A DNA stretch of 64,000 nucleotides from Saccoglossus kowalevskii (taxonomy: Eukaryota > Hemichordata > Enteropneusta > Harrimaniidae), in assembly GCF_000003605.2 (NCBI RefSeq), contig NW_003133315.1:145202-209201 (forward strand), written 5' to 3'. Position 1 is the stretch's first letter; the number at the start of each line of letters is the position of its first letter. Position numbers and translations under genes: made by a program. The notes below the pieces were generated by a model, which worked only from the letters and a program-made list of their open reading frames with translations, was not told the DNA's origin and made no database searches. Shown here one piece after another: positions 1 through 64,000 of this stretch.

Positions 1-22
1 TAGGTGAACGCCAAATGTTTAA
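1..22 (+). repeat. Tail end of a monomer cut by the window start
   Basis: This is the last 22 bases of a B-tail (TAGGTGAACGCC then AAATGTTTAA), continuing straight into monomer 1. The array therefore extends beyond the left edge. Confidence 0.95.
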
Positions 23-92
23 AGTAAAGCGCGATCGGGCGTGGTTAGTACTTGCATGGGAGACTCCCCGAGTAAATGAGCCATTGATTTTT
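23..92 (+). pseudogene. 5S rRNA-derived segment with Pol III internal control region (copy 1 of 68)
   Basis: Aligned without gaps to vertebrate 5S rRNA (recalled), this covers 5S positions ~50 to 97. Box A is degraded (AGTAAAGCGCGA against AGCCAAGCAGGG). The intermediate element TCGGGC is exact. Box C is GGTTAGTACTTG-C-ATGGGAGAC against GGTTAGTACTTG-G-ATGGGAGAC. From TCGGGC to the CCTG after box C I count 32 of 36 identities in the common version; copy 1 itself reads CCCG there. A five-T run at 88-92 stands where 5S position ~115-119 would be. The first ~45 nt of 5S rRNA, including the 5' strand of helix I, is not recognisable, so it cannot encode working 5S rRNA. In a real 5S gene these boxes bind TFIIIA and recruit TFIIIC and Pol III; whether they act here is unknown. 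The same segment opens every monomer below. Confidence 0.85.
88..92 (+). terminator. T5 run, candidate Pol III terminator (copy 1)
   Basis: TTTTT follows box C at close to the distance seen in true 5S genes, and is followed by CTTTC. The run is kept in nearly all copies. It is cut to four Ts in monomers 20, 29 and 51, and lengthened to seven in monomer 57. Function is inferred from position only. Confidence 0.45.
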
Positions 93-165
93 CTTTCATC
101 ACACTCACACACATAGTAAAGATATAAGGCAACGCTCCTGCATCCTTCCTTACTGTGATGGCAGT

Positions 166-173
166 TATTTATA
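166..173 (-). promoter_or_regulatory. TATAAATA-like octamer on the minus strand (copy 1)
   Basis: TATTTATA on the plus strand reads TATAAATA on the minus strand, pointing leftward into the 5S-like segment. It is repeated in nearly every monomer and altered in monomers 17, 50, 60 and 67. In AT-rich DNA such octamers can occur by chance, so promoter function is only a possibility. Confidence 0.25.
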
Positions 174-238
174 GTGGAAAATCGTGGACTTTTTGTATCT
201 ATTTTAATTAAGGAAAAGTTTTCAAATTCCTTCTAATT

Positions 239-246
239 TTCTAGAA
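239..246. promoter_or_regulatory. TTCTAGAA palindrome, HSE-like
   Basis: TTC and GAA are separated by 2 bp, as two inverted units of a heat-shock element, with extra TTC triplets just upstream at irregular spacing. The palindrome is present in almost every monomer. Two units are usually too few for strong HSF binding, so this is a weak call. Confidence 0.15.
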
Positions 247-301
247 CAAGTTGTAGATGCTGACGGTGCGTAGTAGGTTTTAAGATGTTAACACACCGTG
301 T

Positions 302-346
302 AAAGTTGTTCAAAGTGATTGCAAAGTTATGCAAAGTTATTGCAAA
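302..346 (+). repeat. Internal subrepeat: five AAAG steps at ~10.5-bp period
   Basis: AAA runs start at 302, 312, 323, 333 and 344, giving spacings of 10, 11, 10 and 11 bp. The last three units are near-identical (TTGCAAAGTT, ATGCAAAGTT, TTGCAAAGTT), so local slippage probably made them. The period equals one turn of B-DNA. Seven monomers (14, 22, 28, 30, 37, 47, 58) have lost one 10-11 bp unit, which keeps the phase. The middle unit is ATGCAAAG, ATGGAAAG or ATGTAAAG in different subfamilies. Confidence 0.8.
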
Positions 347-649
347 GTTCGTTGATGTATTGGTATGTATGACCTAAGTTGTTGGCATATAGAAACGCGC
401 AGTGGTAAAGTCGAACAATTTAATAAAAGCCAGTTCAAAGCAGCATATAGATGTTTACATGAACTCACTGTAAAATGTTAGAAAACAACATGCAATGTTC
501 AAGTAAAAAGCGAAGTAAATTTTGGCGGAGTTGCTTGTATATTAAACCTAAGTCATCGTCATGACACCCCCGCAGTTAAATTTCGAAAACAATAAGTAAA
601 TGTATCGAGAATGCCTCATAAATAAGCAGATTATCACAACAGCCAACCG

Positions 650-697
650 AAAATTCGACAACAAACTGCTTACAAAGTTGTGAAAAGCGATTGCAAA
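650..697 (+). repeat. Second A-rich block with loose ~11-bp spacing
   Basis: A runs start near 650, 663, 674, 683 and 695, with ACAAAG and TTGCAAAGTTG units resembling those of the block 350 bp upstream. The spacing is less regular than in the first block. It probably shares an origin with it, but that is inference. Confidence 0.4.
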
Positions 698-772
698 GTT
701 GCTTGTTTCAATCGGTATTGTTACCTGAGATATCATATTAACAATTACCATAGTTAAAAGTTCGAAAATGTG

Positions 773-780
773 TATAAATA
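773..780 (+). promoter_or_regulatory. TATAAATA octamer on the plus strand (copy 1)
   Basis: GTGTATAAATATTTCG is kept in nearly every monomer and points rightward toward the next 5S-like segment. In monomers 32 and 57 it reads GTGAATAAATATTTCG and in 33 GTGAATACATATTTCG, so the TATA core is lost there. Together with the minus-strand octamer it makes a convergent pair around each 5S-like segment. Confidence 0.25.
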
Positions 781-969
781 TTTCGTGAATTGTTGTAAAA
801 TTACCGTAGTGTTACTCCGAGTAAGTAGAGGTCATAGGTCAAATATGGAAGGTACTTTGTGCCAGCGATAACGATTTTAAAACATTTAAAAACATAAAAT
901 ACCCGCCAATTTGGCTTAACTTTAAATAATTCATGCAGCTGTATGTTTAGATGACCGCCAAAAGTTGAA

Positions 970-1039
970 AGTAAAGCGCGATCGGGCGTGGTTAGTACTT
1001 GCATGGGAGACTCCCTGAGTAAATGAGCCATTGATTTTT
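970..1039 (+). pseudogene. 5S rRNA-derived segment (copy 2, common version)
   Basis: This is the most frequent version of the segment, ending GGGAGACTCCCTGAG where copy 1 has GGGAGACTCCCCGAG. The T run is at 1035-1039. If initiation followed 5S geometry, a transcript would start near 921 and end in the T run, about 117 nt long. A TTTAAATA at 921-928 could instead act as a TATA-like element for a start some 25-30 bp further in. Both are inference; no transcript is known. Confidence 0.83.
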
Positions 1040-1916
1040 CTTTCATCACACTCACACACATAGTAAAGATATAAGGCAACGCTCCTGCATCCTTCCTTAC
1101 TGTGATGGCAGTTATTTATAGTGGAAAATCGTGGACTTTTTGTATCTATTTTAATTAAGGAAAAGTTTTCAAATTCCTTCTAATTTTCTAGAACAAGTTG
1201 TAGATGCTGACGGTACGTAGTAGGTTTTAAGATGTTAACACACCGTGTAAAGTTGTTCAAAGTGATTGCAAAGTTATGCAAAGTTATTGCAAAGTTCGTT
1301 GATGTATTGGTATGTATGACCTAAGTTGTTGGCATATAGAAACGCGCAGTGGTAAAGTCGAACAATTTAATAAAAGCCAGTTCAAAGCAGCATATAGATG
1401 TTTACATGAACTCACTGTAAAATGTTAGAAAACAACATGCAATGTTCAAGTAAAAAGCGAAGTAAATTTTGGCGGAGTTGCTTGTATATTAAACCTAAGT
1501 CATCGTCATGACACCCCCGCAGTTAAATTTCGAAAACAATAAGTAAATGTATCGAGAATGCCTCATAAATAAGCAGATTATCACAACAGCCAACCGAAAA
1601 TTCGACAACAAACTGCTTACAAAGTTGTGAAAAGCGATTGCAAAGTTGCTTGTTTCAATCGGTATTGTTACCTGAGATATCATATTAACAATTACCATAG
1701 TTAAAAGTTCGAAAATGTGTATAAATATTTCGTGAATTGTTGTAAAATTACCGTAGTGTTACTCCGAGTAAGTAGAGGTCATAGGTCAAATATGGAAGGT
1801 ACTTTGTGCCAGCGATAACGATTTTAAAACATTTAAAAACATAAAATACCCGCCAATTTGGCTTAACTTTAAATAATTCATGCAGCTGTATGTTTAGATG
1901 ACCGCCAAAAGTTTAA
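970..1916 (+). repeat. Satellite monomer 2 (947 bp)
   Basis: Long form, nearly identical to monomer 1 and so a recent neighbour duplication. Its end is a hybrid: A-tail GATGACCGCC followed by B-type GTTTAAAG. Confidence 0.95.
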
Positions 1917-2853
1917 AGTAAAGCGCGATCGGGCGTGGTTAGTACTTGCATGGGAGACTCCCTGAGTAAATGAGCCTTTGATTTTTCTTTCATCACACTC
2001 ACACACATAGTAAAGATATAAGGCAACGCTCCTGCATCCTTCCTTACTGTGATGGCAATTATTTATAGTGGACTTTTTGTAACTATTTTAATTAAGGAAA
2101 AGTTTTCAAATTCCTTCTAATTTTCTAGAACAAGTTGTAGATGCTGTCGGTACGTAGTAGGATTTAAGATGTTAACACACCGTGTAACGTTGTTCAAAGT
2201 GATTGCAAAGTTATGCAAAGTTATTGCAAAGTTCGTTGATGTATTGGTATGTATGACCTAAGTTGTTGGCATATAGAAACGCGCAGTGGTAAAGTCGAAC
2301 ATTTAATAAAAGCCAGTTCAAAGCAGCATATAGATGTTTACATGAACTCACTGTAAAATGTTAGAAAACAGCATGCAATGTTCAAGGGAAAAAGCGAAGG
2401 AAATTTTGGCGGAGTTGCTTGTATATTGAACCTAAGTCATCGTCATGACACCACCGCAGTTAAATTTCGAAAACAATAACTAATTGTATCGAGAATGCCT
2501 CATAAATAAGCAGATTATCACAACAGCTAACCGAAAATTCGACAACAAACTGCTTACAAAGTTGTGAAAAGCGATTGCAAAGTTGCTTGTTTCAATCGGT
2601 ATTGTTATCTGAGATATCATATTAACAATTACCATAGTTAAAAGTTCGAAAATGTGTATAAATATTTCGTGAATTGCTGTAAAATTACCGCAGTGTTACT
2701 CCAAGTAAGGAGAGGTGATAGGTCAAATATCGAAGGTACTTTGTGCCAGCGATAATGATGTTAAAACATTTAAAAACATGAAATACCCGCCAATTCGGAT
2801 TAATTTTAAATAATTCATGCAGCTGTGTGTTTAGGTGAACGCCAAATGTTTAA
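1917..2853 (+). repeat. Satellite monomer 3 (937 bp)
   Basis: Short form, B-tail. It has CACCACCGCAG in place of the C5 run, AACTAATTG, and the rare CCGCAGTG, which is shared with monomer 34. Confidence 0.95.
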
Positions 2854-3800
2854 AGTAAAGCGCGATCGGGCGTGGTTAGTACTTGCATGGGAGACTCCCC
2901 GAGTAAATTAGCCATTGATTTTTCTTTCATCACACTCACACACATAGTAAAGATATAAGGCAACGCTCCTGCATCCTTCCTTACTGTGATGGCAGTTATT
3001 TATAGTGGAAAATCGTGGACTTTTTGTATCTATTTTAATTAAGGAAAAGTTTTCAAATTCCTTCTAATTTTCTAGAACAAGTTGTAGATGCTGACGGTAC
3101 GTAGTAGGTTTTAAGATGTTAACACACCGTGTAAAGTTGTTCAAAGTGATTGCAAAGTTATGCAAAGTTATTGCAAAGTTCGTTGATGTATTGGTATGTA
3201 TGACCTAAGTTGTTGGCATATAGAAACGCGCAGTGGTAAAGTCGAACAATTTAATAAAAGCCAGTTCAAAGCAGCATATAGATGTTTACATGAACTCACT
3301 GTAAAATGTTAGAAAACAACATGCAATGTTCAAGTAAAAAGCGAAGTAAATTTTGGCGGAGTTGCTTGTATATTAAACCTAAGTCATCGTCATGACACCC
3401 CCGCAGTTAAATTTCGAAAACAATAAGTAAATGTATCGAGAATGCCTCATAAATAAGCAGATTATCACAACAGCCAACCGAAAATTCGACAACAAACTGC
3501 TTACAAAGTTGTGAAAAGCGATTGCAAAGTTGCTTGTTTCAATTGGTATTGTTACCTGAGATATCATATTAACAATTACCATAGTTAAAAGTTCGAAAAT
3601 GTGTATAAATATTTCGTGAATTGTTGTTAAATTACCGTAGTGTTACTCCGAGTAAGTAGAGGTCATAGGTCAAATATGGAAGGTACTTTGTGCCAGCGAT
3701 AACGATTTTAAAACATTTAAAAACATAAAATACCCGCCAATTTGGCTTAACTTTAAATAATTCATGCAGCTGTATGTTTAGATGACCGCCAAAAGTTGAA
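2854..3800 (+). repeat. Satellite monomer 4 (947 bp)
   Basis: Long form, A-tail, CCCCGAG after box C and TTTTTGTATC, as in monomers 1 and 35. AATTGG replaces AATCGG near 3541, a CpG transition. Confidence 0.95.
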
Positions 3801-4738
3801 AGTAAAGCGCGATCGGGCGTGGTTAGTACTTGCATGGGAGACTCCCTGAGTAAATGAGCCATTGATTTTTCTTTCATCACACTCACACACATAGTAAAGA
3901 TATAAGGCAACGCTCCTGCATCCTTCCTTACTGTGATGGCAATTATTTATAGTGGACTTTTTGTAACTATTTTAATTAAGGAAAAGTTTTCAAATTCCTT
4001 CTAATTTTCTAGAACAAGTTGTAGATGCTGTCGGTACGTAGTAGGTTTTAAGATGTTAACACACCGTGTAAAGTTGTTCAAAGTGATTGCAAAGTTATGG
4101 AAAGTTATTGCAAAGTTCGTTGATGTATTGGTATGTATGACCTAAGTTGTTGGCATATAGAAACACGCAGTGGTAAAGTCGAACAATTTAATAAAAGCCA
4201 GTTCAAAGCAGCATATAGATGTTTACATGAACTCACTGTAAAATGTTAGAAAACAGCATGCAATGTTCAAGTAAAAAAGCGAAGGAAATTTTGGCGGAGT
4301 TGCTTGTATATTAAACCTAAGTCATCGTCATGACACCCCCGCAGTTAAATTTCGAAAACAATAAGTAAATGTATCGAGAATGCCTCATAAATAAGCAGAT
4401 TATCACAACAGCCAACCGAAAATTCGACAACAAACTGCTTACAAAGTTGTGAAAAGCGATTGCAAAGTTGCTTGTTTCAATCGGTATTGTTACCTGAGAT
4501 ATTATATTCACAATTACCATAGTTAAAAGTTCGAAAATGTGTATAAATATTTCGTGAATTGCTGTTAAATTACCGTAGTGTTACTCCGAGTAAGTAGAGG
4601 TCATAGGTCAAATATGGAAGGTACTTTGTGCCAGCGATAACGATTTTAAAACATTTAAAAACATAAAATACCCGCCAATTTGGCTTAACTTTAAATAATT
4701 CATGCAGCTGTATGTTTAGATGACCGCCAAAAGTTGAA
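3801..4738 (+). repeat. Satellite monomer 5 (938 bp)
   Basis: Short form, A-tail, ATGGAAAG subrepeat version. It carries the rare GATATTATATTCAC near 4497, shared only with monomer 41. Confidence 0.95.
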
Positions 4739-5675
4739 AGTAAAGCGCGATCGGGCGTGGTTAGTACTTGCATGGGAGACTCCCTGAGTAAATGAGCCAT
4801 TGATTTTTCTTTCATCACACTCACACACATAGTAAAGATATAAGGCAACGCTCCTGCATCCTTCCTTACTGTGATGGCAATTATTTATAGTGGACTTTTT
4901 GTAACTATTTTAATTAAGGAAAAGTTTTCAAATTCCTTCTAATTTTCTAGAACAAGTTGTAGATGCTGTCGGTACGTAGTAGGTTTTAAGATGTTAACAC
5001 ACCGTGTAAAGTTGTTCAAAGTGATTGCAAAGTTATGGAAAGTTATTGCAAAGTTCGTTGATGTATTGGTATGTATGACCTAAGTTGTTGGCATATAGAA
5101 ACGCGCAGTGGTAAAGTCGAACAATTTAATAAAAGCCAGTTCAAAGCAGCATATAGATGTTTACATGAACTCACTGTAAAATGTTAGAAAACAGCATGCA
5201 ATGTTCAAGTAAAAAAGCGAAGGAAATTTTGGCGGAGTTGCTTGTATATTAAACCTAAGTCATCGTCATGACACCCCCGCAGTTAAATTTCGAAAACAAT
5301 AAGTAAATGTATCGAGAATGCCTCATAAATAAGCAGATTATCACAACAGCCAACCGAAAATTCGACAACAAACTGCTTACAAAGTTGTGAAAAGCGATTG
5401 CAAAGTTGCTTGTTTCAATCGGTATTGTTACCTGAGATATCATATTAACAATTACCATAGTTAAAAGTTCGAAAATGTGTATAAATATTTCGTGAATTGC
5501 TGTTAAATTACCGTAGTGTTACTCCGAGTAAGTAGAGGTCATAGGTCAAATATGGAAGGTACTTTGTGCCAGCGATAACGATTTTAAAACATTTAAAAAC
5601 ATAAAATACCCGCCAATTTGGCTTAACTTTAAATAATTCATGCAGCTCTATGTTTAGATGACCGCCAAAAGTGAA
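4739..5675 (+). repeat. Satellite monomer 6 (937 bp)
   Basis: Short form, ATGGAAAG version, A-tail with CTCTATG instead of CTGTATG. One T is missing from AAAAGTTGAAAG just before monomer 7. Confidence 0.95.
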
Positions 5676-6623
5676 AGTAAAGCGCGATCGGGCGTGGTTA
5701 GCACTTGCATGGGAGACTCCCTGAGTAAATGAGCCATTGATTTTTCTTTCATCACACTCACACACATAGTAAAGATATAATGCAACGCTCCTGCATCCTT
5801 CCTTACTGTGATGGCAGTTATTTATAGTGGAAAATCGTGGACTTTTTGTAACTATTTTAATTAAGGAAAAGTTTTCAAATTCCTTCTATTTTTCTAGAAC
5901 AAGTTGTAGATGCTGACGGTACGTAGTAGGTTTTAAGATGTTAACACACCGTGTAAAGTTGTTCAAAGTGATTGCAAAGTTATGCAAAGTTATTGCAAAG
6001 TTCGTTGATGTATTGGTATGTATGACCTAAGTTGTTGGCATATAGAAACGCGCAGTGGTAAAGTCGAACAATTTAATAAAAGCCAGTTCAAAGCAGCATA
6101 TAGATGTTTACATGAACTCACTGTAAAATGTTAGAAAACAGCATGCAATGTTCAAGTAAAAAAGCGAAGGAAATTTTGGCGGAGTTGCTTGTATATTAAA
6201 CCTAAGTCATCGTCATGACACCCCCGCAGTTAAATTTCGAAAACAATAAGTAAATGTATCGAGAATGCCTCATAAATAAGCAGATTATCACAACAGCCAA
6301 CCGAAAATTCGACAACAAACTGCTTACAAAGTTGTGAAAAGCGATTGCAAAGTTGCTTATTTCAATCGGTATTGTTACCTGAGATATCATATTAAGAATT
6401 ACCATAGTTAAAAGTTCGAAAATGTGTATAAATATTTCGTGAATTGCTGTTAAATTACCGTAGTGTTACTCCGAGTAAGTAGAGGTCATAGGTCAAATAT
6501 GGAAGGTACTTTGTGCCAGCGATAACGATTTTAAAACATTTAAAAACATAAAATACCCGCCAATTTGGCTTAACTTTAAATAATTCATGCAGCTCTATGT
6601 TTAGATGACCGCCAAAAGTTGAA
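5676..6623 (+). repeat. Satellite monomer 7 (948 bp)
   Basis: Long form. TTGCTTATTTC near 6353 is shared with monomer 60, and ATAATGCAACG after the CA-rich stretch with monomers 13, 16, 29, 38 and 59. A-tail with CTCTATG. Confidence 0.95.
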
Positions 6624-7560
6624 AGTAAAGCGCGATCGGGCGTGATTAGTACTTGCATGGGAGACTCCCTGAGTAAATGAGCCATTGATTTTTCTTTCAT
6701 CACACTCACACACATAGTAAAGATATAAGGCAACGCTCCTGCATCCTTCCTCACTGTGATGGCAATTATTTATAGTGGAATTTTTGTAACTATTTTAATT
6801 AAGCAAAAATTTTCAAATTCCTTCTAATTTTCTAGAACAAGTTGTATAAGCTGTCGACACGTAGTAGGTTTTAAGATGTTAACATACCGCGTAAAGTTGT
6901 TCAAAGTGATTGCAAAGTTATGCAAAGTTATTGCAAAGTTCGTTGATGTATTGGTATGTATGACCTAAGTTGTTGGCATATAGAAACGCGCAGTGGTAAT
7001 GTCGAACAATTTAATAAAAGCCAGTTCAAAGCAGCATATAGATGTTTACATGAACTGACTGTAAAATTTTAGAAAACAGCATGCAATGTTCAAGGGAAAA
7101 AGCGAAGGAAATGTTGGCGGAGTTGCTTGTATATTAAACCTAAGTCATTGTCATGTCACCCCGCAGTTAAATTTCGAAAACAATAAGTAAATATATCGAG
7201 AATGCCTCATAAATAAGCAGATTATCACAACAGCCAACCAAAAATTCGACAACAAACTGCTTACAAAGTTGTGAAAAACGATTGCAAAGTTGCTTGTTTC
7301 AATCGGTATTGTTATCTGAGATATCATATTAATAATTACCATAGTTAAAAGTTCGAAAATGTGTATAAATATTTCGTGAATTGCTGTAAAATTACCGTAG
7401 TGTTACTCCATGTAAGTAGAGGTCATAGGTCAAATATCGAAGGTACTTTGTGCCAGCGATAATGATGTTAAAACATTTAAAAACATAAAATACCCGCCAA
7501 TTCGGATTGACTTTAAATAATTCCTGCAGCTGTGTGTTTAGGTGAATGCCAAATGTTTAA
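6624..7560 (+). repeat. Satellite monomer 8 (937 bp)
   Basis: Short form of the GTGGAATTTTT kind with CTGTCGACACG. The 5S-like segment has GTGATTAG before the TACTTGC of box C. AAAAACGATTG and GAATGCC match monomer 24. B-tail. Confidence 0.95.
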
Positions 7561-8508
7561 AGTAAAGCGCGATCGGGCGTGGTTAGTACTTGCATGGGAG
7601 ACTCCCTGAGTAAATGAGCCATTGATTTTTCTTTCATCACACTCACACACATAGTAAAGATATAAGGCAACGATCCTGCATCCTTCCTTACTGTGATGGC
7701 AGTTATTTATAGTGGAAAATCGTGGACTTTTTGTAACTATTTTAATTAAGGAAAAGTTTTCAAATTCCGTCTAATTTTCTAGAACAAGTTGTAGATGCTG
7801 ACGGTACGTAGTAGGTTTTAAGATGTTAACACACCGTGTAAAGTTGTTCAAAGTGATTGCAAAGTTATGTAAAGTTATTGCAAAGTTCGTTGATGTATTG
7901 GTATGTATGACCTAAGTTGTTGGCATATAGAAACGCGCAGTGGTAAAGTCGAACAATTTAATAAAAGCCAGTTCAAAGCAGCATATAGATGTTTACATGA
8001 ACTCACTGTAAAATGTTAGAAAACAGCATGCAATGTTCAAGTAAAAAAGCGAAGGAAATTTTGGCGGAGTTGCTTGTATATTAAACCTAAGTCATCGTCA
8101 TGACACCCCCGCAGTTAAATTTCGAAAACAATAAGTAAATGTATCGAGAATGCCTCATAAATAAGCAGATTATCACAACAGCCAACCGAAAATTCGACAA
8201 CAAACTGCTTACAAAGTTGTGAAAAGCGATTGCAAAGTTGCTTGTTTCAATCGGTATTGTTACCTGAGATATCATATTAAGAATTACCATAGTTAAAAGT
8301 TCGAAAATGTGTATAAATATTTCGTGAATTGCTGTAAAATTACCGTAGTGTTACTCCATGTAAGTAGAGGTCATAGGTCAAATATCGAAGGTATTTTGTG
8401 CCAGCGATAATGATGTTAAAACATTTAAAAACATAAAATACCCGCCAATTCGGATTGACTTTAAATAATTCATGCAGCTGTGTGTTTAGGTGAACGCCAA
8501 ATGTTTAA
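7561..8508 (+). repeat. Satellite monomer 9 (948 bp)
   Basis: Long form, ATGTAAAG subrepeat version, CCATGTAAG and B-tail. AACGATCCTGC near 7670 matches monomer 25. Confidence 0.95.
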
Positions 8509-9445
8509 AGTAAAGCGCGATCGGGCGTGGTTAGTACTTGCATGGGAGACTCCCTGAGTAAATGAGCCATTGATTTTTCTTTCATCACACTCACACACAT
8601 AGTAAAGATATAAGGCAACGCTCCTGCATCCTTCCTTACTGTGATGGCAGTTATTTATAGTGGACTTTTTGTAACTATTTTAATTAAGGAAAAGTTTTCA
8701 AATTCCTTCTAATTTTCTAGAACAAGTTGTAGATGCTGACGGTACGTAGTAGGTTTAAGATGTTAACACACCGTGTAAAGTTGTTCAAAGTGATTGCAAA
8801 GTTATGTAAAGTTATTGCAAAGTTCGTTGATGTATTGGTATGTATGACCTAAGTTGTTGGCATATAGAAACGCGCAGTGGTAAAGTCGAACAATTTAATA
8901 AAAGCCAGTTCAAAGCAGCATATAGATGTTTACATGAAATCACTGTAAAATGTTAGAAAACAGCATGCAATGTTCAAGTAAAAAAGCGAAGGAAATTTTG
9001 GCGGAGTTGCTTGTATATTAAACCTAAGTCATCGTCATGACACCCCCGCAGTTAAATTTCGAAAACAATAAGTAAATGTATCGAGAATGCCTCATAAATA
9101 AGCAGATTATCACAACAGCCAACCGAAAATTCGACAACAAACTGCTTACAAAGTTGTGAAAAGCGATTGCAAAGTTGCTTGTTTCAATCGGTATTGTTAC
9201 CTGAGATATCATATTAAGAATTACCATAGTTAAAAGTTCGAAAATGTGTATAAATATTTCGTGAATTGCTGTAAAATTACCGTAGTGTTACTCCATGTAA
9301 GTAGAGGTCATAGGTCAAATATCGAAGGTATTTTGTGCCAGCGATAATGATGTTAAAACATTTAAAAACATAAAATACCCGCCAATTCGGATTGACTTTA
9401 AATAATTCATGCAGCTGTGTGTTTAGGTGAACGCCAAATGTTTAA
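8509..9445 (+). repeat. Satellite monomer 10 (937 bp)
   Basis: Short form, ATGTAAAG version, B-tail. One T is missing in GTAGGTTTAAG, as in monomers 11, 15 and 26. GAAATCACTG is private to this copy. Confidence 0.95.
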
Positions 9446-10381
9446 AGTAAAGCGCGATCGGGCGTGGTTAGTAATGCATGGGAGACTCCCTGAGTAAATG
9501 AGCCATTGATTTTTCTTTCATCACACTCACACACATAGTAAAGATATAAGGCAACGCTCCTGCATCCTTCCTTACTGTGATGGCAGTTATTTATAGTGGA
9601 CTTTTTGTAACTATTTTAATTAAGGAAAAGTTTTCAAATTCCTTCTAATTTTCTAGAACAAGTTGTAGATGCTGACGGTACGTAGTAGGTTTAAGATGTT
9701 AACACACCGTGTAAAGTTGTTCAAAGTGATTGCAAAGTTATGTAAAGTTATTGCAAAGTTCGTTGATGTATTGGTATGTATGACCTAAGTTGTTGGCATA
9801 TAGAAACGCGCAGTGGTAAAGTCGAACAATTTAATAAAAGCCAGTTCAAAGCAGCATATAGATGTTTACATGAACTCACTGTAAAATGTTAGAAAACAGC
9901 ATGCAATGTTCAAGTAAAAAGCGAAGGAAATTTTGGCGGAGTTGCTTGTATATTAAACCTAAGTCATCGTCATGTCACCCCCCGCAGTTAAATTTCGAAA
10001 ACAATAAGTAAATATGTCGAGAATGCCTCATAAATAAGCAGATTATCACAACAGCCAACCGAAAATTCGAAAACAAACTGCTTACAAAGTTGTGAAAAGC
10101 GATTGCAAAGTTGCGTGTTTCAATCGGTATTGTTATCTGAGATATCATATTAACAATTACCATAGTTAAAAGTTCGAAAATGTGTATAAATATTTCGTGA
10201 ATTGCTGTAAAATTACCTTAGTGTTACTCCAAGTAAGTAGAGGTCATAGGTCAAATATCGAAGGTACTTTGTGCCAGCGATAATGATGTTAAAACATTTA
10301 AAAACATGAAATACCCGCCAATTCGGATTAACTTTAAATAATTCATGCAGCTGTGTGTTTAGGTGAACGCCAAATGTTTAA
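9446..10381 (+). repeat. Satellite monomer 11 (936 bp)
   Basis: Short form, B-tail. Box C is damaged: GTAATGCATGG for GTACTTGCATGG, one base shorter. ACCTTAGTG near 10215 and TATCTGAG match monomer 59. Confidence 0.95.
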
Positions 10382-11326
10382 AGTAAAGCGCGATCGGGCG
10401 TGGTTAGTACTTGCATGGGAGACTCCCTGAGTAAATGAGCCATTGATTTTTCTTTCATCACACTCACACACATAGTAAAGATATAAGGCAACGCTCCTGT
10501 ATCCTTCCTTACTGTGATGGCAGTTATTTATAGTGGAAAATCGTGGACTTTTTGTAACTATTTTAATTAAGGAAAAGTTTTCAAATTCCTTCTAATTTTC
10601 TAGAACAAGTTGTAGATGCTGACGGTACGTAGTAGGTTTTAAGATGTTAACACACCGTGTAAAGTTGTTCAAAGTGATTGCAAAGTTGTGCAAAGTTATT
10701 GCAAAGTTCGTTGATGTATTGGTATGTATGACCTAAGTTGTTGGCATATAGAAACGCGCAGTGGTAAAGTCGAACAATTTAATAAAAGCCAGTTCAAAGC
10801 AGCATATAGATGTTTACATGAACTCACTGTAAAATGTTAGAAAACAGCATGCAATGTTCAAGTAAAAAAGCGAAGGAAATTTTGGCGGAGTTGCTTGTAT
10901 ATTAAACCTAAGTCATCGTCATGACACCCCCGCAGTTAAATTTCGAAAACAATAAGTAAATGTATCGAGAATGCCTCATAAATAAGCAGATTATCACAAC
11001 AGCCAACCGAAAATTCGACAACAAACTGCTTACAAAGTTGTGAAAGCGATTGCAAAGTTGCTTGTTTCAATCGGTATTGTTACCTGAGATATCATATTAA
11101 CAATTACCATAGTAAAAGTCGAAAATGTGTATAAATATTTCGTGAATTGCTGTAAAATTACCGTAGTGTTACTCCAAGTAAGTAGAGGTCATAGGTCAAA
11201 TATCGAAGGTACTTTGTGCCAGCGATAATGATGTTAAAACATTTAAAAACATGAAATACCCGCCAATTCGGATTAACATTAAATAATTCATGCAGCTGTG
11301 TGTTTAGGTGAACGCCAAATGTTTAA
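10382..11326 (+). repeat. Satellite monomer 12 (945 bp)
   Basis: Long form, B-tail. CTCCTGTATCC near 10495 is shared only with monomer 60. Three single-base losses occur between 11041 and 11122 (GTGAAAGCG, AGTAAAAG, GTCGAAAATG). Confidence 0.95.
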
Positions 11327-12274
11327 AGTAAAGCGCGATCGGGCGTGGTTAGTACTTGCATGGGAGACTCCCTGAGTAAATGAGCCATTGATTTTTCTTT
11401 CATCACACTCACACACATAGTAAAGATATAATGCAACGCTCCTGCATCCTTCCTTACTGTGATGGCACTTATTTATAGTGGAAAATCGTGGACTTTTTGT
11501 AACTATTTTAATTAAGGAAAAGTTTTCAAATTCCTTCTAATTTTCTAGAACAAGTTGTAGATGCTGACGGTACGTAGTAGGTTTTAAGATGTTAACACAC
11601 CGTGTAAAGTTGTTCAAAGTGATTGCAAAGTTATGGAAAGTTATTGCAAAGTTCGTTGATGTATTGGTATGTATGACCTAAGTTGTTGGCATATAGAAAC
11701 GCGCAGTGGTAAAGTCGAACAATTTAATAAAAGCCAGTTCAAAGCAGCATATAGATGTTTACATGAACTCACTGTAAAATGTTAGAAAACAGCATGCAAT
11801 GTTCAAGTAAAAAAGCGAAGGAAATTTTGGCGGAGTTGCTTGTATATTAAACCTAAGTCATCGTCATGACACCCCCGCAGTTAAATTTCGAAAACAATAA
11901 GTAAATGTATCGAGAATGCCTCATAAATAAGCAGATTATCACAACAGCCAACCGAAAATTCGACAACAAACTGCTTACAAAGTTGTGAAAAGCGATTGCA
12001 AAGTTGCTTGTTTCAATCGGTATTGTTACCTGAGATATCATATTAAGAATTACCATAGTTAAAAGTTCGAAAATGTGTATAAATATTTCGTGAATTGCTG
12101 TTAAATTACCGTAGTGTTACTCCGAGTAAGTAGAGGTCATAGGTCAAATATGGAAGGTACTTTGTGCCAGCGATAACGATTTTAAAACATTTAAAAACAT
12201 AAAATACCCGCCAATTTGGCTTAACTTTAAATAATTCATGCAGCTGTATGTTTAGATGACCGCCAAAAGTTGAA
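11327..12274 (+). repeat. Satellite monomer 13 (948 bp)
   Basis: Long form with ATAATGCAACG, ATGGAAAG version, A-tail. GGCACTTATT is private. Confidence 0.95.
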
Positions 12275-13212
12275 AGTAAAGCGCGATCGGGCGTGGTTAG
12301 TACTTGCATGGGAGACTCCCTGAGTAAATGAGCCATTGATTTTTCTTTAATCACACTCACACACATAGTAAAGATATAAGGCAACGCTCCTGCATCCTTC
12401 CTTAGTGTGATGGCAGTTATTTATAGTGGAAAATCGTGGACTTTTTGTAACTATTTTAATTAAGGAAAAGTTTTCAAATTCCTTCTAATTTTCTAGAACA
12501 AGTTGTAGATGCTGACGGTGCGTAGTAGGTTTTAAGATGTTAACACACCGTGTAAAGTTGTTCAAAGTGATTGCAAAGTTATTGCAAAGTTCGTTGATGT
12601 ATTGGTATGTATGACCTAAGTTGTTGGCATATAGAAACGCGCAGTGATAAAGTCGAACAATTTAATAAAAGCCAGTTGAAAGCAGCCTATAGATGTTTAC
12701 ATGAACTGACTGTAAAATGTTAGAAAACAGCATGCAATGTTCAAGGGAAAAAGCGAAGGAAATGTTGGCGGAGTTGCTTGTATATTAAACCTAAGTCATC
12801 GTCATGACACCCCCGCAGTTAGATTTCGAAAACAATAAGTAAATATATCGAGAATGCCTCATAAATAAGCAGTTTATCACAACAGCCAACCGAAAATTCG
12901 ACAACAAACTGCTTACAAAGTTGTGAAAAGCGATTGCAAAGTTGCTTGTTTCAATCGGTATTGTTATCTGAGATATCATATTAACAATTACCATAGTTAA
13001 AAGTTCGAAAATGTGTATAAATATTTCGTGAATTGCTGTAAAATTACCGTAGTGTTACTCTAAGTAAGTAGAGGTCATAGGTCAAATATCGAAGGTACTT
13101 TGTGCCAGCGATAATGATGTTAAAACATTTAAAAACATGAAATACCCGCCAATTCGGATTAACATTAAATAATTCATGCAGCTGTGTGTTTAGGTGAACG
13201 CCAAATGTTTAA
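12275..13212 (+). repeat. Satellite monomer 14 (938 bp)
   Basis: Long form that has lost one 10-bp AAAG unit, so its total length equals that of a short form. Private changes include TTTAATCACAC, CTTAGTGTG and CTCTAAGTAAG. B-tail. Confidence 0.95.
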
Positions 13213-14149
13213 AGTAAAGCGCGATCGGGCGTGGTTAGTACTTGCATGGGAGACTCCCTGAGTAAATGAGCCATTGATTTTTCTTTCATCACACTCACAC
13301 ACATAGTAAAGATATAAGGCAACGCTCCTGCATCCTTCCTTACTGTGATGGCAGTTATTTATAGTGGACTTTTTGTAACTATTTTAATTAAGGAAAAGTT
13401 TTCAAATTCCTTCTAATTTTCTAGAACAAGTTGTAGATGCTGACGGTACGTAGTAGGTTTAAGATGTTAACACACCGTGTAAAGTTGTTCAAAGTGATTG
13501 CAAAGTTATGTAAAGTTATTGCAAAGTTCGTTGATGTATTGGTATGTATGACCTAAGTTGTTGGCATATAGAAACGCGCAGTGGTAAAGTCGAACAATTT
13601 AATAAAAGCCAGTTCAAAGCAGCATATAGATGTTTACATGAACTCACTGTAAAATGTTAGAAAACAGCATGCAATGTTCAAGTAAAAAAGCGAAGGAAAT
13701 TTTGGCGGAGTTGCTTGTATATTAAACCTAAGTCATCGTCATGACACCCCCGCAGTTAAATTTCGAAAACAATAAGTAAATGTATCGAGAATGCCTCATA
13801 AATAAGCAGATTATCACAACAGCCAACCGAAAATTCGACAACAAACTGCTTACAAAGTTGTGAAAAGCGATTGCAAAGTTGCTTGTTTCAATCGGTATTG
13901 TTACCTGAGATATCATATTAAGAATTACCATAGTTAAAAGTTCGAAAATGTGTATAAATATTTCGTGAATTGCTGTAAAATTACCGTAGTGTTACTCCAT
14001 GTAAGTAGAGGTCATAGGTCAAATATCGAAGGTATTTTGTGCCAGCGATAATGATGTTAAAACATTTAAAAACATGAAATACCCGCCAATTCGGATTGAC
14101 TTTAAATAATTCATGCAGCTGTGTGTTTAGGTGAACGCCAAATGTTTAA
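13213..14149 (+). repeat. Satellite monomer 15 (937 bp)
   Basis: Short form, ATGTAAAG, GTAGGTTTAAG and CCATGTAAG, very like monomer 10. B-tail. Confidence 0.95.
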
Positions 14150-15097
14150 AGTAAAGCGCGATCGGGCGTGGTTAGTACTTGCATGGGAGACTCCCTGAGT
14201 AAATGAGCCATTGATTTTTCTTTCATCACACTCACACACATAGTAAAGATATAATGCAACGCTCCTGCATCCTTCCTTACTGTGATGGCAGTTATTTATA
14301 GTGGAAAATCGTGGACTTTTTGTAACTATTTTAAGTAAGGAAAAGTTTTCAAATTCCTTCTAATTTTCTAGAACAAGTTGTAGATGCTGACGGTACGTAG
14401 TAGGTTTTAAGATGTTAACACACCGTGTAAAGTTGTTCAAAGTGATTGCAAAGTTATGCAAAGTTATTGCAAAGTTCGTTGATGTATTGGTATGTATGAC
14501 CTAAGTTGTTGGCATATAGAAACGCGCAGTGGTAAAGTCGAACAATTTAATAAAAGTCAGTTCAAAGCAGCATATAGATGTTTACATGAACTCACTGTAA
14601 AATGTTAGAAAACAGCATGCAATGTTCAAGTAAAAATGCGAAGGAAATTTTGGCGGAGTTGCTTGTATATTAAACCTAAGTCATCGTCATGACACCCCCG
14701 CAGTTAAATTTCGAAAACAATAAGTAAATGTATCGAGAATGCCTCATAAATAAGCAGATTATCACAACAGCCAACCGAAAATTCGACAACAAACTGCTTA
14801 CAAAGTTGTGAAGAGCGATTGCAAAGTTGCTTGTTTCAATCGGTATTGTTACCTGAGATATCATATTAAGAATTACCATAGTTAAAAGTTCGAAAATGTG
14901 TATAAATATTTCGTGAATTGCTGTTAAATTACCGTAGTGTTACTCCGAGTAAGTAGAGGTCATAGGTCAAATATGGAAGGTACTTTGTGCCAGCGATAAC
15001 GATTTTAAAACATTTAAAAACATAAAATACCCGCCAATTTGGCTTAACTTTAAATAATTCATGCAGCTCTATGTTTAGATGACCGCCAAAAGTTGAA
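14150..15097 (+). repeat. Satellite monomer 16 (948 bp)
   Basis: Long form with ATAATGCAACG. The rare TTTTAAGTAAGG near 14328 is shared with monomer 59. GTGAAGAGCG is private. A-tail with CTCTATG. Confidence 0.95.
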
Positions 15098-16035
15098 AGT
15101 AAAGCGCGATTGGGCATGGTTAGTACTTGCATGGGAGACTCCCTGAGTAAATGAGCCATTGATTTTTCTTTCATCACACTCACACACATAGTAAAGATAT
15201 AAGGCAACGCTCCTGCATCCTTCCTTACTGTGATAGCAATTATTTATGGTGGAATTTTTGTAACTATTTTAATTAAGGACAAATTTTCAAATTCCTTCTA
15301 ATTTTCTAGAACAAGTTGTATAAGCTGTCGACACGTAGTAGGTTTTAAGATGTTAACATACCGTGTAAAGTTGTTCAAAGTTATTGCAAAGTTATGCAAA
15401 GTTATTGCAAAGTTCGTTGATGTATTGGTATGTATGACCTAAGTTGTTGGCATATAGAAACGCGCAGTGGTAAAGTCGAACAATTTATTAAAAGCCAGTT
15501 CAAAGCAGCATATAGATGTTTACATGAACTCACTGTAAAATGTTAGAAAACAGCATGCAATGTTCAAGTAAAAAAGCGAAGGAAATTTTGGCGGAGTTGC
15601 TTGTATATTAAACCTAAGTCATCGTCATGACACCCCCGCAGTTAAATTTCGAAAACAATAAGTAAATGTATCGAGAATGCCTCATAAATAAGCAGATTAT
15701 CACAACAGCCAACCGAAAATTCGACAACAAACTGCTTACAAAGTTGTGAAAAGCGATTGCAAAGTGGCTTGTTTCAATCGGTATTGTTACCTGAGATATC
15801 ATATTAACAATTACCATAGTTAAAAGTTCGAAAATGTGTATAAATATTTCGTGAATTGCTGTTAAATTACCGTAGTGTTACTCCGAGTAAGTAGAGGTCA
15901 TAGGTCAAATATGGAAGGTACTTTGTGCCAGCGATAACGATTTTAAAACATTTAAAAACATAAAATACCCGCCAATTTGGCTTAACTTTAAATAATTCAT
16001 GCAGCTGTATGTTTAGATGACCGCCAAAAGTTGAA
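15098..16035 (+). repeat. Satellite monomer 17 (938 bp)
   Basis: The 5S-like segment has GATTGGGCATGG, with two transitions at CpG sites. Short GTGGAATTTTT form. The minus-strand TATA octamer is altered (TATTTATG). First AAAGTGGCTTG copy of the array; A-tail. Confidence 0.95.
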
Positions 16036-16973
16036 AGTAAAGCGCGATCGGGCGTGGTTAGTACTTGCATGGGAGACTCCCCGAGTAAATGAGCCATTGA
16101 TTTTTCTTTCATCACACTCACACACATAGTAGAGATATAAGGCAACGCTCCTGCATCCTTCCTTACTGTGATGGCAATTATTTATATTGGACTTTTTGTA
16201 ACTATTTTAATTAAGGAAAAGTTTTCAAATTCCTTCTAATTTTCTAGAACAAGTTGTAGATGCTGTCGGTACGTAGTAGGTTTTAAGATGTTAACACACC
16301 GTGTAAAGTTGTTCAAAGTGATTGCAAAGTTATGGAAAGTTATTGCAAAGTTCGTTGATGTATTGGTATGTATGACCTAAGTTGTTGGCATATAGAAACG
16401 CGCAGTGGTAAAGTCGAACAATTTAATAAAAGCCAGTTCAAAGCAGCATATAGATGTTTACATGAACTCACTGTAAAATGTTAGAAAACAGCATGCAATG
16501 TTCAAGTAAAAAAGCGAAAGAAAATTTGGCGGAGTTGCTTGTATATTAAACCTAAGTCATCGTCATGACACCCCCGCAGTTAAATTTCGAAAACAATAAG
16601 TAAATGTATCGAGAATGCCTCATAAATAAGCAGATTATCACAACAGCCAACCGAAAATTCGACAACAAACTGATTACAAAGTTGTGAAAAGCGATTGCAA
16701 AGTGGCTTGTTTCAATCGGTATTGTTACCTGAGATATCATATTAACAATTACCATAGTTAAAAGTTCGAAAATGTGTATAAATATTTCGTGAATTGCTGT
16801 TAAATTACCGTAGTGTTACTCCGAGTAAGTAGAGGTCATAGGTCAAATATGGAAGGTACTTTGTGCCAGCGATAACGATTTTAAAACATTTAAAAACATA
16901 AAATACCCGCCAATTTGGCTTAACTTTAAATAATTCATGCAGCTGTATGTTTAGATGACCGCCAAAAGTTGAA
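16036..16973 (+). repeat. Satellite monomer 18 (938 bp)
   Basis: Short form, CCCCGAG after box C, ATGGAAAG version. GCGAAAGAAAATTTGG is shared only with monomer 19, so the two are recent relatives. A-tail. Confidence 0.95.
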
Positions 16974-17912
16974 AGTAAAGCGCGATCGGGCGTGGTTAGT
17001 ACTTGCATGGGAGACTCCCTGAGTAAATGAGCTATTGATTTTTCTTTCATCACACTCACACACATAGTAAAGATATAAGGCAACGCTCCTGCATCCTTCC
17101 TTACTGTGATGGCAATTATTTATAGTGGACTTTTTGTAACTATTTTAATTAAGGAAAAGTTTTCAAATTCCTTCTAATTTTCTAGAAACAAGTTGTAGAT
17201 GCTGTCGGTACGTAGTAGGTTTTAAGATGTTAACACACCGTGTAAAGTTGTTCAAAGTGATTGCAAAGTTATGGAAAGTTATTGCAAAGTTCGTTGATGT
17301 ATTGGTATGTATGACCTAAGTTGTTGGCATATAGAAACGCGCAGTGGTAAAGTCGAACAATTTAATAAAAGCCAGTTCAAAGCAGCATATAGATGTTTAC
17401 ATGAACTCACTGTAAAATGTTAGAAAACAGCATGCAATGTTCAAGTAAAAAAGCGAAAGAAAATTTGGCGGAGTTGCTTGTATATTAAACCTAAGTCATC
17501 GTCATGACACCCCCCGCAGTTAAATTTCGAAAACAATAAGTAAATATATCGAGAATGCTCATAAATAAGCAGATTATCACAACAGCCAACCGACAATTCG
17601 ACAACAAACTGCTTACAAAGTTGTGAAAAGCGATTGCAAAGTTGCTTGTTTCAATCGGTATTGTTACCTGAGATATCATATTAAGAATTACCATAGTTAA
17701 AAGTTCGAAAATGTGTATAAATATTTCGTGAATTGCTGTAAAATTACCGTAGTGTTACTCCATGTAAGTAGAGGTCATAGGTCAAATATCGAAGGTACTT
17801 TGTGCCAGCGATAACGATTTTAAAACATTTAAAAACATAAAATACCCGCCAATTTGGCTTAACTTTAAATAATTCATGCCGCTCTATGTTTAGATGACCG
17901 CCAAAAGTTGAA
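16974..17912 (+). repeat. Satellite monomer 19 (939 bp)
   Basis: Short form. It has six Cs in the C run near 17510, a one-base loss in GAATGCTCATAA, and an extra A in TCTAGAAACAAG. The second half switches to the CCATGTAAG kind, ending in an A-tail with CTCTATG. Confidence 0.95.
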
Positions 17913-18859
17913 AGTAAAGCGCGATCGGGCGTGGTTAGTACTTGCATAGGAGACTCCCTGAGTAAATGAGCCATTGAATTTTCTTTCATCACACTCACAC
18001 ACATAGTAAAGATATAAGGCAACGCTCCTGCATCCTTCCTTACTGTGATGGCAGTTATTTATAGTGGAAAATCGTGGACTTTTTGTAACTATTTTAATTA
18101 AGGAAAAGTTTTCAAATTCCTTCTAATTTTCTAGAACAAGTTGTAGATGCTGACGGTACGTAGTAGGTTTTAAGATGTTAACACACCGTGTAAAGTTGTT
18201 CAAAGTGATTGCAAAGTTATGCAAAGTTATTGCAAAGTTCGTTGATGTATTGGTATGTATGACCTAAGTTGTTGGCATATAGAAACGCGCAGTGGTAAAG
18301 TCGAACAATTTAATAAAAGCCAGTTCAAAGCAGCATATAGATGTTTACATGAACTGACTGTAAAATGTTAGAAAACAGCATGCAATATTCAAGGGAAAAA
18401 GCGAAGGAAATGATGGCGGAGTTGCTTGTATATTAAACCTAAGTCATTGTCATATCACACCGCAGTTAAATTTCGAAAACAATAAGTAAATATATCGAGA
18501 ATGCCTCATAAATAAGCAGATTATCACTACAGCCAACCGAAAATTCGACAACAAACTGCTTACAAAGTTGTGAAAAGCGATTGCAAAGTTGCTTGTTTCA
18601 ATCGGTATTGTTACCTGAGATATCATATTAACAATTACCATAGTTAAAAGTTCGATAATGTGTATAAATATTTCGTGAATTGTTGTTAAATTACCGTAGT
18701 GTTACTCCGAGTAAGTAGAGGTCATAGGTCAAATATGGAAGGTACTTTGTGCCAGCGATAACGATTTTAAAACATTTAAAAACATGAAATACCCGCCAAT
18801 TTGGCTTAACTTTAAATAATTCATGCAGCTGTATGTTTAGATGACTGCCAAAAGTTGAA
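17913..18859 (+). repeat. Satellite monomer 20 (947 bp)
   Basis: Long form. Box C has CATAGGAGAC and the T run is cut to four (GAATTTTC). The C run reads CATATCACACCGCAG. GTTCGATAATG is shared with 21. A-tail with GACTGCC. Confidence 0.95.
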
Positions 18860-19807
18860 AGTAAAGCGCGATCGGGCGTGGTTAGTACTTCTATGGGAGA
18901 CTCCCTGAGTAAATGAGCCATTGATTTTTCTTTCATCACACTCACACATATAGTAAAGATATAAGGCAAAGCTCCTGCATCCTTCCTTACTGTGATGGCA
19001 GTTATTTATAGTGGAAAATCGTGGACTTTTTGTAACTATTTTAATTAAGGAAAAGTTTTCAAATTCCTTCTAATTTTCTAGAACAAGTTGTAGATGCTGA
19101 CGGTACGTAGTAGGTTTTAAGATGTTAACACACCGTGTAAAGTTGTTCAAAGTGATTGCAAAGTTATGCAAAGTTATTGCAAAGTTCGTTGATGTATTGG
19201 TATGTTTGACCTAAGTTGTTGGCATATAGAAACGCGCAGTGGTAAAGTCGAACAATTTAATAAAAGCCAGTTCAAAGCAGCATATAGATGTTTACATGAA
19301 CTGACTGTAAAATGTTAGAAAACAGCATGCAATGTTCAAGTAAAAAAGCGAAGGAAATTTTGGCGGAGTTGCTTGTATATTAAACCTAAGTCATCGTCAT
19401 GACACCCCCGCAGTTAAATTTCGAAAACAATAAGTAAATGTATCGAGAATGCCTCATAAATAAGCAGATTATCACTACAGCCAACCGAAAATTCGACAAC
19501 AAACTGCTTACAAAGTTGTGAAAAGCGATTGCAAAGTTGCTTGTTTCAATCGGTATTGTTACCAGATATATCATATTAACAATAACCATAGTTAAAAGTT
19601 CGATAATGTGTATAAATATTTCGTGAATTGTTGTTAAATTACCGTAGTGTTACTCCGAGTAAGTAGAGGTCATAGGTCAAATATGGAAGGTACTTTGTGC
19701 CAGCGATAACGATTTTAAAACATTTAAAAACATGAAATACCCGCCAATTTGGCTTAACTTTAAATAATTCATGCAGCTGTATGTTTAGATGACTGCCAAA
19801 AGTTGAA
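18860..19807 (+). repeat. Satellite monomer 21 (948 bp)
   Basis: Long form. Box C has ACTTCTATGGG. ACCAGATATATC and AACAATAACC near 19561-19585 are rare markers; the second reappears in the right end of monomer 53. A-tail with GACTGCC. Confidence 0.95.
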
Positions 19808-20744
19808 AGTAAAGCGCGATCGGGCGTGGTTAGTACTTCCATGGGAGACTCCCTGAGTAAATGAGCCATTGATTTTTCTTTCATCACACTCACACACATA
19901 GTAAAGATATAAAGCAAAGCTCTTGCATCCTTCCTTACTGTGATGGCAGTTATTTATAGTGGAAAATCGTGGACTTTTTGTAACTATTTTAATTAAGGAA
20001 AAGTTTTCAAATTCCTTCCAATTTTCTAGAACAAGTTGTAGATGCTGACGGTACGTAGTAGGTTTTAAGATGTTAACACACCGTGTAAAGTTGTTCAAAG
20101 TGATTGCAAAGTTATTGCAAAGTTCGTTGATGTATTGGTATGTATGACCTAAGTTGTTGGCATATAGAAACGCGCAGTGGTAAAGTCGAACAATTTAATA
20201 AAAGCCAGTTCAAAGCAGCATATAGATGTTTACATGAACTGACTGTAAAATGTTAGAAAACAGCATGCAATGTTCAAGGGAAAAAGCGAAGGAAATGTTG
20301 GCGGAGTTGCTTGTATATTAAACCTAAATTATTGTCATGACACCCCGCAGTTAAATTTCGAAAACAATAAGTAAATATATCGAGAATGCCTCATAAATAA
20401 GCAGATTATCACAACAGCCAACCGAAAATTCGACAACAAACTGCTTACAAAGTTGTGAAAAGCGATTGCAAAGTTGCTTGTTTCAATCGGTATTGTTACC
20501 TGAGATATCATATTAACAATTACCATAGTTAAAAGTTCGAAAATGTGTATAAATATTTCGTGAATTGCTGTAAAATTACCGTAGTGTTACTCCAAGTAAG
20601 TAGAGGTTATAGGTCAAATATAGAAGGTACTTTGTGCCAGCGATAATGATGTTAAAACATTTAAAAACATGAAATACCCGCCAATTCGGATTAACTTTAA
20701 ATAATTCATGCAGCTGTGTGTTTAGGTGAACGCCAAATGTTTAA
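19808..20744 (+). repeat. Satellite monomer 22 (937 bp)
   Basis: Long form minus one AAAG unit. Box C has ACTTCCATGGG; AAAGCAAAGCTCTTGC and CCTTCCAATT are shared only with monomer 54. AAATTATTGTCATG and a four-C run; B-tail. Confidence 0.95.
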
Positions 20745-21719
20745 AGTAAAGCGCGATCGGGCGTGGTTTAGTATACTTGCATGGGGAGAACTTCCCTGAG
20801 AGTAATAGAGGCCCATTGATTTTTTCTTTTCATCCCACATCTCCCACCCCATTGTAAAGGATTATAAAGGCCAAACGGATTCCTTGCATCCTTTCCTTTA
20901 CTGTGATGGCAGTTATTTATAGTGGAAAAATCGTGGACTTTTTTGTAACTATTTTAATTAAGGAAAAGTTTTCAAATTCCTTCTAATTTTCTAGAACAAG
21001 TTGTAGATGCTGACGGTACGTAGTAGGTTTTAAGATGTTAACACACCGTGTAAAGTTGTTCAAAGTGATTGCAAAGTTATGTAAAGTTATTGCAAAGTTC
21101 GTTGATGTATTGGTATGTATGACCTAAGTTGTTGGCATATAGAAACGCGCAGTGGTAAAGTCGAACAATTTAATAAAAGCCAGTTCAAAGCAGCATATAG
21201 ATGTTTACATGAACTCACTGTAAAATGTTAGAAAACAGCATGCAATGTTCAAGTAAAAAAGCGAAGGAAATTTTGGCGGAGTTGCTTGTATATTAAACCT
21301 AAATTATTGTCATGACACCCCGCAGTTAAATTTCGAAAACAATAAGTAAATATATCGAGAATGCCTCATAAATAAGCAGATTATCACAACAGCCAACCGA
21401 AAATTCGACAACAAACTGCTTACAAAGTTGTGAAAAGCGATTGCAAAGTTGCTTGTTTCAATCGGTATTGTTACCTGAGATATCATATTAACAATTACCA
21501 TAGTTAAAAGTTCGAAAATGTGTATAAATATTTCGTGAATTGCTGTAAAATTACCGTAGTGTTACTCCAAGTAAGTAGAGGTCATAGGTCAAATATAGAA
21601 GGTACTTTGTGCCAGCGATAATGATGTTAAAACATTTAAAAACATGAAATACCCGCCAATTCGGATTAACTTTAAATAATTCATGCAGCTGTGTGTTTAG
21701 GTGAACGCCAAATGTTTAA
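20745..21719 (+). repeat. Satellite monomer 23 (975 bp, disturbed)
   Basis: The longest copy, with about 28 extra bases, all within roughly 20765-20950. Many are single inserted or duplicated bases (GGTTTAGTATACTTG, GGGGAGAACTTCCC), which destroy box C spacing. The rest is a normal long form with B-tail. This is probably sequence error, though a real decayed copy cannot be excluded. Confidence 0.93.
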
Positions 21720-22666
21720 AATAAAGCGCGATCGGGTGTGGTTAGTACTTGCATGGGAGACTCCCTGAGTAAATGAGCCATTGATTTTTCTTTCATCACA
21801 CTCACACACATAGTAAAGATATAAGGCAACGCTCCTGCATCCTTCCTTACTGTGATGGCAGTTATTTATAATGGAAAATCGTGGACTTTTTGTAACTATT
21901 TTAATTAAGGAAAAGTTTTCAAATTCCTTCTAATTTTCTAGAACAAGTTGTAGATGCTGACGGTACGTAGTAGGTTTTAAGATGTTAACACACCGTGTAA
22001 AGTTGTTCAAAGTGATTGCAAAGTTATGTAAAGTTATTGCAAAGTTCGTTGATGTATTGGTATGTATGACCTAAGTTGTTGGCATATAGAAACGCACAGT
22101 GGTAAAGTCGAACAATTTAATAAAAGCCAGTTCAAAGCAGCATATAGATGTTTACATGAACTGACTGTAAAATGTTAGAAAACAGCATGCAATGTTCATG
22201 GGAAAAAGCGAAGGAAATGTTGGCGGAGTTGCTTGTATATTAAACCTAAGTCATTGTCATGTCACCCCGCAGTTAAATTTCGAAAATAATAAGTAAATAT
22301 ATCGAGAATGCCTCATAAATAAGCAGATTATCACAACAGCCAACCAAAAATTCGACAACAAACTGCTTACAAAGTTGTGAAAAACGATTGCAAAGTTGCT
22401 TGTTTCAATCGGTATTGTTATCTGAGATATCATATTAACAATTACCATAGTTAAAAGTTCGAAAATGTGTATAAATATTTCGTGAATTGCTGTAAAATTA
22501 CCGTAGTGTTACTCCATGTAAGTAGAGGTCATAGGTCAAATATCGAAGGTACTTTGTGCCAGCGATAATGATGTTAAAACATTTAAAAACATAAAATACC
22601 CGCCAATTCGGATTGACTTTAAATAATTCATGCAGCTGTGTGTTTAGGTGAATGCCAAATGTTTAA
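21720..22666 (+). repeat. Satellite monomer 24 (947 bp)
   Basis: Long form, starting ATAAAGCG and with CGGGTGTGG in the 5S-like segment (a CpG transition). The second half matches monomer 8 (AACCAAAAATTCG, AAAAACGATTG, GAATGCC). B-tail. Confidence 0.95.
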
Positions 22667-23614
22667 AGTAAAGCGCGATTGGGCGTGGTTAGTACTTGCA
22701 TGGGAGACTCCCTGAGTAAATGAGCCATTGATTTTTCTTTCATCACACTCACACACATAGTAAAGATATAAGGCAACGATCCTGCATCCTTCCTTACTGT
22801 GATGGCAGTTATTTATAGTGGAAAATCGTGGACTTTTTGTAACTATTTTAATTAAGGAAAAGTTTTCAAATTCCTTCTAATTTTCTAGAACAAGTTGTAG
22901 ATGCTGACGGTACGTAGTAGGTTTTAAGATGTTAACACACCGTGTAAAGTTGTTCAAAGTGATTGCAAAGTTATGCAAAGTTATTGCAAAGTTCGTTGAT
23001 GTATTGGTATGTATGACCTAAGTTGTTGGCATATAGAAACGCGCAGTGGTAAAGTCGAACAATTTAATAAAAGCCAGTTCAAAGCAGCATATAGATGTTT
23101 ACATGAACTCACTGTAAAATGTTAGAAAACAGCATGCAATGTTCAAGTAAAAAAGCGAAGGAAATTTTGGCGGAGTTGCTTGTATATTAAACCTAAGTCA
23201 TCGTCATGACACCCCCGCAGTTAAATTTCGAAAACAATAAGTAAATGTATCGAGAATGCCTCATAAATAAGCAGATTATCACAACAGCCAACCGAAAATT
23301 CGACAACAAACTGCTTACAAAGTTGTGAAAAGCGATTGCAAAGTTGCTTGTTTCAATCGGTATTGTTACCTGAGATATCATATTAAGAATTACCATAGTT
23401 AAAAGTTCGAAAATGTGTATAAATATTTCGTGAATTGCTGTAAAATTACCGTAGTGTTACTCCATGTAAGTAGAGGTCATAGGTCAAATATCGAAGGTAC
23501 TTTGTGCCAGCGATAATGATGTTAAAACATTTAAAAACATAAAATACCCGCCAATTCGGATTGACTTTAAATAATTCATGCAGCTGTGTGTTTAGGTGAA
23601 CGCCAAATGTTTAA
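22667..23614 (+). repeat. Satellite monomer 25 (948 bp)
   Basis: Long form, GATTGGGCG in the 5S-like segment, ACGATCCTGC and CCATGTAAG as in monomer 9. B-tail. Confidence 0.95.
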
Positions 23615-24550
23615 AGTAAAGCGCGATCGGGCGTGGTTAGTACTTGCATGGGAGACTCCCTGAGTAAATGAGCCATTGATTTTTCTTTCATCACACTCAC
23701 ACACATAGTAAAGATATAAGGCAACGCTCCTGCATCCTTCCTTACTGTGATGGCAGTTATTTATAGTGGACTTTTTGTAACTATTTTAATTAAGGAAAAG
23801 TTTTCAAATTCCTTCTAATTTTCTAGAACAAGTTGTAGATGGTGACGGTACGTAGTAGGTTTAAGATGTTAACACACCGTGTAAAGTTGTTCAAAGTGAT
23901 TGCAAAGTTATGTAAAGTTATTGCAAAGTTCGTTGATGTATTGGTATGTATGACCTAAGTTGTTGGCATATAGAAACGCGCAGTGGTAAAGTCGAGCAAT
24001 TTAATAAAAGCCAGTTCAAAGCAGCATATAGATGTTTACATGAACTGACTGTAAAATGTTAGAAAACAGCATGCAATGTTCAAGGGAAAAAGCGAAGGAA
24101 ATGTTGGCGGAGTTGCTTGTATATTAAACCTAAGTCATTGTCATGTCACCCGGCAGTTAAATTTCGAAAACAATAAGTAAATATATCGAGAATGCCTCAT
24201 AAATAAGCAGATTATCACAACAGCCAACCGAAAATTCGACAACAAACTGCTTACAAAGTTGTGAAAAGCGATTGCAAAGTTGCTTGTTTCAATCGGTATT
24301 GTTACCTGAGATATCATATTAACAATTACCATAGTTAAAAGTTCGAAAATGTGTATAAATATTTCGTGAATTGCTGTTAAATTACCGTAGTGTTACTCCG
24401 AGTAAGTAGAGGTCATAAGTCAAATATGGAAGGTACTTTGTGCCAGCGATAACGATTTTAAAACATTTAAAAACATAAAATACCCGCCAATTTGGCTTAA
24501 CTTTAAATAATTCATGCAGCTGTATGTTTAGATGACTGCCAAAAGTTGAA
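23615..24550 (+). repeat. Satellite monomer 26 (936 bp)
   Basis: Short form. The first half resembles monomer 10 (GTAGGTTTAAG, ATGTAAAG). The second half has CACCCGGCAG, GTCATAAGTC and an A-tail with GACTGCC. A mosaic copy. Confidence 0.95.
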
Positions 24551-25487
24551 AGTAAAGCGCGATCGGGCGTGGTTAGTACTTGCATGGGAGACTCCCTGAG
24601 TAAATGAGCCATTGATTTTTCTTTCATCACACTCACACACATAGTAAAGATATAAGGCAACGCTCCTGCATCCTTCCTTACTGTGATGGCAATTATTTAT
24701 AGTGGAATTTTTGTAACTATTTTAATTAAGGAAAAATTTTCAAATTCCTTCTAATTTTCTAGAACAAGTTGTATAAGCTGTCGACACGTAGTAGGTTTTA
24801 AGATGTTAACATACCGTGTAATGTTGTTCAAAGTGATTGCAAAGTTATGCAAAGTTATTGCAAAGTTCGTTGATGTATTGGTATGTATGACCTAAGTTGT
24901 TGGCATATAGAAACGCGCAGTGGTAAAGTCGAACAATTTAATAAAAGCCAGTTCAAAGCAGCATATAGATGTTTACATGAACTGACTGTAAAATGTTAGA
25001 AAACAGCATGCAATGTTCAAGGGAAAAAGCGAAGGAAATGTTGGCGGAGTTGCTTGTATATTAAACCTAAGTCATTGTCATGTCACCCGGCAGTTAAATT
25101 TCGAAAACAATAAGTAAATATATCGAGAATGCCTCATAAATAAGCAGATTATCACAACAGCCAACCGAAAATTCGACAACAAACTGCTTACAAAGTTGTG
25201 AAAAGCGATTGCAAAGTTGCTTGTTTCAATCGGTATTGTTACCTGAGATATCATATTAACAATTACCATAGTTAAAAGTTCGAAAATGTGTATAAATATT
25301 TCGTGAATTGCTGTAAAATTACCGTAGTGTTACTCCATGTAAGTAGAGGTCATAGGTCAAATATCGAAGGTACTTTGTGCCAGCGATAATGATGTTAAAA
25401 CATTTAAAAACATGAAATACCCGCCAATTCGGATTGACTTTAAATAATTCATGCAGCTGTGTGTTTAGGTGAACGCCAAATGTTTAA
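24551..25487 (+). repeat. Satellite monomer 27 (937 bp)
   Basis: Short GTGGAATTTTT form with CTGTCGACACG and GTAATGTTG. CACCCGGCAG is repeated from monomer 26. B-tail. Confidence 0.95.
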
Positions 25488-26414
25488 AGTAAAGCGCGAT
25501 CGGGCGTGGTTAGTACTTGCATGGGAGACTCCCTGAGTAAATGAGCCATTGATTTTTCTTTCATCACACTCACACACATAGTAAAGATATAAGGCAACGC
25601 TCCTGCATCCTTCCTTACTGTGATGGCAATTATTTATAGTGGAATTTTTGTAACTATTTTAATTAAGGAAAAATTTTCAAATTCCTTCTAATTTTCTAGA
25701 ACAAGTTGTATAAGCTGTCGACACGTAGTAGGTTTTAAGATGTTAACATACCGTGTAATGTTGTTCAAAGTGATTGCAAAGTTATGCAAAGTTCGTTGAT
25801 GTATTGGTATGTATGACCTAAGTTGTTGGCATATAGAAACGCGCAGTGGTAAAGTCGAACAATTTAATAAAAGCCAGTTCAAAGCAGCATATAGATGTTT
25901 ACATGAACTGACTGTAAAATGTTAGAAAACAGCATGCAATGTTCAAGTAAAAAAGCGAAGGAAATTTTGGCGGAGTTGCTTGTATATTAAACCTAAGTCA
26001 TCGTCATGACACCCCCGCAGTTAAATTTCGAAAACAATAAGTAAATGTATCGAGAATGCCTCATAAATAAGCAGATTATCACAACAGCCAACCGAAAATT
26101 CGACAACAAACTGCTTACAAAGTTGTGAAAAGCGATTGCAAAGTTGCTTGTTTCAATCGGTATTGTTATCTGAGATATCATATTAAGAATTACCATAGTT
26201 AAAAGTTCGAAAATGTGTATAAATATTTCGTGAATTGCTGTTAAATTACCGTAGTGTTACTCCGAGTAAGTAGAGGTCATAGGTCAAATATGGAAGGTAC
26301 TTTGTGCCATCGATAACGATTTTAAAACATTTAAAAACATAAAATACCCGCCAATTTGGCTTAACTTTAAATAATTCATGCAGCTCTATGTTTAGATGAC
26401 CGCCAAAAGTTGAA
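25488..26414 (+). repeat. Satellite monomer 28 (927 bp, shortest complete copy)
   Basis: Short GTGGAATTTTT form that has also lost one 11-bp AAAG unit (ATGCAAAGTTCGTTG directly). GTGCCATCGATAAC is private. A-tail with CTCTATG. Confidence 0.95.
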
Positions 26415-27362
26415 AGTAAAGCGCGATCGGGCGTGGTTAGTACTTGCATGGGAGACTCCCTGAGTAAATGAGCCATTGAATTTTCTTTCATCACACTCAC
26501 ACACATAGTAAAGATATAATGCAACGATCATGCATCCTTCCTTACTGTGATGGCAGTTATTTATAGTGGAAAATCGTGGACTTTTTGTAACTATTTTAAT
26601 TAAGGAAAAGTTTTCAAATTCCTTCTAATTTTCTAGAACAAGTTGTAGATGCTGACGGTACGTAGTAGGTTTTAAGATGTTAACACACCGTGTAAAGTTG
26701 TTCAAAGTGATTGCAAAGTTATGCAAAGTTATTGCAAAGTTCGTTGATGTATTGGTATGTATGACCTAAGTTGTTGGCATATAGAAACGCGCAGTGGTAA
26801 AGTCGAACAATTTAATAAAAGCCAGTTCAAAGCAGCATATAGATGTTTACATGAACTCACTGTAAAGTGTTAGAAAACAGCATGCAATGTTCAAGTAAAA
26901 AAGCGAAGGAAATTTTGGCGGAGTTGCTTGTATATTAAACCTAAGTCATCGTCATGACACCCCCGCAGTTAAATTTCGAAAACAATAACTAATTGTATCG
27001 AGAATGCCTCATAAATAAGCAGATTATCACAACAGCCAACCGAAAATTCGACAACAAACTGCTTACAAAGTTGTGAAAAGCGATTGCAAAGTTGCTTGTT
27101 TCAATCGGTATTGTTACCTGAGATATCATATTAAGAATTACCATAGTTAAAAGTTCGAAAATGTGTATAAATATTTCGTGAATTGCTGTTAAATTACCGT
27201 AGTGTTACTCCGAGTAAGTAGAGGTCATAGGTCAAATATGGAAGGTACTTTGTGCCAGCGATAACGATTTTAAAACATTTAAAAACATGAAATACCCGCC
27301 AATTCAGCTTAACTTTAAATAATTCATGCAGCTGGATGTCTAGATGACCAGCAAAAGTTGAA
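26415..27362 (+). repeat. Satellite monomer 29 (948 bp)
   Basis: Long form, T run cut to four (GAATTTTC). AACTAATTG is shared with monomers 3 and 61. The tail is aberrant: CTGGATGTCTAGATGACC then AGC. Confidence 0.95.
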
Positions 27363-28291
27363 AGTAAAGCGCGATCGGGCGTGGTTAGTACTTGCATGGG
27401 AGACTCCCTGAGTAAATGAGCCATTGATTTTTCTTTCATCACACTCACACACATAATAAAGATATAAGGCAACGCTCCTGCATCCTTCCTTACTGTGATG
27501 GCAATTATTTATAGTGGAATTTTTGTAACCATTTTAATTAAGGAAAAATTTTCAAATTCCTTCTAATTTTCTAGAACAAGTTGTAGAAGCTGTCGGTACG
27601 TAGTAGGTTTTAAGATGTTAACACACCGTGTAAAGTTGTACAAAGTGATTGCAAAGTTATTGCAAAGTTCGTTGATGTATTGGTATGTATGACCTACGTT
27701 GTTGGGATATAGAAACGCGCAGTGGTAAAGTCGAACAATTTAATAAAAGCCAGTTCAAAGCAGCATATAGATGTTTACATGAACTGACTTTAAAATGTTA
27801 GAAAACAGCATGCAATGTTCAAGTAAAAAAGCGAAGGAAATTTTGGCGGAGTTGCTTGTATATTAAACCTAAGTCATTGTCATGACACCCCCGCAGTTAA
27901 ATTTCGAAAACAATAAGTAAATGTGTCGAGAACGCCTCATAAATAAGCAGATTATCACAACAGCCAACCGAAAATTCGACAACAAACTGCTTACAAAGTT
28001 GTGAAAAGCGATTGCAAAGTTGCTTGTTTCAATCGGTATTGTTACCTGAGATATCATATTAACAATTACCATAGTTAAAATTTCGATAATGTGTATAAAT
28101 ATTTCGTGAATTGCTATAAAATTACCCCGTAGTGTTACTCCGAGTAAGTAGAGGTCATAGGTCAAATATAGAAGGTTCTTTGTGCCAGCGATAATGATTT
28201 TAAAACATTTAAAAAAATGAAATCACGCCAATTCGGCTTAACTTTAAATAATTCATGCAGCTGTATGTCTAGATGACCGGCAAATGTTGAA
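27363..28291 (+). repeat. Satellite monomer 30 (929 bp)
   Basis: Short form, one AAAG unit lost. GACCTACG and GAGAACGCC are shared with 31. Private changes include ATTACCCCGTAG and AAATCACGCC. Tail GTCTAGATGACCGGC. Confidence 0.95.
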
Positions 28292-29227
28292 AGTAAAGCG
28301 CGATCGGGCGTGGTTAGTACTTGTATGGGAGACTTCTGAGTAAATGAGCCATTGATTTTTCTTTCATCACACTCACACACATAATAAAGATATAAGGCAA
28401 CGCTCTGCATCATTCCTTACTGTGATGGCAATTATTTATAGTGGAATTTTTGTAACCATTTTAATTAAGGAAAAAATTTCAAATTCCTTCTAATTTTCTA
28501 GAACAAGTTGTAGAAGCTGTCGACACGTAGTAGGTTTTAAGGTGTTAACACACCGTGTAAAGTTGTTCAAAGTGATTGCAAAGTTATGCAAAGTTATTGC
28601 AAAGTTCGTTGATGTATTGGTATGTATGACCTACGTTGTTGGCATATAGAAACGCGCAGTGGTAAAGTCGAACAATTTAATAAAAGCCAGTTCAAAGCAG
28701 CATATAGATGTTTACATGAACTGACTGTAAAATGTTAGAAAACAGAATGCAATGTTCAAGTAAAAAAGCGAAGGAAATTTTGGCGGAGTTGCTTGTATAT
28801 TAAACCTAAGTCATTGTCATGACACCCCCGCAGTTAAATTTCGAAAACAATAAGTAAATGTGTCGAGAACGCCTCATAAATAAGCAGATTATCACAACAG
28901 CCAACCGAAAATTCGACAACAAACTGCTTACAAAGTTGTGAAAAGCGATTGCAAAGTTGCTTGTTTCAATCGGTATTGTTACCTGAGATATCATATTAAC
29001 AATTACCATAGTTAAAAGTTCGAAAATGTGTATAAATATTTCGCGAATTGCTGTAAAATTACCGTAGTGTTTCTCCAAGTAAGTAGAGGTCATAGGTCAA
29101 ATATAGAAGGTACTTTGTGCCAGCGATAATGATTTTAAAACACTTAAAAACATGAAATACCCGCCAATTCGGCTTAACTTTAAATAATCCATGCAGCTGT
29201 GTGTTTAGGTGAACGCCAAATATTTAA
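28292..29227 (+). repeat. Satellite monomer 31 (936 bp)
   Basis: Box C is followed by AGACTTCTGAG with bases missing, and has CTTGTATGGG. Short GTGGAATTTTT form, GAGAACGCC and TTCGCGAATTG. B-tail. Confidence 0.95.
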
Positions 29228-30165
29228 AGTAAAGCGCAATCGGGCGTGGTTCGTACTTGCATGGGGGACTCCCTGAGTAAATGAGCCATTGATTTTTCTT
29301 TCATCACACTCATACACATGGTAAAGATGTAAGGCAACGCTCCTGCATCCTTCCTTACTGTGATGGCAATTATTTATAGTGGACTTTTTGTAACTATTTT
29401 AATTAAGGAAATGTTTTCAAATTCCTTCTAATTTTCTAGAACAAGTTGTAGATGCTGTCGGTACGTAGTAGGTTTTAAAATGTTAACACACCGTGTAAAG
29501 TTGTTCAAAGTGATTGCAAAGTTATGCAAAGTTATTGCAAAGTTCGTTGATGTATTGGTATGTATGACCTAAGTTGTTGGCATATAGAAACGCGCAGTGG
29601 TAAAGTCGAACAATTTAATAAAAGCCAGTTCAAAGCAGCATATAGATGTTTACATGAACTGACTGTAAAATGTTAGAAAACAGCATGCAATGTTCAAGGA
29701 AAAAAGCGAAGGAAATGTTGGCGAAGTTGCTTGTATATTAAACCTAAGTCATTGTCATGACACCCCCGCAGTTAAATTTCGAAAACAATAAGTAAATATA
29801 TCGAGAATGTCTCATAAATAAGCAGATTATCACAACAGCCAACCGAAAATTCGACAACAAACTGCTTACAAAGTTGTGAAAAGCGATTGCAAAGTGGCTT
29901 GTTTCAATCGGGATTGTTACCAGATATATCATATTAACAAGTACCATAGTTAAAAGTTCGAACATGTGAATAAATATTTCGTGAATTGCTGTTAAATTAC
30001 CGTAGTGTTACTCCGAGTAAGTAGAGGTCATAGGTCAAATATGGAAGGTACTTTGTGCCAGCGATAACGATTTTAAAACATTTAAAAACATGAAATACCC
30101 GCCAATTCGGCTTAACTTTAAATAATTCATGCAGCTGTATGTTTAGGTGACCGCCAAATGTTGAA
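29228..30165 (+). repeat. Satellite monomer 32 (938 bp)
   Basis: The 5S-like segment has GCGCAATCGGG, GTTCGTACTTG and GGGGGACTC. Short form. The plus-strand TATA octamer is lost (GTGAATAAATA). GGGATTGTTACCAG and GCGAAGTTGC mark the 32-33 pair. The tail is a hybrid, GTATGTTTAGGTGACC. Confidence 0.95.
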
Positions 30166-31103
30166 AGTAAAGCGCGATCGGGCGTGGTTAGTACTTACAT
30201 GGGAGACTCCCTGAGTAAATGAGCCATTGATTTTTCTTTCATCACACTCACACACATAGTGAAGATATAAGGCAACGCTCCTGCATCCTTCCTTACTGTG
30301 ATGGCAATTATTTATAGTGGACTTTTTGTAACTATTTTAATTAAGGAAATGTTTTCAAATTCCTTCTAATTTTCTAGAACAAGTTGTAGATGCTGTCGGT
30401 ACGTAGTAGGGTTTAAGATGTTAACACACAGTGTAAAGTTGTTCAAAGTGATTGCAAAGTTATGCAAAGTTATTGCAAAGTTCGTTGATGTATTGGTATG
30501 TATGACCTAAGTTGTTGGCATATAGAAACGCGCAGTGGTAATGTCGAACAATTTAATAAAAGCCAGTTCAAAGCAGCATATAGATGTTTACATGAACTGA
30601 CTGTAAAATGTTAGAAAACAGCATGCAATGTTCAAGGGAAAAAGCGAAGGAAATGTTGGCGAAGTTGCTTGTATATTAAACCTAAGTCATTGTCATGACA
30701 CCCCCGCAGTTAAATTTCGAAAACAATAAGTAAATGTATCGAGAATGCCTCATAAATAAGCAGATTATCACAACAGCCAACCGAAAATTCGACAACAAAC
30801 TGCTTACAAAGTTGTGAAAAGCGATTGCAAAGTGGCATGTTTCAATCGGGATTGTTACCAGATATATCATATTAACAAGTACCATAGTTAAAAGTTCGAA
30901 CATGTGAATACATATTTCGTGAATTGCTGTTAAATTACCGTAGTGTTACTCCGAGTAAGTAGAGGTCATAGGTCAAATATGGAAGGTACTTTGTGCCAGC
31001 GATAACGATTTTAAAACATTTAAAAACATGAAATACCCGCCAATTCGGCTTAACTTTAAATAATTCATGCAGCTGTATGTTTAGGTGACCGCCAAATGTT
31101 GAA
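30166..31103 (+). repeat. Satellite monomer 33 (938 bp)
   Basis: A near-copy of 32 in its second half (GGGATTG, ACAAGTACC, GTGAATACATA with the TATA lost). Box C has CTTACATGGG. Short form, hybrid tail. Confidence 0.95.
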
Positions 31104-32040
31104 AGTAAAGCGCGATCGAGCGTGGTTAGTACTTACATGGGAGACTCCCTGAGTAAATGAGCCATTGATTTTTCTTTCATCACACTCACACACATAGTAA
31201 AGATATAAGGCAACGCTCCTGCATCCTTCCTTACTGTGATGGCAATTATTTATAGTGGACTTTTTGTAACTATTTTAATTAAGGAAATGTTTTCAAATTC
31301 CTTCTAATTTTCTAGAACAAGTTGTAGATGCTGTCGGTACGTAGTAGGTTTTAAGATGTTAACACACAGGGTAACGTTGTTCAAAGTGATTGCAAAGTTA
31401 TGCAAAGTTATTGCAAAGTTCGTTGATGTATTGGTATGTATGACCTAAGTTGTTGGCATATAGAAACGCGCAGTGGTAAAGTCGAACAATTTAATAAAAG
31501 CCAGTTCAAAGCAGCATATAGATGTTTACATGAACTGACTGTAAAATGTTAGAAAACAGCATGCAATGTTCAAGGGAAAAAGCGAAGGAAATTTTGGCGG
31601 AGTTGCTTGTATATTAAACCTAAGTCATTGTCACGACACCCCCGCAGTTAAATTTCGAAAACAATAAGTAAATGTATCGAGAATGCCTCATAAATAAGCA
31701 GATTATCACTACAGCCAACCGAAAATTCGACAACAAACTGCTTACAAAGTTGTGAAAAGCGATTGCAAAGTTGCTGTTTCAATCGGTATTGTTATCTGAG
31801 ATATCATATTAACAATTACCATAGTTAAAAGTTCGAAAATGTGTATAAATATTTCGTGAATTGCTGTAAAATTACCGCAGTGTTACTCCAAGTAAGTAGA
31901 GGTCATAGGTCAAATATCGAAGGTACTTTGTGCCAGCGATAATGATGTTAAAACATTTAAAAACATGAAATACCCGCCAATTCGAATTAACTTTAAATAA
32001 TTCATGCAGCTGTGTGTTTAGGTGAACGCCAAATGTTTAA
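31104..32040 (+). repeat. Satellite monomer 34 (937 bp)
   Basis: First half like 33 (CTTACATGGG, plus GATCGAGCG). Second half like monomer 3 (CCGCAGTG near 31872). TCACGACACC and TTGCTGTTTC are private. Short form, B-tail. Confidence 0.95.
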
Positions 32041-32987
32041 AGTAAAGCGCGATCGGGCGTGGTTAGTACTTGCATGGGAGACTCCCCGAGTAAATGAGCC
32101 ATTGATTTTTCTTTCATCACACTCACACACATAGTAAAGATATAAGGCAACGCTCCTGCATCCTTCCTTACTGTGATGGCAGTTATTTATAGTGGAAAAT
32201 CGTGGACTTTTTGTATCTATTTTAATTAAGGAAAAGTTTTCAAATTCCTTCTAATTTTCTAGAACAAGTTGTAGATGCTGACGGTACGTAGTAGGTTTTA
32301 AGATGTTAACACACCGTGTAAAGTTGTTCAAAGTGATTGCAAAGTTATGCAAAGTTATTGCAAAGTTCGTTGATGTATTGGTATGTATGACCTAAGTTGT
32401 TGGCATATAGAAACGTGCAGTGGTAAAGTCGAACAATTTAATAAAAGCCAGTTCAAAGCAGCATATAGATGTTTACATGAACTCACTGTAAAATGTTAGA
32501 AAACAACATGCAATGTTCAAGTAAAAAGCGAAGTAAATTTTGGCGGAGTTGCTTGTATATTAAACCTAAGTCATCGTCATGACACCCCCGCAGTTAAATT
32601 TCGAAAACAATAAGTAAATGTATCGAGAATGCCTCATAAATAAGCAGATTATCACAACAGCCAACCGAAAATTCGACAACAAACTGCTTACAAAGTTGTG
32701 AAAAGCGATTGCAAAGTTGCTTGTTTCAATCGGTATTGTTACCTGAGATATCATATTAACAATTACCATAGTTAAAAGTTCGAAAATGTGTATAAATATT
32801 TCGTGAATTGTTGTTAAATTACCGTAGTGTTACTCCGAGTAAGTAGAGGTCATAGGTCAAATATGGAAGGTACTTTGTGCCAGCGATAACGATTTTAAAA
32901 CATTTAAAAACATAAAATACCCGCCAATTCGGATTAACATTAAATAATTCATGCAGCTGTGTGTTTAGGTGAACGCCAAAAGTTGAA
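32041..32987 (+). repeat. Satellite monomer 35 (947 bp)
   Basis: Long form of the monomer 1/4 kind (CCCCGAG, TTTTTGTATC, GAAGTAAATTTTGG). The tail changes from B (GGTGAACGCC) to A-type AAAAGTTGAAAG within 12 bp. Confidence 0.95.
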
Positions 32988-33924
32988 AGTAAAGCACGAT
33001 CGGGCGTGGTTAGTACTTGCATGGGAGACTCCCTGAGTAAACGAGTCGTTGATTTTTCTTTCATCACACTCACACACATAGTAAAGATATAAGGCAAAGC
33101 TCCTGCATCCTTCCTTACTGTGATGGCAGTTATTTATAGTGGACTTTTTGTAACTATTTTAATTAAGGAAAAGTTTTCAAATTCCTTCTAATTTTCTAGA
33201 ACAAGTTGTAGATGCTGTCGGTACGTAGTAGGTTTTAAGATGTTAACACACCGTGTAAAGTTGTTCAAAGTGATTGCAAAGTTATGCAAAGTTATTGCAA
33301 AGTTCGTTGATGTATTGGTATGTATGACCTAAGTTGTTGGCATATAGAAACGCGCAGTGGTAAAGTCGAACAATTTAATAAAAGCCAGTTCAAAGCAGCA
33401 TATAGATGTTTACATGAACTCACTGTAAAATGTTAGAAAACAACATGCAATGCTCAAGTAAAAAGCGAAGTAAATTTTGGCGGAGTTGCTTGTATATTAA
33501 ACCTAAGTCATCGTCATGACACCCCCGCAGTTAAATTTCGAAAACAATAAGTAAATGTATCGAGAATGCCTCATAAATAAGCAGATTATCACAACAGCCA
33601 ACCGAAAATTCGACAACAAACTGCTTACAAAGTTGTGAAAAGCGATTGCAAAGTTGCTTGTTTCAATCGGTATTGTTACCTGAGATATCATATTAACAAT
33701 TACCATAGTTAAAAGTTCGAAAATGTGTATAAATATTTCGTGAATTGTTGTAAAATTACCGTAGTGTTACTCCGAGTAAGTAGAGGTCATAGGTCAAATA
33801 TGGAAGGTACTTTGTGCCAGCGATAACGATTTTAAAACATTTAAAAACATAAAATACCCGCCAATTTGGCTTAACTTTAAATAATTCATGCAGCTCTATG
33901 TTTAGATGACCGCCAAAAGTTGAA
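32988..33924 (+). repeat. Satellite monomer 36 (937 bp)
   Basis: GCACGATCGGG in the 5S-like segment, then private AAACGAGTCGTTG. Short form, GAAGTAAATTTTGG as in 35. A-tail with CTCTATG. Confidence 0.95.
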
Positions 33925-34862
33925 AGTAAAGCGCGATCGGGCGTGGTTAGTACTTGCATGGGAGACTCCCTGAGTAAATGAGCCATTGATTTTTCTTTCA
34001 TCACACTCACACACATAGTAAAGATATAAGGCAACGCTCCTGCATCCTTCCTTACTGTGATGGCAGTTATTTATAGTGGAAAATCGTGGACTTTTTGTAA
34101 CTATTTTAATTATGGAAAAGTTTTCAAAATCCTTTCTAATTTTCTAGAACAATTTGTAGATGCTGACGGTACGTAGTAGGTTTTAAGATGTTAACACACC
34201 GTGTAAAGTTGTTCAAAGTGATTGCAAAGTTATTGCAAAGTTCGTTGATGTATTGGTATGTATGACCTAAGTTGTAGGCATATAGAAACGCGCAGTGGTA
34301 AAGTCGAACAATTTAATAAAAGCCAGTTCAAAACAGCATATAGATGTTTACATGAACTGACTGTAAAATGTTAGAAAACAGCATGCAATGTTGAAGGGAA
34401 AAAGCGAAGGAAATGTTGGCGGAGTTGCTTGTATATTAAACCTAAGTCATTGTCATGTCACCCCGCAGTTAAATTTCGAAAACAATAAGTAAATATATCG
34501 AGAATGCCTCATAAATAAGCAGATTATCACAACAGCCAACCGAAAATTCGACAACAAACTGCGTACAAAATTTTGAAAAGCGTTTGCAAAGTTGCTTGTT
34601 TCAATCGGTATTGTTACCTGAGATATCATATTAACAATTACCATAGTTAAAAGTTCGAAAATGTGTATAAATATTTCGTGAATTGCTGTAAAATTACCGT
34701 AGTGTTACTCCAAGTAAGTAGAGGTCATAGGTCAAATATCGAAGGTACTTTGTGCCAGCGATAATGATGTTAAAACATTTAAAAACATGAAATACCCGCC
34801 AATTCGGATTAACATTAAATAATTCATGCAGCTGTGTGTTTAGGTGAACGCCAAATGTTTAA
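33925..34862 (+). repeat. Satellite monomer 37 (938 bp)
   Basis: Long form, one AAAG unit lost. GTTGTAGGCAT, CAAAACAGC and CTGCGTACAAA are shared with monomer 58. Small insertions in TTCAAAATCCTTTC. B-tail. Confidence 0.95.
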
Positions 34863-35810
34863 AGTAAAGCGCGATCGGGCGTGGTTAGTACTTGCATGGG
34901 AGACTCCCTGAGTAAATGAGCCATTGATTTTTCTTTCATCACACTCACACACATAGTAAAGATATAATGCAACGCTCCTGCATCCTTCCTTACTGTGATG
35001 GCAGTTATTTATAGTGGAAAATCGTGGACTTTTTGTAACTATTTTAATTAAGGAAAAGTTTTCAAATTCCTTCTAATTTTCTAGAACAAGTTGTAGATGC
35101 TGACGGTACGTAGTAGGTTTTAAGATGTTAACACACCGTGTAAAGTTGTTCAAAGTGATTGCAAAGTTATGCAAAGTTATTGCAAAGTTCGTTGATGTAT
35201 TGGTATGTATGACCTAAGTTGTTGGCATATAGAAACGCGCAGTGGTAAAGTCGAACAATTTAATAAAAGCCAGTTCAAAGCAGCATATAGATGTTTACAT
35301 GAACTCACTGTAAAATGTTAGAAAACAGCATGCAATGTTCAAGTAAAAAAGCGAAGGAAATTTTGGCGGAGTTGCTTGTATATTAAACCTAAGTCATCGT
35401 CATGACACCCCCGCAGTTAAATTTCGAAAGCAATAAGTAAATGTATCGAGAATGCCTCATAAATAAGCAGATTATCACAACAGCCAACCGAAAATTCGAC
35501 AACAAACTGCTTACAAAGTTGTGAAAAGCGATTGCAAAGTTGCTTGTTTCAATCGGTATTGTTACCTGAGATATCATATTAAGAATTACCATAGTTAAAA
35601 GTTCGAAAATGTGTATAAATATTTTGTGAATTGCTGTTAAATTACCGTAGTGTTACTCCGAGTAAGTAGAGGTCATAGGTCAAATATGGAAGGTACTTTG
35701 TGCCAGCGATAACGATTTTAAAACATTTAAAAACATAAAATACCCGCCAATTTGGCTTAACTTTAAATAATTCATGCAGCTGTATGTTTAGATGACTGCC
35801 AAAAGTTGAA
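34863..35810 (+). repeat. Satellite monomer 38 (948 bp)
   Basis: Long form with ATAATGCAACG, as monomer 59 (which also follows a 37-like copy). CGAAAGCAATAAG is shared with 42. A-tail with GACTGCC. Confidence 0.95.
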
Positions 35811-36748
35811 AGTAAAGCGCAATCGGGCGTGGTTAGTACTTGCATGGGAGACTCCCTGAGTAAATGAGCCATTGATTTTTCTTTCATCACACTCACACAC
35901 ATAGTAAAGATATAAGGCAACGCTCCTGCATCCTTCCTTACTGTGATGGCAATTATTTATAGTGGACTTTTTGTAACTATTTTAATTAAGGAAAAGTTTT
36001 CAAATTCCTTCTAATTTTCTAGAACAAGTTGTAGATGCTGTCGGTACGTAGTAGGTTTTAAGATGTTAACACACCGTGTAAAGTTGTTCAAAGTGATTGC
36101 AAAGTTATGGAAAGTTATTGCAAAGTTCGTTGATGTATTGGTATGTATGACCTAAGTTGTTGGCATATAGAAACGCGCAGTGGTAAAGTCGAACAATTTA
36201 ATAAAAGCCAGTTCAAAGCAGCATATAGATGTTTACATGAACTCACTGTAAAATGTTAGAAAACAGCATGCAATGTTCAAGTAAAAAAGCGAAGGAAATT
36301 TTGGCGGAGTTGCTTGTATATTAAACCTAAGTCATCGTCATGACACCCCCGCAGTTAAATTTCGAAAACAATAAGTAAATGTATCGAGAATGCCTCATAA
36401 ATAAGCAGATTATCACAACAGCCAACCGAAAATTCGACACCAAACTGCTTACAAAGTTGTGAAAAGCGATTGCAAAGTTGCTTGTTTCAATCGGTATTGT
36501 TACCTGAGATATCATATTAACAATTACCATAGTTAAAAGTTCGAAAATGTGTATAAATATTTCGTGAATTGCTGTTAAATTACCGTAGTGTTACTCCGAG
36601 TAAGTAGAGGTCATAGGTCAAATATGGAAGGTACTTTGTGCCAGCGATAACGATTTTAAAACATTTAAAAACATAAAATACCCGCCAATTTGGCTTAACT
36701 TTAAATAATTCATGCAGCTCTATGTTTAGATGACCGCCAAAAGTTGAA
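35811..36748 (+). repeat. Satellite monomer 39 (938 bp)
   Basis: GCGCAATCGGG in the 5S-like segment. Short form, ATGGAAAG version, TCGACACCAAAC private. A-tail with CTCTATG. Confidence 0.95.
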
Positions 36749-37686
36749 AGTAAAGCGCGATCGGGCGTGGTTAGTACTTGCATGGGAGACTCCCTGAGTA
36801 AATGAGCCATTGATTTTTCTTTCATCACACTCACACACATAGTAAAGATATAAGGCAACGCTCCTGCATCCTTCCTTACTGTGATGGCAATTATTTATAG
36901 TGGACTTCTTGTAACTATTTTAATTAAGGAAAAGTTTTCAAATTCCTTCTAATTTTCTAGAACAAGTTGTAGATGCTGTCGGTACGTAGTAGGTTTTAAG
37001 ATGTTAACACACCGTGTAAAGTTGTTCAAAGTGATTGCAAAGTTATGGAAAGTTATTGCAAAGTTCGTTGATGTATTGGTATGTATGACCTAAGTTGTTG
37101 GCATATAGAAACGCGCAGTGGTAAAGTCGAACAATTTAATAAAAGCCAGTTCAGAGCAGCATATAGATGTTTACATGAACTCACTGTAAAATGTTGGAAA
37201 ACAGCATGCAATGTTCAAGTAAAAAAGCGAAGGAAATTTTGGCGGAGTTGCTTGTATATTAAACCTAAGTCATCGTCATGACACCCCCGCAGTTAAATTT
37301 CGAAAACAATAAGTAAATGTATCGAGAATGCCTCATAAATAAGCAGATTATCACAACAGCCAACCGAAAATTCGACAACAAACTGCTTACAAAGTTGTGA
37401 AAACCGATTGCAAAGTTGCTTGTTTCAATCGGTATTGTTACCTGAGATATCATATTAACAATTACCATAGTTAAAAGTTCGAAAATGTGTATAAATATTT
37501 CGTGAATTGCTGTTAAATTACCGTAGTGTTACTCCGAGTAAGTAGAGGTCATAGGTCAAATATGGAAGATACTTTGTGCCAGCGATAACGATTTTAAAAC
37601 ATTTAAAAACATAAAATACCCGCCAATTTGGCTTAACTTTAAATAATTCATGCAGCTGTATGTTTAGATGACCGCCAAAAGTTGAA
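36749..37686 (+). repeat. Satellite monomer 40 (938 bp)
   Basis: Short form with GGACTTCTTG, shared with 46. TTCAGAGCAGC and TGTTGGAAAAC remove two plus-strand stop codons, leaving a chance 66-codon frame at 37081-37281. A-tail ending GTTGAAATTAAAG. Confidence 0.95.
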
Positions 37687-38624
37687 ATTAAAGCGCGATC
37701 GGGCGTGGTTAGTACTTGCATGGGAGACTCCCTGAGTAAATGAGCCATTGATTTTTCTTTCATCACACTCACACACATAGTAAAGATATAAGGCAACGCT
37801 CCTGCATCCTTCCTTACTGTGATGGCAATTATTTATAGTGGACTTTTTGTAACTATTTTAATTATGGAAAAGTTTTCAAATTCCTTCTAATTTTCTAGAA
37901 CAAGTTGTAGATGCTGTCGGTACGTAGTAGGTTTTAAGATGTTAACACACCGTGTAAAGTTGTTCAAAGTGATTGCAAAGTTATGGAAAGTTATTGCAAA
38001 GTTCGTTGATGTATTGGTATGTATGACCTAAGTTGTTGGCATATAGAAACGCGCAGTGGTAAAGTCGAACAATTTAATAAAAGCCAGTTCAAAGCAGCAT
38101 ATAGATGTTTACATGAACTCACTGTAAAATGTTAGAAAACAGCATGCAATGTTCAAGTAAAAAAGCGAAGGAAATTTTGGCGGAGTTGCTCGTATATTAA
38201 ACCTAAGTCATCGTCATGACACCCCCGCAGTTAAATTTTGAAAACAATAAGTAAATGTATCGAGAATGCCTCATAAATAAGCAGATTATCACAACAGCCA
38301 ACCGAAAATTCGACAACAAACTGCTTACAAAGTTGTGAAAAGCGATTGCAAAGTTGCTTGTTTCAATCGGTATTGTTACCTGAGATATTATATTCACAAT
38401 TACCATAGTTAAAAGTTCGAAAATGTGTATAAATATTTCGTGAATTGCTGTTAAATTACCGTAGTGTTACTCCGAGTAAGTAGAGGTCATAGGTCAAATA
38501 TGGAAGGTACTTTGTGCCAGCGATAACGATTTTAAAACATTTAAAAACATAAAATACCCGCCAATTTGGCTTAACTTTAAATAATTCATGCAGCTGTATG
38601 TTTAGATGACCGCCAAAAGTTGAA
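37687..38624 (+). repeat. Satellite monomer 41 (938 bp)
   Basis: Short form, ATGGAAAG version, rare GATATTATATTCAC near 38389 as in monomer 5. GCTCGTATATT is private. A-tail. Confidence 0.95.
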
Positions 38625-39558
38625 AGTAAAGCGCGATCGGGCGTGGTTAGTACTTGCATGGGAGACTCCCTGAGTAAATGAGCCATTGATTTTTCTTTCA
38701 TCACACTCACACACATAGTAAAGATATAAGCAACGCTCCTGCATCCTTCCTTACTGTGATGGCAATTATTTATAGTGGACTTTTGTAACTATTTTAATAA
38801 GGAAAAGTTTTCAATTCCTTCTAATTTTCTAGAACAAGTTGTAGATGCTGTCGGTACGTAGTAGGTTTTAAGATGTTAACACACCGTGTAAAGTTGTTCA
38901 AAGTGATTGCAAAGTTATGGAAAGTTATTGCAAAGTTCGTTGATGTATTGGTATGTATGACCTAAGTTGTTGGCATATAGAAACGCGCAGTGGTAAAGTC
39001 GAACAATTTAATAAAAGCCAGTTCAAAGCAGCATATAGATGTTTACATGAACTCACTGTAAAATGTTAGAAAACAGCATGCAATGTTCAAGTAAAAAAGC
39101 GAAGGAAATTTTGGCGGAGTTGCTTGTATATTAAACCTAAGTCATCGTCATGACACCCCCGCAGTTAAATTTCGAAAGCAATAAGTAAATGTATCGAGAA
39201 TGCCTCATAAATAAGCAGATTATCACAACAGCCAACCGAAAATTCGACAACAAACTGCTTACAAAGTTGTGAAAAGCGATTGCAAAGTGGCTTGTTTCAA
39301 TCGGTATTGTTACCTGAGATATCATATTAACAATTACCATGGTTAAAAGTTCGAAAATGTGTATAAATATTTCGTGAATTTCTGTTAAATTACCGTAGTG
39401 TTACTCCGAGTAAGTAGAGGTCATAGGTCAAATATGGAAGGTACTTTGTGCCAGCGATAACGATTTTAAAACATTTAAAAACATAAAATTCCCGCCAATT
39501 TGGCTTAACTTTAAATAATTCATGCAGCTGTATGTTTAGATGACCGCCAAAAGTTGAA
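38625..39558 (+). repeat. Satellite monomer 42 (934 bp)
   Basis: Short form with four single-base losses between 38728 and 38816 (ATAAGCAACG, GGACTTTTGT, TTTAATAAGG, TTTTCAATTCC), all in homopolymers or doublets. AAAATTCCCGCC is shared with 43. A-tail. Confidence 0.95.
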
Positions 39559-40496
39559 AGTAAAGCGTGATCGGGCGTGGTTAGTACTTGCATGGGAGAC
39601 TCCTTGAGTAAATGAGCCATTGATTTTTCTTTCATCACACTCACACACATAGTAAAGATATAAGGCAACGCTCCTGCATCCTTCCTTACTGTGATGGCAA
39701 TTATTTATAGTGGACTTTTTGTAACTATTTTAATTAAGGAAAAGTTTTCAAATTCCTTCTAATTTTCTAGAACAAGTTGTAGATGCTGTCGGTACGTAGT
39801 AGGTTTTAAGATGTTAACACACCGTGTAAAGTTGTTCAAAGTGATTGCAAAGTTATGGAAAGTTATTGCAAAGTTCGTTGATGTATTAGTATGTATGACC
39901 TAAGTTGTTGGCATATAGAAACGCGCAGTGGTAAAGTCGAACAATTTAATAAAAGCCAGTTCAAAGCAGCATATAGATGTTTACATGAACTCACTGTAAA
40001 ATGTTAGAAAACAGCATGCAATGTTCAAGTAAAAAAGCGAAGGACATTTTGGCGGAGTTGCTTGTATATTAAACCTAAGTCATCGTCATGACACCCCCGC
40101 AGTTAAATTTCGAAAACAGTAAGTAAATGTATCGAGAATGCCTCATAAATAAGCAGATTATCACAACAGCCAACCGAAAATTCGACAAGAAACTGCTTAC
40201 AAAGTTGTGAAAAGCGATTGCAAAGTGGCCTGTTTCAATCGGTAATGTTACCTGAGATATCATATTAACAATTACCATAGTTAAAAGTTCGAAAATGTGT
40301 ATAAATATTTCGTGAATTGCTGTTAAATTACCGTAGTGTTACTCCGAGTAAGTAGAGGTCATAGGTCAAATATGGAAGGTACTTTGTGCCAGCGATAACG
40401 ATTTTAAAACATTTAAAAACATAAAATTCCCGCCAATTTGGCTTAACTTTAAATAATTCATGCAGCTGTATGTTTAGATGACCGCCAAAAGTTGAA
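39559..40496 (+). repeat. Satellite monomer 43 (938 bp)
   Basis: GCGTGATCGG and CTCCTTGAG in the 5S-like segment. Short form. AAAACAGTAAG, GACAAGAAAC, GTGGCCTG and GGTAATGTT are shared only with 44. A-tail. Confidence 0.95.
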
Positions 40497-41434
40497 AGTA
40501 AAGCGTGATCGGGCGTGGTTAGTACTTGCATGGGAGACTCCTTGAGTAAATGAGCCATTGATTTTTCTTTCATCACACTCACACACATAGTAAAGATATA
40601 AGGCAACGCTCCTGCATCCTTCCTTACTGTGATGGCAATTATTTATAGTGGACTTTTTGTAACTATTTTAATTAAGGAAAAGTTTTCAAATTCCTTCTAA
40701 TTTTCTAGAACAAGTTGTAGATGCTGTCGGTACGTAGTAGGTTTTAAGATGTTAACACACCGTGTAAAGTTGTTCAAAGTGATTGCAAAGTTATGGAAAG
40801 TTATTGCAAAGTTCGTTGATGTATTAGTATGTATGACCTAAGTTGTTGGCATATAGAAACGCGCAGTGGTAAAGTCGAACAATTTAATAAAAGCCAGTTC
40901 AAAGCAGCATATAGATGTTTACATGAACTCACTGTAAAATGTTAGAAAACAGCATGCAATGTTCAAGTAAAAAAGCGAAGGAAATTTTGGCGGAGTTGCT
41001 TGTATATTAAACCTAAGTCATCGTCATGTCACCCCCGCAGTTAAATTTCGAAAACAGTAAGTAAATGTATCGAGAATGCCTCATAAATAAGCAGATTATC
41101 ACAACAGCCAACCGAAAATTCGACAAGAAACTGCTTACAAAGTTGTGAAAAGCGATTGCAAAGTGGCCTGTTTCAATCGGTAATGTTACCTGAGATATCA
41201 TATTAACAATTACCATAGTTAAAAGTTCGAAAATGTGTATAAATATTTCGTGAATTGCTGTTAAATTACCGTAGTGTTACTCAGAGTAATTAGAGGTCAT
41301 AGGTCAAATATGGAAGGTACTTTGTGCCAGCGATAACGATTTTAAAACATTTAAAAACATAAAATACCCGCCAATTTGGCTTAACTTTAAATAATTCATG
41401 CAGCTGTATGTTTAGATGACCGCCAAAAGTTGAA
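40497..41434 (+). repeat. Satellite monomer 44 (938 bp)
   Basis: Almost identical to 43, differing at CATGTCACC, ACTCAGAGTAATTAG and a few others: a very recent tandem duplication. A-tail. Confidence 0.95.
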
Positions 41435-42372
41435 AGTAAAGCGTGATCGGGCGTGGTTAGTACTTGCATGGGAGACTCCCTGAGTAAATGAGCCATTGAT
41501 TTTTCTTTCATCACACTCACACACATAGTAAAGATATAAGGCAACGCTCCTGCATCCTTCCTTACTGTGATGGCAATTATTTATAGTGGACTTTTTGTAA
41601 CTATTTTAATTAAGGAAAAGTTTTCAAATTCCTTCTAATTTTCTAGAACAAGTTGTAGATGCTGTCGGTACGTAGTAGGTTTTAAGATGTTAACACACCG
41701 TGTAAAGTTGTTCAAAGTGATTGCAAAGTTATGGAAAGTTATTGCAAAGTTCGTTGATGTATTGGTATGTATGACCTAAGTTGTTGGCATATAGAAACGC
41801 GCAGTGGTAAAGTCGAACAATTTAATAAAAGCCAGTTCAGAGCAGCATATAGATGTTTACATGAACTCACTGTAAAATGTTAGAAAACAGCATGCAATGT
41901 TCAAGTAAAAAAGCGAAGGAAATTTTGGCGGAGTTGCTTGTATATTAAACCTAAGTCATCGTCATGACACCCCCGCAGTTAAATTTCGAAAACAATAAGT
42001 AAATGTATCGAGAATGCCTCATAAATAAGCAGATTATCACAACAGCCAACCGAAAATTCGACAACAAACTGCTTACAAAGTTGTGAAAAGCGATTGCAAA
42101 GTTGCTAGTTTCAATCGGTATTGTTACCTGAGATATCATATTAACAATTACCATAGTTAAAAGTTCGAAAATGTGTATAAATATTTCGTGAATTGCTGTT
42201 AAATTACCGTAGTGTTACTCCGAGTAAGTAGAGGTCATAGGTCAAATATGGAAGGTACTTTGTGCCAGCGATAACGATTTTAAAACATTTAAAAACATAA
42301 AATACCCGCCAATTTGGCTTATCTTTAAATAATTCATGCAGCTCTATGTTTAGATGACCGCCAAAAGTTGAA
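41435..42372 (+). repeat. Satellite monomer 45 (938 bp)
   Basis: GCGTGATCGG as in 43 and 44, but CTCCCTGAG. Short form, TTCAGAGCAGC as in 40, TTGCTAGTTTC private. A-tail with CTCTATG. Confidence 0.95.
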
Positions 42373-43310
42373 AGTAAAGCGCGATCGGGCGTGGTTAGTA
42401 CTTGCATGGGAGACTCCCTGAGTAAATGAGCCATTGATTTTTCTTTCATCACACTCACACACATAGTAAAGATATAAGGCAACGCTCCTGCATCCTTCCT
42501 TACTGTGATGGCAATTATTTATAGTGGACTTCTTGTAACTATTTTAATTAAGGAAAAGTTTTCAAATTCCTTCTAATTTTCTAGAACAAGTTGTAGATGC
42601 TGTCGGTACGTAGTAGGTTTTAAGATGTTAACACACCGTGTACAGTTGTTCAAAGTGATTGCAAAGTTATGGAAAGTTATTGCAAAGTTCGTTGATGTAT
42701 TGGTATGTATGACCTAAGTTGTTGGCATATAGAAACGCGCAGTGGTAAAGTCGAACAATTTAATAAAAGCCAGTTCAAAGCAGCATATAGATGTTTACAT
42801 GAACTGACTGTAAAATGTTAGAAAACAGCATGCAATGTTCAAGTAAAAAAGCGAAGGAAATTTTGGCGGAGTTGCTTGTATATTAAACCTAAGTCGTCGT
42901 CATGACACCCCCGCAGTTAAATTTCGAAAACAATAAGTAAATGTATCGAGAATGCCTCATAAATAAGCAGATTATCACAACAGCCAACCGAAAATTCGAC
43001 AACAAACTGCTTACAAAGTTGTGAAAAGCGATTGCAAAGTGGCTTGTTTCAATCGGTATTGTTACCTGAGATATCATATTAACAATTACCATAGTTAAAA
43101 GTTCGAAAATGTGTATAAATATTTCGTGAATTGCTGTTAAATTACCGTAGTGTTACTCCGAGTAAGTAGAGGTCATAGGTCAAATATGGAAGGTACTTTG
43201 TGCCAGCGATAATGATGTTAAAACATTTAAAAACATGAAATACCCGCCAATTCGGATTAACTTTAAATAATTCATGCAGCTGTGTGTTTAGGTGAACGCC
43301 AAATGTTTAA
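42373..43310 (+). repeat. Satellite monomer 46 (938 bp)
   Basis: Short form with GGACTTCTTG; GTACAGTTG is shared with 62. The second half moves to GATAATGATG and a B-tail, as in 47. Confidence 0.95.
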
Positions 43311-44248
43311 AGTAAAGCGCGATCGGGCGTGGTTAGTATTTGCATGGGAGACTCCCTAAGTAAATGAGCCATTGATTTTTCTTTCATTACACTCACACAC
43401 ATAGTAAAGATATAAGGCAACGCTCCTGCATCCTTCCTTACTGTGATGGCAGTTATTTATAGTGGAAAATCGTGGACTTTTTGTAACTATTTTAATTAAG
43501 GAAAAGTTTTCAAATTCCTTCTAATTTTCTAGAACAAGTTGTAGATGCTGTCGGTACGTAGTAGGTTTTAAGATGTTAACACACCGTGTAAAGTTGTTCA
43601 AAGTGATTGGAAAGTTATTGCAAAGTTCGTTGATGTATTGGTATGTATGACCTAAGTTGTTGGCATATAGAAACGCGCAGTGGTAAAGTCGAACAATATA
43701 ATAAAAGCCAGTTCAGAGCAGCATATAGATGTTTACATGAACTCACTGTAAAATGTTAGAAAACAGCATGCAATGTTCAAGTAAAAAAGCGAAGGAAATT
43801 TTGGCGGAGTTGCTTGTATATTAAACCTAAGTCATCGTCATGACACCCCCGCAGTTAAATTTCGAAAACAATAAGTAAATGTATCGAGAATGCCTCATAA
43901 ATAAGCAGATTATCACAACAGCCAACCGAAAATTCGACAACAAACTGCTTACAAAGTTGTGAAAAGCGATTGCAAAGTGGCTTGTTTCAATCGGTATTGT
44001 TACCTGAGATATCATATTAACAATTACCATAGTTAAAAGTTCGAAAATGTGTATAAATATTTCGTGAATTGCTGTTAAATTACCGTAGTGTTACTCCGAG
44101 TAAGTAGAGGTCATAGGTCAAATATGGAAGGTACTTTGTGCCAGCGATAATGATGTTAAAACATTTAAAAACATGAAATACCCGCCAATTCGGATTAACT
44201 TTAAATAATTCATGCAGCTGTGTGTTTAGGTGAACGCCAAATGTTTAA
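43311..44248 (+). repeat. Satellite monomer 47 (938 bp)
   Basis: Box C has AGTATTTGCATGG; CATTACACTC is shared with 48 and 50. Long form minus one AAAG unit (GATTGGAAAG). B-tail. Confidence 0.95.
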
Positions 44249-45197
44249 AGTAAAGCGCGATCGGGCGTGGTTAGTATTTGCATGGGAGACTCCCTGAGTA
44301 AATGAGCCATTGATTTTTCTTTCATTACACTCACACACATAGTAAAGATATAAGGCAACGCTCCTGCATCCTTCCTTACTGTGATGGCAGTTATTTATAG
44401 TGGAAAATCGTGGACTTTTTGTAACTATTTTAATTAAGGAAAAGTTTTCAAATTCCTTCTAATTTTCTAGAACAAGTTGTAGATGCTGTCGGTACGTAGT
44501 AGGTTTTAAGATGTTAACACACCGTGTAAAGTTGTTCAAAGTGATTGCAAAGTTATGGAAAGTTATTGCAAAGTTCGTTGATGTATTGGTATGTATGACC
44601 TAAGTTGTTGGCATATAGAAACGCGCAGTGGTAAAGTCGAACAATTTAATAAAAGCCAGTTCAAAGCAGCATATAGATGTTTACATGAACTCACTGTAAA
44701 ATGTTAGAAAACAGCATGCAATGTTCAAGTAAAAAAGCGAAGGAAATTTTGGCGGAGTTGCTTGTATATTAAACCTAAGTCATCGTCATGACACCCCCCG
44801 CAGTTAAATTTCGAAAACAATAAGTAAATGTATCGAGAATGCCTCATAAATAAGCAGATTATCACAACAGCCAACCGAAAATTCGACAACAAACTGCTTA
44901 CAAAGTTGTGAAAAGCGATTGCAAAGTGGCTTGTTTCAATCGGTATTGTTACCTGAGATATCATATTAACAATTACCATAGTTAAAAGTTCGAAAATGTG
45001 TATAAATATTTCGTGAATTGCTGTTAAATTACCGTAGTGTTACTCCGAGTAAGTAGAGGTCATAGGTCAAACATGGAAGGTACTTTGTGCCAGCGATAAC
45101 GATTTTAAAACATTTAAAATCATAAAATACCCGCCAATTTGGCTTAACTTTAAATAATTCATGCAGCTGTATGTTTAGATGACCGCCATAAGTTGAA
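44249..45197 (+). repeat. Satellite monomer 48 (949 bp)
   Basis: First half like 47 (AGTATTTGC, CATTACACTC) but with the full AAAG block. Six Cs in the C run. Second half differs (GATAACGATT), ending in an A-tail with GCCATAAG. Confidence 0.95.
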
Positions 45198-46135
45198 AGT
45201 AAAGCGCGATCGGGCGTGGTTAGTACTTGCATGGGAGACTCCCTGAGTAAATGAGCCATTGATTTTTCTTTCATCACACTCACACACATAGTAAAGATAT
45301 AAGGCAACGATCCTGCATCCTTCCTTACTGTGATGGCAATTATTTATAGTGGACTTTTTGTAACTATTTTAATTAAGGAAAAGTTTTCAAATTCCTTCTA
45401 ATTTTCTAGAACAAGTTGTAGATGCTGTCGGTACGTAGTAGGTTTTAAGATGTTAACACACCGTGTAAAGTTGTTCAAAGTGATTGCAAAGTTATGGAAA
45501 GTTATTGCAAAGTTCGTTGATGTATTGGTATGTATGACCTAAGTTGTTGGCATATAGAAACGCGCAGTGGTAAAGTCGAACAATTTAATAAAAGCCAGTT
45601 CAAAGCAGCATATAGATGTTTACATGAACTCACTGTAAAATGTTAGAAAACAGCATGCAATGTTCAAGTAAAAAAGCGAAGGAAATTTTGGCGGAGTTGC
45701 TTGTATATTAAACCTAAGTCATCGTCATGACACCCCCGCAGTTAAATTTCGAAAACAATAAGTAAATGTATCGAGAATGCCTCATAAATAAGCAGATTAT
45801 CACAACAGCCAACCGAAAATTCGACAACAAACTGCTTACAAAGTTGTGAAAAGCGATTGCAAAGTGGCTTGTTTCAATCGGTATTGTTACCTGAGGTATC
45901 ATATTAACAATTACCATAGTTAAAAGTTCGAAAATGTGTATAAATATTTCGTGAATTGCTGTTAAATTACCGTAGTGTTACTCCGAGTAAGTAGAGGTCA
46001 TAGGTCAAATATAGAAGGTACTTTGTGCCAGCGATAATGATGTTAAAACATTTAAAAACATGAAATACCCGCCAATTCGGATTAACTTTAAATAATTCAT
46101 GCAGCTGTGTGTTTAGATGACCGCCAAAAGTTGAA
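45198..46135 (+). repeat. Satellite monomer 49 (938 bp)
   Basis: Short form, ACGATCCTGC, CTGAGGTATC private. The tail starts as B (GTGTGTTTAG) and ends as A (ATGACCGCC), so a switch lies within about 10 bp. Confidence 0.95.
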
Positions 46136-47083
46136 AGTAAAGCGCGATCGGGCGTGGTTAGTACTTGCATGGGAGACTCCATGAGTAAATGAGCCATTGA
46201 TTTTTCTTTCATTACACTCACACACATAGTAAAGATATAAGGCAACGCTCCTGCATCCTTCCTTACTGTGATGGCAGTTATTGATAGTGGAAAATCGTGG
46301 ACTTTTTGTAACTATTTTAATTAAGGAAAAGTTTTCAAATTCCTTCTAATTTTCTAGAACAAGTTGTAGATGCTGTCGGTACGTAGTAGGTTTTAAGATG
46401 TTAACACACCGTGTAAAGTTGTTCAAAGTGATTGCAAAGTTATGGAAAGTTATTACAAAGTTCGTTGATGTATTGTTATGTATGACCTAAGTTGTTGGCA
46501 TATAGAAACGCGCAGTGGTAAAGTCGAACAATTTAATAAAAGCCAGTTCAAAGCAGCATATAGATGTTTACATGAACTCACTGTAAAATGTTAGAAAACA
46601 GCATGCAATGTTCAAGTAAAAAAGCGAAGGAAATTTTGGCGGAGTTGCTTGTATATTAAACCTAAGTCATCGTCATGACACCCCCGCAGTTAAATTTCGA
46701 AAACAATAAGTAAATGTATCGAGAATGCCTCATAAATAAGCAGATTATCACAACAGCCAACCGAAAATTCGACAACAAACTGCTTACAAAGTTGTGAAAA
46801 GCGATTGCAAAGTGGCTTGTTTCAATCGGTATTGTTACCTGAGATATCATATTAACAATTACCATAGTTAAAAGTTCGAAAATGTGTATAAATATTTCGT
46901 GAATTGCTGTTAAATTACCGTAGTGTTACTCCGAGTAAGTAGAGGTCATAGGTCAAATATGGAAGGTACTTTGTGCCAGATATAACGATTTTAAAACATT
47001 TAAAAACATAAAATACCCGCCAATTTGGCTTAACTTTAAATAATTCATGCAGCTGTATGTTTAGATGACCGCCAAAAGTTGAA
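46136..47083 (+). repeat. Satellite monomer 50 (948 bp)
   Basis: Long form, CTCCATGAG, CATTACACTC. The minus-strand TATA octamer is altered (TATTGATAG). GCCAGATATAACG is private. A-tail. Confidence 0.95.
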
Positions 47084-48030
47084 AGTAAAGCGCGATCGGG
47101 CGTGGTTAGTACTTGCATGGGAGACTCCCTGAGTAAATGAGCCATTCAATTTTCTTTCATCACACTCACTCACATAGTAAAGATATAAAGCAAAGCTCCT
47201 GCATCCTTCCTTACTGTGATGGCAGTTATTTATAGTGGAAAATCGTGGACTTTTTGTAACTATTTTAATTAAGGAAAAGTTTTCAAATTCCTTCTAATTT
47301 TCTAGAACAAGTTGTAGATGCTGACGGTACGTAGTAGGTTTTAAGATGTTAACACACCGTGTAAAGTTGTTCAAAGGGATTGCAAAGTTATGCAAAGTTA
47401 TTGCAAAGTTCGTTGATGTATTGGTATGTATGACCTAAGTTGTTGGCATATAGAAACGCGCAGTGGTAAAGTCGAACAATTTAATAAAAGCCAGTTCAAA
47501 GCAGCATATAGATGTTTACATGAACTGACTGTAAAATGTTAGAAAACAGCATGCAATGTTCAAGGGAAAAAGCGAAGGAAATGTTGGCGGAGTTGCTTGT
47601 ATATTAAACCTAAATTATTGTCATGACACCCCGCAGTTAAATTTCGAAAACAATAAGTAAATATATCGAGAATGCCTCATAAATAAGCAGATTATCACAA
47701 CAGCCAACCGAAAATTCGACAACAAACTGCTTACAAAGTTGTGAAAAGCGATTGCAAAGTTGCTTGTTTCAATCGGTATTGTTACCTGAGATATCATATT
47801 AACAATTACCATAGTTAAAAGTTCGAAAATGTGTATAAATATTTCGTGAATTGCTGTAAAATTACCGTAGTGTTACTCCAAGTAAGTAGAGGTCATAGGT
47901 CAAATATAGAAGGTACTTTGTGCCAGCGATAATGATGTTAAAACATTTAAAAACATGAAATACCCGCCAATTCGGATTAACTTTAAATAATTCATGCAGC
48001 TGTGTGTTTAGGTGAACGCCAAATGTTTAA
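47084..48030 (+). repeat. Satellite monomer 51 (947 bp)
   Basis: Long form, T run cut to four (CAATTTTC), AAAGCAAAGCTCC. AAATTATTGTCATG, four-C run and TATAGAAGG as in 22, 23, 54 and 65. B-tail. Confidence 0.95.
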
Positions 48031-48968
48031 AGTAAAGCGCGGTCGGGCGTGGTTAGTACTTGCATGGGAGACTCACTGAGTAAATGAGCCATTGATTTTT
48101 CTTTCATCACACTCACACACATAGTAAAGATATAAGGCAACGCTCCTGCATCCTTCCTTACTGTGATAGCAATTATTTATAGTGGACTTTTTGTAACTAT
48201 TTTAATTAAGGAAAAGTTTTCAAATTCCTTCTAATTTTCTAGAACAAGTTGTAGAAGCTGTCGACACGTAGTAGGTTTTAAGATGTTAACACACCGTGTA
48301 AAGTTGTTCAAAGTGATTGCAAAGTTATGCAAAGTTATTGCAAAGTTCGTTGATGTATTGGTATGTATGACCTAAGTTGTTGGCATATAAAAACGCGCAG
48401 TGGTAAAGTCGAACAATTTAATAAAAGCCAGTTGAAAGCAGCATATAGATGTTTACATGAACACACTGTAAAATGTTAGAAAACAGCATGCAATGTTCAA
48501 TTAAAAAAGCGAAGGAAATTTTGGCGGAGTTGCTTGTATATTAAACATAAGTCATTGTCATGACACCCCCGCTGTTAAATTTCGAAAACAATAAGTAAAT
48601 GTATCGAGAATGCCCCATAAATAAGCAGATTATCACAACAGCCAACCGAAAATTCGACAACAAACTGCTTACAAAGTTGTGAAAAGCGATTGCAAAGTTG
48701 CTTGTTTCAATCGGTATTGTTACCTGAGATATCATATTAACAATTACCATAGTTAAAAGTTCGAAAATGTGTATAAATATTTCGTGAATTGCTGTAAAAT
48801 TACCGTAGTGTTACTCCAAGTAAGTAGAGGTCATAGGTCAAATATAGAAGGTACTTTGTGCCAGCGATAATGATGTTAAAACATTTAAAAACATGAAATA
48901 CCCGCCAATTCGGATTAACTTTAAATAATTCATGCAGCTGTGTGTTTAGGTGAACGCCAAATGTTTAA
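48031..48968 (+). repeat. Satellite monomer 52 (938 bp)
   Basis: GCGCGGTCGGG in the 5S-like segment. Short form, CTGTCGACACG, GAACACACTG, CAATTAAAAAAGCG and CCCCCGCTG mark a distinct subfamily shared with 53 (left) and 55. B-tail. Confidence 0.95.
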
Positions 48969-49906
48969 AATAAAGCGCGATCGGGTGTGGTTAGTACTTG
49001 CATGGGAGACTCCCTGAGTAAATGAGCCATTGATTTTTCTTTCATCACACTCACACACATAGTAAAGATATAAGGCAACGCTCCTGCATCCTTCCTTACT
49101 GTGATAGCAATTATTTATAGTGGACTTTTTGTAACTATTTTAATTAAGGAAAAGTTTTCAAATTCCTTCTAATTTTCTAGAACAAGTTGTAGAAGCTGTC
49201 GACACGTAGTAGGTTTTAAGATGTTAACACACCGTGTAAAGTTGTTCAAAGTGATTGCAAAGTTATGCAAAGTTATTGCAAAGTTCGTTGATGTATTGGT
49301 ATGTATGACCTAAGTTGTTGGCATATAAAAACGCGCAGTGGTAAAGTCGAACAATTTAATAAAAGCCAGTTGAAAGCAGCATATAGATGTTTACATGAAC
49401 ACACTGTAAAATGTTAGAAAACAGCATGCAATGTTCAATTAAAAAAGCGAAGGAAATTTTGGCGGAGTTGCTTGTATATTAAACATAAGTCATTGTCATG
49501 ACACCCCCGCTGTTAAATTTCGAAAACAATAAGTAAATGTATCGAGAATGCCCCATAAATAAGCAGATTATCACAACAGCCAACCGAAAATTCGACAACA
49601 AACTGCTTACAAAGTTGTGAAAAGCGATTGCAAAGTTGCTTGTTTCAATCGGTATTGTTACCTGAGATATCATATTAACAATAACCATAGTTAAAAGTTC
49701 GATAATGTGTATAAATATTTCGTGAATTGTTGTTAAATTACCGTAGTGTTACTCCGAGTAAGTAGAGGTCATAGGTCAAATATGGAAGGTACTTTGTGCC
49801 AGCGATAACGATTTTAAAACATTTAAAAACATGAAATACCCGCCAATTTGGCTTAACTTTAAATAATTCATGCAGCTGTATGTTTAGATGACTGCCAAAA
49901 GTTGAA
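48969..49906 (+). repeat. Satellite monomer 53 (938 bp, chimeric)
   Basis: Bases up to about 49666 follow monomer 52. From 49683 on the sequence follows monomer 21 (ATAACC, GATAATG, TTGTTGTTAAATT, GACTGCC). Short form, A-tail. Confidence 0.95.
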
Positions 49907-50853
49907 AGTAAAGCGCGATCGGGCGTGGTTAGTACTTCCATGGGAGACTCCCTGAGTAAATGAGCCATTGATTTTTCTTTCATCACACTCACACACATAG
50001 TAAAGATATAAAGCAAAGCTCTTGCATCCTTCCTTACTGTGATGGCAGTTATTTATAGTGGAAAATCGTGAACTTTTTGTAACTATTTTAATTAAGGAAA
50101 AGTTTTCAAATTCCTTCCAATTTTCTAGAACAAGTTGTAGATGCTGACGGTACGTAGTAGGTTTTAAGATGTTAACACACCGTGTAAAGTTGTTCAAAGT
50201 GATTGTAAAGTTATGCAAAGTTATTGCAAAGTTCGTTGATGTATTGGTATGTATGACCTAAGTTGTTGGCATATAGAAACGCGCAGTGGTAAAGTCGAAC
50301 AATTTAATAAAAGCCAGTTCAAAGCAGCATATAGATGTTTACATGAACTGACTGTAAAATGTTAGAAAACAGCATGCAATGTTCAAGGGAAAAAGCGAAG
50401 GAAATGTTGGCGGAGTTGCTTGTATATTAAACCTAAATTATTGTCATGACACCCCGCAGTTAAATTTCGAAAACAATAAGTAAATATATCGAGAATGCCT
50501 CATAAATAAGCAGATTATCACAACAGCCAACCGAAAATTCGACAACAAACTGCTTACAAAGTTGTGAAAAGCGATTGCAAAGTTGCTTGTTTCAATCGGT
50601 ATTGTTACCTGAGATATCATATTAACAATTACCATAGTTAAAAGTTCGAAAATGTGTATAAATATTTCGTGAATTGCTGTAAAATTACCGTAGTGTTACT
50701 CCAAGTAAGTAGAGGTCATAGGTCAAATATAGAAGGTACTTTGTGCCAGCGATAATGATGTTAAAACATTTAAAAACATGAAATACCCGCCAATTCGGAT
50801 TAACTTTAAATAATTCATGCAGCTGTGTGTTTAGGTGAACGCCAAATGTTTAA
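49907..50853 (+). repeat. Satellite monomer 54 (947 bp)
   Basis: Long form matching monomer 22 (ACTTCCATGGG, AAAGCAAAGCTCTTGC, CCTTCCAATT) but keeping the full AAAG block (GATTGTAAAGTTATGC). B-tail. Confidence 0.95.
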
Positions 50854-51791
50854 AGTAAAGCGCGGTCGGGCGTGGTTAGTACTTGCATGGGAGACTCCCT
50901 GAGTAAATGAGCCATTGATTTTTCTTTCATCACACTCACACACATAGTAAAGATATAAGGCAACGCTCCTGCATCCTTCCTTACTGTGATAGCAATTATT
51001 TATAGTGGACTTTTTGTAACTATTTTAATTAAGGAAAAGTTTTCAAATTCCTTCTAATTTTCTAGAACAAGTTGTAGAAGCTGTCGACACGTAGTAGGTT
51101 TTAAGATGTTAACACACCGTGTAAAGTTGTTCAAAGTGATTGCAAAGTTATGCAAAGTTATTGCAAAGTTCGTTGATGTATTGGTATGTATGACCTAAGT
51201 TGTTGGCATATAAAAACGCGCAGTGGTAAAGTCGAACAATTTAATAAAAGCCAGTTGAAAGCAGCATATAGATGTTTACATGAACACACTGTAAAATGTT
51301 AGAAAACAGCATGCAATGTTCAATTAAAAAAGCGAAGGAAATTTTGGCGGAGTTGCTTGTATATTAAACATAAGTCATTGTTATGACACCCCCGCTGTTA
51401 AATTTCGAAAACAATAAGTAAATGTGTCGAGAATGCCTTATAAATAAGCATATTATCCCAACAGCCAACCGAAAATTCAACAACAAACTGCTTACAAAGT
51501 TGTGAAAAGCGATTGCAAAGTTGCTTGTTTCAATCGGTATTGTTACCTGAGATATCATATTAACAATTACCTTAGTTACAAGTTCGAAAATGTGTATAAA
51601 TATTTCGTGAATTGCTGTAAAATTACCGTAGTGTTACTCCGAGTAAGTAGAGGTCATAGGTCAAATATGGAAAGTACTTTGTGCCAGCGATAACGATTTT
51701 AAAACATTTAAAAACATGAAATACCCGCCAATTCGGCTTAACATTAAATAATTCATGCAGCTGTATGTTTAGGTGACAGCCAAATCTTGAA
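50854..51791 (+). repeat. Satellite monomer 55 (938 bp)
   Basis: Left part like 52 (GCGCGGTCGGG, GAACACACTG). The right part has many private changes (CATATTATCCCAAC, CCTTAGTTACAAG). Hybrid tail GTATGTTTAGGTGACAGCC. Confidence 0.95.
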
Positions 51792-52728
51792 AGTAAAGCG
51801 CGATCGAGCGTAGTTAGTACTTGCATGGGAGACTCCCTGAGTAAATGAGCCATTGATTTTTCTTTCATCACACTCACACACATAGTAAAGATATAAGGCA
51901 ACGCTCCTGCATCCTTCCTTACTGTGATGGCAATTATTTATAGTGGAAATTTTGTAAGTATTTTCATTAAGGAAAAATTTTCCAATTCCTTCTAATTTTC
52001 TAGAACAAGTTGTAGAAGCTGTCGACACGTAGTAGGTATTAAAATGTTAACACACCGTGTAAAGTTGTTCAAAGTGATTGCAAAGTTATGCAAAGTTATT
52101 GCAAAGTTCGTTGATGTATTGGTATGTATGACCTAAGTTGTTGGCATATAGAAACGCGAAGTGGTAAAGTCGAACAATTTAATAAAAGCCAGTTCAAAGC
52201 AGCATATAGAAGTTTACATGAACTGACTGTAAAATGTTAGAAAACAGCATGCAATGTTCAAGGGAAAAAGCGAAGGAAATGTTTGCGGAGTTGCTTGTAT
52301 ATTAAACCTAAGTCATTGTCATGACACCCCCGCAGTTAAATTTCGAAAACAATAGGTAAATGTATCGAGAATGCCTCATAAATAAGCAGATTATCACAAC
52401 AGCCAACCGAAAATTTGACAACAAACTGCTTACAAAGTTGTGAAAAGAGATTGCAAAGTTGCTTGTTTCAATCGGTATTGTTACCTGAGATATCATATTA
52501 ACAGTTACCATAGTTAAAAGTTCGAAAATGTGTATAAATATTTCGTGAATTGCTGTAAAATTACCGTAGTATTGCTCCAAGTACGTAGAGGTCATAGGTC
52601 AAATATAAAAGGTACTTTGTGCCAGCGATAACGATTTTAAAACATTCAAAAACATGAAATACCCGCCAATTCGACTTAATTTTAAATAATTCATGCAGCT
52701 GTGTGTTTAGGTGACCGCCAAATGTTAA
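51792..52728 (+). repeat. Satellite monomer 56 (937 bp, divergent)
   Basis: GATCGAGCG then GTAGTTAG before the TACTTGC of box C. Short form GTGGAAATTTTG. GTAGTATTGCTCC and TATAAAAGG are private. Hybrid tail GTGTGTTTAGGTGACC. Confidence 0.95.
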
Positions 52729-53668
52729 AGTAAAGCGCGATCGGGCGTGGTTAGTATTTGCATGGGAGACTCCTTGAGTAAATGAGCCATTGATTTTTTT
52801 CATCACACTCACACACATAGTAAAGATATAAGGCAACGCTCCAGCATTCATCCTTACTGTGATGGCAATTATTTATAGTAGAAAATCGTGGAATTTTTCT
52901 AACTATTTTAATTAAGGAAAAGTTTTCAAATTCCTTCTAATTTTCTAGAACAAGTTGTAGATGCTGTCGGCATGTAGTAGGTTTTAAGCTGTTAACACAC
53001 CGTGTTGAGTTGTTCAAAGTGATTGCAAAGTTGTGCAAAGTTATTGCAAAGTTGGTAGATGTATTGGTATGTATGACCTAAGTTGTTGAAATATAGAAAC
53101 GCGCAGTGGTAAAGTCGAAAAATTTAATAAAAGCCTGTTGAAAGCAGCCTATAGATGTTTACATGAACTGACTTTAAAATGTTAGAAAACAGCATGCAGT
53201 GTTGGAAAAAGCGAAGGAAATGTTGGCGGAGTTGCTTGTATATTTAACCTAAGTCATTGTCATGACACCCCCTCAGTTAAACTCGAAACAATTAGTAAAT
53301 GTATCGAGAATGCCTCATAAATAAGCAGATTATCACAACAGCCAACCGAAAATTCGACAACAAACTGCTTACAAAGTTGTGAAAAGCGATTGCAAAATGG
53401 CTTGTTTCAATCGGGATTGTTACCAGATATATCATATTAACAACTACCATAGTTAAAAGTTCGAACATGTGAATAAATATTTCGTGAATTGCTGTTAAAT
53501 TACCGTAGTGTTACTCTGAGTAAGTAGAGGTCATAGGTCAAATATGGAAGGTACTTTGTGCCAGCGATAACGATTTTAAAACATTTAAAAACATAAAATA
53601 CCCGCCAATTTGGCTTAACTTCAAATAATTCATGTATCTCTATGTTTAGATGACCGCCAAAAGTTGAA
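52729..53668 (+). repeat. Satellite monomer 57 (940 bp, most divergent)
   Basis: Seven-T run after box C, AGTATTTGC, GTGTTGAGTTG, GTTGGTAGATG, GCAGTGTTGGAAAAAG and TTAAACTCGAAAC set it apart. The plus-strand TATA is lost as in 32. It ends ATTCATGTATCTCTATG, shared with 67. Confidence 0.95.
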
Positions 53669-54606
53669 AGTAAAGCGCGATCGGGCGTGGTTAGTACTTG
53701 CATGGGAGACTCCCTGAGTAAATGAGCCATTGATTTTTCTTTCATCACACTCACACACATAGTAAAGATATAAGGCAACGCTCCTGCATTCTTCCTTACT
53801 GTGATGGCAATTATTTATAGTGGAAAATCGTGAAATTTTTGTAACTATTTTATTTAAGGAAAAGTTTTCAAATTCCTTCTAATTTTCTAGAACAAGTTGT
53901 AGAAGCTGACGGTACGTAGTAGGTTTTAAGATGTTAACACACCGTGTAAAGTTGTTCAAAGTGATTGCAAAGTTATTGCAAAGTTCGTTGATGTATTGGT
54001 ATGTATGACCTAAGTTGTAGGCATATAGAAACGCGCAGTGGTAAAGTCGAACAATTTAATAAAAGCCAGTTCAAAACAGCATATAGATGTTTACATGAAC
54101 TGACTGTAAAGTGTTAGAAAAAAGCATGCAATGTTCAAGGGAAAAAGCGAAGGAAATGTTGGCGGAGTTGCTTGTATATTAAACCTAAGTCATCGTCATG
54201 ACACTCCCGCAGTTAAATTTCGAAAACAATAAGTAAATATATCGAGAATGCCTCATAAATAAGCAGATTATCACAACAGCCAACCGAAAATTCGACAACA
54301 AACTGCGTACAAAGTTTTGAAAAGCGTTTGCAAAGTTGCTTGTTTCAATCGGTATTGTTACCTGAGATATCATATTAACAATTACCATAGTTAAAAGTTC
54401 GAAAATGTGTATAAATATTTCGTGAATTGCTGTAAAATTACCGTAGTGTTACTCCAAGTAAGTAGAGGTCATAGGTCAAATATCGAAGGTACTTTGTGCC
54501 AGCGATAATGATGTTAAAACATTTAAAAACATGAAATACCCGCCAATTCGGATTAACATTAAATAATTCATGCAGCTGTGTGTTTAGGTGAACGCCAAAT
54601 GTTTAA
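53669..54606 (+). repeat. Satellite monomer 58 (938 bp)
   Basis: Long form (CGTGAAATTTTT), one AAAG unit lost. GTTGTAGGCAT, CAAAACAGC and CTGCGTACAAAG as in 37. ACACTCCCGC replaces the C5 run. B-tail. Confidence 0.95.
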
Positions 54607-55554
54607 AGTAAAGCGCGATCGGGCGTGGTTAGTACTTGCATGGGAGACTCCCTGAGTAAATGAGCCATTGATTTTTCTTTCATCACACTCACACACATAG
54701 TAAAGATATAATGCAACGCTCCTGCATCCTTCCTTACTGTGATGGCAGTTATTTATAGTGGAAAATCGTGGACTTTTTGTAACTATTTTAAGTAAGGAAA
54801 AGTTTTCAAATTCCTTCTAATTTTCTAGAACAAGTTGTAGATGCTGACGGTACGTAGTAGGTTTTAAGATGTTAACACACCGTGTAAAGTTGTTCAAAGT
54901 GATTGCAAAGTTATGCAAAGTTATTGCAAAGTTCGTTGATGTATTGGTATGTATGACCTAAGTTGTTGGCATATAGAAACGCGCAGTGGTAAAGTCGAAC
55001 AATTTAATAAAAGCCAGTTCAAAGCAGCATATAGATGTTTACATGAACTCACTGTAAAATGTTAGAAAACAGCATGCAATGTTCAAGTAAAAAAGCGAAG
55101 GAAATTTTGGCGGAGTTGCTTGTATATTAAACCTAAGTCATCGTCATGACACCCCCGCAGTTAAATTTCCAAAACAATAAGTAAATGTATCGAGAATGCC
55201 TCATAAATAAGCAGATTATCACAACAGCCAACCGAAAATTCGAAAACAAACTGCTTACAAAGTTGTGAAAAGCGATTGCAAAGTTGCTTGTTTCAATCGG
55301 TATTGTTATCTGAGATATCATATTAACAATTACCATAGTTAAAAGTTCGAAAATGTGTATAAATATTTCGTGAATTGCTGTAAAATTACCTTAGTGTTAC
55401 TCCAAGTAAGTAGAGGCCATAGGTCAAATATCGAAGGTACTTTGTGCCAGCGATAATGATATTAAAACATTTAAAAACATGAAATACCCGCCAATTCGGA
55501 TTAACTTTAAATAATTCATGCAGCTGTGTGTTTAGGTGAACGCCAAATGTTTAA
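54607..55554 (+). repeat. Satellite monomer 59 (948 bp)
   Basis: Long form with ATAATGCAACG and TTTTAAGTAAGG (as 16). ACCTTAGTG and TATCTGAG as in 11. B-tail. Confidence 0.95.
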
Positions 55555-56502
55555 AGTAAAGCGCGATCGGGCGTGGTTAGTACTTGCATGGGAGACTCCC
55601 TGAGTAAATGAGCCATTGATTTTTCTTTCATCACACTCACACACATAGTAAAGATATAAGGCAACGCTCCTGTATCCTTCCTTACTGTGATGGCAGTTTT
55701 TTATAGTGGAAAATCGTGGACTTTTTGTAACTATTTTAATTAAGGAAAAGTTTTCAAATTCCTTCTAATTTTCTAGAACAAGTTGTAGATGCTGACGGTA
55801 CGTAGTAGGTTTTAAGATGTTAACACACCGTGTAAAGTTGTTCAAAGTGATTGCAAAGTTATGCAAAGTTATTGCAAAGTTCGTTGATGTATTGGTATGT
55901 ATGACCTAAGTTGTTGGCATATAGAAACGCGCAGTGGTAAAGTCGAACAATTTAATAAAAGCCAGTTCAAAGCAGCATATAGATGTTTACATGAACTCAC
56001 TGTAAAATGTTAGAAAACAGCATGCAATGTTCAAGTAAAAAAGCGAAGGAAATTTTGGCGGAGTTGCTTGTATATTAAACCTAAGTCATCGTCATGACAC
56101 CCCCGCAGTTAAATTTCGAAAACAATAAGTAAATGTATCGAGAATGCCTCATAAATAAGCAGATTATCACAACAGCCAACCGAAAATTCGACAACAAACT
56201 GCTTACAAAGTTGTGAAAAGCGATTGCAAAGTTGCTTATTTCAATCGGTATTGTTACCTGAGATATCATATTAAGAATTACCATAGTTAAAAGTTCGAAA
56301 ATGTGTATAAATATTTCGTGAATTGCTGTTAAATTACCGTAGTGTTACTCCGAGTAAGTAGAGGTCATAGGTCAAATATGGAAGGTACTTTGTGCCAGCG
56401 ATAACGATTTTAAAACATTTAAAAACATAAAATACCCGCCAATTTGGCTTAACTTTAAATAATTCATGCAGCTCTATGTTTAGATGACCGCCAAAAGTTG
56501 AA
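55555..56502 (+). repeat. Satellite monomer 60 (948 bp)
   Basis: Long form. CTCCTGTATCC as in 12, TTGCTTATTTC as in 7. The minus-strand TATA is altered (TTTTTATAG). A-tail with CTCTATG. Confidence 0.95.
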
Positions 56503-57440
56503 AGTAAAGCGCGATCGGGCGTGGTTAGTACTTGCATGGGAGACTCCCTGAGTAAATGAGCCATTGATTTTTCTTTCATCACACTCACACACATAGTAAA
56601 GATATAAGGCAACGCTCCTGCATCCTTCCTCACTGTGATGGCAATTATTTATAGTGGAATTTTTGTAACTATTTTAATTAAGGAAAAATTTTCAAATTCC
56701 TTCTAATTTTCTAGAACAAGTTGTATAAGCTGTCGACACGTAGTAGGTTTTAAGATGTTAACATACCGTGTAATGTTGTTCAAAGTGATTGCAAAGTTAT
56801 GCAAAGTTATTGCAAAGTTCGTTGATGTATTGGTATGTATGACCTAAGTTGTTGGCATATAGAAACGCGCAGTGGTAAAGTCGAACAATTTAATAAAAGC
56901 CAGTTCAAAGCAGCATATAGATGTTTACATGAACTCACTGTAAAATGTTAGAAAACAGCATGCAATGTTCAAGGGAAAAAGCGAAGGAAATTTTGGCGGA
57001 GTTGCTTGTATATTAAACCTAAGTCATCGTCCTGACACCCCCGCAGTTAAATTTCGAAAACAATAACTAATTGTATCGAGAATGCCTCATAAATAAGCAG
57101 ATTATCACAACAGCTAACCGAAAATTCGACAACAAACTGCTTACAAAGTTGTGAAAAGCGATTGCAAAGTTGCTTGTTTCAATCGGTATTGTTACCTGAG
57201 ATATCATATTAACAATTACCATAGTTAAAAGTTCGAAAATGTGTATAAATATTTCGTGAATTGCTGTTAAATTACCGTAGTGTTACTCCGAGTAAGTAGA
57301 GGTCATAGGTCAAATATGGAAGGTACTTTGTGCCAGCGATAACGATTTTAAAACATTTAAAAACATAAAATACCCGCCAATTTGGCTTAACTTTAAATAA
57401 TTCATGCAGCTCTATGTTTAGATGACCGCCAAAAGTTGAA
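56503..57440 (+). repeat. Satellite monomer 61 (938 bp)
   Basis: Short GTGGAATTTTT form. CTTCCTCACTG is shared with 8. GTAATGTTG, AACTAATTG and GTCCTGACACC. A-tail with CTCTATG. Confidence 0.95.
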
Positions 57441-58378
57441 AGTAAAGCGCGATCGGGCGTGGTTAGTACTTGCATGGGAGACTCCCTGAGTAAATGAGCC
57501 ATTGATTTTTCTTTCATCACACTCACACACATAGTAAAGATATAAGGCAACGCTCCTGCATCCTTCCTTACTGTGATGGCAATTATTTATAGTGGACTTT
57601 TTGTAACTATTTTAATTAAGGAAAAGTTTTCAAATTCCTTCTAATTTTCTAGAACAAGTTGTAGATGCTGTCGGTACGTAGTAGGTTTTAAGATGTTAAC
57701 ACACCGTGTACAGTTGTTCAAAGTGATTGCAAAGTTATGGAAAGTTATTGCAAAGTTCGTTGATGTATTGGTATGTATGACCTAAGTTGTTGGCATATAG
57801 AAACGCGCAGTGGTAAAGTCGAACAATTTAATAAAAGCCAGTTCAAAGCAGCATATAGATGTTTACATGAACTCACTGTAAAATGTTAGAAAACAGCATG
57901 CAATGTTCAAGTAAAAAAGCGAAGGAAATTTTGGCGGAGTTGCTTGTATATTAAACCTAAGTCATCGTCATGACACCCCCGCAGTTAAATTTCGAAAACA
58001 ATAAGTAAATGTATCGAGAATGCCTCATAAATAAGCAGATTATCACAACAGCCAACCGAAAATTCGACAACAAACTGCTTACAAAGTTGTGAAAAGCGAT
58101 TGCAAAGTGGCTTGTTTCAATCGGTATTGTTACCTGAGATATCATATTAACAATTACCATAGTTAAAAGTTCGAAAATGTGTATAAATATTTCGTGAATT
58201 TCTGTTAAATTACCGTAGTGTTACTCCGAGTAAGTAGGGGTCATAGGTCAAATATGGAAGGTACTTTGTGCCAGCGATAACGATTTTAAAACATTTAAAA
58301 ACATAAAATACCCGCCAATTTGGCTTAACTTTAAATAATTCATGCAGCTGTATGTTTAGATGACCGCCAAAAGTTGAA
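57441..58378 (+). repeat. Satellite monomer 62 (938 bp)
   Basis: Short form, ATGGAAAG, GTACAGTTG as in 46. TTTCTGTTAAATT is shared with 42. A-tail. Confidence 0.95.
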
Positions 58379-59316
58379 AGTAAAGCGCAATCGGGCGTGG
58401 TTAGTACTTGCATGGGAGACTCCCTGAGTAAATGAGCCATTGATTTTTCTTTCATCACACTCACACACATAGTAAAGATATAAGGCAACGCTCCTGCATC
58501 CTTCCTTACTGTGATGGCAATTATTTATAGTGGAATTTTTGTAACTATTTTAATTAAGGAAAAGTTTTCAAATTCCTTCTAATTTTCTAGAACAAGTTGT
58601 AGATGCTGACGGTACGTAGTAGGTTTTAAGATGTTAACACACCGTGTAAAGTTGTTCAAAGTGATTGCAAAGTTATGGAAAGTTATTGCAAAGTTCGTTG
58701 ATGTATTGGTATGTATGACCTAAGTTGTTGGCATATAGAAACGCGCAGTGGTAAAGTCGAACAATTTAATAAAAGCCAGTTCAAAGCAGCATATAGATGT
58801 TTACATGAACTCACTGTAAAATGTTAGAAAACAGCATGCAATGTTCAAGTAAAAAAGCGAAGGAAATTTTGGCGGAGTTGCTTGTATATTAAACCTAAGT
58901 CATCGTCATGACACCCCCGCAGTTAAATTTCGAAAACAATAAGTAAATGTATCGAGAATGCCTCATAAATAAGCAGATTATCACAACAGCCAACCGAAAA
59001 TTCGACAACAAACTGCTTACAAAGTTGTGAAAAGCGATTGCAAAGTGGCTTGTTTCAATCGGTATTGTTACCTGAGATATCATATTAACAATTACCATAG
59101 TTAAAAGTTCGAAAATGTGTATAAATATTTCGTGAATTGCTGTTAAATTACCGTAGTGTTACTCCGAGTAAGTAGAGGTCATAGGTCAAATATGGAAGGT
59201 ACTTTGTGCCAGCGATATCGATTTTAAAACATTTAAAAACATAAAATACCCGCCAATTTGGCTAAACTTTAAATAATTCATGCAGCTGTATGTTCAGATG
59301 ACCGCCATAAGTTGAA
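58379..59316 (+). repeat. Satellite monomer 63 (938 bp)
   Basis: GCGCAATCGGG in the 5S-like segment. Short GTGGAATTTTT form joined to CTGACGG, ATGGAAAG version. A-tail with GTTCAGATGACC and GCCATAAG. Confidence 0.95.
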
Positions 59317-60247
59317 AGTAAAGCGCGATCGGGCGTGGTTAGTACTTGCATGGGAGACTCCCTGAGTAAATGAGCCATTGATTTTTCTTTCATCACACTC
59401 ACACACATAGTAAAGATATAAGGCAACGCTCCTGCATCCTTCCTTACTGTGATGGCAATTATTTATAGTGGACTTTTTGTAACTATTTTAATTAACGAAA
59501 AGTTTTCAAATTCCTTCTAATTTTCTAGACAAGTTGTAGATGCTGTCGGTACGTAGTAGGTTTAGATGTTAACACACCGTGTAAAGTGTTCAAAGTGATT
59601 GCAAAGTTATGGAAAGTTATTGCAAAGTTCGTTGATGTATTGGTATGTATGACTAAGTTGTTGGCATATAGAACGCGCAGTGGTAAAGTCGAACAATTAA
59701 TAAAAGCCAGTTCAAAGCAGCATATAGATGTTTACATGAACTCACTGTAAAATGTTAGAAAACAGCATGCAATGTTCAAGTAAAAAAGCGAAGGAAATTT
59801 TGGCGGAGTTGCTTGTATATTAAACCTAAGTCATCGTCATGACACCCCCGCAGTTAAATTTCGAAAACAATAAGTAAATATATCGAGAATGCCTCATAAA
59901 TAAGCAGATTATCACAACAGCCAGCCGAAAATTCGACAACAAACTGCTTACAAAGTTGTGAAAAGCGATTGCAAAGTTGCTTGTATCAATCGGTATTGTT
60001 ACCTGAGATATCATATTAACAATTACCATAGTTAAAAGTTCGAAAATGTGTATAAATATTTCGTGAATTGCTGTAAAATTACCGTAGTGTTACTCCAAGT
60101 AAGTAGAGGTCATAGGTCAAATATCGAAGGTACTTTGTGCCAGCGATAATGATGTTAAAACATTTAAAAACATGAAATACCCGCCAATTCGGATTAACAT
60201 TAAATAATTCATGCAGCTCTATGTTTAGATGACCGCCAAAAGTTGAA
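59317..60247 (+). repeat. Satellite monomer 64 (931 bp)
   Basis: Short form with single-base losses clustered between 59520 and 59700 (TCTAGACAAG, GGTTTAGATG, TAAAGTGTTC, GACTAAG, AGAACGCG, CAATTAATAAA). The second half is of the CCAAGTAAG kind, ending in an A-tail with CTCTATG. Confidence 0.95.
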
Positions 60248-61194
60248 AGTAAAGCGCGATCGGGCGTGGTTAGTACTTGCATGGGAGACTCCCTGAGTAA
60301 ATGAGCCATTGATTTTTCTTTCATCACACTCACACACATAGTAAAGATATAAGGCAAAGCTCCTGCATCCTTCCTTACTGTGATGGCAGTTATTTATAGT
60401 GGAAAATCGTGGACTTTTTGTAACTATTTTAATTAAGGAAAAGTTTTCAAATTCCTTCTAATTTTCTAGAACAAGTTGTAGATGCTGACGGTACGTAGTA
60501 GGTTTTAAGATGTAAACACACCGTGTAAAGTTGTTCAAAGTGATTGCAAAGTTATGCAAAGTTATTGCAAAGTTCGTTGATGTATTGGTATGTATGACCT
60601 ATGTTGTTGGCATATAGAAACGCGCAGTGGTAAAGTCGAACAATTTAATAAAAGCCAGTTCAAAGCAGCATATAGATGTTTACATGAACTGACTGTAAAA
60701 TGTTAGAAAACAGCATGAAATGTTCAAGGGAAAAAGCGAAGGAAATGTTGGCGGAGTTGCTTGTATATTAAACCTAAATTATTGTCATGACACCCCGCAG
60801 TTAAATTTCGAAAACAATAAGTAAATATATCGAGAATGCCTCATAAATAAGCAGATTATCACAACAGCCAACCGAAAATTCGACAACAAACTGCTTACAA
60901 AGTTGTGAAAAGCGATTGCAAAGTTGCTTGTTTCAATCGGTATTGTTACCTGAGATATCATATTAACAATTACCATAGTTAAAAGTTCGAAAATGTGTAT
61001 AAATATTTCGTGAATTGCTGTAAAATTACCGTAGTGTTACTCCAAGTAAGTAGAGGTCATAGGTCAAATATAGAAGGTACTTTGTGCCAGCGATAATGAT
61101 GTTAAAACATTTAAAAACATGAAATACCCGCCAATTCGGATTAACTTTAAATAATTCATGCAGCTGTGTGTTTAGGTGAACGCCAAATGTTTAA
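60248..61194 (+). repeat. Satellite monomer 65 (947 bp)
   Basis: Long form, AGGCAAAGCTCC, AAATTATTGTCATG with a four-C run, TATAGAAGG. B-tail ending TTTAAAATAAAGCG as before monomers 24 and 53. Confidence 0.95.
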
Positions 61195-62142
61195 AATAAA
61201 GCGCGATCGGGTGTGGTTAGTACTTGCATGGGAGACTCCCTGAGTAAATGAGCCATTGATTTTTCTTTCATCACACTCACACACATAGTAAAGATATAAG
61301 GCAACGATCCTGCATCCTTCCTTACTGTGATGGCAGTTATTTATAGTGGAAAATCGTGGACTTTTTGTAACTATTTTAATTAAGGAAAAGTTTTCAAATT
61401 CCTTCTAATTTTCTAGAACAAGTTGTAGATGCTGACGGTACGTAGTAGGTTTTAAGATGTTAACACACCGTGTAAAGTTGTTCAAAGTGATTGCAAAGTT
61501 ATGCAAAGTTATTGCAAAGTTCGTTGATGTATTGGTATGTTTGACCTAAGTTGTTGGCATATAGAAACGCGCAGTGGTAAAGTCGAACAATTTAATAAAA
61601 GCCAGTTCAAAGCAGCATATAGATGTTTACATGAACTCACTGTAAAATGTTAGAAAACAGCATGCAATGTTCAAGTAAAAAAGCGAAGAAAATTTTGGCG
61701 GAGTTGCTTGTATATTAAACCTAAGTCATCGTCATGACACCCCCGCAGTTAAATTTCGAAAACAATAAGTAAATGTATCGAGAATGCCTCATAAATAAGC
61801 AGATTATCACAACAGCCAACCGAAAATTCGACAACAAACTGCTTACAAAGTTGTGAAAAGCGATTGCAAAGTTGCTTGTTTCAATCGGTATTGTTACCTG
61901 AGATATCATATTAAGAATTACCATAGTTAAAAGTTCGAAAATGTGTATAAATATTTCGTGAATTGCTGTTAAATTACCGTAGTGTTACTCCGAGTAAGAA
62001 GAGGTCATAAGTCAAATATGGAAGGTACTTTGTGCCAGCGATAACGATTTTAAAACATTTAAAAACATAAAATACCCGCCAATTTGGCTTAACTTTAAAT
62101 AATTCATGCAGCTGTATGTTTAGATGACTGCCAAAAGTTGAA
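61195..62142 (+). repeat. Satellite monomer 66 (948 bp)
   Basis: CGGGTGTGG in the 5S-like segment. Long form, ACGATCCTGC. The right half shares GTCATAAGTC and GACTGCC with 26. GTAAGAAGAGG is private. A-tail. Confidence 0.95.
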
Positions 62143-63080
62143 AGTAAAGCGCGATCGGGCGTGGTTAGTACTTGCATGGGAGACTCCCTGAGTAAATGAG
62201 CCATTGATTTTTCTTTCATCACACTCACACACATAGTAATGATATAAGGCAACGCTCCTGCATCCTTCCTTACTGTGATGGCAATTACTTATAGTGGAAT
62301 TTTTGTAACTATTTTAATTAAGGACAAATTTTCAAATTCCTTCTAATTTTCTAGAACAAGTTGTAGAAGCTGTCGACACGTAGTAGGTTTTAAGATGTTA
62401 ACACACCGTGTAAAGTTGTTCAAAGTGATTGCAAAGTTATGCAAAGTTATTGCAAAGTTCGTTGATGTATTGGTATGTATGACCTAAGTTGTTGGCATAT
62501 AGAAACGCGCAGTGGTAAAGTCGAACAATTTAATAAAAGCCAGTTCAAAGCAGCATATAGATGTTTACATGAACTGACTGTAAAATGTTAGAAAACAGCA
62601 TGCAATGTTCAAGGGTAAAAGCGAAGGAAATGTTGGCGGAGTTGCTTGTATATTAAACCTAAGTCATCGTCATGACACCCCCGTAGTTAAATTTCGAAAA
62701 CAATAAGTAAATGTATCGAGAATGCCTCATAAATAAGCAGATTATCACAACAGCCAACCGAAAATTCGACAACAAACTGCTTACAAAGTTGTGAAAAGCG
62801 ATTGCAAAGTTGCTTGTTTCAATCGGTATTGTTACCTGAGATATCATATTAACAATTACCATAGTTAAACGTTCGAAAATGTGTATAAATATTTCGTGAA
62901 TTGCTGTTAAATTACCGTAGTGTTACTCTGAGTAAGTAGAGGTCATAGGTCAAATATGGAAGGTACTTTGTGCCAGCGATAACGATTTTAAAAACATTTA
63001 AAAACATAAAATACCCGCCAATTTGGCTTAACTTCAATAATTCATGTATCTCTATGTTTAGATGACCGCCAAAAGTTGAA
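62143..63080 (+). repeat. Satellite monomer 67 (938 bp)
   Basis: Short GTGGAATTTTT form. The minus-strand TATA is altered (TTACTTATAG). CTCTGAGTAAG and ATTCATGTATCTCTATG as in 57. Confidence 0.95.
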
Positions 63081-64000
63081 AGTAAAGCGCGATCGGGCGT
63101 GGTTAGTACTTGCATGGGAGACTCCCTGAGTAAATGAGCCATTGATTTTTCTTTCATCACACTCACACACATAGTAAAGATATAAGGCACGCTCCTGCAT
63201 CCTTCCTTACTGTGATGGCAATTATTTATAGTGAACTTTTTGTACTATTTAATTAAGAAAGTTTCAAATCCTTCTAATTTTCTAGAACAAGTGTAAATGC
63301 TGTCGGTACGTAGTAGTTTTTAAGATGTTACACATTCGTGTAAAGTTGTTCAAAGTGATTGCAAAGTTATTCAAAGTTATTGCAAAGTTCGTTGATGTAT
63401 TGGTATGTATGACCTAAGTTGTTGGCATATAGAAACGCGCAGTGGTAACGTCGAACAATTTAATAAAAGCCAGTTCAAAGCAGCATATAGATGTTTACAT
63501 GAACTCAATGTAAAATGTTAGAAAACACCATGCAATGTTCAAGTAAAAAAGCGAAGGAAATTTTGGCGGAGTTGCTTGTATATTAAACCTAAGTCATCGT
63601 CATGACACCCCCGCAGTTAAATTTCGTAAACAATAAGTAAATGTATCGAGAATGCCTCATAAATAAGCAGATTATCACAACAGCTAACCGAAAATTTGAC
63701 AACAAACTGCTTACAAAGTTGTGAAAAGCGATTGCAAAGTTGCTTGTTTCAATCGGTATTGTTTACCTGAGATATCATATTAACAATTACCATAGTTAAA
63801 AAGTTTGAAAAATGTGTATAAATATTTTCGTGAATTGCTGTAAAATTATCCGTAGTGTTACTTCGAAGTAAGTAAAGGTCATAGGTCAAATATCGAAAGG
63901 TACTTTGTGCCAGTGATAATGATGTTAAAAACATTTTAAAAAACATGAAATACCCGCCCAATTCCGGATTAACTTTAAATAATTTCAATGCAACTGTGTG
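63081..64000 (+). repeat. Satellite monomer 68 (cut by window end, noisy)
   Basis: Short form with many single-base losses at 63186-63345 and many single-base gains at 63760-64000 (GTTTACCTG, AAAAACATTTTAAAAAAC, CCCGCCCAATTCCGG). It stops inside a B-type tail, so the array probably continues. Confidence 0.93.

Follow-up and report, generated by a model that had tools for sequence, protein, structure and literature searches.

Organization of the array

The window, a stretch of 64,000 nt that closes a 209,201-bp contig of Saccoglossus kowalevskii, consists of 68 head-to-tail satellite units spaced 927-971 bp apart, all on the + strand with none reversed, which bears out the original prediction of 68 repeats at ~940 bp. 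The array fills the entire contig, with 222 units. Their lengths fall into two classes, about 938 and about 948 bp, because a 10-bp variant carried by about 36% of 221 contig units is either present or absent. No higher-order repeat is detectable, with mean unit identity at 0.974 for lag 1 versus 0.970-0.973 for lags 2-40. Each unit contains one block homologous to positions 49-91 of the 5S rRNA gene. The features are as follows:

1..64000, + strand: tandem array of 68 units, end of the 209,201-bp contig
22..64, + strand: 5S-derived block of the first unit, by alignment to host 5S (box A part 22-30, TCGGGC 35-40, core 35-64)
174..183, + strand: 10-bp presence/absence variant, GTGGAAAATC
969..1011, + strand: 5S-derived block of the second unit, by alignment to host 5S (box A part 969-977, TCGGGC 982-987, core 982-1011)
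982..1928, + strand: complete unit of 947 bp, from core start to next core start
1035..1039, + strand: T run 24 nt past the core, putative place of the Pol III terminator
20750..20830, + strand: irregular block copy with many one-base insertions, probably a read error

The 5S-derived block

The host's own 5S genes were located in the genome, outside the window. Presumably animal-like, they match the satellite consensus better than a human 5S sequence does. The core (TCGGGCGTGGTTAGTACTTGCATGGGAGAC) is identical to the host genes at 30/30 positions, the host TTGCATGG is present in it, and the block as a whole differs from host positions 49-91 by one substitution plus two one-base indels whose shifts offset each other. 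Against the human 5S, the consensus aligns ungapped over positions 54-97 with 37/44 identities and a score of 53, while the best of 300 dinucleotide shuffles scored 22. Since the 68 copies share a common ancestor, the significance is that of one match; on these scores, the single match exceeds chance by far. The original prediction held that the monomers bear a 5S internal control region and proposed the host's 5S genes as a check; their core identity, far above chance, upholds it, and the presence of a 5S-derived block in the satellite monomers is confirmed as a real observation. The rest of the 5S gene is unrecognizable in the window array, as had also been claimed: in the window consensus, 5S similarity in the flanks of the block does not rise above that of shuffles.

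In the same consensus, box A, the intermediate element and box C are intact at 5S spacing; the core of the second unit, for example, closes with the box C part ATGGGAGAC. Exact copies in the window number 61 for the intermediate element TCGGGC, 54 for GGTTAGTACTTG and 65 for ATGGGAGAC. The joined 30-mer core is found 47 times exactly and 66 times with at most 3 mismatches (0 on the opposite strand), and hence 2 of the 68 units exceed three mismatches: a core with a deletion at ~9452 and one full of small insertions at ~20754. A T run, the putative terminator, lies 24-32 nt past the core, both in the window consensus and in 10/10 units of five other arrays, and a run of four or more T follows within 45 nt of 65/65 GGGAGAC sites in the window.

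A 5S covariance model, another check that had been proposed, gave a different outcome. The 64 kb contain 0 matches to Rfam 5S (RF00001) at the gathering score, and no 5S appears among the sub-threshold matches of 2.9 kb; a single block reaches 15.9 bits (E 0.41), the threshold being 38 bits. Furthermore, the unit body has no significant match to 5S spacers outside the gene, in a comparison that comprised one 1,139-bp 5S unit and 1,960 bp of contig C2212; the regular 5S unit is 1,579 bp long. Given the missed Rfam threshold and the unrelated sampled spacers, the window array is, judged from its sequence, a 5S rDNA-derived satellite and not a 5S array. Arranged in tandem, with an rDNA-like length and a 5S promoter block, the units would also suit a cluster of functional 5S rRNA genes or an array of recent pseudogenes derived from such a cluster, but the covariance results rule out a gene cluster and true 5S arrays are located elsewhere in the genome, which leaves this reading with next to no probability.

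Several other searches came back empty. A coding origin was rejected, the single Pfam match from three reading frames (E 0.31) being far under the cut-off. ARAGORN, run with the bacterial code, returned 0 tRNA genes, and sub-threshold snoRNA and sRNA matches were taken as chance. The exact 19-mer is found 0 times in viral and prokaryote collections, and the box C variant, searched as a text string, in 0 papers of the literature.

Related repeats in the genome

Near-matches to the core 30-mer number 8,519 genome-wide. They reside in the true 5S arrays, in a 216-bp satellite that contains a complete 5S-type gene, in the 938-bp family, whose arrays are 82-87% identical to one another or to the window, and in a 728-bp relative about 67-70% alike. 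The genome carries several 5S-derived tandem families, of which the 938-bp unit represents one.

Some relatives retain more of the gene. In C590, the 5S similarity extends over host positions 35-105 (77%), and the score of its 5S tail is equaled by fractions of 0.0137 and 0.0017 of shuffles; the corresponding fractions are 0.0023 for unit 2 of C1414 and 0.038 for both C1534 and C1747, all being single-test values among nine relatives, some of them marginal for the tail. By the same test the tail is undetected in the window consensus (0.71) and in units 1, 3 and 4 of C1414 (0.22-0.76), while the 5S head is found in none of the nine relatives except C1747 (0.024). Since the tail is present in some deep relatives and not in the window, the promoter core would have outlasted the remainder of the gene.

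Conservation of the core

Within the array, the core is conserved to an average degree: roughly one in three 30-nt stretches varies as little, and of the 938 consensus 30-mers, 359 occur in a larger number of exact copies. Among six arrays picked by the core, variable sites amount to 1/30 in the core versus 280/938 (P 0.0003), a contrast weakened by the choice of arrays via the core itself, as is evident from arrays picked by an outside probe (3/30 versus 149/938, P 0.27). A shortened core occurs in 2/24 units of the six core-picked arrays. Units 1, 3 and 4 of C1414, which were not core-picked and are the rows that count in this test (unit 2 being left out), retain 28, 26 and 27 of the 30 core positions, compared with 79%, 70% and 80% identity elsewhere; together with C1714, the combined P for core retention is 0.012. 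Genome-wide, subtracting the 4,141 sites with a 5S tail from the 8,519 leaves about 4,400 core sites, versus 3,048 for the control, one full 30-mer, at the same limit.

The core is the most widespread among the stretches counted genome-wide, and it is retained in deep relatives. From the genome-wide counts and the four units not picked by the core, we lean towards a slower decay of the core; that selection maintains a function of it is a tentative proposition, which we hold to be somewhat doubtful.

Comparison with known repeats

5SHindIII-DNA of Hoplias malabaricus, mapped to centromeres, has a 360-bp unit in which 95 bp are 5S and 265 bp resemble the 5S spacer (PMC2713275). It is likewise a tandem satellite of 5S rDNA descent, whereas the window unit measures about 938 bp, with 43 nt of 5S and no match to the sampled spacers. 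PcP190 of frogs, for which transcripts are reported, has a unit of about 190 bp, 120 bp of which make up its 5S part (PMC11675491); it too is a 5S-derived satellite with the 5S part conserved and the remainder variable, and is much closer to the 216-bp satellite than to the 938-bp one. A 5S part of 95-120 bp, as in both of these, is lacking in the window consensus.

The 5S promoter region without other 5S parts, an Ajax/SINE3-like trait, is what the window satellite has. The Ajax elements of nemerteans, in which only this region (box A, intermediate element, box C) is left, are LTR elements of 421-434 bp with a PBS and 5-bp target-site duplications (PMC10886601), whereas the window is a tandem satellite with no known LTR. 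The Cassandra retrotransposons also carry a 5S promoter that mirrors the box C variant of their host, although they are plant LTR elements and not a satellite (PMC10853983).

Origin of the array

The account we favor, and consider probable, is the capture of a 5S fragment followed by tandem amplification and decay to the core. Long ago, a satellite monomer would have acquired a segment of a 5S rRNA gene of the host, reaching roughly from box A as far as the terminator; tandem amplification would have spread the unit, which then split into diverged arrays and relatives (the 938-bp clades and the 728-bp form). In the window subfamily, the 5S part would have decayed past recognition, and only 43 nt belonging to the internal control region would have survived. 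The remaining core, with its 30 nt identical to the host 5S promoter, may still bind TFIIIA and thereby possibly recruit TFIIIC, and it may give rise to a short Pol III transcript that terminates in the T run lying about 24 nt past it. The array would be mainly ordinary satellite DNA in which the core decays more slowly than the remainder, either through binding that aids persistence or through its manner of origin. The observed part of this account comprises the homology to host 5S, the tandem layout, the relatives with longer 5S similarity and the wide retention of the core. Since the tail is undetected in the window and the head in all but one of the nine relatives, the capture of a headless 5S fragment, or of a short piece alone, is also possible.

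Other explanations of the core were weighed against this account. Selection could keep it as a docking site, comparable to the CENP-B box, the arrays forming a TFIIIA/TFIIIC lattice or sink that aids transcription, clustering or chromatin. The contrast in the six core-picked arrays, the retention in units not so picked and the excess of tail-less core sites over the single control 30-mer all point this way; against it stand the average conservation within the array, the outside-probe arrays, the shortened cores and the C1714/C2219 clade, found without the core probe, whose intermediate element is broken (TCGATC). We judge this explanation rather unlikely. The original prediction is supported in part: the roles it named for the array, as a working TFIIIA/TFIIIC lattice, a driver of satellite RNA or a mark of chromatin boundaries, are hypothetical. 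Gene conversion with the copies in the 5S and 216-bp families, which number in the thousands, would keep the shared stretch alike without any function, and the core is the sole stretch common to the satellite and the 5S/216-bp families, which it matches best where the 938-bp arrays diverge elsewhere. However, differences from 5S in box A remain in all eight arrays compared, and 43 nt is short for gene conversion; this explanation is improbable.

The satellite could also stem from a SINE3 or Ajax-like retroelement that bore a 5S promoter and was later amplified in tandem; the core would have been kept during the mobile phase. Ajax likewise has only the 5S promoter region and is diverged upstream (PMC10886601), and the head is lost here too. 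The large contigs C1414 and C1747 carry isolated or decayed pieces, but C1414 contains several decayed tandem units and not a single insertion, no tested reading frame matches a transposon protein, and an unsystematic inspection, which covered these isolated copies in part, turned up no LTRs, tails or target-site duplications. We find retroelement descent unlikely, and retain fragment capture as the preferred origin.

Significance

5S-derived satellites are known; new here is a variant with a ~938-bp unit and a 43-nt piece of the 5S promoter. A practical caution follows, as a motif search for 5S genes in this genome would return thousands of non-genes. Few satellites have a recognizable protein-binding site. 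The best known, the CENP-B box, opened centromere biology. The 5S internal control region could be a box shared by the 938-, 728- and 216-bp families at thousands of sites, with one 30-nt TFIIIA/TFIIIC docking site kept amid turnover of the unit body, so that the arrays would be marked or transcribed by the 5S machinery; we put this forward as a long shot. The genome offers a graded series, with real 5S arrays at one end, a satellite containing an entire 5S-type gene in between and units with the promoter core alone at the other, and thus allows a direct question, namely whether a Pol III promoter affects the upkeep, transcription or packing of a satellite.

The array and its monomer

The window is tandem array throughout. 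A fuzzy search with the 30-nt core, a stretch of the 5S internal control region that starts with the intermediate element (IE) TCGGGC, finds 68 units, 68/68 on the + strand, with match starts from 27 to 63085. The original prediction of a 5S-like motif recurring 68 times at ~940 bp is borne out by these units, which lie 927-971 bp apart. Exact counts in the window are 61 for TCGGGC, 54 for GGTTAGTACTTG, 65 for ATGGGAGAC and 47 for the 30-mer. When the remaining 145,201 bases of the contig, C2499, are included, all of it is array, with 222 units and none reversed. The consensus from 221 units is 938 bp long (mean pairwise identity 0.971), and units fall into two length classes because of a 10-bp variant that about 36% of them carry.

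Positions on C2499
145202-209201 of 209201: the window, reaching the contig end
26902-27706 (outside the window): odd-length unit, with 134 bp missing just before the core
109461-110487 (outside the window): odd-length unit, with an 86-bp partial duplication after the core

One-base insertions are in excess at about 20750-20830 of the window and in its last 300 bases, mainly in short single-base runs, as in uncorrected long reads.

Identity with 5S

Alignment of the monomer to five known 5S genes gives scores of 34-53, versus shuffle maxima of 22-28 (300 shuffles each). The genome's true 5S genes were located on three contigs (47 scored matches at 105-113 bits, of 18,217 first-look candidates); their usual spacing is some 1,139 bp for C3485 and some 1,579 bp for C2212 and C3801. 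The true arrays are of two kinds, sampled as L016 (C3485) and L018 (C2212), with different spacers and the unusual box C TTGCATGG. The satellite core, TCGGGCGTGGTTAGTACTTGCATGGGAGAC, agrees with these host genes at 30/30 positions, bearing out the proposed 5S homology; it shares TTGCATGG with them, where the five known genes have TTGGATGG, TTAGATGG or TTGGATCG. From box A onward (5S positions 49-91), the alignment to host 5S holds one substitution and two one-base indels; the indels cancel, and box spacing is therefore preserved.

Outside this block of about 43 nt, 5S similarity of the window consensus is not above that of shuffles (0.24 upstream, 0.71 downstream), in keeping with the claim that only the promoter part is left. 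Under lenient scoring, one BLAST match continues over the 5S tail (75% over 93 columns). The 5S spacers gave a best E of 0.35 outside the gene, in a comparison that covered 1,960 bp from C2212 and a single 1,139-bp unit. Rfam returned 0 matches in the 64 kb at gathering score, and none of seven sub-threshold matches in 2.9 kb was 5S. One block alone scored 15.9 bits (E 0.41) with the Rfam 5S model, so the covariance-model check proposed with the prediction fell short of the gathering score.

5S-derived families across the genome

At <=3 mismatches, the 30-mer occurs at 5,172 + 3,347 places in the genome, and its reversed control at 0. The first 100 places were listed, and families were assigned from those examined: true 5S arrays and the following.

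Tandem families and pieces carrying the core
C111, C242, C404, C554, C576: 216-bp satellite, a full 5S-type gene and about 97 bp more
C2149, C2291: 938-bp family, window's subfamily, 99.3% and 97.9% identical to the window consensus
C124/C525, C389/C482, C324, C1714/C2219: 938-bp family, clades at 83-87%
C590:14500-16000 (L057): 728-bp unit; among the matches listed, C115, C883, C1909 and C2063 have equal spacing
C1414, C1747: decayed pieces on large contigs

The 728-bp and 938-bp units are 67-70% identical over 487 and 171 bp. On C1747, a 195-kb contig, a solitary core copy (L060, 77950-78850) comes immediately after 364 bp of a 20/40-bp tandem repeat.

The 216-bp satellite holds a complete second 5S type, seen for example at L034:1007-1126 (C111); on L034, 12 whole copies score 74-94 bits and one cut copy 44. 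When its consensus was mapped by hand to the Rfam structure, omitting one inserted base, 34/34 pairs were kept relative to host 5S: 29 are unaltered, 3 differ at both bases and 2 at one. This preserved pairing suggests a founding sequence that had been maintained as RNA. The copies are now diverse, with a mean pi of 0.109 over 75 units (core 0.104, 5S part 0.092, spacer 0.129).

Genome-wide, 4,141 of the 8,519 core sites at <=3 mismatches have a 5S/216-type tail (in sampled 216-bp loci, the core pattern occurs 82 times and the tail pattern 86), and removing this type leaves about 4,400-4,600 for the superfamily of 938-bp and 728-bp units. In the 47-nt bin where the monomer diverges least, a control 30-mer has 3,048 sites at <=3 mismatches, a 24-mer from its place 2,529, and a 34-mer continuing from the core end, in the window's own form and so missing other clades, 254. 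Core and 24-mer counts in sampled loci are 66 and 68 in the window, 39 and 24 in core-picked arrays, and 8 and 12 in 24-mer-picked arrays. Judged by one full control 30-mer, the core is the most widespread of the stretches counted, which is no more than suggestive of selection on it; in the 728-bp family, the control stretch may have diverged too much to be counted.

Retention of the core and probable decay of its flanks

In arrays chosen by an exact match to the core (24 units from five contigs plus the window consensus), a choice that itself favours low core variability, 1/30 core sites vary versus 280/938 (hypergeometric P 0.0003), and in divergence the core falls within the lowest 6 of 938 windows. 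Per unit, the core differs by 4.6% and the rest by 18.3% (rank 12 of 938); it is shortened in 2/24 units. For arrays chosen by a probe outside the core, the figures are 3/30 versus 149/938 (four contigs, P 0.27), and C1714 and C2219 carry TCGATC as IE plus one box C change. Within C2499, core conservation is ordinary: 160 exact copies in 222 units, with 359/938 consensus 30-mers having more. Units u1, u3 and u4 of C1414, reached through a neighbouring unit and not through their own cores, retain 28, 26 and 27 of 30 core positions, with 79%, 70% and 80% identity outside the core (P 0.031, 0.029 and 0.11). Together with C1714, which retains 27/30 at 89% (P 0.59), they give a combined P of 0.012, though three of the four lie on one contig.

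Similarity to 5S is longer on C590 (positions 35-105, 77%). When the 40 nt after the core were compared with the 5S tail, the fraction of shuffles reaching the score was 0.0137 and 0.0017 for C590, 0.0023 for C1414 u2, and 0.038 each for C1534 and C1747; no signal was found in C1414 u1, u3 and u4 (0.22-0.76) or the window (0.71). The head test gave 0.024 for C1747 and 0.12-0.96 for eight other sequences. For the first arrays (12 sequences), tail and head tests spanned 0.003-0.77 and 0.011-0.90. The simplest reading is that the insert spanned box A to the terminator, and that the tail decays while the core stays.

A candidate Pol III promoter

TFIIIA binds the internal control region of 5S genes, recruiting TFIIIC, TFIIIB and Pol III. 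In the window's units, the order and spacing of box A, IE and box C are those of 5S. The window consensus has a T run 24-32 nt past the core, as do 10/10 units of five other arrays; T4 or longer lies <=45 nt from 65/65 GGGAGAC sites in the window, and T5 from 63. On this arrangement, TFIIIA may bind the window's units, and a transcript of some 100-130 nt might arise from them.

Relation to known 5S-derived repeats

The satellites 5SHindIII (PMC2713275) and PcP190 (PMC11675491) include 95-120 bp of 5S, whereas the window's satellite has the promoter core only. Ajax likewise holds just the 5S promoter, but is a retroelement (PMC10886601), and the box C of Cassandra mirrors that of its host (PMC10853983). 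Judged by titles and abstract openings, the literature showed no satellite in which just the 5S promoter core is left, which is weak evidence for novelty. The window is a real 5S-derived satellite whose promoter core is the last recognisable 5S part, and the genome is rich in 5S-derived tandem families.
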